From Morinoia aosen (lineage: Eukaryota > Arthropoda > Malacostraca > Amphipoda > Talitridae), in the NCBI GenBank assembly GCA_030386875.1, contig CM059562.1, forward strand, positions 73,840,201 through 73,904,200: 64,000 nucleotides of DNA. Reading direction: 5' to 3'. The position numbers and the translations under genes were made by a program. The notes beneath the pieces are model-generated. The model searched no databases. It saw only the letters and a list, made by a program, of their open reading frames with translations, and had not been told where the DNA came from. Shown piece by piece: positions 1-64,000 of the stretch (the stretch's first letter is position 1; each line of letters begins with the position of its first letter).

Positions 1-2340
1 GCATTCTTAGTTGGTATAAATGCAGGAAAAAGCAGATAATTCCTAAAGGTGTTCAATTTTGAGAGTTCTGTATTTAGGGCACGAGCCGAGGAGAGATTTA
101 AGCTCAGAGTGAACCTTGAAGACAAAAAATATCTAGAACCGCTCGTTCATTCATATGTCGGCGCTTCTTTTAGAGGGTTTGAATGCATTCTCCACGAAGT
201 GTCAAGTGATCGCCAACGAAGAGAATTTTCTCTCGAGGTTTTCGTGTAATTTATGTGGTTTCAGTGAGGAAAATGGAATAATATTTTTTCATCTTTTTAA
301 AATTCTTCTTATTAAGTACGAAGTCACTCGCCAGGTTTAGGAATGACGTTCTCATTGTAAACCACTAGGCAATCTCCTTGGCTGTCGTTGTCACTGAAAA
401 CCACTAGGCAATCTCCTTGGCCTTTTTTTGTGTTTGTGTATCGGCTACTTCTCTGTGTTAACCAATTAATTTTGCTTCACTGCTCCTATCAAGCGACATT
501 CTAGTTCATATGATGAGCAACTTCTTTTAGCTGCATTGTTGCTTCTTAACATCCTTTTTACTTGCTTGCCAAAGAGCGATAGTGTTGAACACGACCCTAA
601 GAGGTCACTAAATTCCGAGCAAAAACGTCTGCTGACATGTTTTGCAATTAACTACTGACGAATAATTCGAAAGTCGTGATTTTTTTGCATTGTTTCCCAG
701 TGCTCACATCGCATTAGCCGGCACCATGGGATTTATTTAAAAAATAATAACTTGTAAAAACGCACATTTCTGTAATTATAATTAATATAAAGTAAATGGG
801 AAAATCGTAACTCAGTTCTAGCATTTCGTAACTCTCCCCTTAGTTGTGACTCACCAAACTTTCAGACACCTGCCAACCCTGCGCCGAATACTCGGTGCTG
901 CTTGCGTTATCTGCCTCTGTCTGGCGTCCGTGATGTTGCTCTTGTGTGCGAGTTCCTTGACATCTTCGATCAGTCTGCCTAGTTTCAACAATGTGTGCTT
1001 TAAATTGGCCAAACGACTGCTCCTTCATAGCCTTCCACGCGTGCAAACAGGACTATCAGCTGAACGCTGCTGAAAACTTGAGCAGAAAAGCACGAGGAAG
1101 ATAGTTGAAAATTTCGGATATGATATACAATAATGATTGAGGTTTGAAACTGTGACTATACATCATCTTACTGTTAGGGTTCTGAATTTTGCAATTCACA
1201 AATACAACGGACAGTGAATGTGTGGATGTAGGTTTATCCGATACCGTGTTGTAATAAAGAAGTTAGTCTGAGCTATTTCCCAAAAAGTTCTCTCTTTCCT
1301 TGACGAATCTGTTTTGTTATTCGGCCTCATCTTGCTTAAGCAGTTCTGCGGAAAGTTATTGCACCCTGCACACATGTTCACAACACTGCACCTTGCCATG
1401 ACCAGTGCACTCAGCAGTATGAATGCGTAAACCAAGTTTGTGTGATTTTGGCATGTTTTCATGTTCTTGTCTAGAGTAGGGTTGGATACTCATATTAGTT
1501 CAAGTATGGTGCGTGCTGTTACGTTTATATTTTTCATCTACGTTCGTTTGGTTGTTCACTTCAATGTTTTGACTTTCGTAGACTTAAAGCCTCTGTTATT
1601 TTTTCAGGTTTTTGTTTCATTGTTTTCTCGTTGGCCCCACTTTGTAACACTGCTTTTTTCAGCTGAAATTTATGAATGTTAGTACTTTCATGTGAACAAA
1701 CCGAAAATTTTGTTCTGCTTACGTGTTACAAAAGGCTGAATTTGTTCTTCAAGCTCCCTATTTCTTCATTTAACTACATGTTAAAGAGGGCTACTCGTAC
1801 GTTATTCATACATTGAAATTTCGTGCTTCGGTTCCAATATCGAGAAGCTTATCTACCTGAAGGTTACTTAATAGGAAATTTTGCAGCCAAGATATACATT
1901 TCCCTGTTTCGCCTTAGGAAATATCGAGGGCTGCCAAAGTGCCTCCTTCGCCAAGCTAGTGGGTTGATCTTGGGACCGAATTTTGAAACAGTTAAGGTCC
2001 CTGTGACGCTGCAGCTCACAGCACAAGCTCTTTTGAGTGGATTTATGCTGCCTGCTGCACGGCCACGATGACTCAAAATTGGTTTAACACGTTTCCTGCA
2101 AAGGGAGCCAGCGGTTGTCACTGAGGAGATTTTCATAATGCTGCTGACCGACCTGCAGTCACTAACTTAATTTTTAATCAATACTCGTTGAAAGCTAAAT
2201 GAAGGCACGGTCCAGTTAATGTTGGTTATTTTAAAAATTACTCACCACAATTGACGTCAAATTTGAATTTCAAATTGAACTTCTGTTTAACCTATCACAG
2301 TTAACATGATAAAATCCGGCCCTTGATCAAGTCCTCGCAG
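1..2340. other. Upstream intron or flank without a recognised exon
   Basis: The first visible exon needs two bases from a preceding exon, so the gene starts further upstream. I found no A2M-like N-terminal exon or signal peptide here. The only local structure is a short direct repeat (about 357-380 and 397-420) sharing ccactaggcaatctccttgg. Small ORFs such as 49-249 have no recognisable family. Confidence 0.6.
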
Positions 2341-2542
2341 TTTGAGCTCTACCGACCTGATGTGGGCAGACTCGGCGCTGTCGTGCGACGAGGTGCTGCT
2401 GCCGACCAAGCTGACCAGCAGACACGCGGAGGTGCGGCTGGAGGGGTCCCTGGGGGGCGCTTCTGTCAACGAATCCAGAACTGTGGCTCTCGAACAATCG
2501 GTCGGGCGGGTCTTCGTGCAGACTGACAAGTATCTCTACAAG
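2341..2542 (+). CDS. A2M constant exon a (end of MG1, start of MG2)
   Basis: The exon has 202 nt: one base completes an upstream codon, then 67 codons, ending in phase 0. The acceptor is tcctcgcag and the donor gtgcgt. The translation opens LSSTDLMWADSALSCDEV and ends VFVQTDKYLYK, the hallmark start of MG2 in A2M and complement proteins (FVQTDK..YKPGQ). It contains one cysteine, and an N-E-S N-glycosylation site about 45 residues in. The reading frame stays open past the donor into the 24-bp intron repeat, but the conserved YK|PGQ position fixes the exon end at 2542. Confidence 0.9.
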
Positions 2543-2585
2543 GTGCGTCGGGCTCATGCAATCCAACTTGGGTGCTTCTTAGGTG

Positions 2586-3213
2586 CTTTAGGTATTGCTT
2601 GTTGTTTTAGGTATTGCTTGTTCGGTTGTTTTAGGTATTGCTTGTTCGGTTGTTTTAGGTATTGCTTGTTCGGTTGTTTTAGGTATTGCTTGTTCGGTTG
2701 TTTTAGGTATTGCTTGTTCGGTTGTTTTAGGTATTGCTTGTTCTGTTGTTTTAGGTATTGCTTGTTCGGTTGTTTTAGGTATTGCTTGTTCGGTTGTTTT
2801 AGGTATTGCTTGTTCGGTTGTTTTAGGTATTGCTTGTTCGGTTGTTTTAGGTATTGCTTGTTCTGTTGTTTTAGGTATTGCTTGTTCTGTTGTTTTAGGT
2901 ATTGCTTGTTCTGTTGTTTTAGGTATTGCTTGTTCTGTTGTTTTAGGTATTGCTTGTTCTGTTGTTTTAGGTATTGCTTGTTCTGTTGTTTTAGGTATTG
3001 CTTCATCTGTTGTTTTAGGTATTGCTTGTTCTGTTGTTTTAGGTATTGCTTGTTCTGTTGTTTTAGGTATTGCTTCATCTGTTGTTTTAGGTATTGCTTG
3101 TTCTGTTGTTTTAGGTATTGCTTGTTCTGTTGTTTTAGGTATTGCTTCATCTGTTGTTTTAGGTATTGCTTCATCTGTTGTTTTAGGTATTGCTTGTTCT
3201 GTTGTTTTATGCA
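2586..3213 (+). repeat. 24-bp minisatellite with juxtaposed AG|GT
   Basis: About 26 copies of a 24-bp unit begin some 45 bp after the donor of exon a. Each unit contains ttgttttag|gtattgc, a pyrimidine run ending in AG directly followed by GT. Three subtypes (tgttcggttg, tgttctgttg, catctgttg) occur in blocks, so the array grew by regional duplication. It is open in several frames because 24 is a multiple of three; the long ORFs seen on both strands are artefacts. Confidence 0.95.
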
Positions 3214-3264
3214 TGTTTTGACGTAGTTCGTCAGAAATTTTTGGGCCTGCTTTGGGGTTGGTCC

Positions 3265-3690
3265 AAAGTGGGTAGAACTATTGAATCTACGGCAATTAGT
3301 ACTCCAGGGAGAAAGATGGGAGGTTCTGAGCTAAAGGCTAGGTAGGCTTTCTATTGTTGAAATACAATATGATGGTTGTTTTGTTTCAGAACTTCTCTTT
3401 CGGTGAGCTGTTGTCCTTTTTCAGCTCCTATTACTTCTTCAAGTTGTATCTTGTTTCATAATTTTTCTACTGTTTTTATGCGCAAGGTGTGAGACACACC
3501 TTGTGCATTGATTCCCCGTTCCCTGAAATCCATACTAAATAATGTTTTCTTCATCCTCTTTTGGGAATACCTTTGACATGCTGAAGGAGGCTCAAAGTTG
3601 CTTCTAATTTAATTCCATACTCAATGATGCCTTTCTGTTTACTCTCTTAGATACACATATTATTTGGTTAGGGAGGCTTGCAGTTACCTA
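3265..3690 (+). repeat. SINE-like interspersed repeat, diverged copy
   Basis: This is an old copy of the roughly 370-bp family best seen at 61262-61640. Shared landmarks are the head ('gtagaactattgaatctac'), 'ggtaggctttctattgttgaaa', 'tccatact(a)aat.atg' and 'gttagggaggct' near the end. It has the same orientation as the gene. Confidence 0.7.
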
Positions 3691-4019
3691 TCAAATCTTT
3701 GCGTTCTTTCATTTTCTTCATGTTCATCTATTCCACAAAATATTTTTTCAATTTTCACTGTGCTTTCAGTTTTTTGCTGTGGTCAACTATATTTGCATGA
3801 TGCTATTTATGTAGTATAATAGATTGAGGTTTAATTAACACGTTAACTGCAGTAGATTCCACTAATTTTCAATATCCAATATTTCAATATTTAGCACTAC
3901 AAATGGACAAAAGATTAATTGGAACGTGACATAATTTACTTGTGGTGAAATATTAATGAAAAGGAATTTGTGACCACCGGTAAGTTTCTACGCTGTTTCT
4001 TCCCAACAATGGGTCCTCT

Positions 4020-4225
4020 CCAAGGAAATGTGTTAGCCAAAAACCCGACTGGCAACTTATTTTAGTACCTGGTTAGTCAAAAATCCCGATTGGTGGTGCA
4101 GTTTGAGGTTTAACTAAAAGAAAAAACGACTGGCTACGTATTTTAGTACCTGGTTAGTCAAAAATTCTGACTGATGGTGCAGTTTAAGGTTTAAACTAAA
4201 CAAAAAACCCGACAGGCAACTTAGT
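4020..4225. repeat. Two-copy tandem repeat, about 105-bp unit
   Basis: Two imperfect copies share 'ttttagtacctggttagtca' and 'ggtgcagttt.aggttt', followed by a partial third ('cccgacaggcaacttag'). It is intronic and no function is visible. Confidence 0.7.
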
Positions 4226-4554
4226 TATAATCTAATCATTGTGTTCAGGCTTATGCCTTCACGTAGTGCCATAATTTGTGGCATCTTTGCTTGTGCTGCA
4301 CCACCGTGCTCTACTCTGGAGACCTGTACCAAGAACGTATTGATCCTCTGTTGAATGTTGGGATGTGGCCGACCTGTGGAGGTGACGAGGGTCATTGCAC
4401 TTTGCATTGGTCAATATATGTACGTTCCAATGGAGCAGCAGGGGCCGCTATCGAAATAGCCACAAACTGGAATTGACTTCCAATGCGTGGTCTGAGATTC
4501 ATCGTTATTGGACGTATTCGAGTCTACGTCAAACGCTAAGGCGTTGGAACGATT

Positions 4555-4785
4555 TTTTTGTTTTGTTTAGGACCATCTTTTTTCGGTTCACTGCTGTCCT
4601 GTTTTTGAGCACCTGTGACTTTCTTATCTTACTCTTTCTATACGCACGGGATCCTTTGCGGGAACACCCTTTGTGCATAGATTTCACGTTCCCTTAACTC
4701 CATATTAAATGGTGTCTTCATCCTTCCTCTCTTGAACATATTCGTTGCGGTAAAGAGACTAAAAATAATGTATAATCATTCAATC
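4555..4785 (+). repeat. SINE-like repeat, 5'-truncated copy
   Basis: It starts within the family at 'ggaccatcttttttcggttc' and runs through 'tccatattaaatggtg' to an eroded end near 'taaagagactaaaaat'. Same orientation as the gene. Confidence 0.7.
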
Positions 4786-4921
4786 CTAAACAATTGTTCT
4801 CGCAATGCAGGCGTAAGGATTGCTTTGTCGTTAGGTGCAAGTTTTCCGCCCGGTACACATTCGTGCTAGAATAGTCACTTGAATTTTTATCGGCTTTTGC
4901 TGTCTTCAAGTCGCCTTAGCG

Positions 4922-5150
4922 TTAACCCTTTAACGCCCACATTTCTATACTCATATTACCGTTATGACAACCACTATCACTAAACCGACACTGGCATTAG
5001 GTAGTCACTGTTACCAAGATGGGGAAGTAACTGCCACTCGGCAGTGAAGTTCAAAGGACACATTAGTGAACAAATTGAAAATGAAATACAATATATTATT
5101 GTTATTTTTAAAAGAGGACCGTACAGTCCACTTGGGCGTTAAAGCGTCCA
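4922..5150. mobile_element. 221-bp TTAA-flanked MITE, copy 1
   Basis: The element spans 4926-5146 and is preceded by TTAA. Terminal inverted repeats are CCCTTTAACGCCCA at the left and TGGGCGTTAAAGCG at the right (one base decayed). A copy of the same length is at 24755-24975. CCC ends and a TTAA target fit a piggyBac-like non-autonomous element. Its right end lies only 27 bp upstream of exon b, so it forms most of that exon's acceptor region. Confidence 0.85.
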
Positions 5151-5173
5151 TAATGAATTCCTTTGTTCACCAG

Positions 5174-5242
5174 GCGGGCCAGAAGGTGCAGTTCCGAGTG
5201 CTGACGCTGCTCGGGCCGTACTTCAAAGTCTCCACTGAATCC
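5174..5242 (+). CDS. A2M constant exon b (MG2)
   Basis: The exon has 69 nt, 23 codons, phase 0 at both ends. Acceptor tttgttcaccag, donor gtgagt. The translation AGQKVQFRVLTLLGPYFKVS continues the MG2 signature across the junction (YK + AGQKVQFRV); the usual proline of YKPGQ is alanine here. It lies directly downstream of a MITE. Confidence 0.9.
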
Positions 5243-7492
5243 GTGAGTGTTGGCTCATACTGCGGGCCTTGAGGGATTTTTTCTTGCGTTAGTCTCATGA
5301 ACGTCAGTTTGAATTTAGTTATAGATATTTCAAGAGTTTCTTCTCTAAATATTTTAGGTAGTTTCTTTTTAGCTCGCCGGAACTTGAACTGTAAACACTG
5401 TACACCTATAAATTACAATATTTAGGATTACATGTGTCATTACTAAGCCTTTCATTGATGTGGAATAATCTGATTTTCTCGATAAACATTCCGTGTGAAA
5501 TGAAGTACGATTCTTGTGTGTTCCAGCAAATTTTCCGTTGAATATTCTCCGTCAAAATTCATTCTGAGTGTCAGAATTTCGGTTCTCTGAACCGCCAAGG
5601 CGAACTAGTTTTCTTAATTTTTTTCCATAACAAAAATAAAAAGAAAGAAATCAATTATTTGTATGATCTCTACTGAATATGAATTAGGTGTTACTGAGCC
5701 AAACGTTCTCATTTTCACTACTTTTTGCAATTTTACAGCTTTTACACGGACCTATTATTTCACTAATCTCATCGCAGTATACATTAAAATCCGCCTTAAC
5801 ATGCGTGAGGAGCCAAACCTACTTTTCTGCCTTGGAATTTTCATGTCGTTCCGCAACTGAAAGGGCTTGATTTACTTGTCTTAGTTATTTGGAATTTCAT
5901 TACTTCTGTGTATACCTATCGCACTTTTCCCTACTTTTATTGCATACATAAATTATACCAATTCACTACACTCCTGTGGTCAGCTTTTAACTCCTAAACT
6001 CGCCCGTATGTGCGTCACTATTGTCCTTATTCTCAAGTGTTGCGTGAGTAAGATTACATGCGTGTAAACATATGTATATACCAGCCATGGAATGACAAAT
6101 TCTTTTTAACAGTTCCATATTTTGAAGATAGACTCTTTTAAAGATTCCAATGCGCTAAGTTATGCGTAAAACATGCCATTCATTTGCTGTGAAATTAAAT
6201 TACCCACTGGCCGTGCCCAGACGTACTGTGAGCGTGTAGCGGTAGCGGATGCGTGTTTTGAGACAACACACTTGTTTGTGTCGGCCCTGCGAGTTGTTAT
6301 CGTTCACTTTTAACATGCTGTCGAACACAACATGTGTTGTCGAGCCTGGTATCCGTCGTCAAGTTGCTTGGAAGGTTTCCTCCAGCGATAACTGATGCAT
6401 ATCCGTGCACTGAACCCATCTGTTGTTGAACTCCCGTTGCCCTGGTAACTGATGCAGTACAGGATGTGGCTTCCTCTCTTCATATTCATACAAAAATTTA
6501 AGCCATTTCTGCTCTTTGCAATCTTAAAGCAATCTGTACTGCTTTCTTATTTTTTGTGATCTTAAAACCATTCGTTTTTTGGTCTTTCGTGACCTCAAAG
6601 CCCTTCATTCTGATTTTTCTTCGATATCTTGAAGCTGTCAGTACCATGTTTTTCTTTTTTGTGATCTTAAAACAGTTAATGCTTACTTCATTACGTACAC
6701 TCTAGTGTAATTAGTTGTTCATGCTTTGGAAGGTCTCCGGGTCATGACAATATCATCGATATAGGAAACGCTACCATGGATTTTCGCTCAAAATAACACT
6801 TGTGTAATTGAATGTCCGGTTTGGTCTACTAAAATATTTCTCCTGCTAAGTTTTTTTTGCCAGAGGTCATCATTGCTTGAAGCTGCTTCTCTTCTGAATT
6901 GCGGGTCGTGTTTAATTCATCACGTTTTATAACTTGAATGACCGTAAAATCTCAAGAGTGTGAATAATTTTGTTCCGCCGTGGCATGTAGACCACGGTAT
7001 ACCGTGATGTAGACTCCCAGAGCGCGTCAAAATAGTAACTGTCGCGCGTTGGGAGATGTAGGAGGGAGTAGTTGTGGAGCGCGGGCTGCGCAACGCGAGG
7101 GAGAGAGGGGAACTTGAGCTGAGTCGTTAGTCCTCGTGAAGAAATTTTTTTTTCCCTATTTATCTCATCATAATCATGGGGGATAGAAATATATTTTTTT
7201 TACTTCTTAAACTAAGGGAAGGGAGTAAGTGTGTGAAGTACATACACATGGAACTTGCTGCTGCTGTGGATCATGCAAAGCACGGCCGTCCATTGCTGCA
7301 CAAGTGCCTTGAGCTCTGATACTGATATTTTTGCGTTCATCTTCGCCGTAATCCTAACGCGTGGTTTTCATTACATTGAAGTACCCTTACAAAAATTTAT
7401 TCATTTATCCATAATACATCATTGGCATTAACGACACCGTTAATATAACATAAAGTTTCTCAAACTTCTGACGACATTACGCCTGTTCGCAG
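5243..7492. other. 2.25-kb intron, no genes seen
   Basis: AT-rich intron. A degenerate local repeat occurs at about 6530-6680, with 'gtgatcttaaaac' recurring. A GC-richer patch at about 7000-7125 includes the short palindrome ccacggtataccgtg. No coding exon or transposon ORF was recognised. Confidence 0.6.
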
Positions 7493-7609
7493 TACCCAGA
7501 AATCTTCATCGAGACGCCGTCTGGGTCCCGCATCGCGCAGTGGCTCAATGTCTCCAATCCGTCCGGCCTCATCCACCTGGACATGCAGCTCATCGACGAG
7601 CCGGAGGAG
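7493..7609 (+). CDS. A2M constant exon c (MG2)
   Basis: The exon has 117 nt, 39 codons, phase 0 at both ends. Acceptor gcctgttcgcag, donor gtgcgt. It encodes YPEIFIETPSGSRIAQWLNV and ends LIDEPEE. This matches the human A2M segment containing YIQDPKGNRIAQW, so register and identity are clear. Confidence 0.92.
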
Positions 7610-8206
7610 GTGCGTGTTTATCGTCGATTTGATAAGAGTGTCGATTTTAACTTTTTAGCATTACTTGCATTGGGATATTTGTGTCCGGATTTTGATGCAT
7701 CGAAATTTGACCATATTCACATAAATTTTAGGAGCGTCCACTTTTTGTTGAGTTATCAAACTTCCCAAGCATGCTGACAGTTTCGCGAATGGGTGGGTTT
7801 GATCTTATAGCTGCTCACTAGGTGCATTTTAGTACCGGGGTTATAATATTTTGGCAATTGTTTCATCACCGTTACAACTAAATAGCAGTTGACACAATGA
7901 GACACGATATTAAATTATTCTTCTAGTATAGCGGGGTTATAAGAAGCTCTGGGAGCTATTACAAGCGACGAACGTCAAGTTCGAGACAGCTAATAGGATT
8001 TCTCTTTCTAATCCGCAAATTCTTCGTGCGTTGACCGCGTGTCTTGTGGCTCTTATGAGAGGTAATATTTAGGGTGAAGTCACGAACATCAGTGCTTGGA
8101 GCTGCCGTGTACTCATTTGCCTATTGGTGCCAAGTGGAAATATAGCAAATATGCGCGCTTTGTTTAACTGATGCGTGTCGCTGATACAGCCTCCTGCCCC
8201 TCACAG

Positions 8207-8367
8207 GGCACGTACAACATCGTGGTGCGACCTGCAGGAGGTGTCCAGAAAACCACCAAGAATTTCAAGATCGAGGACTACGTATTGCCGCGCTTCGAGG
8301 TTGTCCTGAAGCCCCCCAAATACCTGCTTGCTGACGCTGAAATCCTCAAATTTGAAGTCTGCGCCCA
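8207..8367 (+). CDS. A2M constant exon d (MG2/MG3)
   Basis: The exon has 161 nt, phase 0 in and phase 2 out. Acceptor cctgcccctcacag, donor gtaagt. The product begins GTYNIVVRPAGG and includes NFKIEDYVLPRFEVVLKPP, the linker strand leading into MG3 (EEFVLPKFEV in human A2M). The two leftover bases CA join G from the next exon to give Gln. Confidence 0.92.
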
Positions 8368-8578
8368 GTAAGTGCTAGTTTGACTATATACTTGTGGGAT
8401 GCTGATCAAATGTAGTTCTAAAGATGTGGTCTCGAGTGTGTATCCCAATTTAAACGTAGCATGGGAGCTTTTCCCATATTACGTGCATTCTGGGCTTTAA
8501 TGCATGTCTTCACAAATATACGACCAAAATATGTATGTTGTTAAGACGTGTGTAAAAAGATGATTAAATTTTGCGCAG

Positions 8579-8675
8579 GTACACTTTCGGACAGCCCGTA
8601 CGCGGCAACGTGTCTCTCAACCTGAGCAACAACGGTTGGGGCCGCTACAAAATCGAGATGAACTTCAATGACCAG
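8579..8675 (+). CDS. A2M constant exon e (MG3)
   Basis: The exon has 97 nt: one base completes Gln, then 32 codons, phase 0 out. Acceptor aattttgcgcag, donor gtaagt. It encodes YTFGQPVRGNVSLNLSNNGW, equivalent to YTYGKPVPGHVTV of human A2M. N-V-S and N-L-S are possible N-glycosylation sites. Confidence 0.92.
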
Positions 8676-9532
8676 GTAAGTGCCTCTCATATTACTGCAT
8701 TTCCCTCATTAAAACATGAGTTTGCTGTCTTTTGCGATTGTTGAGATTGCACTCTCCTGCGGAGGAGTAAATATGAAGCAAGATAAATCTGTCACTGCTC
8801 AGCTAGCCTGGCTTGTGCATGCCATTGTCCTTAGGGTCGTTGTCTCCCTAAGTATTGTCACTTTGAGCGAGTCATTGTATTCACTTATGTATGGACAACC
8901 TGTTTTATAATGAAAATTGAAACTGCCATTTTAGGAAGCGCCAGTCTGCCTCCAGCCTGTTCAATAACGCTGCTGTGCGAATGATGCAAGTTACTTTGTT
9001 GAACGTAAATCTCTACCTGTGATATTTCGAAAACTTGCTCATCGCCTCTGTTGTCATTGGATTCTAAAATGAAAAAGAAGAAATGTAACTGACGGCTTCA
9101 ATATTTTTTTCGTTAGTTGTGATAGTAATTCCATTTCAGGTTTGACCGTTAATTTATGCCTGCAGTACCCTCATTTCCAATCAGCGAGTGAAACCATGAA
9201 CTGAGTTTGTTAAAGCCCACATTACAGAAATTTATGGCACGATATGAACTTTTGTCATTAACCATAAAACATGTAATAACTACAATTATACCTACTTATC
9301 AATGTAAATGAGCACTAAAAGAATAAATTTTTCTCTCAAACGTTTGTTCAACTACTGATATCCCTTTTACAATACCGATATATTTTAACCAATCGATAAT
9401 ATCCACGAACTAAAACTTTAAAACCCAATGAAATGCTTTTCATTACAACACTCCAGAACCCACTGTTATGCATTTCATGTATCGATGTTACTGGAAATAG
9501 ACTTTTCATTCTAACTTTTACGTGGGATACAG
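8676..9532. other. 857-bp intron, nothing recognised
   Basis: AT-rich sequence without tandem arrays, transposon ends or credible ORFs. Confidence 0.6.
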
Positions 9533-9754
9533 TTGGTGGGCTGCAAGACCCTGGAAATCCCGCTGCGTTCATTCGACATCAACGGCGGCAACTACTTCGC
9601 CTACAGCCTGCGTGTGCAGGCCACCGTGGAGGAAGAGGGCACCGGAGCGATCGTCGAAGAGACGTCCTCAATCTCCATCACCCGCACCGTCCTCTCCTTC
9701 ACCAGCGATGCTGTCACCAAGTACAAGAAGCCTGAACTTCCCTACTCCAGTTCT
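9533..9754 (+). CDS. A2M constant exon f (MG3)
   Basis: The exon has 222 nt, 74 codons, phase 0 at both ends. Acceptor gtgggatacag, donor gtaagt. It starts LVGCKTLEIPLRSFDINGGN and ends KYKKPELPYSSS, the stretch before MG4 (human HFRQGIPFFGQ). Its last codons and donor are copied 39 times in the adjoining 30-bp array. Reading past the first donor stays open for about 28 units (ten residues each, SVSADHPYSS), so later donors would lengthen the exon in frame. The canonical product uses the first donor. Confidence 0.9.
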
Positions 9755-10906
9755 GTAAGTGCAGACCACCCTTACTCCAGTTCTGTAAGTGCAGACCACC
9801 CTTACTCCAGTTCTGTAAGTGCAGACCACCCTTACTCCAGTTCTGTAAGTGCAGACCACCCTTACTCCAGTTCTGTAAGTGCAGACCACCCTTACTCCAG
9901 TTCTGTAAGTGCAGACCACCCTTACTCCAGTTCTGTAAGTGCAGACCACCCTTACTCCAGTTCTGTAAGTGCAGACCACCCTTACTCCAGTTCTGTAAGT
10001 GCAGACCACCCTTACTCCAGTTCTGTAAGTGCAGACCACCCTTACTCCAGTTCTGTAAGTGCAGACCACCCTTACTCCAGTTCTGTAAGTGCAGACCACC
10101 CTTACTCCAGTTCTGTAAGTGCAGACCACCCTTACTCCAGTTCTGTAAGTGCAGACCACCCTTACTCCAGTTCTGTAAGTGCAGACCACCCTTACTCCAG
10201 TTCTGTAAGTGCAGACCACCCTTACTCCAGTTCTGTAAGTGCAGACCACCCTTACTCCAGTTCTGTAAGTGCAGACCACCCTTACTCCAGTTCTGTAAGT
10301 GCAGACCACCCTTACTCCAGTTCTGTAAGTGCAGACCACCCTTACTCCAGTTCTGTAAGTGCAGACCACCCTTACTCCAGTTCTGTAAGTGCAGACCACC
10401 CTTACTCCAGTTCTGTAAGTGCAGACCACCCTTACTCCAGTTCTGTAAGTGCAAACCACCCTTACTCCAGTTCTGTAAGTACAGACCGCCCTTACTCCAG
10501 TTCTGTAAGTGCAGACCACCCTTACTCCAGTTCTGTAAGTGCAGACCACCCTTACTCTAGTTCTGTAAGTGCAGACCACCCTTCTCCAGTTCTGTAAGTG
10601 CAGACCACCCTTACTCCAGTTCTGTAAGTGCAGACCACCCTTACTCCAGTTCTGTAAGTGCAGACCACCCTTCTCCAGTTCTGTAAGTGCAGACCACCCT
10701 TACTCTAGTTCTGTAAGTGCAGACCACCCTTCTCCAGTTCTGTAAGTGCAGACCACCCTTACTCCAGTTCTGTAAGTGCAGACCACCCTTACTCCAGTTC
10801 TGTAAGTGCAGACCACCCTTACTCCAGTTCTGTAAGTGCAGACCACCCTTACTCCAGTTCTGTAAGTGCAGACCACCCTTACTCCAGTTCTGTAAGTGCA
10901 GACCAC
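9725..10906 (+). repeat. 30-bp minisatellite repeating the exon f splice donor (39 donors)
   Basis: Thirty-nine occurrences of tctGTAAGTgcagaccac, almost all at exact 30-bp spacing. The unit spans the end of exon f (tactccagttct) and the start of the intron (gtaagtgcagacc). Units are nearly identical, so homogenisation is recent. Near 10580 some units lose one base (29 bp) and the open frame ends there. The minus-strand ORFs here are repeat artefacts. Confidence 0.97.
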
Positions 10907-11452
10907 GACTGTGGAGTTTGTGTGAGCGAGACTCCTAGTTGTTCCGTGAGCGGTTTGGAGATGACTCTATCTATCTGATAACCCTGTCATTTGGAGGTGA
11001 TTTTTGTTATTTTTAGCTGCCCGGAGCGGAGGCTGTACTTGGGCGGATAAAATTCCAGGTGGTTCGGCGAGATAGTTAGACTGATAAGTTAGAAGTTACA
11101 TTAAACTCGGACTTGTTCTGTCAGTGTGCGTTATGGTTAAAATTACAGGGGAAATTCACCCAGCACTTTTCACAGGGAATTTCTCCAACGCTTTTCGAAC
11201 GGATTTTTCCCTGGGCCTTTTAGATTAAATTTCCCAAAATAATGGGATGAGAAATCAAACTAATTGAATAAAAATCCGTGTAACTCGTTAAACCCATCAC
11301 AAAACCCGTGTAAATGGGAGAAGATGGCTCCAATCATTAGGTAGCTATTATGCATGTTTTAAATTCCATCTATTGCATTTGACGTAACCATTACATGTCT
11401 TGCATCAAATTCTCATTTCGTACTGATTTTTGGAATCAGAGTAGCCGCGAAG

Positions 11453-11812
11453 TTCACCATCGTTCAAGATCTCACAATGCGGTTGCTGTTTTTACAGTTC
11501 ACCATTGATCAAGTACCCACTAGGCGGTTGCCATGTTTACAGTTCACCATTGTTCAAGTACCCACTATGCGGTTGCCATGTTTACAGTTCACCATTGTTC
11601 AAGTACCCACTATGCGGTTGCCATGTTTACAGTTCACCTTTGTTCAAGTACCCACTATGCGGTTGCCATGTTTACAGTTCACCATTGTTCAAGTACCCAC
11701 TATGCGGTTGCCATGTTTACAGTTCACCATTGTTCAAGTACCCACTATGCGGTTGCCATGTTTACAGTTCACCATTGTTCAAGTACCCACTATGCGGTTT
11801 TTATGCTCGCAG
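11453..11812 (+). repeat. 45-bp tandem repeat copying the exon g acceptor
   Basis: AG|TTCAC occurs at 45-bp intervals, giving possible exon starts at 11453, 11498, 11543, 11588, 11633, 11678, 11723, 11768 and the canonical 11813. Most units end ccatgtttacag, a good acceptor. The whole array is open in the frame of exon g, so each upstream acceptor would add 15 residues (FTIVQVPTMRLPCLQ). Confidence 0.95.
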
Positions 11813-11959
11813 TTCACTGTAGCATTCCCCGACGGAAGGCCCGCCGCTAACGAGCCCCTGAAGGTGTGCGCCGGCAGCGCCTGTCGCAACATCTCCACTG
11901 ACGACGCCGGCGTGGTGCGCTTCTCCGCACCCCCGCACCTGCATGAGGGCTCTGTCACG
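11813..11959 (+). CDS. A2M constant exon g (MG4)
   Basis: The exon has 147 nt, 49 codons, phase 0 at both ends. Acceptor ttatgctcgcag, donor gtacgt. It encodes FTVAFPDGRPAANEPLKVC and ends HEGSVT, matching the MG4 pattern (human GQVRLVDGKGVPI ... TTDEHGLVQFSI; here STDDAGVVRFSA). Two cysteines (VCAGSAC) sit five residues apart. Eight further in-phase acceptor copies lie upstream. Confidence 0.9.
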
Positions 11960-12243
11960 GTACGTGGGGCTTTAGAAACGTTGTCCTTCTCATTTCGAGA
12001 TTTTTATGGGGATTTTGTCGAGCTATTGGAAGGGATTTTATAGTGCCTTTGGAGGGGATTTTATCCTTATTTGGAGCCTTTGGAGATGTAATCCTTATTT
12101 GAAGCCTTTAGAGATGATTAACTAGTTGACTTGCTCTGCATGTTCTGAGGGGAAATCCATACAACCCCGAACATTTTTGAGAAATTGTTTATAAAATATA
12201 TTCCAGTGGCGACACTGGTACATAAACATAACTGACTATGACT

Positions 12244-15200
12244 TTGTCTTACCTTGCATTGCAGGTAATGTGACTATTGACTTTCATTTACCTTGCGTTG
12301 CGTGACTATTGACTTTCATTTACCTTGCATTGCGTGACTATTGACTTTCATTTACCTTGCGTTGCGTGACTATTGACTTTCATTTACCTTGCGTAGCTTG
12401 ACTATTGACTTTCATTTACCTTGCGTTGCGTGACTATTGACTTTCATTTACCTTGCGTTGCGTGACTATTGACTTTCATTTACCTTGCGTTGCGTGACTA
12501 TTGACTTTCATTTACCTTGCGTTGCTTGACTATTGACTTTCATTTACCTTGCGTTGCGTGACTATTGACTTTCATTTACCTTGCGTTGCGTGACTATTGA
12601 CTTTCATTTACCTTGCGTTGCGTGACTATTGACTTTCATTTACCTTGCGTTACATGACAATTGACTTTCATTTACCTTGCGTTGCGTGACTATTGACTTT
12701 CATTTACCTTGCGTTGCGTGACAATTGACTTTCATTTACCTTGCGTTGCGTGACAATTGACTTTCATTTACATTGCGTTACATGACAATTGACTTTCATT
12801 TACCTTGCGTTGCGTGACTATTGACTTTCATTTACCTTGCGTTGCGTGACTATTGACTTTCATTTACCTTGCGTTGCGTGACTATTGACTTTCATTTACC
12901 TTGCGTTACGTGACTATTGACTTTCATTTACCTTGCGTTGCGTGACTATTGACTTTCATTTACCTTGCGTTTCGTGACTATTGACTTTCATTTACCTTGC
13001 GTTTCGTGACTATTGACTTTCATTTACCTTGCGTTGCGTGACTATTGCCTTTCATTTACCTTGCGTTGCGTGACTATTGACTTTCATTTACCTTGCGTTA
13101 CGTGACTATTGACTTTCATTTACCTTGCGTTGCGTGACTATTGCCTTTCATTTACCTTGCGTTACATGACAATTGACTTTCATTTACCTTGCGTTGCGTG
13201 ACTATTGACTTTCATTTACCTTGCGTTGCGTGACTATTGACTTTCATTTACCTTGCGTTGCGTGACTATTGACTTTCATTTACCTTGCGTTACGTGACTA
13301 TTGACTTTCATTTACCTTGCGTTACGTGACTATTGACTTTCATTTACCTTGCGTTGCGTGACTATTGACTTTCATTTACCTTGCGTTGCGTGACTATTGA
13401 CTTTCGTTTACCTTACGTTGCGTGACTATTGACTTTCATTTACCTTGCGTTGCGTGACTATTGACTTTCATTTACCTTGCGTTGCGTGACAATTGACTTT
13501 CATTTACCTTGCGTTGCGTGACTATTGACTTTCATTTACCTTGCGTTGCGTGACTATTGACTTTCATTTACCTTGCGTTACGTGACTATTGACTTTCATT
13601 TACCTTGCGTTGCGTGATAATTGACTTTCATTTACCTTGCGTTGCGTGACTATTGACTTTCATTTACCTTGCGTTGCGTGACTATTGCCTTTCATTTACC
13701 TTGCGTTACATGACAATTGACTTTCATTTACCTTGCGTTGCGTGACTATTGACTTTCATTTACCTTGCGTTGCGTGACAATTGACTTTCATTTACCTTGC
13801 GTTGCGTGACTATTGACTTTCATTTACCTTGCGTTGCGTGACTATTGACTTTCATTTACCTTGCGTTGCGTGACTATTGACTTTCATTTACCTTGCGTTG
13901 CGTGACTATTGACTTTCATTTACCTTGCGTTGCGTGACCATGGACTTTCATTTACCTTGCGTTGCGTGACTATTGACTTTCATTTACCTTGCGTTGCGTG
14001 CCTATTGACTTTCATTTACCTTGCGTTGCGTGACTATTGACTTTCATTTACCTTGCGTTGCGTGACTATTGACTTTCATTTACCTTGCGTTGCGTGACTA
14101 TTGACTTTCATTTACCTTGCGTTGCGTGACTATTGCCTTTCATTTACCTTGCGTTACATGACAATTGACTTTCATTTACCTTGCGTTGCGTGACTATTGA
14201 CTTTCATTTACCTTGCGTTGCGTGACAATTGACTTTCATTTACCTTGCGTTGCGTGACTATTGACTTTCATTTACCTTGCGTTGCGTGACTATTGACTTT
14301 CATTTACCTTGCGTTGCGTGACTATTGACTTTCATTTACCTTGCGTTGCGTGACTATTGACTTTCATTTACCTTGCGTTGCGTGACTATTGACTTTCATT
14401 TACCTTGCGTTGCGTGACTATTGACTTTCATTTACCTTGCGTTGCGTGACCATGGACTTTCATTTACCTTGCGTTGCGTGACTATTGACTTTCATTTACC
14501 TTGCGTTGCGTGACTATTGACTTTCATTTACCTTGCGTTGCGTGACTATTGACTTTCATTTACCTTGCGTTGCGTGACTATTGACTTTCATTTACCTTGC
14601 GTTGCGTGACTATTGACTTTCATTTACCTTGCGTTACGTGACTATTGACTTTCATTTACTTTGCGTTGCGTGACTATTGACTTTCATTTACCTTGCTTTG
14701 CGTGACAATTGACTTTCATTTACCTTGCGTTGCGTGACTATTGACTTTCATTTACCTTGCGTTGCGTGACTATTGACTTTCATTTACCTTGCGTTACGTG
14801 ACTATTGATTTTCATTTACCTTGCGTTGCGTGATAATTGACTTTCATTTACCTTGCGTTGCGTGACTATTGACTTTCATTTACCTTGCGTTGCGTGACTA
14901 TTGCCTTTCATTTACCTTGCGTTACATGACAATTGACTTTCATTTACCTTGCGTTGCGTGACTATTGACTTTCATTTACCTTGCGTTGCGTGACAATTGA
15001 CTTTCATTTACCTTGCGTTGCGTGACTATTGACTTTCATTTACCTTGCGTTGCGTGACTATTGACTTTCATTTACCTTGCGTTGCGTGACTATTGACTTT
15101 CATTTACCTTGCGTTGCGTGACTATTGACTTTCATTTACCTTGCGTTGCGTGACTATTGACTTTCATTTACCTTGCGTTGCGTGACCATGGACTTTCATT

Positions 15201-15663
15201 TACCTTGCGTTGCGTGACTATTGACTTTCATTTACCTTGCGTTGCGTGACTATTGACTTTCATTTACCTTGCGTTGCGTGACTATTGACTTTCATTTACC
15301 TTGCGTTGCGTGACTATTGACTTTCATTTACCTTGCGTTGCGTGACTATTGACTTTCATTTACCTTGCGTTGCGTGACTATTGACTTTCATTTACCTTGC
15401 GTTGCGTGACAATTGACTTTCATTTACCTTGCGTTGCGTGACTATTGACTTTCATTTACCTTACGTTGCGTGACTATTGCCTTGCATTTACCTTGCGTTA
15501 CGTGACAATTGACTTTCATTTACCTTACGTTGCGTGACTATTGACTTTCATTTACCTTACGTTGCGTGACTATTGACTTTCATTTACCTTACGTTGCGTG
15601 ACTATTGACTTTCATTTACCTTACGTTGCGTGACTATTGCCTTGCATTTACCTTGCGTTACAG
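12244..15663 (+). repeat. 3.4-kb minisatellite, 32-bp unit, ending in the exon h acceptor
   Basis: About 107 copies of a 32-bp unit containing tgactattgactttcattt and accttgcgttgcg. The first unit ends ttgcag|gtaatg and the last ends gcgttacag|gtggcg, which is the true acceptor. Internal units carry gcgtg in place of the AG. Each contains a branch-point-like tattgac and a pyrimidine run. Variant units (gcgttacatgacaattg, gaccatggac) recur in register, so multi-unit blocks were duplicated. Confidence 0.97.
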
Positions 15664-15894
15664 GTGGCGTCAGTGAACTACCCGGAGCGGCGCCTGCCAG
15701 ACTCGCACCGCGCTTACATGTACGAGTCCCAGACGAGCACGTACGAGTCCCGCTACTTCTCGCCCTCCAACTCCTCGCTGCTCATCAGCCCTGAGGGCCA
15801 CCAGATCGACTGCGCCCCCGGCGAGGACATCGTCCTCCAGCTGCCCGTCATGTACGCCGCTACCAACACTTCTGAAGCCACCATATTCGTGCAG
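15664..15894 (+). CDS. A2M constant exon h (MG4/MG5)
   Basis: The exon has 231 nt, 77 codons, phase 0 at both ends. The acceptor is gcgttacag, the last unit of the 32-bp array; the donor is gtcaga. It encodes VASVNYPERRLPDSHRAYMY, then SPSNSSLLISPEGHQIDCAP and ends EATIFVQ. This fits human A2M SPSKSFVHLEPMSHELPCG, including the conserved cysteine. N-S-S and N-T-S are possible N-glycosylation sites. Confidence 0.92.
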
Positions 15895-16112
15895 GTCAGA
15901 TCTGTCTTCATAGTCGTGCAGGTTATATATTTTTCTGTTTCATTCAGGTTAGATCTGTCTTCATATTCTTGCACGTCAGATCTGTCTTCATTTTCATGTA
16001 GGTATGATCTGTCTTCACATATTCGTACAGATCAGATCTGTGATTTGTTCAAGTTAGATCCATTTTTATAGTCGTGTGGGTCAGCTTCATTTTCATATTC
16101 GTGCAAGTAAGA
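15884..16112 (+). repeat. Degenerate repeat copying the exon h donor region
   Basis: About eight diverged units of roughly 27 bp follow the pattern catattcgtgcag|gtcagatctgtctt. Several keep AG|GT or AG|GTT at the junction (15922, 15947, 16002), others have lost it. It starts in the last codons of exon h, so the unit spans the donor. Confidence 0.8.
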
Positions 16113-16975
16113 TGTATGTGGCGATGTGGAATCATTGATGTAGTGCTATGAGACTGTGCCATTTCAAAGCGGCCAACCAAAAGGCGACTCATCATGTGAC
16201 CTGCCAGCCTGGAGTTCCGATTTTGAGTGTGTTTAACACTAGCTTAACCCTAGAAGCTAATCTCTTTATTCGGCTCTCTATCATTAACGTTTCAAGGGGC
16301 AATCGGCTTGGATTTGTGAAGTGAGGTAGAATATCAGTGATATGTCCGCTTGGTAATAATCCAGTCAGGCAACATAACGCATACACAAAGACGACTTCCA
16401 AGTCTGGTTAGCGTTACGATCTTTTGCAACCAAAAGGAGTGTTCCTATGGAGAGCAGGTAATTATTAGAGCACTAGTAAGATAGCCGGTGAGCTTACGTT
16501 TTAAAGTACGCCAATTTAGCTGAGAAATGAAGAGACGAAATTGAAATCGTCTGAAGAAAATTTTTTCCCCTCTGAGTATCGCCACAGTGAAGATATCTTA
16601 ACCGATCTTCTGAAGCAGAGCTAGGCGTTGTATACAAAGAAAAAAGATGATTGCGCGCACGATGAAAACTTTGTTTCGGCAGCAACTCTGGGATTGGGAG
16701 CCTTCAAAGTAACTGATGTCGAATGTGACTAATTCCTGTGAATGTTTTGTTGTTCTTCTTCATGTTTTGTTGCTTGCTATTCATATTTAAACAATTTAAA
16801 CAATTTATTTACCACAGGAGATACAGAGGTAGAATGTTTCTTAAGTCTAATACAACGGTCAGAGTTGAGTATAGCTACCTGTGGGCCCGAATAAGTTCAG
16901 CGACTTCTAGGGCATCCTACCATCACATTATTCTAGGGCGTACAGTAATGTTTAACCTAATTCACTTAGCCTAGT
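16113..16975. other. Intron between exon h and the retrotransposon
   Basis: No coding sequence recognised. At about 16787-16875 a stretch (aacaatttaaacaatttatt, gtagaatgtttcttaagtct) closely resembles 22380-22570, on the other side of the retrotransposon and next to exon i. This suggests one older repeat or duplicated intron segment. Confidence 0.55.
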
Positions 16976-17175
16976 TTCGCATTAGACTGATCAACAGGAT
17001 AATGAACTCGATATTGATGTTTAATTTTACAATATAGGTCATATGGACAATATTTAACAGTATATTCGATAACGATTTAGGAGCAGACTGAAAATCGGCG
17101 ATATTACTCACGGCAAATTGCATTATTAGGACCAGACATGTAGGAGGCAGGATTTGACTTGGGGATCTTACACGA

Positions 17176-20100
17176 CTAGTATTCTGATAAGAAGTGAGAC
17201 TCAAGATTTCTTTTAAATACCTTGTAAGAATTACTTTCACGGATCTCCGCAGGTATTGAGTTCCAGGTTTTAGTTCCAACGAATAGTATACTATGTTGCG
17301 AGCGGGCCTTTGAATAATAAGGAAGCATGAATTTACTTTTATTTCGTGTTAAATGGTCGTGATGACCAGTTTGCGCAGTTAATAACTGTTGTAGGCTTTG
17401 GTCGCCATCATTAGCTAATGTTTTGTAGATGAAATTGCAGATGGAGATTTTGTAGAGATCCGAGAGTTTAAGTATGTGTAAATTTTTGAATGAATCATTT
17501 GTGTAAGCATTATATTCTAGGTTCTTTACCGCTCTGATGGCTCTTTTTTGCAGAGTAAAAATTATATTGGTTTTATTTTTATCAGTTCCATGCCATGCTT
17601 CTATTCCGTATTGCAGGTATGGTGAAATGAGCGTTCGATAAAGCATTAGTAAGGCTGTTTCAGGCAGGAAATTTTAAACTTTATTCAGGATTCCGATGGA
17701 TTTTGATAATTTAGTACTAATATGAGTGATGTGCTCTTTGAAGGTCAGATGTTTATCTATTATGATGCCCAGAAATTTACATGAGTTGGTTTCTTTGATT
17801 TCACCTTCGCCAATTTTAATGGATGGTAGAGGTATATTTTTCTTGTATGAGAACGTAATATAATTTGTTTTATCGATATTAAGGCTTATTTTATTAGCTT
17901 TAAGCCACAGTGAAACCTTATGGAGTTCATTATTTATACTCTCCGCAATCGTAGTGGGATTTTCGTTCGGAAGGACCGCAGAAAGCGTACTGTCATCGGC
18001 AAAAAGTATGAATTTAAAAAATGATGTAGATTTTATAATATCATTGATAAAAATCAGAAAAAGGAGAGGCCCAAGAACAGATCCTTGTGGAACTCCATGG
18101 CTAATTTTCTGTGGGTCCAATTTTGCGTCGTCAATAACAACGTATTGTTTCCGATTTGTTAGGTATGATCTGAACCAATCATGGGCAACCCCACGAATGC
18201 CATAACAATGAAGTTTCGAGAGTAATATGTTATGGTCCACACAATCGAATGCTTTTCGAAAGTCAAGAAATACAGAGAAGACAGTCTTTCCGTTATCTAT
18301 ATTAGAATAAAGGAATTTTAAATGATTTAATATTGCCTGTGTTGTTGATTTTTTACAGCGAAAGCCGTATTGTTTATCAAAGAGAAATGATTTTTGTTCA
18401 AAATAAGAGTACACTTTTTTATACACAATTTTCTCGAATACCTTGCTAATAATTGGTAACATGGAGATAGGTCGATAATTGTTTACACAGGTTTTTTCAC
18501 CATTTTTAAAGATAGGGGTTACTCTAGCAACTTCGAGGGAGTTCGGGAAAGTGCCTAGTAAGAGAGACTGGTTAATAATATTGGATATCAGCGGGGCCAC
18601 AATATCAGCAATTATTTTAAGTATTTTAGTTGGAAACGTTTGTAACCCACTCGATTTATTTTTCATGTTGTTTATGCACGCAATTACATCGGAGGAGTTT
18701 GTAGGTGTAAAGAAAAAGGTGTTGTGTTCTCGAATATGATCCATAAATTCCAGGTGATCAGTAGGTTCACTTTGAATACCATTGGCTATAGTTTTCCCTA
18801 CGTTTACAAAGAAGTTGTTGAAGAGATTAGCAATTTCATTCTTCTCATGGTATTTTACATTATCTTGAGTGATATATCCAATTTTCTTTTTATCGGCGTT
18901 ATTCGGTTTATAACAAGAGTTAAGGAGGCGCCAAGTCTTTTTAACGTCAGCTTTGAATTGAGTAAACTTGAGGGTAAAGTAGCTCTTTTTTGATGTTCTT
19001 ATCTGGTTTGTGACATAGTTTCTGAATCGGTTATATGTTTCTCTAGATATTCGCCCTTCGCAAAGGAGGGCTAGGTACGCTTGGCGTTTCTTTATATTTA
19101 TCACGATGTCTCTAGTAATCCAGGGCTTTTGTTTATTTTTCGGGGTAACTGTACGAGTTACAATTGGGCAACACTGATTGTATGCGTTCATTATAGTTTC
19201 AGTCAACTTTACTACTGATTCATCAATGCTCCTTGCATTATTGTTTTGTTGGGTGATGTGCAATGTTGGCATTACATCTTTTAGAACGGTGCGCATTTCT
19301 TCTAAATTTGATTCGTTTATTTTACGATATGAGTAAGTTTCAGCCCGTGCTTTGGTGCACGCAAGATAGACATTTTTCTTAATAAGAAAAAATGGAAAAT
19401 GATCTGATAAGTCAGAAGTAATTATTCCAGCAAGAAAATCACTTGGGTCTGTCATAAAGATATTGTCAAGCAGCGTAGCACATTCTGAGGTTATTCGTGT
19501 TGGCTTTGTGATGATCGGAAGGAAAGATTTAGAATGAAATGCATTTAAGAAATTAGAGATTGGTTCATAGCTTTCATGTTTCAGCAAATCATAGTTGAAG
19601 TCACCGCATATTATTATGTCATTGTAGAAGGACCTGTTGAACTGGGGAATAATTCGATTGAGCTCATTAAGGAAGGATATAGGACAGGCTGTGGGCGGCC
19701 TATACACCGCTCCAAGCACAATTCGTTTGCCATCTCTAGACAGTTCTACGAATAATGATTCTATATGATCCTGATTCAGTGTTGCACTTGCTATGATTCT
19801 CGAATCCATGTGCTTAGGAATGTATGTACTGATGCCCCCGCCTCGCTTGTTTTTTCGTAGCGAATGGTAACTATGATAATTTTCAAATTTAATCATGTCC
19901 TCGGTCGAGTCATCTAGCCAACTTTCGGTGAAGCTAATCACATCTAAGGTATACTTAAGTTCAGTAATAGTGCATTGTATCTCTTCCAATTTTGGATAGA
20001 GTGACCTACAGTTCCAACACAGTAGCGAAAAATCCTGCCGGGTTATTCGTATAGATTCGTTGAATTTTGATATATTAGTATATCTGCAGTTTTCAGAGTC

Positions 20101-20178
20101 GTTTAGGTTTGGAAATATTCTGTTCAAATGATTGAGATCCGGGTCGATTTCATCTAATATATCAGCGTGATCAGTCAT
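17176..20178 (-). pseudogene. Retrotransposon ORF2: APE endonuclease + reverse transcriptase, one in-frame stop
   Basis: About 1000 codons in one frame, interrupted by a single TAA at 17674-17676 (after GILNKV) and resuming NFLPETALLMLYRTLISPYL in the same frame. The N-terminal apurinic-type endonuclease shows CWNCRSL, FTESWLDD, GGGISTYI, VYRPP, GDFNYDLL and SDHFPFF. The reverse transcriptase shows NYRPISMLP, QYGFRCKKSTTQA, FLDFRKAFDCVDH, GVPQGSVLGPLLFLIFIND and the catalytic LFADDSTL. The C-terminal part has the usual YLQYGIEAWHG and WNSIPAEIR. These motifs place it in the Jockey supergroup, near CR1/L2-type elements. The nonsense codon truncates the C-terminus but leaves endonuclease and polymerase domains intact. 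Confidence 0.92.
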
Positions 20179-20829
20179 TCAAAATTAGTAAACAGTAGGC
20201 AGTAAGTACTATTGTATAACTTAAAACGAAATATAGAGTCAAGATTAACAGGATATTTCTATCTAAAAACTAGCTTAGAAAGTATAGAAAAGAGTAAGAA
20301 ATCTAGCGTGATTTCGTGAGTACACTCAATACTCAGCCAAGAGCGATTAATATTGGAGTTCAATATACAAAATTGATGCGTACAAATTGCTGAAGGCGTT
20401 GTTACAAAGTTCACATACAACAGGTAATAAGTTAAAAATAAAAAATTAAAATAAATAGAAAAAATTTAGCGACGATGATAATCTAATAAGCTAATATGTT
20501 TTACACATAATAATAATTTGTTGGTTAAAAATTGCATACAATTTACGAGGAAAGGCGAACAATGTGGATATCAATATTCCATCATAGCATTGGTAGGTAC
20601 AAATTGCTGATGGTGTTGTTGCAATTTCCAATACAGTTGTCATAAATGTTCATATATATCTGTCATAAGATTGTCGAAATTGAGGTAAAACAGCCGTATA
20701 TATCTTTAGAGGTTGGAACTGATTCATGACATGAAGTTATGCAGTTTGAAGATCTAGTGTAAAGTTATAGAATTCTAGGCGTTATTGGCATACGAGTATA
20801 TAATTTGACACAGTTACATGTTTTGATAC

Positions 20830-21666
20830 CTAATTGAGGTGAACACCCAAGACCTGATTCGATGATTTATCCAGTTGCCGCATCAGGTATTGGTCGAGCT
20901 CTTCTGGCGTGTTAATCTGACGTCTCAAGTCCGGTTGTCCAGGGATGAATGCGAAGATGTTTCCATCCTGGGTCCTCGGGGTTCCGATTTTTTCCGGGAA
21001 ATTTCTCTTGGCTACTCTCAAGGTGTACATGATCTTGGCTCGTGAAGGTATTAGATATTCATTTATATAGAACGTTGGTTTATTTACTCGGCAGCCAGAG
21101 AAAATTTCACGTTTTTTGTTGTAATGTTTCAGTTCGAAAGCGATGTTTCTTCGATCCTCGTTTCCACTTAGTGGTTTTCTTCCCATTCTGTTAGCTGACG
21201 TGATGTCAGCATCACTGAGGTCGATGTTGATGTCCTTCAGAATTTTGCAGACTGTTTCTTTGCAATTTTCGTTGTTGTGTGAATGAGGTAGTTCCCCCCC
21301 GGAAATGACGAGAGTACATTTTCTATCTTCCAGGTCTCGGCGCTGATCATTTTTTTCCAAGCGATCGAGACGCGACTCCAAGCTTTGTATTTTCTCATTC
21401 TGCTCTTCAATAATTTGTTTGTGTTCTGCTTCTTTTCCTGCTATTGTTTCAGATAGTGTTTTAAGGTCGCTTATTTCACTTTTCATTTCGTCAATATCAC
21501 TATTAAATTTTGTCATCACTGAGTCGAAATATTTTATTAGAACAGATACCACTTCTTTGCAGTCTTGCGTTAGGCTAGACACATCAGGATATTGACCAAA
21601 CTTTGGTTGATACTCACAGCTGTTATTGCAGCTGCTGATGTTGTTGCGTTGCTTCTTGGGTCCCAT
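20830..21666 (-). CDS. Retrotransposon ORF1 (coiled-coil nucleic-acid-binding protein)
   Basis: 278 codons, starting MGPKKQRNN. Residues about 45-115 form a charged coiled coil (IEEQNEKIQSLESRLDRLEK). A globular C-terminal part follows, including CTLVISGG, ANRMGRKP, FYINEYLIPSRAKIMYTLR and GNIFAFIPG. The INEYLIPSRAKIMYTLR region resembles the FP25K-like domain seen in ORF1 of CR1-like elements. ORF1 products bind element RNA in a ribonucleoprotein. It is intact here. Confidence 0.85.
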   Translation of the reverse strand: MGPKKQRNNISSCNNSCEYQPKFGQYPDVSSLTQDCKEVVSVLIKYFDSVMTKFNSDIDEMKSEISDLKTLSETIAGKEAEHKQIIEEQNEKIQSLESRLDRLEKNDQRRDLEDRKCTLVISGGELPHSHNNENCKETVCKILKDINIDLSDADITSANRMGRKPLSGNEDRRNIAFELKHYNKKREIFSGCRVNKPTFYINEYLIPSRAKIMYTLRVAKRNFPEKIGTPRTQDGNIFAFIPGQPDLRRQINTPEELDQYLMRQLDKSSNQVLGVHLN

Positions 21667-21899
21667 CTTGTAGGTTTAGAGAGTTGGCTTCCTTGTATAA
21701 ACGAGGGTTGAACACCTTCACACTTTATGAGGGAATATTATATTCTTAGTTTGATGATTTATATGTTAATATCACATTTGAATCCTCATGGCGAGAGAGG
21801 GTACCCATTCAGGCTAGAAGTACATTCTTTCTAACAATAGGCACTTTGTTTCGGAGCGAGCGGAGCGAGCGCAACGCACATCCTCACCATATGGAGTCT

Positions 21900-22140
21900 C
21901 AGAGGACACTGTTGCTTTTCTTGTTATGTTGTTTTTCTTGTTGCTTTTCTTGTTGCTTTTCTTGTTGCTTTTCTTGTTATGTTGTTTTTCATGTTTTGTT
22001 GTTTTTGATGTTTTGTTATTCGGTGTTATTCATTGTTATTAAAATTTTACTCTTATTCATTGTCGTTATTCAAGTTTTATTGTCATTCATTGTCGTTTTT
22101 CAAGTTTTATTGTTATTAATTAACGTTTGGTTTTATTTCT
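21900..22140 (+). repeat. T-rich repeat leading to the exon i acceptor
   Basis: Repeats of ttgcttttcttg followed by longer units (attcattgtcgttattcaag, attcattgtcgtttttcaag) form an extended pyrimidine-rich tract ending in the exon i acceptor ttatttctcggcag. Confidence 0.75.
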
Positions 22141-22146
22141 CGGCAG

Positions 22147-22329
22147 GTGGTCTCGCGCGGGCAAATCCAGCTGTGGGACAGCCAGGTGGTGCAGTTCTCT
22201 GCCACCGAGCTGCCTATTGACGAGAGTCAGCTGATCGCTGCCCTCGAGCCGCCCGTGTCTGCCTTCACTAAACGCGGCGCCATCACCCTGCCTCTCATCC
22301 TGCCCTCTACCGTCTCTCCGAGCGTCCAG
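22147..22329 (+). CDS. A2M constant exon i (MG5)
   Basis: The exon has 183 nt, 61 codons, phase 0 at both ends. Acceptor atttctcggcag, donor gtaaac. It starts VVSRGQIQLWDSQVVQF and ends PSTVSPSVQ, fitting the human segment MAKGGIVRTGTHG ... SIPVKSDIAPVA. No cysteines. Confidence 0.9.
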
Positions 22330-22570
22330 GTAAACAATCTTCGATAATTTATTTACCGCAAGCAATACAGGCAAGTAAACAATTTAAACAATTTATTTAC
22401 CACAAGCGATACTGTCGAGTAAACAATTTTAAACAATTTACTTACCAAAAGCGATACAGGCAAGTAAACAATTTTAAACAATACAAACAATTTATTTACC
22501 ATAAGCAATACGGTAGTAGATTGTTTCTTAAGTCTAGTAACTATAGTCACATTTGAGTATAACTAAGCAA
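22330..22570 (+). repeat. Repeat copying the exon i donor flank
   Basis: About four units of 55-65 bp with the core gtaaacaatttaaacaattt and atttaccacaagcgata. The first begins at the donor (cag|gtaaacaatc). Later units have cag|gcaagtaaacaa, an altered copy of the junction. The end resembles 16787-16875. Confidence 0.8.
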
Positions 22571-23374
22571 ACTCCGTACTACTTTATCCTACTTCAGAGC
22601 TACAAGTTGATCTACAAGAAGTCCTACTTCCGTTCTACCCTCCGCCTTCGGTTAAGCTGAGCTTACTTCTTACTGAGTAAGCTTACTCTCCCTCCACCCA
22701 TTCCCTCTCCGGTCAAGGAGCTGAAAAACCATTTGTACAATCCGGTTGCAATGATGGAGCGATCGGTAAAGAAACAAGATGTTTTCTCACGTGTTTACAC
22801 CAACGCGGTATTTTTGTATGACGGAACTCGGCTGCGTAGTGTGTCGGAAGGGTCATGGCCAAAACTGGGAGAAATCTTTGCGTAAATTATTTTTGAGAAT
22901 TGGATTACCTTGTTGAAATTCAAAGCATAGTCTTTTAGACAGTATTTAGTTTTTCATTTCCTTCATGACCATTATTTTTTAAAGCCCTTTTAATTTTGAA
23001 AAACCTTCAATTACTATTATGATATTTTGTATCTGCTTGCTTATATAACATTTCTTCATAAATTTTTAGTTAGTAATTAAGTTTTTGGCCACTGAACTTG
23101 AGACTCATCTTCCTCACTTTTTCTTCAGTTATTACCATAAGGACAAACGTTCGTTAGCTCTTTGTGCTGCTGAAAACATTGCGTTTCTAAAATACCTTCA
23201 GCTCCGCCCGTTTCAAACTTAAGAGACAGTTTTTAGTATCGTCAGGAAATGCTCAAGAAAGAAAGATCGTTCTTTAGGAGTCAAATTCATTTATTCTTAA
23301 TACGGAAGCTGTTTGTTATTTTTGAGCCTGCTGTGAGCTCGAAAAAGTAATTCCTGACCTGTGTTGACACGAAG
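22571..23374. other. Intron, nothing recognised
   Basis: About 800 bp of AT-rich intron with no transposon ends or credible exons. Its acceptor is weak (gttgacacgaag). Confidence 0.55.
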
Positions 23375-23549
23375 GTTTTGGTTTGGTACGTCCGCGACGA
23401 CGGCGAGGTGGTGTCCGACGTGCAGGAGTTCAAGATCAGCAAGTGCCTCGACCACCAAGTCGGTCTCACGTGGCCCAAGGATCGCGTGGAGCAAGGCACT
23501 CAACTCCCACTCACACTCACTGCTCAACCGAATTCGCTTTGCAGTCTTG
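23375..23549 (+). CDS. A2M constant exon j (MG5/MG6)
   Basis: The exon has 175 nt, phase 0 in and phase 1 out. Donor gtgagc. The translation VLVWYVRDDGEVVSDVQEFK ... KCLDHQVGLTWP ... LTAQPNSLCSL matches human A2M (LLIYAVLPTGDVIGDSAKYD ... ENCLANKVDLSFSP ... VTAAPQSVCAL), including both cysteines. The acceptor gacacgaag has a poor pyrimidine tract, so the exact 5' edge is less certain than the rest. Confidence 0.88.
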
Positions 23550-23885
23550 GTGAGCGCTTGTAATATAGAAATGTCATGTCCCTGTTCAGTCTTGGTGAGA
23601 GCGCGCAATATAGAAATGTCATGTTCCTGTTCTGTCTTGGTGAGCGCTTGCAATATAGAAATGTCATGTCCCTCTTCAGTCTTGGTGAGCGTTTGCAATA
23701 TAGAAATGTCATGTCCCTCTTCAGTCTTGGTGAGCGCTTGCAATATAGAAATGTCATGTCCCTCTTCAGTCTTGGTGAGCGCTTGCAATATAGAAATGTC
23801 ATGTCCCTCTTCAGTCTTGGTGAGCGCTTTTGATATAGAAACATTACGCCTCTCGGCAACCTTGGTGAGGGCATACAATTCGAAA
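23541..23885 (+). repeat. 45-bp repeat copying the exon j donor (8 copies)
   Basis: Cttg|gtgag recurs eight times at about 45-bp spacing (23546, 23592, 23636, 23681, 23726, 23771, 23816, 23861). The unit spans the last exon bases (cagtcttg) and the donor (gtgagcgcttgcaatatag). Unlike the exon f array, the first unit has an in-frame TAA at 23562, so donors 2-8 would give a truncated product. Confidence 0.93.
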
Positions 23886-24352
23886 ATTTTTGTAGGTAAA
23901 CTACTATAGACATCTGCATTCGAAAAGGTCTTGCCTTTCAAATAAAGGAGATTCTTTATCCGTAAATTAGTAGTCCATGACTGGTCTCCTGGGAAAGCAA
24001 AACGTCCCATGAGGAGGGGGGGCTTTGCTCTCACCCTTAACTAGCCTCCCCGAGGCCCCGGAAATTTCTCACATCAGGTGTTTTAGTCTTCAATTAGTTT
24101 TGCGATTTCTTGTGCTCCGAGAGAAGAGACGCATCCAACAAGAGAATGGTTTTTCGTTCACAACCCGTATAGAATAGCCAAACGCTCTATCCTTTTTCTT
24201 TACTACAAGTTCGCTCATAAACGTATACCAAGAAAATCTTTCCGATGCCCATTAAGCAGATCGTCTTTTTGTGGCTGTCGTTATATGAAAACAAATTGGA
24301 TAGGTAAATTTTATTCAAAAAGAACTCAATTTTACCTTTTTTGCGTGTGCAG

Positions 24353-24526
24353 GTATTGTGGACAAGAGCGTGGAGCTTCTATCCGCGTCTCAAGACTCGT
24401 TAACCACGGAAGCAATCTTCGGTCTCGCGGAGTCCGCCAGCATCAGGCCGTGGGAGGAGTCGCAGATAAACGACTACGAGTACTGCCGCAAGAAGCACGC
24501 AGACGATGAAGAGGAGCAGCCGGATG
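24353..24526 (+). CDS. A2M constant exon k (MG6, before the bait)
   Basis: The exon has 174 nt, phase 1 in and phase 1 out. Acceptor ttgcgtgtgcag, donor gtaggg. It encodes (G)IVDKSVELLSASQDSLTTEA and ends NDYEYCRKKHADDEEEQPD, equivalent to human AVDQSVLLMKPDAELSASSVY. The C-terminal part is very acidic and enters the lineage-specific linker. Confidence 0.92.
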
Positions 24527-24750
24527 GTAGGGCTGAGCACATTTGATCCAAATTAGTTTATTTCGATCATTTTTAATCAAGCATGCATAGGAGGGAAGTG
24601 TTTGTTGTGCTGAAAGCCCGAATAATAGTTTTCCGGCCTTTGATGTAAATTTTTTGTAGCCATACGCTAAAAGAAAGTGATGTAATGATGAAATGATGTA
24701 CGGTAAAGGCTACTATATTAAATACTAGATCCATTTCGTCAGCGTCCCAC

Positions 24751-24979
24751 TTTACCCTTTAACGCCCACATTTTTTTACTCGTATTACCGTTATCACAAC
24801 CACTATCACTAAACCGACGATGGCATTAGGTAGTCACTGTTATCAAGATGTGGAAGGAACTGCCACTTGGCAGTGAAGTTCAAAGGACACATTAGTGAAC
24901 AAATTGAATAAGAAATACAATATATTATTGTTATTTTTGAAAGAGGACCGTACAGTCCACTTGGGCGTTAAAGGGTTAA
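24751..24979. mobile_element. 221-bp TTAA-flanked MITE, copy 2
   Basis: The element spans 24755-24975 with perfect terminal inverted repeats CCCTTTAACGCCCA / TGGGCGTTAAAGGG. The right flank is TTAA and the left TTTA, a decayed TTAA duplication. It is about 93% identical by eye to 4926-5146 and in the same orientation. Confidence 0.88.
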
Positions 24980-25880
24980 AGGGAGAAATCAACTTTACTT
25001 GTCGCTCCACGCTCGTCTTTGCTAGACTTAGGTTACAGTGTCCCAAGATGAGTTGTGTAGTCTTTGTTGTATGCAAAGAGTAATATGTAATGCGAGTCGT
25101 GACAAGGTGAGGGGAGTTTAGTTTTGGAAAAACGGAATGGATTGTGAAAAAACTGAAAATTGTGAAAACTGACAATTCAGAAAAACTTTATGGATTGTGG
25201 AACCTATACTGCTCTGGTCTGGATGTGATAGTTATTCATGTTAGGAGACACTGGGCTCCACGGTAGTGTTTTACTGAACCAAAAAATTTCACTCATCTTT
25301 GTGATAATGGTCAGAAGGCGTTTGCCTTGGTTCAAAATGAGGTGTGCTGAAGTGGTTTGGATGCTTCCAAGTTGAACGAGCAAACTCGGATTTTGCACTG
25401 ACTTTTCAGCCTCACCTGAGTATGCAGGGTGGGTGATTAAGTGTTCATATAGAACTGACAAGTTCGACTAAATGGGAATGTAATATTCAGAAATAACCTG
25501 AAGTGTTTTTCTGCTCGGCAAAAGTAATCCTGCAAGAGCTGTTCATGGGATGAGCCAAAGCTTGCTTGAAGAAATTGATCTTAAGGACAAGGTGGAGAGT
25601 AAAATGATATTCCCCGGAGTTCGGATGAAGCAATCTTCTGCAGCCTTGTCTACTGTAATTATCATAAAGCCTGGAACTGTAGAATACTCTCACTGATTTC
25701 TATGGGGAATAAATCACGTTCCAAAATGATTAGAGTTAGCAGTAACTCAGTAATTCAATCGCTAAGCTTTGCAGAATTTTTTTTTTTCGTTCAGCTTAGC
25801 AACTAGTTTCTTACATTGTTGTCGAATTCATTTATAATTTTAAAACCTTGTCTGATTTAACTTTTAACACTTTTTCGAAT
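24980..25880. other. Intron, nothing recognised
   Basis: About 900 bp without credible exons or transposon ends; small ORFs on both strands show no family. Confidence 0.55.
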
Positions 25881-26062
25881 CTGGTTCGATAGTTCCTGTT
25901 CCCCTACCAAACCCGATACCCGGTCCGATGCCTATTCCCATGCTGTTTTTTTGAAGTCTCGTCTGATTTAATTTTTTACACTTTCCAGGTCCCTCTCCTG
26001 GTCCGATTCCCGTTCCCTTACCAAACCCGATACCCGGTCCGGTGCCTATTCCCATGGCTGAT
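25865..26062 (+). repeat. Tandem duplication of the exon l acceptor and exon start
   Basis: Two copies of about 115 bp each run from 'gtctgatttaa' through the acceptor to ccaaacccgatacccggtcc and cctattcccatg. The downstream copy keeps the acceptor cactttccag|gtccct. In the upstream copy the same place reads cactttttcgaatctgg, so the AG is lost and this half-exon is dead. Confidence 0.85.
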
Positions 26063-26266
26063 GAGCCCATGGTCGTGGACGAGCCCGCAGCTCCAGAGGA
26101 AGAAGACATGCTCATCACAGAAGGCACTCCCGAGCTCGGCAAAGAAGATCCCTCCCCCGTCGTCGATGAAGAGGCACCCCCTGCACGCAGGAAGAGGTCC
26201 TTCATACCGGGACGTATACCGGGATATTACTCCGCTGATCTCGTCGATGCCCTCAAAATGTTCGAC
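25989..26266 (+). CDS. A2M constant exon l (linker with furin-type RRKR site)
   Basis: The exon has 278 nt, phase 1 in and phase 0 out. Acceptor acactttccag, donor gtgagt. The first 21 codons form a Pro/Gly repeat (PSPGPIPVPLPNPIPGP). An acidic linker follows (DEPAAPEEEDM), then PPARRKRSFIPGRIPGYY at 26177-26230 and DALKMFD, matching the human FLEDMGLKAF helix. RRKR at 26186-26197 fits the furin consensus R-X-K/R-R and would split the chain about 45 residues before the bait. That agrees with the two-chain form reported for tick A2Ms; cleavage is inferred, not shown. Confidence 0.9.
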
Positions 26267-26329
26267 GTGAGTCATGACGCTCGGTTGAAACGAGTTTGTT
26301 ACCTTAAAGACGGACGTCTAAAGGGGTGA

Positions 26330-26450
26330 AAGATAAAGGTTAGCCAGGAAACGGGGTGGAAGGGGTGAAGATTAGCCAGGAAATGGGGTGGAAGGGGTAA
26401 AGGTCAGCCAGGAAAAGGGGTGAAAGGGGTGAAGGTTAGCCAGGTTCATG
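26330..26450 (+). repeat. Short G-rich tandem repeat
   Basis: Three to four units of about 35-40 bp with ggttagccaggaaa and ggggtggaaggggtgaag, just after the exon l donor. Confidence 0.75.
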
Positions 26451-26579
26451 TATCCTATGCTATAGGGACTCGCGCGCCCAGGGAGGATATCCTGTTAGAT
26501 TACCTGAACTATACATAGGCTTTTGGGACTTCTGTTTTCCGTGCCCGCTTGGCTTCTTTTAGTTTCCATGCCTTCTTTG

Positions 26580-27058
26580 TAATCTCTTCATTTTTTATTA
26601 TTCTTCTTCTTCTTTTTTTCTTCTTCTTCTTCTTCTTTTTTTCTTCTTCTTCTTCTTCTTTTTTTATTCTTCTTCTTCTTCATTTTTTATTCTTCTTCTT
26701 CATTTTTTATTCTTCTTCTTCATTTTTTATTCGTCTTCTTCATTTTTTATTCTTCTTAGTCTCCATTTTTTATTCTTCTTCTTAATTTTTTATTCTTCTT
26801 CGTCTCCATTTTTTATTCTTCTTCGTCTCCATTTTTTATTCTTCTTCGTCTCCATTTTTTCTTCTTCTTCTTCTTCTTCATTTATTCTTCTTCTTCTTCA
26901 TTTTTTATTCTTCTTCGTCTCCACTTTTTATTCTTCTTCTACTTAATTTTTTATCCTTCTTCTTCTTCATTTTTTATTCTTCTTCATTTTTTCTTCTTCT
27001 TCTTCATTTTTTATTCTTCTTCTTCTTCTTCATTTTTTATTCATCTTCTTCCTTCATA
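26580..27058 (+). repeat. Polypyrimidine low-complexity array before exon m
   Basis: Nearly 480 bp of ttcttcttc and cattttttattcttctt units, ending 50 bp before the exon m acceptor. The 78-residue ORF inside it is a low-complexity artefact. Confidence 0.9.
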
Positions 27059-27108
27059 ACTTGCCGTTTCTTTCTTACTCCATGTTTACAAGGAATTTAT
27101 TTTTTCAG

Positions 27109-27172
27109 GCCGCTGGAGTGCATGCGATCTCGGACCTGACGATGGAGACCAGACCATGCAGACGCCATTACG
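27109..27172 (+). CDS. A2M constant exon m (last constant exon before the bait)
   Basis: The exon has 64 nt, phase 0 in and phase 1 out (TAC G|gtgaga). Acceptor attttttcag. It encodes AAGVHAISDLTMETRPCRRH, equivalent to human GLKAFTNSKIRKPKMCPQ, with the conserved cysteine just before the bait. It leaves a single G that every bait exon must complete with two bases, and all twelve can do so. Confidence 0.93.
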
Positions 27173-27955
27173 GTGAGACTTACATATTCCTTCCATTTAA
27201 TTTCCTGCATCGTAATTTGGTGACCTTGTTTCAGGGTTTTTATGATAAAAAATCTACCCATGCTGTGAAATGTGATATGATCTCGCTGAGTTCCCTGGTC
27301 TGAGTTTCCAAGAAAAGATCCACCTGAGACTCTGGTGTTTAATATTTTCCCGTCAACATAATCTGATATATTTTTGTTTACTGCCCCGATATTTTCTGCG
27401 ACTGTAATCGGAAGTTTGCTTCGATAGTGAGTGAGCTTTTTTCTATGCTATCCTAATATCAAAGCTAGAAATAGATTTGTGACATGAGAATCAAAATATT
27501 TCATTGTGTCAATGACATATCTGAATATTTTTGTCGGTTGTGCACTCTAAACTATCAATTTTATATTTTCTCCTTCAAATGTCAGTGCCCTCTTCTTGCC
27601 CATTTGTTCACTGTATTTTAGACTGTCAAAACGATTAGTATCAGTTTTCTTCTCCTAGCTTTGTTACAACGATCACGTGGAAGTCTTCATGACGTCCATT
27701 GTGCTAAGAGTTTCGCTTGTCGCTTTGTATTGAACATTGTTGGACAGTTCTTTTTTAGGGTGATATCTCCCACTGTGATTAAATTGATGTACAAGTACTA
27801 AGTGGTGAAATATAACATGGTAAAGATTACAATTTACCGCTATATTGTTAGGTGATGGCGATATTACAACTGTGCGAACAGAATGGGTTTCGTAAACAAT
27901 TAAAATGATCACACCTAAAGTAAAGCAAACCATGAGAACGCAGATGCTGTTACAG
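27173..27955. other. Intron before the first bait exon, nothing recognised
   Basis: AT-rich; no transposon or additional exon recognised. A minus-strand ORF (28059-27673) has no recognisable family. Confidence 0.55.
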
Positions 27956-28175
27956 TGAATTTTACTTACTTGGTTAAAGTGTTCTTGGAGCTGGACGATG
28001 GGAGCCCCTTTGAGGAAATGACAGATAGCATCATGGTGGAGGATGCTAAGGTCGCCCACCTAGCCCCAGTGCCTGTCCTGGAGAAGGAGGCACCTCACGA
28101 CGGTGGTCTTGACTTAAAGGGCAGCACTCGATCTTTCTTCCCAGAGACCTGGCTCTGGGAGATCGTGATGCTTGC
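27956..28175 (+). CDS. Alternative bait exon 1
   Basis: The exon has 220 nt, phase 1 in, phase 2 out. Acceptor gatgctgttacag; an in-phase alternative lies 24 bases downstream (ggttaaag). Donor gtctgt. The bait is acidic (FLELDDGSPFEEMTDSIMVE) and leads to STRSFFPETWLWEIVMLA, with Phe replacing the usual Tyr of the anchor. It is nearest to the constant exons. Confidence 0.85.
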
Positions 28176-28774
28176 GTCTGTAACCTATCCCTATTTTGTT
28201 TAGATTTAAAGCCTCCTATCCAGTTTTTGCATTGATTTTAAGACGGCTCGCCTTTTGACTTAGGGTTGTATGCGGTAGTTTTTTCGTGCCTCAGACTTCC
28301 AGGTAAATTGCCGTTATTGTTAAACTGGACCTAACGTATTCCTGCAGCTTTTTATTTCGGGGGGGTTCACTCGGTCAGGAGTTCCTTTTACACTTTGATC
28401 TTACATCGGAGCTGTTCTCTCTAATTCCTCTCGTGAAGTAACATTTGTACGTCGAAACAACCATGCAAAACTTTTAATAGGTTGTTATGGTTTTTGGTGA
28501 CAACTTAATGACATTAATGCATTGGGATTATTAGTTGTCATCATTGGTAAATTACCAAAGTATGTGAAAAAAATCGGATGTGAATCACTTATATTAAGCA
28601 TCTTGAACGTTAGCTATCGACAAATTTTATTTTCTATCGTCCATCAAGTATCTCATTGAGAAAATTTCCCCTTCCACACACTATACGTAAGTCAACTTCA
28701 CGGTTTCCACTAGTCAACTTGAAGGCTAAAAAAATCTGACGCGACCTAACTAAAATCGGGTCTTATATTATCAG

Positions 28775-28982
28775 AACCTATTACAGCACCTATCGCAATT
28801 ACGCCGAATGTGGAAGATTTTTCTCTGGAGTCGGTGGCCGTTTCGGGAGATATACTCCCAGTACAACAACAAGGAGCCGTAGATGTGCTTGCGGCACGCC
28901 CAGCAGCAGCCGCGGCAAAGACTGAACTCGACAGTCGTACTTATTTTCCTGAGACTTGGCTTTGGCAGCTCCATACAGTGCC
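28775..28982 (+). CDS. Alternative bait exon 2
   Basis: The exon has 208 nt, phase 1 in, phase 2 out. Acceptor tatattatcag, donor gttagt. It encodes PITAPIAITPNVEDFSLESV, an Ala-rich stretch (AARPAAAAAKTELDSR) and the anchor TYFPETWLWQLHTVP. The single Arg and Lys in the Ala-rich part are likely bait cleavage positions (inference). Confidence 0.9.
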
Positions 28983-29840
28983 GTTAGTATCACCTGTGTT
29001 CAAGTCCGTCTTCACGAACCTACCTTCATCTGTATATTATCTAAACCACTCTTGCCGTCTTCATTCTGTGCTGAGATAGATACTCATAAGAAACAGCTTT
29101 CAAGACTTGTCGGAGTGCTACTTGTGTTTTCATCGTTTTATAGAATTCTTGTATTGGCGTCAAAGGTGACATCTTGTATGGTCATTTTTCTTCGCTGAAA
29201 TAACATTCACTAATCAAAATTCACATGTCTCATTCCTGCGTATTTTGGGTTATTTTGGTCTTTTCTTTCTGTTGAGCTTTCTTTGAAACTTAGCACGTGC
29301 TGCGTAAGTTTTCTTTGCAGCCAAATGTTATCCAAAAATTATATGTACAGTTCAATACAGAGCTTATGCTAACATTTGTTGAACTCCAAGGTTATTTCTT
29401 TACTCTTCCGGGGCGTTGACTTTTTCTTCTCTAAGAGATATCCAATCTTTGGTTTATATTGACATTTAGCCTACATGTCTTTATGCTAATTCAAATTCTA
29501 TTTTTTTGTGGCGATAATATTTTGAACGAAATGATGCGAGTCATCTGAAAGGACCAGCAAATTTTCTTTAGCGTATCTTCCATATATTCTTTATTCTCAT
29601 TGTTTTAAAGCAGGTAAAAATGTGTTGTATAGAATGGGGGTGCTCTGTATCATGCCTGCAATTTATGATAACGCTACTATGAAGCCATGAAAATTTCAGA
29701 TGAAGAAGATAAATGTGCTCCACTTGAGCAGGGTGTGCTAACGTGAAAAAAATAATCATGCGTTCTTTGTTAGCCCAGATGGTGAAATTAGTAAGGGTCT
29801 ATTCAACCTGACTTTATTTACCTCATATGTCATGATCCTG
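28983..29840. other. Intron, nothing recognised
   Basis: AT-rich intron between bait exon 2 and duplicated segment A. Confidence 0.5.
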
Positions 29841-32002
29841 AATATCGTCGCCTCATGCTTTTTTGATCATGCATGTTCCCGAGTATGTCATAGAATTTTG
29901 AAATCGCGGTAATCTTGCGTTTCATTTTTGCATAAGAACGTCACTTATTGAGTTCCATTATGTTCAGTTGGGATTTTTTGTATAAATCCAAAAAAATTCG
30001 AGTCGCTTGTTGCGCCTCATACACGTAAAGCAGGTCGCATCCTTCTTAAATGCTCAGGGGAATAAAACGTATAGCTATTTATTAAATTCTAAGTGCGTAA
30101 ATTACATTAGAATCTCTGAGCGTAAGTGCTCTATTTGCTGAAATGACGTAGGATGCGTTGAAATGCCAGCGACGTCGTGAAACTGCTATCTTTTGCACAT
30201 ATTTCTTAAGCACGATTATCTTATTCAAGTTAGACTTTAAAACCATTAAATCGCACGATTTTTTAAATCTTAGTCGTTAACCTTTATTTTATGTATAGTT
30301 TTTTGTCATAATCAGTACTATCTTCGTTGATCCTAGATTCAGTCTCAGCAAATGCATAACCGAAGATAAAAACATCGTTTCTGATCACTTATTTCTTGCA
30401 GGTTAAAGCTTTTTATCCTACGAGTAGATACAGATAGTAAGTTAAAAATCATTTCATAGAGGATTTTCCCTGTAACGTCTTCTATTCTTGCCCGTTTTCT
30501 ACAATCAGCAGATGAGCTGTCACCTCTCAGTGAAGGTACAGTCTGAGAGTATTCTTTGTCCCTACCACTGCCGTTGAGGGCTTGACAATCTTCTTTTACT
30601 ATTTTAGTTCGGACACTACTATTTGCAACTGAACAAGAGATGCCACGGCTGATCCCATTCTTGGAAATCGCCTTCAATCAAACTACAATTGGCATTAAAG
30701 CGCATGATTCGGATTCATTGACAATGTTAAAGCGAAAAAATACCAAAAATAGTTCCTCCACTCAAAAAATCGAAAAAAGGTTTCGCAGACCAGCTCCATC
30801 ATGAGTTAGTCAACTTTGGTAGCAAACAGTGCTAATTTCACATGTTTAACTTGTTAAAATAAAATGCTCTATTTCATCAATTTTCTGTTTTGACAAATGG
30901 ATGCGTAGAATTGAGAATCGTTTGAGACTTCATTCAATTATACTTTTAATCATACTGATAGAGCAGGCCACAATTTTTTCTATTTAGGTATTTATAACCA
31001 ATTTTTACCTCTACCTTTGCTGTGAGTTTTTTATAAATTTGCAATTTGAAAAATCAGTTGAGAATCGGAATGATTGATCGATGTTGTATGTACGGGAAAA
31101 TGGATTACGATGAGTTTTTATCGCAACGTTTTAAAGCTTTACCCTGAGAGTTTGTCTTCATTGTCCCTCATCATGATACTCGAATGATCTTTGTTTTGAT
31201 TTAGTCGTAGTTCATAATTTCATTGCATCAATAATTATTTCGTAAATAGTTTTTCATTCATGTCAATTTTTTTTAATAATTTGTGGGAACGTAAAAATGG
31301 GAAAAGTGGCCTATAAATCGTGAAGTGACCTCCCATTGTTACCTTTTTCTCAATTTCTTCAAGGTTCTAATTTTTCTTTCTTTTTTGTTACTAACATTGC
31401 TGTAAACTCTCCTGCAAAGTTTTGAAAATTAGAGAAAAAAGTGTACGCTAGAATAAATTGTCCTATGAACCTTCGTTCCAGCTCATGCATAAGTTTTTAT
31501 TTGAGACTTCTCGAGGAATACGAAGGATTCTCAACTTCTTTCTAAAGGCTTGTCAAATCTAAACCAGTTCCTAACTTGCTGCTGACATCAAAGCTGTAGA
31601 CGGGCTTTAGATTATTGGATACACTTCTGATGGATGGGTTCTCCATAGTTTCCGTTGGGAATGATAAGTTGCTCAAAGTTGGCTTTAGGCTCAGAGTTAC
31701 AAGAGATGAAAATGAATTTGATGCAAGAATTCGTGTCCTCTTTTTTAGTAAAGCAGACTTAATATTATATTTCTGCTTTTGCAAAGCCATCCGTTCCATT
31801 ACTTATGCGAATATGTGCTTAAACACCTTCGTGTTCGACGTTTCCTTCCTTTTAATGTTTGTAGTGTGATTTAATCTCTCTCGATTCAAGAAATCATTTC
31901 TTCAGATTGAATTCGTCGTAATTCATAAGTATAGTTGAAGCCATAATAGCAGGAGTTTTTAGCTGAAAATACATCATTTAATGTGACCCGTTTTCTCTGT
32001 AG

Positions 32003-32192
32003 GGAACGTCTTATATAAAGTTGCCGACCGCGGCGCACAAGCCGCCCCCATGGGACCTGTGCTAGAGACCGCCTTCGTACAGATGAGCGCCGCGCCCAAC
32101 CGCGGGTTCTCGGGGGCCGGAAGCGCCGTAACCAATGCCAATCCGCGCGTTTATTTTCCTGAAACTTGGTTGTGGCAGCTCCAGGAAATCCA
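32003..32192 (+). CDS. Alternative bait exon 3 (cassette A)
   Basis: The exon has 190 nt, phase 1 in, phase 2 out. Acceptor gttttctctgtag, donor gttcgt. It encodes NVLYKVADRGAQAAPMGPVL and ends ANPRVYFPETWLWQLQEIQ. Paralogue of exon 6 with the same length. The bait loop differs at five residues (for example PMGPVLET versus PAGPLLGT, RGFSG versus RGYSG) while the anchor is identical. Confidence 0.92.
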
Positions 32193-32617
32193 GTTCGTTT
32201 TCTACTGCTAATTTTGACCATCAGCAACCTTGCTATTCGCAAGATAGATGACGTGACTGCTGGTGACGCTTTTAATGTTTATTGCTAAAGTACTCTCTAA
32301 ACAATCTGTTCGCGTGTCACTAAGTTAGACTGCTAGCATTTCATTGAGTTTATCTTGTGCGCAGCAGAGGTTGCTCATGGTCTGTGGAGTTCATTGTCAG
32401 AGCTGTATTGTTTGAAGCTTGGCTTGCATGCGATAAAATGTCAGTTTTTAACAAGTCTTGTTGTGACTAAAGTTTTGTATTAACTCCTGCTTAGTTGCTG
32501 CAATTCGCCCACACTAACTGATGAGAGAAAACGTGGCACTAGATGCAGTCGTGTTTTTTTATCTCGTGTTAATCTCGCCGCGTCTACTTCAGGCTAATCA
32601 GAGTTTTTCGCCCCTAG

Positions 32618-32645
32618 GCACTATTTTGGCTAGCAGGATAACCAG
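32618..32645 (+). pseudogene. Orphaned 5' part of ancestral bait exon 4
   Basis: The acceptor tttttcgcccctag and following codons (TILASRITS) correspond to the start of exon 7 (SILASRITS). Directly after 'ataaccagc' the homology stops and a 7.2-kb insertion begins. The rest of the ancestral exon resumes at 39908. Confidence 0.85.
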
Positions 32646-35600
32646 CATAGACCGGGGCGGACCACACACACACACACACACAAACAAACACGCACACCGC
32701 AAAACCCCAAACCTTCACACTCTTACACACACTCCCACACAAACACACACACACACATGTAGGGCACACTTTGAAAAATAACCACAATTAGCCAACACAA
32801 CCAGATACACCATCGTCTCAAATCACAAACCGACATGTGCATTGTCTTGCAATTCAATTTATATGTTCAACTTTAAAACACCAACATCAATTCGTTTTAC
32901 AACAAAATACCAAAATAACATTGAAATAACATCATATTTACAGGTCTAAAATCATTTCACCAACCTCTTTTTACGAATAACTCATCCTTACCAAATCAAT
33001 CTGATGGCAAGTTCTATTCAACAATGACTACACCAATCACAATTTATCGAAAAAGAAATCGGTTTACCAATCACACCCGAATCTAACTCAACCTAAACTA
33101 ACCTAACTTAACGCAACCTAAACTAATCTAACCCAACCTAGTCTAATGTAACCTAACTTGAGCTATTTTATACTCACCTGACTTTATAACCAAATGTATC
33201 CTTTTTTTCGTTCCATTTTTGACCACTCTTATTTTATTCCATTTAACTTACCGTCCATCCATTCTTTCTCATCAATGTACCCAAAGTCATTCAAAATATC
33301 CTACTCAGAATGAAATACCTTCACCTAAATCCAAACTTGAAATTACATAAATCCCTAATAAAAAGCGCGACTGCAACTTTCTTTACAATATTCTATACAG
33401 AGTCGCGAAAGAATGACATTTTAAAATTAAATCCCGAATCAACCTAAGGTCGAACATGCTTAAAACCCCATCAGTATGATCGTTCATTCGACCAGAATAC
33501 ATTGAATATTACCTATAACCAATTTCAATTACATGAGCCTCATTCAAAATTTTACTTAAACATCCGGATGTCACGAGAAATGGGCCCTCCTCCTTGTTAA
33601 CACTTCATTAACAAGAAGAACAGGTTCTCGGAATTGAGGGAATGGCGCACCTCCAAGTTACATAAACAACACAAAATTAATGAATAATAATCGGCAATTA
33701 CAGTACATATACTAAAAAGAAAAGGTACTCACTGACGACAGCTGACCCACTTACAACGCGTTTCTGTGCGCATCTGAACTGCTGGAAGGCCTATTGCGAG
33801 GGAATGTATTAATACTGCTTCTAATATTGTGGGGCATGATACACAGGATGAACTATGCTTAACATTTATAATTTTCCAGCGATACGTCATACAAACATTA
33901 CTGAGCGTACACACAATGAATGGTGTTAGGAATGATGCCAATTAAGTAATGGAATCAAATAGCATACGTCAAATGACTTGCATCACATAATTATACTGAA
34001 ATATTGGCTAGCCGGCCGCCGCTAAGTTTACAAGAGTTACACATGAGAATTCATCTATCTTGTCCTATTTCTATCTCAGTTGTTCCAGCAGCACAGTGGG
34101 CAATGGTCACTTCAAACACAAACATTCGTCCGCGACTCGCTTCAGTTCAAAGGACTGCCTTATTCACTGTTCAGAAAATGTAGTGATGACGTTATTTTGC
34201 TTCTTCCGCTTCAGTATATTCACACGTCGATTTCCTTGCATTCGAGCTGATCAATCCTCAGACATATGACTCCGTCCCACCTGGCAAGACAAAATTTTAA
34301 CTTATTAATTATGATAGCACCCATTAAGCTCCCTTAAACCATTTCAATTTTGCATTACTGTATGCCAATAAATTTCAGACAATTTTATAAAAGAAAATCA
34401 TCTTTTCCCAAGAAACGGCTTCGCTCTTACCCTCCCCAGAGACGTTGCGCCTAAGTGTTCCATTAAATGATTCCCACGCTGCAAGTTTAATTTGCTCTTC
34501 TGCAAGTAAAACGAGAAAATGTATGAATTTCATGATCACATTTTGGCGTGAAACTTAGTATAATTTTCAATATACCCAATAACCACTTTTCATTATATCT
34601 ATGAGCACGTTTGTTACAGAGAACACACCCGCGTTTCATTTCTTATACTTCGCGTCGCGGCGTCGGTTGTAGAACTGCCTTTTGTTCATCCCCGATGCCT
34701 AGCGCCTTTTCTTGAGGGTTGTCCTCTGTCTCATATTCGGCCTGTAAGAATCCTCGGACCTTGACTGCGACCGCCTTCCCTCTCTTCTCATTGGTGGTCC
34801 CGCAGCTCGCCTTTATTTTTTCTTATCCTCATTGTTTCTCACGCTCTCACGCTCCAGCCCCTTCGAAAACGACCGTTGGTTTGCCGTCTCTCTCGGCCTG
34901 AGTGTCTCGATTTATGTGTGACTACAAGGCGACTTTGTTTTGCACATGGGTAGGCATTTTTCAGAACGTCTCAAGTTTCCCAAGGGCTCGCCCTAATGAA
35001 AAGATTTGCTAACACTACGAAATCGACCCCTCCAGAAACAACACACAATGTAAACAGACATCTTTTTGGGCTCTCGCATCTTATCGCGGCCTCCTAACAT
35101 TGCTGAGTCAAACATACGGCATAAAAACATACATGTTGAAGCGACCCTCCCGTGCTGCTGGGATTTTCTGAGATATTTCTAAGTAAGCCAAAAATTTATT
35201 ACACACAATTAAAATTTTTACCTAAATCCTCATTTTAATTCGCAAAATTGATTATTCTCAACAGATTCTCGACACGGTTAAAAAATATATGAAATTCTAT
35301 CCAAGCTGTTTGAAATTCCACCAAAGCCAGACGCACGAAAATTAGGCTTCCCGTAACCCACAAAAATTGCCACTTCTCATATCATAATAGATTACTCACT
35401 TTCGTATGAGAGAAATATCCTTTCGTTCTGAAAATTCATTTTAAACCTTCAACAGAAAACGCAAAATATTCACCAAATTTATGACACATCCAATTACTAT
35501 CAATAATTTCTCGAATGAACCCCTAAAACCCAATACTGTATAGATTTGTTTCCACCAATAGAGGATGCGAAAGAGAGTTAAATTTACATACATCAGATGG

Positions 35601-38600
35601 CGTCTCAGTTATTCACGCAGAGCCCTTAAATCAGCAAGCCCTGCTTCAATCTACAACAAAACAATCATTCATCCTCAATCAAATGAAGATCGTCACAAAA
35701 TCAAAATACCATCGCAATACCACATCAAAACGGAAGATAATTCTCATTTCATAAAAAATACATCGCCACCTGTTCATCTTCATTGGGTTACTAATGATGG
35801 GACGCGCCGTCGCGCGGTTAAATTCGAAGGTTGAGAAAATGAAATCTGAGTTCTTGCGCCGCTCTACGGGTGCTACGCACCTCGCAGAGCAGCATAATTG
35901 CAGCTCTTATATTAGTCACACTCGAGGGGCACTGGATTCACCTTAGAAACACTTTCAAACTCTAAAAAATGCCATTTCTGTTTCATTTTTACCCATTTTC
36001 ACCGTAGGACCTACTTACCCCGTGCAGTTCACTAACGGCCTCAAAAATACCTGTCCGCATGGTACTAACATTTTCATTCGCAGCAATTCTCATATGCATC
36101 CTATTTTGCATTGATAATAACATTTTAATATCCGTACACTTTTATCGAACTTCTCCCCAAATTTTCCAAATCCGTGATCATTAGACAGATCGAAATGTCC
36201 AAAATTACTCCAAAAACGGTTCAAAACACGTTCCTAGGACGAAATAACGGCCAAAACATTTCACAAAACTCATTTCCCCATATATCAAGCAACTATGAAT
36301 AAAAATAATTTCCTCACCAACATTCACACCTTGCTTTCGATATTAGGCTTCATTTGAGACCAAAATCAATTCTCTAGGTAATTTAGAAGTACCCTTGATC
36401 GTCCATTTAAACGTGTATTGAATTTTCGCTAATAACTCATTCTCCCAATCATATCGATAGGTCCGTTCTCGAAATGTTAGCAGAAACAAAACTCATAAAG
36501 ATGTACATTGTACCAAATCGACGAACATCTACCTCCAATACACATGATGATATGTCTAATTAAAACTACACTTATTTGCCCACCGAATTCATATATGCAT
36601 CACCAACCGCGTCTCAACATAACGACGCAAGTTCCATGCCATTTTCGACACAACTAAGAGGCATCGGTTACTCGTTCAGTTTGATAATCAATTTTTCTAC
36701 CAGGCAACTTTCATAGTGTATCTTCAAAGAACTGAAAATATGCGCTGCTGGAGCAAAGCTTTGAAGGGTAACTGAACTAATAAATCATGTTGTGCAGTTT
36801 CTCAATATCGAAATCTTTACAGCAAACTATGAAGTAACAACAATGCTTGACATACAAGTGAGTTCTCATTAAAGTTTCATGCAAATTTCGCATCGAACTA
36901 AGTGGAATGAGCGATTTCTCGAATTTATAAATGAATTCATGTTCGCGATTTCAACCCATAAATGTTCAATTTACCTCCAGAAAAACATGAAATCGATCCT
37001 CCTATCAAATTTACTTGCTTGACTGGTTTACACCGCCCAAAAAACTTAGCATCATAATCTGGGTTCGTATGAGAGATTGTCAGGTCTTAATTTCTCAAAA
37101 TGAGGTCTTTCATGATTCATGAACATATCTTTTTCCCTGCGTTACCACAAATTCTCCTCAATACATCACTTTCATGTAGAGGCGTTTACAAAGTCTCTAT
37201 CATTCAATTCAACTCACTACCAACAACTTTCACGGTAGACCTCAAAATTACCGAACATGTACAGCACTAAAGCAAAGCTTCGAGGGCTAAATCAACTAAA
37301 AAATGCTGTTCTTACTTCACTCAATATTTAAGTATATAATGAAAAGATTCGAGTAACAACGAAGCTTGACATACATAAATGAGTTATACATTAATAGAAA
37401 CGAGTTATATCAACAAATAATAACTATTAAGTATCCATCTTGCTTGGTATCCAAGCCATAAGGGCCACGGCAGTCCGCGTCTGTGAGGAGTAATTGGACC
37501 ATCGAATACCCACAACACTTGAAAGTAATGACCTACGAAATGTATAATTTCTCTTTGTATTACGAAATTTGGCGAGTTCTCATCTTTTGAAATTTGCGTA
37601 TCATGTTCATTTTCATTAAACAATATTAAAAACTTCTTTCCAAGTTTCGTTTCATTGTAGAAAGGTGACACTTTTCACTTTTAAGAACTTATATCTTGTT
37701 TTTGTATCTCTTTTCATGAAAACCTGATGTAACAGGTCACTGTCCAAAATTACTGCAGTGTCACAGAAGCATGTGTTCTCCTAACTATGACATTTAATCA
37801 ACAAGTATACCATTTAAATAATTTTCTATCCATTAGAAAGACAATTTTTTTGAGGGTTTACAAATCCATTCAAAAAATCAGTTATAATTGAAGTCACTTT
37901 ACTTACTTAGTACGATGATGCGGACACTTTACCATTAGTTGTAACATCTTTGTAGTTGTAAAAACATTTACATTACAACTTGTACAAGCAGCAGAAGATT
38001 TGAGCCTCAAATTCTGAACCTCATTGAGATATTGCAATTGGAAATCGCCATGGATCGCAATTTTCTCGACTTAGGAAAAAATTTGTTGAGGAACCAAAAT
38101 TTTTTTTCTGTACCAAAACTTGTTGGAGGTAAAATAATTCTACCATAAGGTAAATCGCATATTTTCAACACATTTGTTCTCTATAAAATTTCCTGTGAAA
38201 GCAATATAAACCCTTGAAATTAATGAATTACGCGTCATGTAACAAAGTTTTAAGAATTTCAAGGCGAAAAAAGCCAGTTACAACGTTGACTTGCGAGTTA
38301 CAATAAATTTTTATCAACTTCAACACAGTCAAACTCTCAAAAATGCGCAAAACCCCCTCAAATGGGCAAAAATTGAAAAAACTTTGAACTTCAACAAATC
38401 CTTCAAATATATTTTTTCGCACTCAAAAACATAACACCAAGTTCATGATGATCCACATCGATATATAACCTTTAAACTCAATAAAGTTTCATTTCAGGCC
38501 ATAAATTTAGTCATTAAAAAAATTCAGATTCCGGAGACTTCAACTAGAGGTGGATCATTACCTACTTTTGCGTTAGATCGCCCCATTTTACCCGATTTCT

Positions 38601-39884
38601 TCCTCATGTTCGAGGTTTTTTCAAATATAAACAAAAAGTTGAAGGCCTAGAACTTTGAGACAGGTATCAATCGAAAGATCTCCTCAAGACGCATCTTTCA
38701 AGAGCTTTTCAACTCCCTCGAAGGTGAGGAAGTGGGCTTCAGGGGTGTAGGAAAGTCAAAAATGGCCTGGAAAAATGAAAATAATCTCACGTTCAAACGG
38801 AGCCGAAATTCGAACAGGCAAACAGTTATGGTATGTACGAAGAAAAAACAATCAAAAAGTGTTGAATAAAGTTTTTCGTGGGTCGCACCCATTTCCGTCA
38901 AAAGTGGTTGAGGGAATTTTTCGTGATTTTATAGGTTTCGTTTGAGATAATTTCTTGAGAAAACCATCGGTCATCATGATCTCTGAACTTGATAACTTTG
39001 AGAAAAAGAAAACAACTAGGACGTATCGAATTTTCAAGTCACCACTCGATCAAACAACGCCACAACTGGCGGCCAAAAATGACATTTGAAAAAACGCATT
39101 TTTTTACCTCAACTTTAAAGTTGCACAAATGGTAAACTTTCCAAGCAAACACTCTATAATTTTTGTTTTGAGTCCTACCAACCTTTTTGAACGAGTCCCC
39201 AACGTTTGAGAGCCCCAGGTATTGCCGTCGAAAATCAGGACAAAACTTAAACCTCACCTAAATTTTTGAAAATTTCGAGGAAAACTTTGACCCAAAGTGG
39301 TGTCGAAACTTGATCGTTTCGAGAGCCGTTGATTTTATGACGGTTAGAACTTTTGGAAACCTATGAGCTATCAAAGTTTGAATGCGCAAAAATGCGTGGT
39401 TCTCTCAAAATAAATTTCCAAATTTCGTCAAAAATACCCCAAAAATTTTTACTCAACTTTGAGGGCAAAAAGGGATACTTTTTACGAACGTATCGCAAAA
39501 TGGCAACTTTGGCGCATACTCCGTTTTTTCAGCTACCACATTCTGAAATTAGAGCCGCCTAAAGGCATTCTATGGGTGTTTGGCAGCAGTTTGAAAATGT
39601 GCCATTTCGGTCGATTTTCGACCTTTGAACCGCCATTGAAGGAAAAGTTGTCGCACGATCGAGATAAAAAACCCTAGGGGTAATATAAAGAAACAGTTTT
39701 ATCTGCCTGCCAAATTTTAAGGCGCTGCGACGACGCGTTTGAGTGGCTACCCTATAAATAGACGACATCAAAGTAAGGTACAGTCCTTCGGTGATCGCCA
39801 GCGCGGCCCCTAGGGTAAGTGGTGATCATTTTTCTTCTAATCTGTGCGCGTATGTGTCTTGGTTTTTTCACCGGATTTTCGCAG
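32646..39884. mobile_element. 7.2-kb insertion splitting bait exon 4
   Basis: Foreign to the cassette, since copy B is uninterrupted at this point. It opens with a CA-rich microsatellite (32668-32760) and has a degenerate CCTAA-rich stretch (33085-33165). The plus strand is A/C-rich over most of its length, whereas flanking introns are T-rich, as if inserted antisense. No transposase, reverse transcriptase or other family ORF was recognised and no clear terminal repeats found, so its class is unknown. Homology to copy B resumes at about 39908; the stretch 39885-39907 is also insert-derived and now coding. Confidence 0.75.
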
Positions 39885-40086
39885 TAAGGTTCGCCGCGCG
39901 CACAGAACCTCCTGCCTCCCCGATGAAACCGGAAATTCTCCAAGCTCGTCCATCTAACCCCTCTGAAGCTTCATTTGATCGCGTAATAACTGATGATGAG
40001 ACAGGAATTGGAGGAAACACGCAGTCTCGAGCCAAGCCGCGTGTGTACTTCCCGGAAACCTGGCTGTGGCAACTCCAATACGTCCC
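39885..40086 (+). CDS. Alternative bait exon 4 (cassette A), with a replacement acceptor
   Basis: The exon has 202 nt, phase 1 in, phase 2 out. Acceptor tttttcaccggattttcgcag, donor gtttgt. The first residues VRFAARTE come from the inserted DNA; from PPASPMKPEILQA onward it matches exon 7, ending KPRVYFPETWLWQLQYVP. A second in-phase acceptor (gcgcgcacag, start 39906) is weaker. The insertion thus removed the old acceptor and supplied a new one in the correct phase. Relative to exon 7 the bait carries about nine substitutions. Confidence 0.85.
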
Positions 40087-41134
40087 GTTTGTATTCCTGT
40101 GAACGTATACTCATTAATTGGTTCCTTCTTTTGCTCAATTTGATGATTGAATGTTTCGCGGTTTTAGTCATTCGCTGTGCCAGTTGTCGAAGTAGGTTTA
40201 TTGGTTCCTCAACGAGATGTATACAAATACTTTTGCTATTATAACTTCCTTTTTGCTTCTGTTCTTCATTAAGTTAATCATCTAAGTGTTCACCTCGTAG
40301 CGATTCGGGATTACCTGCGTGCTTGGAATTGATTTTTAAGCTTTCTAATTTTTCACCAATTAACTTTAAGGCTAGCTGCTTGTTTCTTTCATGACGCTAT
40401 TGTTTTTATTTTTCAGGAATGCTTTTGATCACGGCATTACTAACGATGTCGTTATTCTTAATTTAAATGTTACATAGCGTTTTCGTTTTCATTGATTAAT
40501 GCAGTATTCAAATTTAATCATTCAACAGGCTAGTGCAGATTTGTTCATCAGAGCGTGGATCATCTACTAATTGATACCATTACATCACGTCGCACTTGTG
40601 CAGTTTCACGCAAGCTTCTGCTAAATAAGAAATTTCGCTCAGCCGCCCAGAAATATTAAATATCTGTTGAATGAGTTGAAATTGGGGTTTCATGAGATAT
40701 AGCTACAAAATGCATCAGCCGCCAACAGTCGGTCCTTCTCATGTGAATTACCTTTATGCTTTCTCTCTCAACAAAACATGAACGCCCCATCGGCTGTAAT
40801 TCTATAACATCAAGGAAACCGAACTTACCGATATGATATCATTCCATTCTAAATTTTCAGAACCCTTTAGATCGTCATGTGTAACCGGAGCGTAGAGAAA
40901 ATGCGTTGTTTTACCGAAGACTTGAAAAAAATGAACGAAAAAGAACGATTGGGCTTCTTAGTTTTGGGGTCCCAGTAAGATCTATTTCGATCGAGTATCA
41001 AAAGCCTCCAAAACCTCGAAATGACTTCTGTGTTGGACGTCTATGTTTTGAACTCACGAGCGTCAAATCGAGTGAATACTGCTATGCAACTACTACCTTA
41101 AAATGCCCTTCATTCGTAAATTTATTTCTTGTAG
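40087..41134. other. Intron between bait exons 4 and 5, duplicated in copy B
   Basis: Homologous to 49247-50314 with roughly 85-90% identity by eye. No other features recognised. Confidence 0.7.
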
Positions 41135-41435
41135 AATTTAATACGAATACGGAAGTGTGTTCGGAAATAGGATTTCCAGTACAGTACATCAAGTTTTCAC
41201 ATCTGTGCGTTGAAGGCTGCCCTATGTGCGGAGTCATCGGAGGAGGATTTGCAGCGGGAATGCCAGCAGGAATGCCGGGAATGCCAGCCCCTACCGCAGT
41301 TCAACCAGAAGTAGTCTTCACTAACTTCGCGGCGGCAGGGCCGCCTACGGGTGGCGGTGCGGCAGCAGAAGACGCCGAGACACAACCGCGGACTTATTTC
41401 CCCGAGACTTGGCTGTGGGAGATCTACTCCGTTGC
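41135..41435 (+). CDS. Alternative bait exon 5 (cassette A)
   Basis: The exon has 301 nt, phase 1 in, phase 2 out, if the strong acceptor tttatttcttgtag is used. Weaker in-phase acceptors would start it at 41180 or 41216. Donor gtcagt. It has four cysteines (VCSEIGFPVQYIKFSHLCVE, then GCPMC), a Gly/Met repeat (AAGMPAGMPGMPAPT) and the anchor PRTYFPETWLWEIYSVA. Cysteines are unusual in a bait region. Paralogue of exon 8, in which this acceptor is mutated. The 3' half is certain; the start is not. Confidence 0.8.
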
Positions 41436-42180
41436 GTCAGTAGCCTGATTGTGTTGCACGTGTTCACGTGACGGGACTCGATGCGGCGTACAAATTCTGG
41501 CAGCACTAGTCTCTTCATTAACGCTTGTTAGCGATGTTCGCTGGATTGCTTGGTTACTTACGCCTCTTGAAATAACTGATGGTCTATCATGAGCACTTCA
41601 TTTTCATGTATCATGCTCTCGTTTCACTTTCTATAAAGCACTGGATAGAGTTTTTGCACAGATTATCATAGTCGTAATATCTGTTATGTGTTGTTACGTG
41701 GCAAATGCAGCTCGTGGTCACTGCTACAGGTTCGAGCGTTTTGTATCGCGCTCGCGTCCGTTGGTCTTGGGAACATGTCTTGTGGGGACTAGTTTTTTCA
41801 ATATATACTTTTTTCCTTTTCAGCCACTGTCATATTTCACTTGCTATGCTGCTAGCCTGTGGTAAGGTGCACAAATTCCAAGATGAACCACACGTTATTA
41901 TCCAAAATGATGCTTCATTGCTACCTACCGTGTGCTTAATTTGAAATATTTTCATGTGCAGAAGAGTCAATCTAAATTTCCAGTAAGGTATAATTGAACA
42001 AATTAGTCTGGAGCAATCTGCTTAACTATCATGACTAAGTAATTACCTCCATGAACTGTTAAAGTGAACGAAATTCAAAAAATTAACATAATTTATAAAA
42101 CTTGTCCTAACATAAATATTACTTTGGGATTTCAGTGAGCGATTTGTTATTTTCTTCAGCCTTGAGAGCTCTTCTGGAGA

Positions 42181-42895
42181 TCCCCTCAGGGGGATACAAG
42201 TATTGCATCTATGGGAATTAGTGCTCCCAGGGGGGCTATATAAGGGCCTGAGATAAAGGTTAGGTAGGCTTTCTTTTTGTTAAAATTGAATAGGTTTTTG
42301 TTTAGTTACGGACCATCTTTTTTCGGTTCACTGCTGTCCTGTTTTTCAGCACCTACTACTTTCTTCTTCAAATTTTTCTTGTTTCTTTATCTTTTTACAT
42401 TCAGGGGTATACAACTATTGTATCTATGGGAATTAGCGCTCCCAGGGGGACTATGTGAGGGCCCGAGCTGAGAGTTAGATAGGCCTTTTCTTTGTTGAAA
42501 TAAAATGTTTTTGTTATGTTAAGAACCACCTTTTTTCGGTTCACTGCTGTCCTGTTCTTCAGCTCCTACTACTTTCTTCTTGAACTTTGATCTTGTTTCA
42601 TAATCTTCTTTCACAACTTACTGTTTCTATGCCCTTTCTGCGTAGATTCCGCGTTTTCTAAACTCCATACTTAATGATGCCTTCCTCCTTCCTCTCTTTG
42701 GATCGCATTTGTTGCTGGGTAGGGAGGCTAAAACTAACGACTAATCTAATTTTTTCTTAGCTTTCTGTTTCTGTGCCTTTTCTGCATAGATTCCGCGTTT
42801 CTTTAACTCCATACTAAATGGTGCCTTTTTCCTTCCTCTCTTTGGATAGCCTTTGTTGCGGATACGGAGGCTTAAACTAGCTAATAATAATAATC
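42181..42895 (+). repeat. SINE-like repeat cluster (three partial copies)
   Basis: A 3'-truncated copy (42181-42410) runs into a fuller copy (42410-42745). A 3' fragment (42755-42895) follows, ending gaggcttaaactagctaata. Landmarks: tcagggggatacaagtat, gctcccaggggg, ttttttcggttcactgctgt. All have the gene's orientation. The first two are mirrored at 51341-51839 in copy B. Confidence 0.85.
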
Positions 42896-43196
42896 TTCTG
42901 GAGTTCATGTTCAACAGCAAAGCAGTGAAAGCTGAACAAAACTTTCTACTTGATTGCCCATAACGAAGTCGTAAAAGCATGATTTCTCTGAAGCTTTATT
43001 ATAGAAACCTCTTGAAATGACACTTCAAGCTCTTCTAAGGCTGTGTAGACCTTGGTATCTCGTGTTTGTCTTCGAACTGCATAGCAGTACTGCTGAAGGA
43101 AAATATATATATATACCTACCTTCTTCCATTTCACTGCGGATTTTTCCGAAGTCTTTTGGTGTGTGCTCAGTTTCTCAGTTAGGAAGGCCTCGTGT

Positions 43197-45005
43197 CCGC
43201 TTATTTGTCCTTTCTTGTCCTTTCTTGTTCTTTCTTGTTCTTTCTTGTTCTTTCTTGTTCTTTCTTGTTCTTTCTTGTTCTTTCTTGTTCTTTCTTGTTC
43301 TTTCTTGTTCTTTCTTGTTCTTTCTTGTTCTTTCTTGTTCTTTCTTGTTCTTTCTTGTTCTTTCTTGTTCTTTCTTGTTCTTTCTTGTTCTTTCTTGTTC
43401 TTTCTTGTTCTTTCTTGTTCTTTCTTGTTCTTTCTTGTTCTTTCTTGTTCTTTCTTGTTCTTTCTTGTTCTTTCTTGTTCTTTCTTGTTCTTTCTTGTTC
43501 TTTCTTGTTCTTTCTTGTTCTTTCTTGTTCTTTCTCGTTCTTTCTCGTTCTTTCTTGTTCTTTCTTGTTCTTTCTCGTTCTTTCTCGTTCTTTCTCGTTG
43601 TTTCTCGTTGTTTCTCGTTGTTTCTCGTTCTTCTTTCTCGTTCTTCTTTCTCGTTCTTCTTTCTCGTTCTTCTTTCTCGTTCTTCTTTCTCGTTCTTCTT
43701 TCTCGTTCTTCTTTCTCGTTCTTCTTTCTCGTTCTTCTTTCTCGTTCTTCTTTCTCGTTCTTCTTTCTCGTTCTTCTTTCTCGTTCTTCTTTCTCGTTCT
43801 TCTTTCTCGTTCTTCTTTCTCGTTCTTCTTTCTCGTTCTTCTTTCTCGTTCTTCTTTCTCGTTCTTCTTTCTCGTTCTTCTTTCTCGTTCTTCTTTCTCG
43901 TTCTTCTTTCTCGTTCTTCTTTCTCGTTCTTCTTTCTCGTTCTTCTTTCTCGTTCTTCTTTCTCGTTCTTCTTTCTCGTTCTTCTTTCTCGTTCTTCTTT
44001 CTCGTTCTTCTTTCTCGTTCTTCTTTCTCGTTCTTCTTTCTCGTTCTTCTTTCTCGTTCTTCTTTCTCGTTCTTCTTTCTCGTTCTTCTTTCTCGTTCTT
44101 CTTTCTCGTTCTTCTTTCTCGTTCTTCTTTCTCGTTCTTCTTTCTCGTTCTTCTTTCTCGTTCTTCTTTCTCGTTCTTCTTTCTCGTTCTTCTTTCTCGT
44201 TCTTCTTTCTCGTTCTTCTTTCTCGTTCTTCTTTCTCGTTCTTCTTTCTCGTTCTTCTTTCTCGTTCTTCTTTCTCGTTCTTCTTTCTCGTTCTTCTTTC
44301 TCGTTCTTCTTTCTCGTTCTTCTTTCTCGTTCTTCTTTCTCGTTCTTCTTTCTCGTTCTTCTTTCTCGTTCTTCTTTCTCGTTCTTCTTTCTCGTTCTTC
44401 TTTCTCGTTCTTCTTTCTCGTTCTTCTTTCTCGTTCTTTTTTCTCGTTCTTTTTTCTCGTTCTTTTTTCTCGTTCTTTTTTCTCGTTCTTTTTTCTCGTT
44501 CTTTTTTCTCGTTCTTTTTTCTCGTTCTTTTTTCTCGTTCTTTTTTCTCGTTCTTTTTTCTCGTTCTTTTTTCTCGTTCTTTTTTCTCGTTCTTTTTTCT
44601 CGTTCTTTTTTCTCGTTCTTTTTTCTCGTTCTTTTTTCTCGTTCTTTTTTCTCGTTCTTTTTTCTCGTTCTTTTTTCTCGTTCTTTTTTCTCGTTCTTTT
44701 TTCTCGTTCTTTTTTCTCGTTCTTTTTTCTCGTTCTTTTTTCTCGTTCTTTTTTCTCGTTCTTTTTTCTCGTTCTTTTTTCTCGTTCTTTTTTCTCGTTC
44801 TTTTTTCTCGTTCTTTTTTCTCGTTCTTTTTTCTCGTTCTTTTTTCTCGTTCTTTTTTCTCGTTCTTTTTTCTCGTTCTTTTTTCTTGTTCTTTTTTCTT
44901 GTTCTTTTTTCTTGTTCTTTTTTCTTGTTCTTTTTTCTTGTTCTTTTTTCTTGTTCTTTTTTCTTGTTCTTTTTTGTTGTTCTTTTTTGTTCTTTCTTGT
45001 TCTTT
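43197..45005 (+). repeat. 1.8-kb homopyrimidine array (10-bp then 13-bp units)
   Basis: About 430 bp of the 10-bp unit tttcttgttc (with some tttctcgttc) changes to a 13-bp unit tttctcgttcttc, then ttttttctcgttc, and ends with ttttttcttgttc. The plus strand is almost pure pyrimidine apart from one G per unit. It is open in most frames on both strands; the roughly 600-residue ORFs are artefacts. It lies between the two bait-exon cassettes. Confidence 0.97.
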
Positions 45006-45019
45006 CGTACAAATGCCGA

Positions 45020-45610
45020 TATGTCGGTCTCTTGAACGAGATTTATGATATATTTTCGTCCACGCTTTGACTTTATCTTGAATGGCATCCGTCATAAGCC
45101 GTGCCATTTGAAGGAGTGGAACTTTGTATCCATTGTTGTTACTCGAATTACAGAGTTTCAGAGATTTCATCCCAACTGTGGGCGTGCCTGATGTGAAATA
45201 TTCGGATTTTTCCCTATTTTGAGATCAATGTATTAAAATAAATAAAAATTCTTCTTTTATTGATAAAATGCTTTGTTGTACTTGGTTTATGAATCTAGTC
45301 CTACTAATGTTTATTTCGTGCCAGTAGCATTCACTTTGCGCGCACAAGTTGCTGTGAAGGGGTAACGTACTAGTGATGTTTTGACTTTTTAATTTTCTGC
45401 CTTAACCCTACCAGATTGCTGTACCGATTTTTTGGTAATTTCCAAGCATGGCCATTGCATCCAAATTTTGGTACCTAGCTTGGAACATAAAAAATGCCGT
45501 ACGAACTGGAAGTACCCAATCGTGATTGAAACCTCATTTTAGCCATTTCAAATGTCTGCCCTCTTGTGTTTGAATTGATTCGGAGGGTTTGACGTTTAAC
45601 AGTTGTGTTC
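45020..45610. other. Intron, nothing recognised
   Basis: AT-rich sequence between the pyrimidine array and a possible decayed bait exon. Confidence 0.5.
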
Positions 45611-45611
45611 A

Positions 45612-45770
45612 GGGTCTCACGCCTGGTAAGGTTACGAACCTGACAGCTCTAGCTGCGACCGCTTTTGGTTTTCTGCGCTGGCGATTCACCCCAAAATTTT
45701 GTCTGGTCCATAATTTTCGGCTTCAAACCCTAACTACGACAATTGGCTTGTGGCAGCCAAGCGTCCCCGG
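45612..45770 (+). pseudogene. Possible decayed bait exon
   Basis: An acceptor-like gttgtgttcag is followed by an open stretch whose end, aattggcttgtggcagccaa then gcgtcccc, resembles ttggctgtggcaactccaat / acgtcccg of exon 4. In one frame it reads TTTIGLWQPSV, a degraded version of the anchor. The start is in the wrong phase and the anchor is lost, so if related it is non-functional. Confidence 0.3.
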
Positions 45771-45917
45771 CGACGTCGTTCTTCAACACATTGCTTGCGA
45801 AACAGCCCATCAATTGGTCGTTTGAAAAATTTTAACAATATTTTAAAATTGATTGTATTTGACGGACTCAGTTGATCTTTTGTAATTAAAAAATTACTAA
45901 CAACTTTTGATTCGAAA

Positions 45918-46281
45918 TCCCCTCAGGGGGATACAACTATTGTATCTATGGGAATTAGCGCTCCCAGGGGAAAAATGTGAGGGCCCGAGCTGAGAGTTAG
46001 GTAGGCCTTCTTTTTGTTGAAATAAAATGTTTTTTGTTATGTTAAGGACCACCTTTTTTCGGTTCACTACTGTCCTGTTTTTCAGCACCTCTGACTTTCT
46101 TCTTCAACTTTTATCTTATTTCATGAACTTCTTTCCCATCGTACTGTTTATATGCCCGGTCTGCATAGATTCCTCATTTTCTTATCTCCATACTAAATGG
46201 TGCCTTCCTCCTTTCTCTCTTCGATACGCTCTATTTTTGCAGCGGTTAGGGAGGCTTAAACTAACTTATAATCTTATAATA
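45918..46281 (+). repeat. SINE-like repeat, nearly complete
   Basis: It runs from cccctcagggggatacaact through ttttttcggttcactactgt to ggttagggaggcttaaacta and 'acttataatc'. It ends exactly where homology of cassette B begins, so it marks the duplication breakpoint. Confidence 0.9.
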
Positions 46282-48404
46282 ATCTTCGCCTCATGCTTTT
46301 TTGGTCATGCATGTTCCCAAGTGTGGCGTAGAATTTTGAAATCACGGTAATCTTGTGTTTAATTTTTGTATAAGAACGTTACTTTTAGAGTTCCATTATG
46401 TTCCGTTGGGATCTTATGTCTAAATAAAAAAAATTCGAGTCGCTTGTTACACCTCATACACGTACAGCAGGTCGCATCCTTCTTAAACATCCTTCTTTAA
46501 AGTATAGCTATTTATAAAATACGAAGTGCGTAAATTGCATTGGAGTCGCTAAACTATTTGCTGAAATGACGTAGGATGCGTTGAAATGCCAGCGACGTCG
46601 TGAAACTGCTGTCTTTTTCACGAATTTATTAAACATGATTAGCTTATTCAAGTTAAACTTTAAAACCATTAGATGGCACGTTTTTTTCAATCTTTGTGGT
46701 TAACATTTATTTTATGCATGGTTTTTTTTACTCCTACTCAGTATAATCTTCGCTGATCATAGATTCAGTGTCAGCAAATGCATAACAGAAGACAAAAACA
46801 TTGTTTTTGATCACTTATTTCTTGAAGGTTCCAGCTTTTTTTCTTATGAGTAGATAGAGCGAGTGAAGTTCAAAATCATTCCGTAGAGGAGTTCTCCCTG
46901 TAACGTCTTCTATTCTTGCCCGTTTTCTTCAATCAGCAGATGAGCTGTCACCCCAAGTGAAGGTACAGTCTCAGTCAATCCTCTTTCCCCATCACTGCCC
47001 ATTTACTATTTTAGTTCGAACACTACTGGCTGATTTAAACTGAATAGGAGATGCCACGGCTGATCCCATTCTTGGAAATCACTTTCCATCAAGTTACAAT
47101 TAGCGTTGAAGCGCATGATTCGGAATCATTGACAATGTTAAAGCGAAGAAAATATCAAAAATAGTTCCTCCACTCAAAAAATTGAAAAAGGCTTCGCAGA
47201 CCAGCTCCATCATGAGTTGGTCAGCTTAGGTCGCGAACAATGCTAATTTCTCATGTTTAACGTGTAGAAATATAATGCTCTAATTAATGAATTTTCTGTT
47301 TTGACAAATGGATGTGTAGAATTCTGAATCATGTGAGACATCATTCAATTATACTATTAATCATACTGATAGAGCAAGCCACAATTTTTTTCTATGTATT
47401 TATGACCAATTTTTTACCTTATTTTGCTTTGTGAGTTTTTTGTAAATTTGCAACTTGAAAAATCAGTTGAGAATCGGAATGATTGATCTATGTTGTAAGT
47501 GCGGAAAAATGAATTACGATTAGCTTTTAATCGTAACGTTTTTAAGTTTTACTCTGAGAGTTTGTCTTCATTGTCACTCATCATGATACTCTAATGATCT
47601 TGGTTTTGATTTAGTCGTAGTTTATAATTTCATTGCATTAATAATTATTCCGTCAATAATTTATTGATGTCCAATTTTTTAACAATTTGTGGGAACGTTA
47701 AAATGGGAAAAGTGGCCTATATATATATATATCGTGAAGTGACCTCCCATTACCTTTTCCTCAATTTCTTCAAGTTTTTAATTTTTTTTTGTATTCACAG
47801 TACTGTAAACTCTCCTGCAAAGTGTTAAAAATTTAGTGGAAGGTACGCTGGAATAAATTGTCCTATCAACCTGCATTCCAGCTCATGCATAAGTTTTTTC
47901 CTGGAGACTTCTCGAGGAATACGAAGGATTCTCAACTTCTTTCTAAAGGCTTGTCAAATATAAGTCAGTTCCTAACTTGCTGATGGCATCAAAGCTGTAG
48001 ACGGGCTTTAGATTCTTGGATACAATTCTGATGGATGGGTTCTCCATAGTTTCCGTTGGGAATCATAAGTTGCTCAAAGTGTGTTTTAGGCTCAGAGTTA
48101 CAAGAGATGGAAATGAACTATATGCGAGAATTCGTGTTCTCATTTTTTCGTAAAGCAGGCTTTATATTATATTTCTGCTTTTGCAAAGCCATCCGTTCCA
48201 TTATTTCTGCAAATATGTGCTCAAACACTTTCGTGTTCGACGTTTACTTCCTTTTAATGTTTGTAGTGTGATTTAATATCACTCGATTCAAGAAATATTT
48301 TCTTCAGAAGGAATTCGTCGTAATTCATAAGTATAATCGGGACCATAATATCAGGATTTTTTATCTGAAAATACATCATTTAATGTGACCCGTTTTCTCT
48401 GTAG

Positions 48405-48594
48405 GGAACGTCTTATATAAAGTTGCCGACCGCGGCGCACAAGCCGCCCCCGCGGGTCCTCTGTTAGGGACCGCCTTCGTACAGATGAGCGCCGCGCCCA
48501 ACCGCGGGTACTCGGGGGCCGGAAGCGCCGTAACCGATGCCAATCCGCGCGTTTATTTTCCTGAAACTTGGTTGTGGCAGCTCCAGGAAATCCA
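48405..48594 (+). CDS. Alternative bait exon 6 (cassette B)
   Basis: The exon has 190 nt, phase 1 in, phase 2 out. Acceptor gttttctctgtag, donor gttcgt, both identical to exon 3. It encodes NVLYKVADRGAQAAPAGPLL and ends ANPRVYFPETWLWQLQEIQ. Against exon 3 I count six non-synonymous and two synonymous base changes, all in the bait. Confidence 0.92.
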
Positions 48595-49032
48595 GTTCGT
48601 TCTCTATTGCTAATTTTGACCATCAGCAACCTTGCTATTCGCAAGATAGATGACGTGACTGCTGGTGATGCTTGTAGAGTTTATAGCTAAAGTGCTTTCT
48701 AAACAATCTGTTCGCGTGTCACTTAGTTAGACTGCTAGCATTTCATGGAGTTTATCTTGTGCGCAGCAGAGGTTGCTCATGGTCAGTGGAGTTCATTGCC
48801 AGAAGCTGTATTGTTTGAAGCTTGGCTTGCATGCGATAAAATGTCAGTTTTTTAACAAGTCTTGTTGTGACTAAAGTTTTGTTTTAACTCCTGCATATTT
48901 GCTGCATTTCACCCACACTAACTGAAGAGAGAAAACGTGGCACTTGACGCAGTCGGGACTTCTTATTTCGTGTTACCCTCGCCCCCTTGCCACTGCGTCG
49001 ACTTCAGGCTAATCAGAGTTTTTCGCCCCTAG

Positions 49033-49246
49033 GCTCTATTTTGGCTAGCAGGATAACCAGCCGTTTGCCTCCTGCCTCCCCGATGAAACCGGAAATTCTC
49101 CAAGCTCGTCCATCTCCCTCCTCTGGAGCTGCATTTGATCGCGTAATAACTGGTGATGAGACAGGAATTACAGGAGACACGCAGGCCCAGGCCAAGCCGC
49201 GCGTGTACTTCCCGGAAACTTGGCTGTGGCAGCTTCAATATGTCCC
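49033..49246 (+). CDS. Alternative bait exon 7 (cassette B)
   Basis: The exon has 214 nt, phase 1 in, phase 2 out. Acceptor agtttttcgcccctag, donor gtttgt. It starts [20 protein letters not shown] and ends KPRVYFPETWLWQLQYVP. It represents the uninterrupted ancestral structure of exon 4. The bait differs from exon 4 at about nine sites (PSPSSGAAFD versus PSNPSEASFD). Confidence 0.92.
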
Positions 49247-50314
49247 GTTTGTATTCCTGTGCTCGTACTCATCGGTTCTTTCTTCTGCTCAATTTGATAA
49301 TTGGATGTTTCGCGGTTTTTAGCCATTCGCTGTACCAGTTGTAAGAGTAGGTCTATTGGTTCCTCAACGAGATGCACTTTTGCCATTTTAACTTCCTTTT
49401 TGCTTTTGTTCTTCATTGAGTAAGTTAATTATCATCTAAGTGTTCACCTCATCGCGATTCGTGATAACCTGCGTGCTTGGAATGGATTTTTAAGCTTTCT
49501 AATTTTGTACCAATTAATTTCAAGCCTAGCTGCTTGTTTCTTTCTTGGTGCTACTGTTTTTATTTTTTCAGGTATGCTCTTGATCACGGCATTACTAACG
49601 ATGTTTTTATTATTAATTTAAATGTTACATCGTGTAGTCGATTAATGCAGTGTTCAAATTTAATAATTTGGAGCCTAGTGCAGATTTTTTCATCAGACTG
49701 TGGATTATCAACCATTTGATAATGTTTCATCGCGTCGCACTCGTGCAGTTCCAGGCAAACTTTCGCAAAAGAAGAAATTTCGCTCCGTCGCTCAGAAATA
49801 TTAAATATCTGTTGAGTGAGTTGAAATTGGGGTTTCATGAGAAATGGCTACAAAATGCATCAGCCGCCAACAGTCGGTCCTTCTCATGGGAATTATCTTC
49901 ATGTTTTCTTCCTGAACGAAACATGAACGCTCCTTCGACTGTCTATCTACATCTGGGAAACCAAACTTTCCGCTATGATTTCATTCCATTCTAAATTTCG
50001 CAACTTTTTTGATGGTCATATCTAACTAGAGCGTAGAAAAACACGCCTAGTTTTACCGAAAACTTGAACAAATAAATGAAAATGAATTCTCTGTTTGTAT
50101 TTCTCAGTTTCGGGTCCCAGTAAGAACTATTTCGAGCGAAGATTTTTGATCGAAGATCGAAAGCTTCCAAATCTCTGAAATAGCACTGCTGTGTTGGACG
50201 TGTATATGTTTTGGATTCACGAGCATCAAATTGAGCAAATACTTCTATTTGCAAATACTACCTTAAAAATGCTCTTCATTCGTAAATTTATTTCTTGTGG
50301 GAGTAAATACGAAG

Positions 50315-50600
50315 CGTGTTCGGAAATTGGATTTCCAGTAAAGTACATCAAGTTTTCACATCTGTGCGTTGAAGGCTGCCCTATGTGCTTTGGGGGTGGA
50401 GGCTTCGGAGGAGGATTTGCAGCGGGAATGCCAGCAGGAATGCCGGGAATGCCAGCCCCTACAGCAGTTCAACCAGAAGTCTTCGCTACCTCCTCGGCGG
50501 CAGGGCCGCCTATGGGTGGTGGTGCGGCAGCAGAAGACGCGGAGACACAACCGCGGACTTATTTCCCCGAGACTTGGCTGTGGGAGATCTACTCCGTTGC
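50315..50600 (+). CDS. Alternative bait exon 8 (cassette B), start uncertain
   Basis: Paralogue of exon 5; donor gtcagt. The strong acceptor of exon 5 (tttcttgtag) reads tttcttgtgg here and is lost. In-phase replacements are taaatacgaag (start 50315), ggatttccag (50339) and gcgttgaag (50375); all give lengths of 3n+1. Content: four cysteines (CSEIGFPVKYIKFSHLCVEG, CPMC), a Gly run (FGGGGFGGGFAAGMPAG) and the anchor PRTYFPETWLWEIYSVA. It may be less efficiently spliced than exon 5. Confidence 0.75.
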
Positions 50601-51340
50601 GTCAGTAGCCTGATTGTGTTGCACGTGTTCACGTGACGGGACTCGATGCGGCGTACAAATTCTGGCAGCACTAGTCTCTTCATTAACGCTTGTTAGCGAT
50701 GTTCGCTGGATTGCTTGGTTACTTACGCCTCTTGAAATAACTGATGGTCTATCATGAGCACTTCATTTTCATGTATCATGCTCTCGTTTCACTTTCTATA
50801 AAGCACTGGATAAAGTTTTTGCACAGATTATCATAGTCGTAATATCTGTTATGTGTTGTTACGTGGCAAATGCAGCTCGTGGTGACTGCTACAGGTTCGA
50901 GCGTTTTGTATCGCGCTCGCGTCCGTTGGTCTTGGGAACATGTCTTGTGGTGAATAGTTTTTTCAATATATACTTTTTTCCTTTTCAGCCACTGTCATAT
51001 TTCACTTGCTATGCTGCTAGCCTATGGTAAGGTGCACAAATTCCAAGATGAACCACACGTTATTATCCAAAATGATGCTTCATTGCTACCTACCGTGTGC
51101 TTAATTTGAAATATTTTCATGTGCAGAAGAGTCAACCTAAATTTCCAGTAAGGTATAATTGAACAAATTAGTCTGAAGCAATCTGCTTAACTATCATGAC
51201 TAAGTAATTACCTCCATGAACTGTTAAAATGAACGAAATTCAAAAAATTAACATAATTTATAAAACTTGTCCTAGCATAAATATTACTTTGGGATTTCAG
51301 TGAGCGATTTTTTATTTTCTTCAGCCTTGAGAGCTCTTCT

Positions 51341-51839
51341 GGAGTTCCCCTCAGGGGGATACAAGTATTGTATCTATGGGAATTAGCGCTCCCAGGGGGG
51401 CTATGTAAGGGCCTGAGATAAAGGTTAGGTAGGCTTTCTTTTTGTTGAAATTGAATAGGTTTTTGTTAAGTTACGGACCATCTTTTTTCGGTTCACTGCT
51501 GTCCTGTTTTTCAGCACCTACTACTTTCTTCTTCAAATTTTTCTTGTTTCTTTATCTTTTTACCCTCAGGGGTATACAACTATTGTATCTATGGGAATTA
51601 GCGCTCCCAGGGGGACTATGTGAGGGCCCGAGCTGAGAGTTAGGTAGGCCTTCTCTTTGTTGAAATAAAATGTTTTTGTAATGTTAAGAACCACCTTTTT
51701 TCGGTTCACTGCTGTCCTGTTTTTCAGCTCCTACTACTTTCTTCTTGAACTTTGATCTTGTTTCATAATCTTCTTTCACAACTTACTGTTTCTATGCCCC
51801 TTCTGCGTAGATTCCGCGTTTTCTAAACTCAATACTTAA
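51341..51839 (+). repeat. SINE-like repeat pair in cassette B
   Basis: Counterpart of 42181-42680. The second copy is interrupted at its TTAA by the 1665-bp transposon and resumes at 53505. Confidence 0.88.
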
Positions 51840-52651
51840 CCCGTCGCCACGTCCTGGACTCTTAGAAGGTCGGCAAAGCTAGTACATGTTTCACATCAGC
51901 AAACCTAGGGTTGCCATATATGGTCTTGAGCGCCTCGTTGAGCGCTATTCATTGGTGTAAGGTAAAATTAGGTGGGGGGAACAGGGAAGGAGAGGTAGCA
52001 AGCTTAAATCTGTATGAATTCTTCTGCTCAGTCTGGAGTGTAGATACCGGCGCTGCACAATAGGGTGGATCGTTTTTTCACGTTTTCCGATTTGATTTTA
52101 GCGGTAGTGCGGAAAAGTTGTGAATGGACACCAAAATAACTTGTGAAAAATCTTAAAGCTCTGAGACAATATCTTTAGCTTGCACAAACGCACTGAAAAC
52201 TGGAAAATGTGGGAAAAAACTGCCTCCGGTTCATTATCGTTTTAAAACATAGTTTTAAAGGAATCACGTTACGGTAGCTTCCATTTGAAAGTGATTTCAA
52301 TACTTTTCAATCTAGTTTAAGTGAGTTTTCTTCAGCGAAGTCATCTTCTGCTTCCACAAATAGCTTGGAAAATTAGAAAAATACCAGAAATACCAATAAT
52401 TGACGATTTTGATCAATTAAGCTCATCGTCATAGATATGGGTACTATAACGTATATTGCACTTGTTTAGCAAAGTAATGCATATTTCTAAAATGTTCAGC
52501 ACTTAGTTTATGTTTTCTCAAATTCTATTTGAAGGAGATAACACAATCCAGAACTCACCACGAGGAGGTGGCTGTACGACGAGTTCCGCCCTACCCAACC
52601 CATCCTCCCTTCCATTGCTAATATCTGTGTACACTGTTTTCAGTGTTCTGT

Positions 52652-53380
52652 TTAATTAAGCAAATACTGTTCTTTAGTTTCAAACTTGGGTAGTTTTTTC
52701 CTTCCATAAATTCGGTTTCTTATAAAACCATCACGAGCAGCTGCTCCTACAACTGATTTTGAAGCCTGTGTTACTAATTTAATGTGTCTTTCCACCGCCT
52801 GGGTATGACAGGAAAAATCTGGGAGAGCAGAGGGCTTCTCTTTGGATTTAATTAGAGACATAATGTCCTCTGATGATACTCTTCTCGTGAGAGGTGGTTC
52901 TGTCAGTTGGATGTTCTGCCAATCGATCATCAAATGAAAGACAGTAGCATGAAATTGTAGCTTCGGTTGTTGGAATTTCCGAATTGTATTTCTTTGAACT
53001 GGATTATCTCTTGCTTTGATTATTCTTCTGTAGCCAATCTCACGAATGGCTGGAGATTCATCATGAATCATAGCAATAAGGAGGTTTTCATGCTGAGCAA
53101 AGTAAGCATTGTTTTGCAAAACTTGGTGGACAATATTTCTGCATTCATCTGACAAAGAACGAGACTTTTTTATCATTGAGAACAAATGCTTTGCACCATT
53201 GCTTGCAGAAGGGTTCATCTTGATATTGAACCATACTGGAACATATACTACCATGATAAAGTTCACAATCTGAAGCAGCTGATATGAAGGGTTTTCTGTT
53301 GAAATGTAGAGACGGAGAACACGACTTGCCGTTGTTAACCATGTGGCGTGATGTATTTTCCCTGGATTCATGAGTGCCAA
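52652..53380 (-). pseudogene. Transposon ORF remnant, 242 codons
   Basis: It reads MALMNPGKIHHATWLTTASR, LRLYISTENPSYQLLQIVNF, GAKHLFSMIKKSRSLSDECR and IREIGYRRIIKARDNPV. The wording resembles the C-terminal part of an uncharacterised protein family common in arthropod genomes and linked to transposons (recognised from memory, not searched). The N-terminal part is missing: upstream there is only a hairpin and the terminal repeat. I see no intact catalytic triad, so it is probably a non-autonomous deletion derivative. Confidence 0.6.
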
Positions 53381-53468
53381 TTGGCTGGAACATTCACCAG
53401 ATGCTACTGCTCTGTAGTATATTTACAGAGCGGTAGCATCTGGTGAATGTTCCAGCCAATTGGCACTC
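53372..53468. repeat. 97-bp hairpin, 45-bp arms
   Basis: The arms begin gagtgccaattggctggaac and end gttccagccaattggcactc. They are perfect for 36 bp, extend to 45 bp with one mismatch, and flank a 7-bp loop (gtatatt). It sits at the 5' end of the transposon ORF, whose start codon lies inside the left arm. Confidence 0.97.
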
Positions 53469-53504
53469 TTCAAACTCTCGGTAGGTCGACCATGTGGAGA
53501 CGGG

Positions 53505-53670
53505 TTAATGATGCCTTCCTCCTTCCTCTCTTTGGATCGCATTTGTTGCTTATCTCCATACTAAATGGTGCCTTCCTCCTTCCTCTCTTCGATACGCTCT
53601 ATTTTTGCAGCGGTTAGGGAGGCTTAAACTAACTTATAATCTAATCTAATCTAATAATCATTGATTCGAA
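53505..53670 (+). repeat. SINE-like repeat fragments after the transposon
   Basis: The rest of the interrupted copy (to about 53545) joins the 3' part of another copy (tctccatactaaatggtgcc to the tail ctaatctaatctaataatc). The join at 'tttgttgct|tatctcc' marks the right breakpoint of the cassette duplication. Confidence 0.85.
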
Positions 53671-54002
53671 ATTTTAGTTGGTCGTTGAACTTCAGTTTAA
53701 CCCATCGCAGTCGACGTGTTATCCATCTCTGGCAGCTTTTTTCCCGAGGTAGTCATCGCAAATATACGAATGTTATTGTCCGTACTGTAAATGACATTTT
53801 AAGCAGATAACCACTTAAGAGGGTTTTGATCTCACGTGGTACCTTAAAGATAACTTTACAGAATGTTCTATAAAGTTCAATATTTTATGTCCCTCGCACT
53901 TGCGTACTTGGTTTTTGAATCTGTGCCCGCTTTTCTGGAGAGCGGGTGGAGAAATATGGAGCGGTGTTAATGAGAATAGTAACTAATGACCTTGTTCCTT
54001 AC

Positions 54003-54385
54003 TTCTGCCCCATGATGCGACGATAGTATCTATGAAAATTATCTTCCCCTGGAGAAAATTGTGATGTTCCAAACTAAAAGTTAAGTAAGCCATCTTTTGT
54101 TGAAACAGAATAGGCTTTTTGTTTTGTTGCAGCCTTTTTTTAGGTTCACTACTGTACTGTTATGTGTACTACTTCCTTCTACAAACTTTCTCTCATTTTA
54201 TAATCTTATTTTTCAACTTGTTTCTTTACATTGGGAATCTTACATGGGAACACATCTTGTGCATAAATTTCCTTATCTCTCAATTCCAGACTGAATGGTG
54301 CATTTATCCTACCTCTCTCCGGAGCACCTTTGTTGAGGCGAGGGAGGCTTAAACGAACTTGTAATCGAATCTCATTTCGTATCGT
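54003..54385 (+). repeat. SINE-like repeat, diverged copy
   Basis: Recognisable by 'gatagtatctatgaaaatta', 'gttgaaacagaataggcttt', 'aggttcactactgtactgtt' and 'gagggaggcttaaac'. Same orientation. Confidence 0.75.
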
Positions 54386-54714
54386 CATTCTCTCAGCCGT
54401 GTGTTTAAGACAGGATTCATCTTCTCTGGTTGACTATGAAAGATCATGATTGAAAGGTAAACGATTTTTCCCCATTCTCGTACAAATGTGTTCAATAGTC
54501 TTTAGCCAGCCCAGCTTCAAAGTTAATCTTCTAGAATGTAAACGTATAATCTATGGCATGAACCCTAATTCATTGAATTTAGTTTCACGGTTCCCCCAAA
54601 TTCTTCAACTCATAAATAGTTACTACTTTTACGGTATGAATGTTGCGAATGCGATTTTATCTGCAATCGAGAAGATCGACTCTCGAAACACGTGTCGTCT
54701 GCCAAATGTTGCAG

Positions 54715-54817
54715 ATCAACCGATAGCCCTGCCTCTGTCCTCATTGGCTGCCAGACATGTGGGTGCCCCGCGATCGCATTTCCCTGAGACGTGGCTCTGG
54801 CAACTACTTCCAATACT
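54715..54817 (+). CDS. Alternative bait exon 9 (short)
   Basis: The exon has 103 nt, phase 1 in, phase 2 out. Acceptor cgtctgccaaatgttgcag, donor gttcgt. With only 33 full codons it is half the size of the others: DQPIALPLSSLAARHVGAPR then SHFPETWLWQLLPIL, with His instead of Tyr in the anchor. A longer exon from an in-phase acceptor near 54576 (cattgaatttag) is possible but weaker. Confidence 0.8.
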
Positions 54818-56222
54818 GTTCGTTCAATATCATCCTCATTGGGGTGTTTCTGGTCTTGCATTCTTGATATTTTTTCGTAGAACTCGTTCTTTTGCTGTAG
54901 AACGTTGGCTAACTTGGCTGGCTTGCTTGTTGTGTTGAATAATAACCTGAAAGTGAATCTTTTAGTCGTCTGGCACAGCATGCGATGTTTCTGAACTCGA
55001 AGATTGAACATTTATACTTAATGATCATGTGGTATTTATTTTTTTTCGTCTGATGAAAGGCAGGTATCTATCTAGTTCTCAAAAAACTGCTTACCTTTGT
55101 TGTAGAAAATGCGCTACTATATTTTGTAACTAAGATTTTGTGGGTTGTCACTGAGAACTATTACTTTTAAGCGTTATCTGATCGGAAAATTTGTTATTCA
55201 TTTCTTCTTCAGAGAATATCTTCGAGCTGTTTATAGAAAGGTCATCGCCTACAATAATTATCCTGTTATTATGAACTCTTGATACAGAGCACTTGATATT
55301 TCAGGAATTAATTACTGCCAAAACGATTGACGTTTATCAACGACCTAGTACACGCTATTGAATTAAAAAATTTCCCCTCGATGACGTATTTTGTCTGTTT
55401 ATTCATTTTCAAGATTGAAAATTTTCCTTCCTCATCTTCGAACTGCTGCATCAGAAACATGGTGAAACCGATCCCAATGTAACGACTAAACCAAATGGGT
55501 TTTTCTTATAAAGCAATAGTCACTGTCGTCAGAGATGTCATCACCCTGAAGATCGGAGTTTCACCCGTGAGAAGAGGTCCGGGTTCGTTGGGGTATGTTG
55601 ACCTAAGTTCCCCCGTAACTGTCCGTTGAAGCTCATAGTTGAAGCTGTTTCTGTAATTTTCTGGGCTGTAAATTCCCCTTTGAGAATTTTGTGGTTTGTA
55701 TTTTTCTATGATATTCGGACTTCGACGCTGAAAACAAATTAGCTCCCTTGATTGATATGTCTTATTTCAGGCCGATGATAGTGAATGTGAATCCAAGGCA
55801 TCATTCAACTTTTCTGGAAATTCACAAAATGTTGAACATTTTGTGTGATGTAAATAAGAACGTTTGGAAAGTGTTATGCTGGTGCATGTTAATTAATATT
55901 TTCAAAAATGGTATTTAAATTTTTGGGCACCTTACGTTCCCAAAATGAAGTTGCAGTTTAATTTCACTTTCATTTTTGGAATCAGGTGCTCTCGGTGTTT
56001 ATTTGCCTTGTACTTGCACCAGTGAATTTGACGAAAATATCAAGTTCACCTTGCAATGCAACTTTATGGACTTGAATTCAGAAAATTAACGCATTGTGAA
56101 TCGCACGTTGAGCGGCGCGCAACCGAAACACCATCCGATGTGACCGAGCGGTACATCTTCTGGAGCATGTGACGTGATATTCATACACTAGTTTGAGCCG
56201 TGACGATCGTGTCCTGGTGCAG
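54818..56222. other. Intron between bait exons 9 and 10, nothing recognised
   Basis: AT-rich, no tandem arrays, transposon ends or additional anchor motif. Confidence 0.55.
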
Positions 56223-56427
56223 GTTGGCATGGAAGTGGAGGAGCCGTGTATCCAGATTACTATGACGTGATGGAGGCAGCTGAAGTAGACATGGACTTCG
56301 TAGCACCTATGGCTCCTCCTGACCAGCCGGATTCTGTTCGGAAGAAAGGAGGACCTGCTGCCAGTGAAGAGCATGATTCTCGCACCTACTTCCCGGAGAC
56401 TTGGCTCTGGCAACTTGCATCCGTGGC
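56223..56427 (+). CDS. Alternative bait exon 10
   Basis: The exon has 205 nt, phase 1 in, phase 2 out. Acceptor cgtgtcctggtgcag, donor gttagt. It encodes WHGSGGAVYPDYYDVMEAAE, an acidic stretch, a dibasic site (DSVRKKGGPAAS) and SRTYFPETWLWQLASVA. The RKK cluster in the middle of the bait suggests a target for trypsin-like enzymes (inference). Confidence 0.92.
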
Positions 56428-57192
56428 GTTAGTAATGCACTCTTCATGTCTGCACTCAGCACTGCTTGCTTTTGCACATTAGCTAACTTGAAACTGTTCT
56501 TTTCGACATAAATGATTTTCTCTTAGACACCTGCTGTGCAACTCATTTGTTGCAGTGCGTCCGCTATTTTTTTTATTAGCTCAGAAGCTGATGATCACTG
56601 GCAATTTTTGTTATCTGGACTGTGTTACCTGGAGTGTTTTATAGTGTTTTTGTCCTTTGGTCACTTGTTCTACAGATTCTACCCGACATATTGATTTTCC
56701 ACCCAAGTTGTGTTGTTGTGGCTGATTTCACAGTGCTTATAATTTCATGAATATCGATGCGATATCGAACAGACTGTAGTTTTGGTTTGAATGATTTAGA
56801 TTTAATTTAAATTTGTTTAAAACGTGTGCCTATTAAAAACTAGCACGAGCCAGTCTGGTTTTCTCCCCAGTCTAGGACGGAAGTCGAAATCCTGTCAATT
56901 TTGGCATTTTCAAATTTTAACATTTTTCAACATCTCCCATCGGAGCGAGGCGAGGGGTTGAGTGCTATGGGTGGGCATGTTGGGAACTTGGCGCTCTTAG
57001 GGATACGTATAATATCTTAGCTACGTTCAGGGAGGTATGTTGACAGACTCGTCAGCTTACCTTGGGAGAGTAACGCTCCTCGGTGGTGCGCTTCAGCTAC
57101 TCATCACAGAATCAGTAACACTTACTTCGCCAGTATGTTGGGATTTAGATTTATCGTTAAGTAGGACTTGTCTTTCACTCTATCCCTTTTCT
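56428..57192. other. Intron, nothing recognised
   Basis: AT-rich intron without repeats or further anchor motif. Confidence 0.5.
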
Positions 57193-57555
57193 CCCCTCAG
57201 GGGGATACAACTATTGTATCTATGGAAATTAGCGCTCCCAGGGGGAAAATGAGAAGGCCCGAGCAAAATGTTAGGTAGGCTTTCTTTTTGTTAAAATTAC
57301 ATAGGCTTTTGTTTTGTTACGGACAAACTTTTTTCGGTTCACTACTGTCCCATTTTTTCAACACCTACTACTTTCTTCTTCAACTTTGATCTTGTTTCAT
57401 GAACCTCTTTCTCATCTTACAGTTTCCATGCCCTTTCTGCATAGATTCCACGTTCCCTTAACTCCATACTAAATGGTGCCTTCTTCCTTCCTCTCTTTGG
57501 ATCTAATTTTTTGAGGATAGGGAGGCTTAAACTAATAATCTAATCTATAATCTAT
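57193..57555 (+). repeat. SINE-like repeat, nearly complete
   Basis: From cccctcagggggatacaact to gggaggcttaaactaataat and the tail 'ctaatctataatctat'. Same orientation as the other copies. Confidence 0.9.
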
Positions 57556-58263
57556 CCTTTTCTCCCTTCAGGCTCTTCAGGCTAGGCATTAGGTTAGGCT
57601 AATCAGGTTTATCTATCACATCCGCGGGTACTAGCACCCGCGGATAAGATACTGTTAGGTCACCACAGCTATAGATAAGCCTTTGGGACTCCTTTCTTTC
57701 GTGCATACTTTGCTTCTTTCAGTTTTTATGCCTTATTCACTGTTTTTTCTCTTTCTTCTTAACTCAATATTTCAGAAAATCCTGATGCACTTGGATGATA
57801 TTTGCTCCCGAACTAAACCATTTGTCAATCGCCATTGCCAACGCATTAGGCTCCCATATGGGTAAACTTTTCTAAGGGTAGTTTTTTGTTTCGTCATTAT
57901 ATTTTTCACAGTATTGTTATTCTTCTTGCTTTGATATTACCGCTAGCCCTATTTCGAAACCAGAGGACGAAGACTGAAAGGACCATTTTTTCTCTCATTT
58001 AGGTTTCTTATGTGTTTTTTGCGTGGGCTGTTTCGGTTTTCCCTCATTTTATTATAGGTGGAAAGCCGGAACCCTGCATACCTTCATTTTGCAACAGCGA
58101 CTGTTTCAGGACTGATTGTAACACTTCAATTATTTCATTTCGGTCGATTGAACATAGTAAGGGATTCTTCCATCCACCACTCGGAGCTTAAATTGAGGCC
58201 TCCGACTTGAATCTACTTGTTAATAGACCGAAGTTGTCGTTAACTGAGTTAATAATTATTGTT

Positions 58264-58445
58264 ATTATCAAATTCTTCACGGCCCAGGTGTTTTGGCTGG
58301 TAATGCTTGGTTGACCCTTAGGTGCAGGCTGCATCTCGTTGCCGGGACATTAAGACGCCTGAGGGTGCAGCCTTCCCTCAGATGTGTTTTTCCAGACTAA
58401 TCCAGCAAGTGCTGGAGTAGGATTAGAATAATTGAATGAATGAAT
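58264..58445 (+). repeat. Possible LINE/SINE 3' end
   Basis: A GC-richer island with inverted segments (ccagcaagtgctgg; ggtgcaggctgc / gggtgcagcc) ends in agtaggattagaataattga and tgaatgaatc. A hairpin followed by a short-repeat tail is typical of non-LTR retrotransposon 3' ends. Family unknown. Confidence 0.4.
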
Positions 58446-58716
58446 CTTCGTAATCATTTATGCTAGGAAGCTTGAGTTGTGAAGCAGAGCAGTGCACTCT
58501 GGAAAATATACATCTACACAGAAACTAGTGCTGCAAAACTGTAAAAACTATAGTTTGCACGCTGCAAGTGACCGCTGCTGAGATCGTCTTGAATGTGTGT
58601 GGTGTTCAATTAAGAAATACATCTATTAAATCCGACGACAACCAAGGTAATCTCCGACGGATCAATTTTTGCATAGCATTGCAGGTCGTCCGCGGTGATC
58701 CTCACCGTGGCGGTTA

Positions 58717-58917
58717 CCCTAGAGCAAGGATTCTCAACTTTTTTTTGGCCCGCACCTCTGAAAAAATTTTATTCGAACCTCGTACCCACTGAAACAAAAG
58801 TTCAAACATACAGCCAGTATCTTAATATTTATCTGGATATTTCTCGCGCCCCTTGGAATATCGTCTCTCACCCCGAGGCGGGTGCGAACACCCCTGGTTA
58901 GGAACCCTTCCCAAGAG
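58717..58917. mobile_element. 185-bp hAT-like MITE
   Basis: The element spans 58725-58909. The left end caaggattctcaactttttt pairs with the reverse complement of the right end (aagggttcctaacc). Flanks ccctagag and cccaagag match at 7 of 8 bases, fitting the 8-bp duplication of hAT elements. It ends 64 bp upstream of bait exon 11. Confidence 0.7.
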
Positions 58918-58972
58918 GTCTAATGAAGAGCATAACTTATGCATGATACTGAAACGGTTTACATGTACTCAG

Positions 58973-59180
58973 TACCTCATGGTGTACTGTGGGCATCTGC
59001 GATTGGAACTCGACCTCCGTCTCTGACACCCATGAGAGGAACCTTCCTCAGCACCACCGCACTTCCCATCACGTCCGTAGCACCTCAAGCGATCATCCTC
59101 TCCGATGGTGGGAGAAAGCCCGCACAGGAAACCCGAACGTATTTTCCAGAAACTTGGTTGTGGTCGATCACGTCAGTTGC
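58973..59180 (+). CDS. Alternative bait exon 11
   Basis: The exon has 208 nt, phase 1 in, phase 2 out. Acceptor gtttacatgtactcag. The donor gtgagt is the only full-consensus donor in the set. It encodes PHGVLWASAIGTRPPSLTPM, then STTALPITSVAPQAIILSDG and ETRTYFPETWLWSITSVA, where Ser-Ile replaces the usual Gln-Leu or Glu-Ile after the anchor. Confidence 0.88.
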
Positions 59181-60616
59181 GTGAGTACACCTTGGATGCA
59201 CATTTTGATTTTCAACTTCGTGTGCCCTGCATGGGTTCATAAACTGTCGAGAGACCACAAGGCATCTAACCTTACGTCGTAAACTGATCCTTCCATATTT
59301 TATTCCTAAAAACGTTTTGTTGTCTCTGCCCGTGTTCTAAATAGTGAAAGTTCGGAACTTCTCTTCTGCTCGGGGCTTGGTTGGCTAAAACAGGTTCACT
59401 TCACATCCTGTCCCAAGTAACGGCGCATGAGAGCCCCGCAAAGCCATATTTCGCGACGAGGCGTCGTAATTGGTGTCCAATTTGTTTTTTCGTCTGATGG
59501 ATTACTTTTATCTTCGTCGGTACAACCTTGGGGCTGGATTTCAAACTATATCTCGTCACAGCGTGCAGCTGGCAACGTAAATTCATTTTAATTAGGAAAA
59601 GATTGTAAGCTGTCAGATGTACGCTGCGACTGAGTAAAATGTTTCAGAAATCCTACCCTTGATCATTTGTAACTGTTACAAAAAATAGTTGGAATGCCAA
59701 AATTTTGTTATTTATTTAGGGCTGATCAAATTTTTCTTGACGTGAGATGTGTTTCTGCGATGCGTTAAGATTCCATAAATGCTTATTTTGGTTCGTGGGA
59801 TATGCTGGTGAAATTGTGCGATTACGCAGATTTTGTGAACAGGTCAGAACTAAGCTGCAACCTTATCTCCAGCTTCCCCCTGTCCAATGAGGAGTATTTT
59901 TTTCTTTCATGTTTTCTTCTAACCTGGTAGTAACGTCACAGTGAGGCGCTTTTTAGTGATGAATTAAAATCCCTAAAATTTTATGCGGTAACTTTTTTCC
60001 CGGTGTACGGAATAGTTCCCGAGTTCTGACTGGATGATTGAAACGGGTGTGCTTCCACGTTTTATAAATTTAAACTCGCTTGGTATTTGTTCTGCGATGA
60101 TTTTCCCCTTTAAAAACTTAATTAACTAAAATCTCATGCGAGTTCTGCTGTCTGGTTTTGCGTTGGACCTGTATTTTCTCACAATAATTGATCGTTATTT
60201 TCTGTGGTGAATTATTGTGTATCGTAAACACCGAGCATGCTACGGGATTTGCTTCCTCCCAATGTCTTTCTCAAGGAGGATTTTGCGCAAGATGAGTTTT
60301 TGCAAGTCGGACTCGAGAACGTCATTTTCACGGATTTGAAAATTGACGGCGTCAAACTTCTTCAAAATGGAAGTCTAGGTCTCAAGAAGGTGGTTTCGAG
60401 CATCCAAATTATGTGCTGATGGTTCTTGAGCAAGTCCAAGTTAGACGACGATGGTTCCCGTGTAAATCCAAGTTCCACGTTTCTCGTTCCAAACTTTCCT
60501 GTAGATAAGTCTGCGGAATATTCGTTTTAAATAGGCAGTTGAGATGTTGTGCGTGTTGGGACCTCTAATGTATCATACAGACCAGCGCACAGAATAATTG
60601 ATTGAATGAATTCTTA
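59181..60616. other. Intron with one unassigned ORF
   Basis: A 60-codon ORF at 60237-60419 (LPPNVFLKEDFAQDEF, VGLENVIFTDLKIDGVKLL) has protein-like composition but no anchor motif and no family I can name. No other feature seen. Confidence 0.35.
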
Positions 60617-61045
60617 TGATTATGTATGGGAATCAGCGATCTCAGGGGTAAATGTATAGTCTTAATCTGGAAGTTAGGTAGGCTTTGATTTTGTAGAAAT
60701 AGAATAAAAAATTTTATTTTGTTGTAGACCATCTTTTTCCGGTTCACTGGTACTTTCTTAAATTTTTATTTTGTTTCAAAAACTTACTTCCTTACTCGCT
60801 TTTCCTTTACCCAGGAGATTTTGTGTGGGGAATGCATCTTATGCATAGATTCCCGGTTCTTTTCAACTCCATACTAAATTGAGCTTTCCTCTCAGTGAAT
60901 AATGAGTAATTTATTATTTATTTAATTTATTTATTTTTCAATTTATTAAGTTGTAAAGTAATTTATTATTTAATTGATTAAGCCATCCTAACCCCAACAA
61001 ACCTTTGTTGGGGTTAGGGTGGCTTAAACTAACTTATCTAATCTT
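60617..61045 (+). repeat. SINE-like repeat, diverged, with internal AT insertion
   Basis: 'tatgtatgggaatcagcgat', 'ccatctttttccggttcact', 'tccatactaaatt' and 'gttagggtggcttaaactaa' mark the family. A run of ttatttaatttatt lies inside. Confidence 0.75.
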
Positions 61046-61261
61046 CTGATTATGTACTCAAAAGAGCTAGTGCTATGAGACATTCTACGCTGGACAAAGT
61101 ATATTCCTACAGAGAACTGAGTCCTAAAAATAATTATAAGTACACGCTGTGTACATATAGCAGCGGACTGCTGCTGAAGTTGATTTGCTGGTTTGGCTGT
61201 TTGTTTTGAGTAGATTGTTGGACTTCCAATAGGATAATTGCGAACTTTTATGATCCCGAGT

Positions 61262-61640
61262 TCCCCTCAGGGGGATACAACTATTGTATCTATGGGAATT
61301 AGCGCTCCCAGGGGAAAAATGTGAGGGCCCGAGCTGAGAGTTAGGTAGGCCTTCTTTTTGTTGAAATAAAAATTTTTTTGTTATGTTAGGGACCAACTTT
61401 TTTCGGTTCACTACTGTCCTGTTTTTCAGCACCTCTGACTTTCTTCTTCAACTTTTATTCTTATTTCATGAACTTCTTTCCCATCTTACTGTTTCTATGC
61501 CCCTTCTGCATAGATTCCTCATTTTCTTATCTCCATACTAAATGGTGCCTTCCTCCTTCCTCTCTTCGATACGCTCTATTTTTGCAGCGGTTAGGGAGGC
61601 TTAAACTAACTTATAATCTAATCTAATCTGATCCCGAGTT
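61262..61640 (+). repeat. SINE-like repeat, reference copy
   Basis: A complete-looking member: head cccctcagggggatacaact (containing the palindrome cccctcagggg), body with ttttttcggttcactactgt, end gttagggaggcttaaactaa, tail 'cttataatctaatctaatct'. The pentamer tail suggests a retroposed element. I see no clear tRNA-derived promoter boxes and no coding capacity. Confidence 0.9.
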
Positions 61641-62129
61641 CCCTTCTTTTCTAATCTTAAAATGAAAGGCGAAGCTTGTGATACGCATTCTTTTAATTGA
61701 CAAAGATCAGCAGACTACTTCAATGTTGCCAGCGGAGCATTTAAAGTTTACGCTACATTAAGTTTACGCTTCATATCAAACACGGGCTGTGTCTTATATT
61801 TTAAGAAAATACTGCAACCTCGAGTGGAGAATTGATTTCAAAAATTTGGATGTTGAAACCCTCGCTGTAGGTTGAGGTTACGAATAAACTTGGTTGAAAT
61901 TTTCATGCGCGCTCACCGAGTCGTATACTACTCATCCTGCAGTGCATTGTCAATTGTCATTATTATCAATACTGAATTCACTTCCTTTAACTCATGGAGA
62001 ATGTGCGGCAATTATTTGGGGATGAGAAGTGTGGCCTTTGGGAACTCGATAACACTCCTGAATATCGTTTACTGTTTTCCGCATTCCCCTTTTATACGAT
62101 ATTAGTATAAAAAAAGTTTTTGACGACGT

Positions 62130-62475
62130 AGGTGCAATTCCTAGGACACTCTCAAGGGCGGATGTGTGAGTTCTCGAGCTAATAGTTAAGTTGGTTTTCT
62201 ATTGTTGAAATAGAATAGATTTTTTACTGTGTTACGGACCATATTTTTGTATTTATTTTTTGATTCTCTGCTGTCCTGGTTTTCAACACCTACTACTTTC
62301 TTCTTCAATTTTATCTCGTTTAATAACTTTTCTTAACTTACAATTTCTCTGCACTTTGTGCATAGGTTCTGCATTCCCTGAAGTCCTTATTTAATGGTGC
62401 CTTCTTCTTTACTCCTTGTGAAACGCCTTTGTTGCGGTTCTAACTTCCTTAATTTGAATCTAGGGCCCTCCTGTA
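62130..62475 (+). repeat. SINE-like repeat, diverged copy
   Basis: Recognised by 'ttgttgaaatagaatagatt', 'gctgtcctggttttcaacac', 'tactactttcttcttcaa' and 'atttaatggtgccttcttc'. Same orientation. Confidence 0.7.
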
Positions 62476-62739
62476 TGACGCGTTACCACGCTGCAATAAG
62501 GAACATTTATAGCTCTGAGTTTGCTTTGTGCTTTGAAGATTGCCGCTGCGAGACCCATAGTAGTATTATTTGCACTGTACGATTTCATCATAAAGGGTTA
62601 CTATGGGTTTGTTTGTATTAGTAATATAGTTGAGTTTTTGTAGCTCCATTTGAAGGATTAACTTATCGGATGACCAGCATAGCTTTATTTGTTGCATCAA
62701 TTTTATCTGACTGTTGCTGCAGCTCTTTTTTTGAACCAG

Positions 62740-63010
62740 CAGTCTGGTCTCAGAGTTCCAATAGCTCTCTGAACCATTACTCTGATCCAGGAGTTCCAGT
62801 AGCTCACTCAACCATCAGCCTGATCCTGGAGTTCAAGTAGCTCTCTGATCCAGGAGTTCCAGTAGCTCTGTCTGAACCATCAGTCTGGTCCAGGGGCTTC
62901 AGTAGCTCTGTCTGAACCATCAGTCTGGTCCAGAAGTTACAGTAGTTCTGTCTGAACCATCAGTCTGGTCCAGAAGTTACAGTAGCTCTGTTTGAACCAT
63001 CAGTTTGGTC
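62740..63010 (+). repeat. Tandem repeat copying the exon 12 acceptor
   Basis: Six to seven units of about 40 bp: gtctgaaccatcag|tctggt, then ccagaagttacagtagctct. The last unit ends tttgaaccatcag|tttggt, the predicted acceptor of exon 12. Most upstream units keep the AG. Confidence 0.88.
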
Positions 63011-63220
63011 CCGGGCTTATGGCCGATCCTTCAGCAGCGCTCGAAGTGGCTTCATGTTGGGTGCGCCCATGTATGACGATATGATGATGTCGTCCTCCAT
63101 GGACTCAATGAATAGGATCTCAGCACCATCACCTTTTGAACCGCCCATCCTTCGTCGCGTCATCACGCCCGCTCCTCGGGTCTACTTTCCCGATACCTGG
63201 CTGTGGCAACTCGTCATCGT
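63004..63220 (+). CDS. Alternative bait exon 12
   Basis: The exon has 217 nt, phase 1 in, phase 2 out. Acceptor tttgaaccatcag (last unit of a tandem repeat), donor gtatgc. It starts WSRAYGRSFSSARSGFMLGA, then a Met/Ser-rich bait (MYDDMMMSSSMDSMNRI) and RRVITPAPRVYFPDTWLWQL. Asp replaces Glu in the anchor, and the exon ends one codon earlier than the others. Its donor is also of a different form, so it may be the oldest or most distinct member. Confidence 0.88.
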
Positions 63221-64000
63221 GTATGCACTTTCCATTTCGTGGTTTGCAGTTTCGTGTTGCCTTGCGATAGTCTTACCCTATGAAATTAATCGTTTGCGTC
63301 GGTGGTTTCGACTGCACCCGACGCGCGTCCGAAGTTAACTTTTTGTATCAAACGCCGCTGAGGCTCTACCGCCGAGATCATGCCGGCCCTCGAGTTACTC
63401 GATTATTTAACCCGCATGGATGTTTGAACTAAATGTTTTGAATGTGAAAGTATCCGAGACATCAGTGATACAACCTATATGTATGTGCAACGTGTAATAT
63501 TTGTATAGTTCATAACGAGTAATTCTGTCTCAAAGTTAGCCGCAGCTGCTCAAACTTTTATGAACAATAAATGTTAGTTTTATGTACCAAGAAGTGTAGG
63601 TTATTTCATTTTTTTATTTTTCATTGTTTTTATCCGGATTTAATAGCCCCATAACTTTCTCGTGATGTAGAAACAGTCACTCTGACCGCAATTATACTTA
63701 AAGTATCATGTTACCAGACTGTGCCGTTTAGCGTCGGAAATGTAGACGGCAATATTCTCTTTTCGCGTGAAATGTCTGTATAAAACAAGAGGCTGTCTTC
63801 TCCCTCTCTATAATTTTCGCCTGAATTTAATTTTCGGGCGTATAATTTTCCTTGGATGTTCAGAGGCTTACCGTCATGCTTGTGGAGTTGGTTGTTCTAG
63901 CCCATAAGAGTGGTCAGGACAGCGGCTTTACGGCGCTTGCATGTACGCTGCCGGACCACGGTATGTTTTATGTCCATTGAAATATAACGCGCTCAATTTC
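63221..64000. other. Downstream intron, gene continues beyond the window
   Basis: No constant post-bait exon (expected to follow WLWxLxxV) was found, so the array or the intron continues. An AATAAA lies at about 63566; whether it is used for intronic polyadenylation is unknown. Confidence 0.5.

Follow-up and report, generated by a model that had tools for sequence, protein, structure and literature searches.

Organisation of the locus and its constitutive exons

The DNA analysed was a window of 64,000 nt from the + strand of the Morinoia aosen genome (assembly GCA_030386875.1, contig CM059562.1, 73,840,201-73,904,200), examined as part of a wider locus of 144 kb that extends from 20 kb before the window to 80 kb after it. 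Coordinates are window positions, with numbers past 64000 continuing on the same scale beyond the window. Judged by its exon content, the locus very probably represents one crustacean alpha-2-macroglobulin (A2M) gene in which the bait-region exon has been tandemly duplicated to 12 copies. The first recognised constitutive exon is located at 2423..2542 (+), with later ones starting near 5171, 7490, 8204, 8577, 9530, 11810, 15661, 22123, 23372 and 24310. Exon m (AAGVHAISDLTMETRPCRRHY; 27109..27172, +), the final common exon ahead of the array, ends in phase 1 (ACG|GTGAGA). Beyond the window lie the first post-bait exon (65518, phase 2), the thioester exon (approximately 71778, GCGEQN; motif GCGEQ present in LIRMPSGCGEQNM at 71775-71948) and the last recognised piece of the gene, which ends at 76041.

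Thirty-three constitutive-exon probes (14 from paralogue C, 19 from paralogue D) each had a single match in the 144 kb; all were collinear and none fell inside 27200-65400. These probes came from stretches already matching the locus, so the test covers uniqueness and order. In the vicinity of the array, a post-bait A2M exon (C7:73905719) and a set of thioester-domain exons (C7:73911972-73914777) each occur once. The sequence-only reading had placed the bait exons in one A2M gene, and the single set of common exons bears this out (33/33 probes unique and in order); separate genes or transcripts for the bait exons were ruled out on exon content, with none of the 33 probes inside the array.

Pfam analysis of the joined exon pieces identified TED_complement (2.2e-78) and A2M (8.3e-20), with MG3, A2M_BRD and MG2 also above cut-off and MG4 below it. 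The MG domains, A2M domain and thioester domain stand in the expected order. Using 206 residues, phmmer gave A2ML1 (3.1e-21), A2M (4e-21), CD109 (3.5e-15), C3 (2.3e-12) and TEP1 (7.8e-8). The closest solved relatives of the predicted protein are thus A2ML1 and A2M, before CD109, C3 and TEP1, which assigns it by similarity to the A2M subfamily.

The bait-exon array

The anchor motif [YFH]FP[ED]TWLW occurs exactly 12 times in the window, always on the + strand, at 28135, 28942, 32152, 40046, 41395, 48554, 49206, 50560, 54777, 56387, 59140 and 63183 (bait exons 1 to 12, respectively). Looser motifs applied to both strands of the 144 kb returned only those 12 again, and one anchor in each of three paralogous regions. 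Genome-wide, a degenerate DNA pattern of the anchor had 24 matches in 1.99 Gb, 12 of them at the array, and the same pattern read backwards as a control had none. The count of 12 bait exons sharing an anchor over 35 kb is therefore upheld. The 80 kb searched after the window contain no 13th anchor, which refutes, over that distance, the suggestion that the array may run past 64000; by this search the array is complete.

Bait exon 1 (27956..28175) has two candidate acceptors, 27955 and 27979, each in phase 1, the latter being taken for the frame test described below. It is followed by bait exons 2 (28775..28982, predicted start) and 3 (32003..32192), the duplicate partner of exon 3 being exon 6 (48405..48594). 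Exons 5 (41180..41435) and 8 (50339..50600) are likewise partners, and exon 7 (49033..49246) is the unsplit partner of exon 4. The remaining exons are 9 (54583..54817, alternative start 54715), 10 (56223..56427), 11 (58973..59180), whose donor GC|GTGAGT is the top of the 12 assigned donors, and 12 (63004..63220; anchor YFPDTWLW), which closes the array; all are on the + strand. Acceptors were picked among in-frame ones throughout, and those of exons 1, 5, 8, 9 and 12 are uncertain. A 40-bp tandem repeat was observed upstream of exon 12.

Duplications and repeats

Two pairs of blocks within the array (29844-32646/46282-49061 and 39908-42674/49068-51839) are 87-90% alike, in agreement with the cassette duplication proposed earlier. 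Six of the 12 baits are without a close partner. Outside the cassette blocks, array self-matches of at least 150 bases are accounted for by a dispersed repeat and by a single, local tandem repeat. An element recurring in the array introns (at 42.2, 42.4, 45.9, 51.3, 51.6, 54.0, 57.2, 61.2 and 62.2 kb) was considered as a shared control element and ruled out as a genome-wide repeat, with at least 40 near-full-length genomic places, the array included (40 of 1266 first-look candidates scored).

A nested dispersed-repeat insertion of 7.3 kb (32640..39907, +; left edge uncertain by about 7 bases) splits bait exon 4, so the 12 exons are not all equal, contrary to what had been assumed, and 11 are without such a break. 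A stranded 5' remnant of 22-29 bases (32618..32646, +) follows an acceptor (CCCCTAG) and matches the start of exon 7. The form spliceable today (39885..40086, +) has its predicted acceptor and first 23 bases in the repeat end, and exon 4 may be dead.

Between the members of the recent duplicate pairs, aligned by codon, pN/pS is approximately 0.93, 0.51 and 0.88. No excess of amino-acid change was found in these pairs, and hence no positive selection is seen since duplication, only modest constraint. Indel lengths in multiples of three between partner exons were discarded as evidence, given the codon-wise alignment. Substitutions amount to 4.3% and 4.4% in the exons of pairs 3/6 and 5/8, and to 10.2%, 6.4% and 12.8% in three of their flanking intron stretches; the fourth stretch, downstream of 5/8, is lower (1.9%).

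Reading frame and mutual exclusivity

The introns around the bait exons are in phase 1 before and phase 2 after the exon. When combinations of up to four bait exons were joined to the common exons, all 12 single inclusions were open and in frame. Skipping all bait exons gave a product neither open nor in frame (0/1), as did every pair (0/66) and every triple (0/220); quadruples all regained the frame (495/495), yet none was open (0/495). The choice among in-frame acceptors does not alter the frame outcome for skipping, pairs and triples, which is set by phases 1 and 2. The phases are identical in paralogues B, C and D, each with a phase-1 donor at the place of exon m and one bait exon. Inclusion of exactly one bait exon is thus predicted to preserve an open frame, and the proposal that the exons are interchangeable, with one per open transcript, stands as something forced by the frame itself (12/12 singles against no other tested combination open).

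Coding constraint and splice sites

The open frame that leads into each anchor has 55-170 codons (median 75.5, n=12); the corresponding medians are 19.5 and 20 for the two remaining sense frames and 42.5, 27.5 and 0 for those of the antisense strand. Among the 12 anchors synonymous change is saturated and amino-acid change almost nil (pS 0.93, pN 0.036), with a pooled pN/pS of 0.039 (63 pairs; three recent duplicate pairs excluded). The majority of the bait sequences cannot be aligned to each other.

A phase-2 GT is located at precisely anchor+41 in 11 of the 12 bait exons and at +38 in the remaining one; another is present at +20 in eight. Scored with a generic 5' splice-site matrix, these donors are weak (median -0.4), and the highest scores within 54 bases of them range from -1.6 to 3.8. 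Random spans have a median best donor of 1.2, so the array donors are no better than these; with the same matrix, the best donor near constitutive exon ends scores 7.1. A similarly weak donor (CCC|GTCAGT) is found in the single-bait paralogues B and C and therefore looks ancestral, for which reason weak donors were discarded as a sign of regulation.

Such donors, together with some poor acceptors, the splitting of exon 4 and the pN/pS of 0.5-0.9 in the recent pairs, could also indicate that the array consists mostly of relics, with one or a few of its exons in use and the others decaying as duplicates. This is unlikely, as open frames and the conserved anchor persist in 12/12 exons despite saturated synonymous sites, the GT at precisely anchor+41 has been retained in 11/12, and the exons of pairs 3/6 and 5/8 have changed less than three of their four flanking intron stretches.

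Choice of a single exon

Some large mutually exclusive clusters, as in Dscam, run on RNA pairing between docking and selector sequences. A comparable mechanism, in which selectors beside the individual bait exons compete for one docking site, was examined for 9 of the 12 exons. The comparison took in 500 bases on each flank of these exons, and docking windows were drawn from the first array intron and the last, a design that would miss a distant or structured docking site. Upstream of the exons, the best real window had a mean of -25.5 kcal/mol, marginally lower than the best value of every one of five shuffles (-23.0 to -25.0), but this window (64014) tops or nearly tops the shuffles too, and its pairing thus looks unspecific. 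Downstream of them, the real data gave -25.2, inside the shuffle range (-23.9 to -26.1). Convincing docking-site pairing was not found for these nine exons with the windows of those two introns against five shuffles, and a Dscam-like choice by pairing is considered rather improbable. An Rfam search of 20000-64000 gave no known structured RNA at gathering scores.

Insect Dscam is an Ig protein in which four clusters are combined to give thousands of forms, whereas the locus described here has one cluster, at most 12 forms and a protease trap as its product. The description of the array as 'Dscam-style' consequently holds as an analogy only, with no convincing signal of pairing and no combinations.

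Proposed mode of action

An assembly artefact, in which a single locus was put together from the bait exons of several paralogues or haplotypes, would fit the copies of other A2M-family loci in the genome (at an offset of about 1.0 Mb or in mirror order) and the 87-90% likeness of the two cassette block pairs, but is very hard to reconcile with the three paralogues examined each having their own exon set and one bait exon, with the six baits lacking a close partner, with the repeat-only character of the self-matches of at least 150 bases outside the cassettes, and with the genome-wide searches for exons 9 and 12, which found no second copy of either.

For a mutually exclusive array in one gene, each working mRNA would consist of the common exon 27109-27172, exactly one bait exon and the post-bait exon at 65518. 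Most of the 11 unsplit bait exons would be transcribed and used by the cell, and splice products other than single inclusions would be lost as frameshifted messages. The bait of A2M is the stretch cut by proteases, which springs the trap; for this reason each isoform could be expected to have a protease spectrum of its own.

A more far-reaching reading, offered tentatively and as a whole, is that no true A2M has a larger set of bait exons and that the array acts as a frame-locked selector. Under it, an ancestral asymmetric exon (phase 1 in, phase 2 out) might have made tandem copies exclusive from birth, so that new traps could arise through plain duplication. Repeats might break some exons and lend splice sites to others, exon 4 possibly being kept alive by the acceptor in the repeat end, and the choice of isoform might shift with tissue or infection, matching different proteases.

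Comparison with known systems

It had been supposed that only smaller sets of bait variants are known. This does not hold, as BgTEP2 of the snail Biomphalaria glabrata is described with 12 mutually exclusive tandem exons in 30 kb, which vary in length and composition, share some strongly conserved C-terminal residues and were recovered as 12 variants from transcriptomes (PMC7016707). In both cases 12 exons occupy the bait-equivalent place of a thioester protein (PMC7016707). BgTEP2 is an insect-type TEP of a snail with variants seen in transcripts, whereas the Morinoia gene is an arthropod A2M with an array of 35 kb, one exon of which is split, and is known from genome sequence. The anatomy of the locus supports the bait-exon array well and confirms it as a real feature, of a design already known from the snail.

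Other arthropod A2Ms with bait variants produced by alternative splicing are IrAM of Ixodes ricinus (seven) and TAM of Ornithodoros moubata (four) (PMC5438962, PMC7962413), both with fewer than the 12 found here. A2M-2 of Fenneropenaeus chinensis, also a crustacean A2M, has six variants at the bait, half as many as the present array (cited in PMC7016707). Alternative exons at a bait-like region are likewise present in Chlamys farreri CfTEP (six mutually exclusive exons, seven isoforms) and Drosophila TEP2 (five isoforms), but these are TEPs with smaller sets (cited in PMC7016707). Twelve A2M isoforms are reported for hilsa shad (PMC6650032).

That BgTEP2, a snail TEP, and this crustacean A2M have both arrived at 12 exons makes convergence worth testing. 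Within one genome, the array and its single-bait paralogues make a clean case of an asymmetric exon giving rise to an exclusive array. If the exons are used as proposed, this arthropod would be able to adjust a single blood protein to roughly a dozen protease classes without new genes.

Organization of the bait-exon array

A motif search of the window (C7:73840201-73904200) located twelve anchors ([YFH]FP[ED]TWLW, the motif closing each bait exon), all on the forward strand between 28135 and 63200. Looser motifs, applied to both strands of 144 kb, again gave twelve with none added at this locus, and found one anchor in each of the paralogous A2M regions B (C7:53.00 Mb, on the same contig as the window), C (C7:81.97 Mb) and D (C16:56.85 Mb). 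A pattern search of the genome (1.99 Gb) returned twenty-four matches, twelve of them in the window; of the others, B, C and D were examined as DNA and nine are pattern matches only. The array of twelve bait exons described in the sequence-only reading is thus confirmed. Its suggestion that the array may continue beyond 64000 is not borne out: the last anchor lies in the window, and as no further anchor occurs in the 144 kb, nor any pattern match up to C7:81.52 Mb, the array ends within the window.

Thirty-three probes for constitutive exons (fourteen from C, nineteen from D) each gave a single match in the 144 kb (E 0.001). The matches follow the order of the gene, span 2429 to 76041, and all lie outside the array; as the probes came from stretches already known to match this locus, the result bears on uniqueness and order rather than on discovery. 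A2M sequence resumes after the array with the first post-bait exon, from 65518, and the thioester exon (GCGEQN) lies at 71775-71948. Joined exon pieces including bait 3 scored above Pfam cut-offs for MG2, MG3, A2M_BRD, A2M and TED_complement, and the nearest solved structures to the bait-surrounding region were A2ML1 and A2M. With a single set of constitutive exons and none within the array, the assignment of the bait exons to one A2M gene stands.

A possible extra exon (25967-26329) is rich in Pro and Glu over part of its length and includes a furin-like site, RRKRS, perhaps the point of two-chain cleavage by analogy with tick A2M as drawn in PMC7962413. One intron of the gene holds a non-LTR retrotransposon (17176-21675, reverse strand). 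Its 834-aa frame encodes both an endonuclease and a reverse transcriptase domain, and frames of 165 and 281 aa lie on either side. Long minisatellites occur at 2600-3209 (24-bp x 25), 9743-10906 (30-bp x 39, touching an exon edge at 9743), 12270-15659 (32-bp x 106, touching an exon edge at 15659) and 43205-45006 (13-bp x 134).

Coding character and duplication history

Judged by their sequence, the bait exons are protein-coding. An open frame of 55-170 codons precedes each of the twelve anchors, against medians of about 20 codons in the other sense frames (Mann-Whitney p 2.7e-5; nine independent exons, eighteen control runs); the three antisense frames have medians of 42.5, 27.5 and 0. Among 63 anchor pairs (66 minus three recent duplicate pairs), synonymous change has reached saturation (0.93), with amino-acid sites almost fixed (0.036). 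Given the chosen acceptors, baits measure 49-73 residues before the anchor; five of 66 pairs align above shuffled sequence (z > 3), three of these being the recent duplicates. Baits 5 and 8 (41180-41435, 50339-50600) contain three cysteines (HLCVEGCPMC), provided the predicted starts hold.

Two block duplications, 29844-32646 with 46282-49061 (87% identity) and 39908-42674 with 49068-51839 (90%), account for exon pairs 3/6, 4/7 and 5/8. The blocks adjoin in the second copy; in the first they are separated by 7.3 kb, a nest of dispersed repeats. Among the matches listed (from 40 scored candidates at each edge), 39 of 39 other long matches at the left edge start at 32639-32640, and 26 of 39 at the right edge end at 39907, the rest at 39902-39915. 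The left flank keeps the acceptor and first 22-29 bases of the original exon 4, which was thus split by insertion. A phase-1 acceptor inside the repeat end (TTTTCGCAG, ending 39884) could yield a usable exon 4. Pair 4/7 shows 18 differences in 59 codons (other recent pairs, 8 in 62 and 11 in 83), as would be expected if exon 4 were under less constraint. One genome-wide repeat, of about 215-390 bp, lies in introns between bait exons at 61243-61629 and eight other array places.

Related loci in the genome

Other A2M-family loci occur in two copies at an offset of about 1.0 Mb (C7:81.97/82.97 Mb and C7:82.07/83.08 Mb) or in mirror order (C8:62.2-62.4/67.9-68.1 Mb), and appear to be segmental or false duplications. 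Contigs C26 and C27 carry intronless A2M-family frames (1293-2232 aa) and several stop-free COX1 frames, which look bacterial; C27 also has a copy of a host repeat, so these contigs look mixed. Hemocyanin gave seventeen matches, fifteen in two clusters. One piece matched the crustacean hemocyanins 1hc1 (E 1.3e-131) and 6l8s (3e-131), far ahead of the chelicerate 3ixv (9.6e-62) and 1lla (5.9e-55). The source is therefore most probably a crustacean rather than a tick or fly, and its mitochondrial COX1 looks amphipod-like.

Comparison with known bait-variant genes

Bait-exon arrays are already known as a kind. Splicing gives seven bait variants for IrAM and four for TAM (PMC5438962) and, as cited in PMC7016707, six for F. 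chinensis A2M-2, five for Drosophila TEP2 and six exons for CfTEP. BgTEP2, with 12 mutually exclusive exons across 30 kb (PMC7016707), equals the present count. In the open-licence PMC literature surveyed, seven bait variants was the most recognised for any A2M proper, hilsa shad (12 A2M isoforms) possibly excepted. The paper on the Parhyale genome refers to 5 TEPs; neither 'macroglobulin' nor 'bait' occurs in its main text.

Probable selection of a single bait exon

A search for one docking window able to pair with the surroundings of nine exons was compared with five shuffles. Upstream, the best mean (-25.5 kcal/mol) slightly passed all five (-23.0 to -25.0), but the same window also leads in the shuffles; downstream, -25.2 fell within the shuffle range. 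Docking-site pairing therefore gave no convincing signal. Array donors are weak, at best equal to random spans under a generic matrix; those of B and C are likewise weak, so this neither shows regulation nor clearly opposes use.

The reading frame leaves the last common exon (27109-27172) in phase 1 and enters the post-bait exon in phase 2. With donors predicted at anchor+41 in eleven exons and +38 in exon 12, single inclusion was open and in frame for 12/12; skipping was neither, nor was any of 66 double or 220 triple inclusions. All 495 quadruple inclusions returned to frame and none was open. Exon lengths of 1 mod 3 arise because acceptors were selected from in-frame candidates only; the loss of frame upon skipping or double inclusion is independent of that selection. 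Frameshifted messages would be destroyed in the cell. This anatomy strongly supports splicing of one bait exon per transcript, and each resulting isoform would have a protease spectrum of its own. Identical phases flank the single bait exon of B, C and D, and the phase asymmetry is therefore older than the array; as predicted from these phases, it would make tandem copies of a bait exon exclusive at once.
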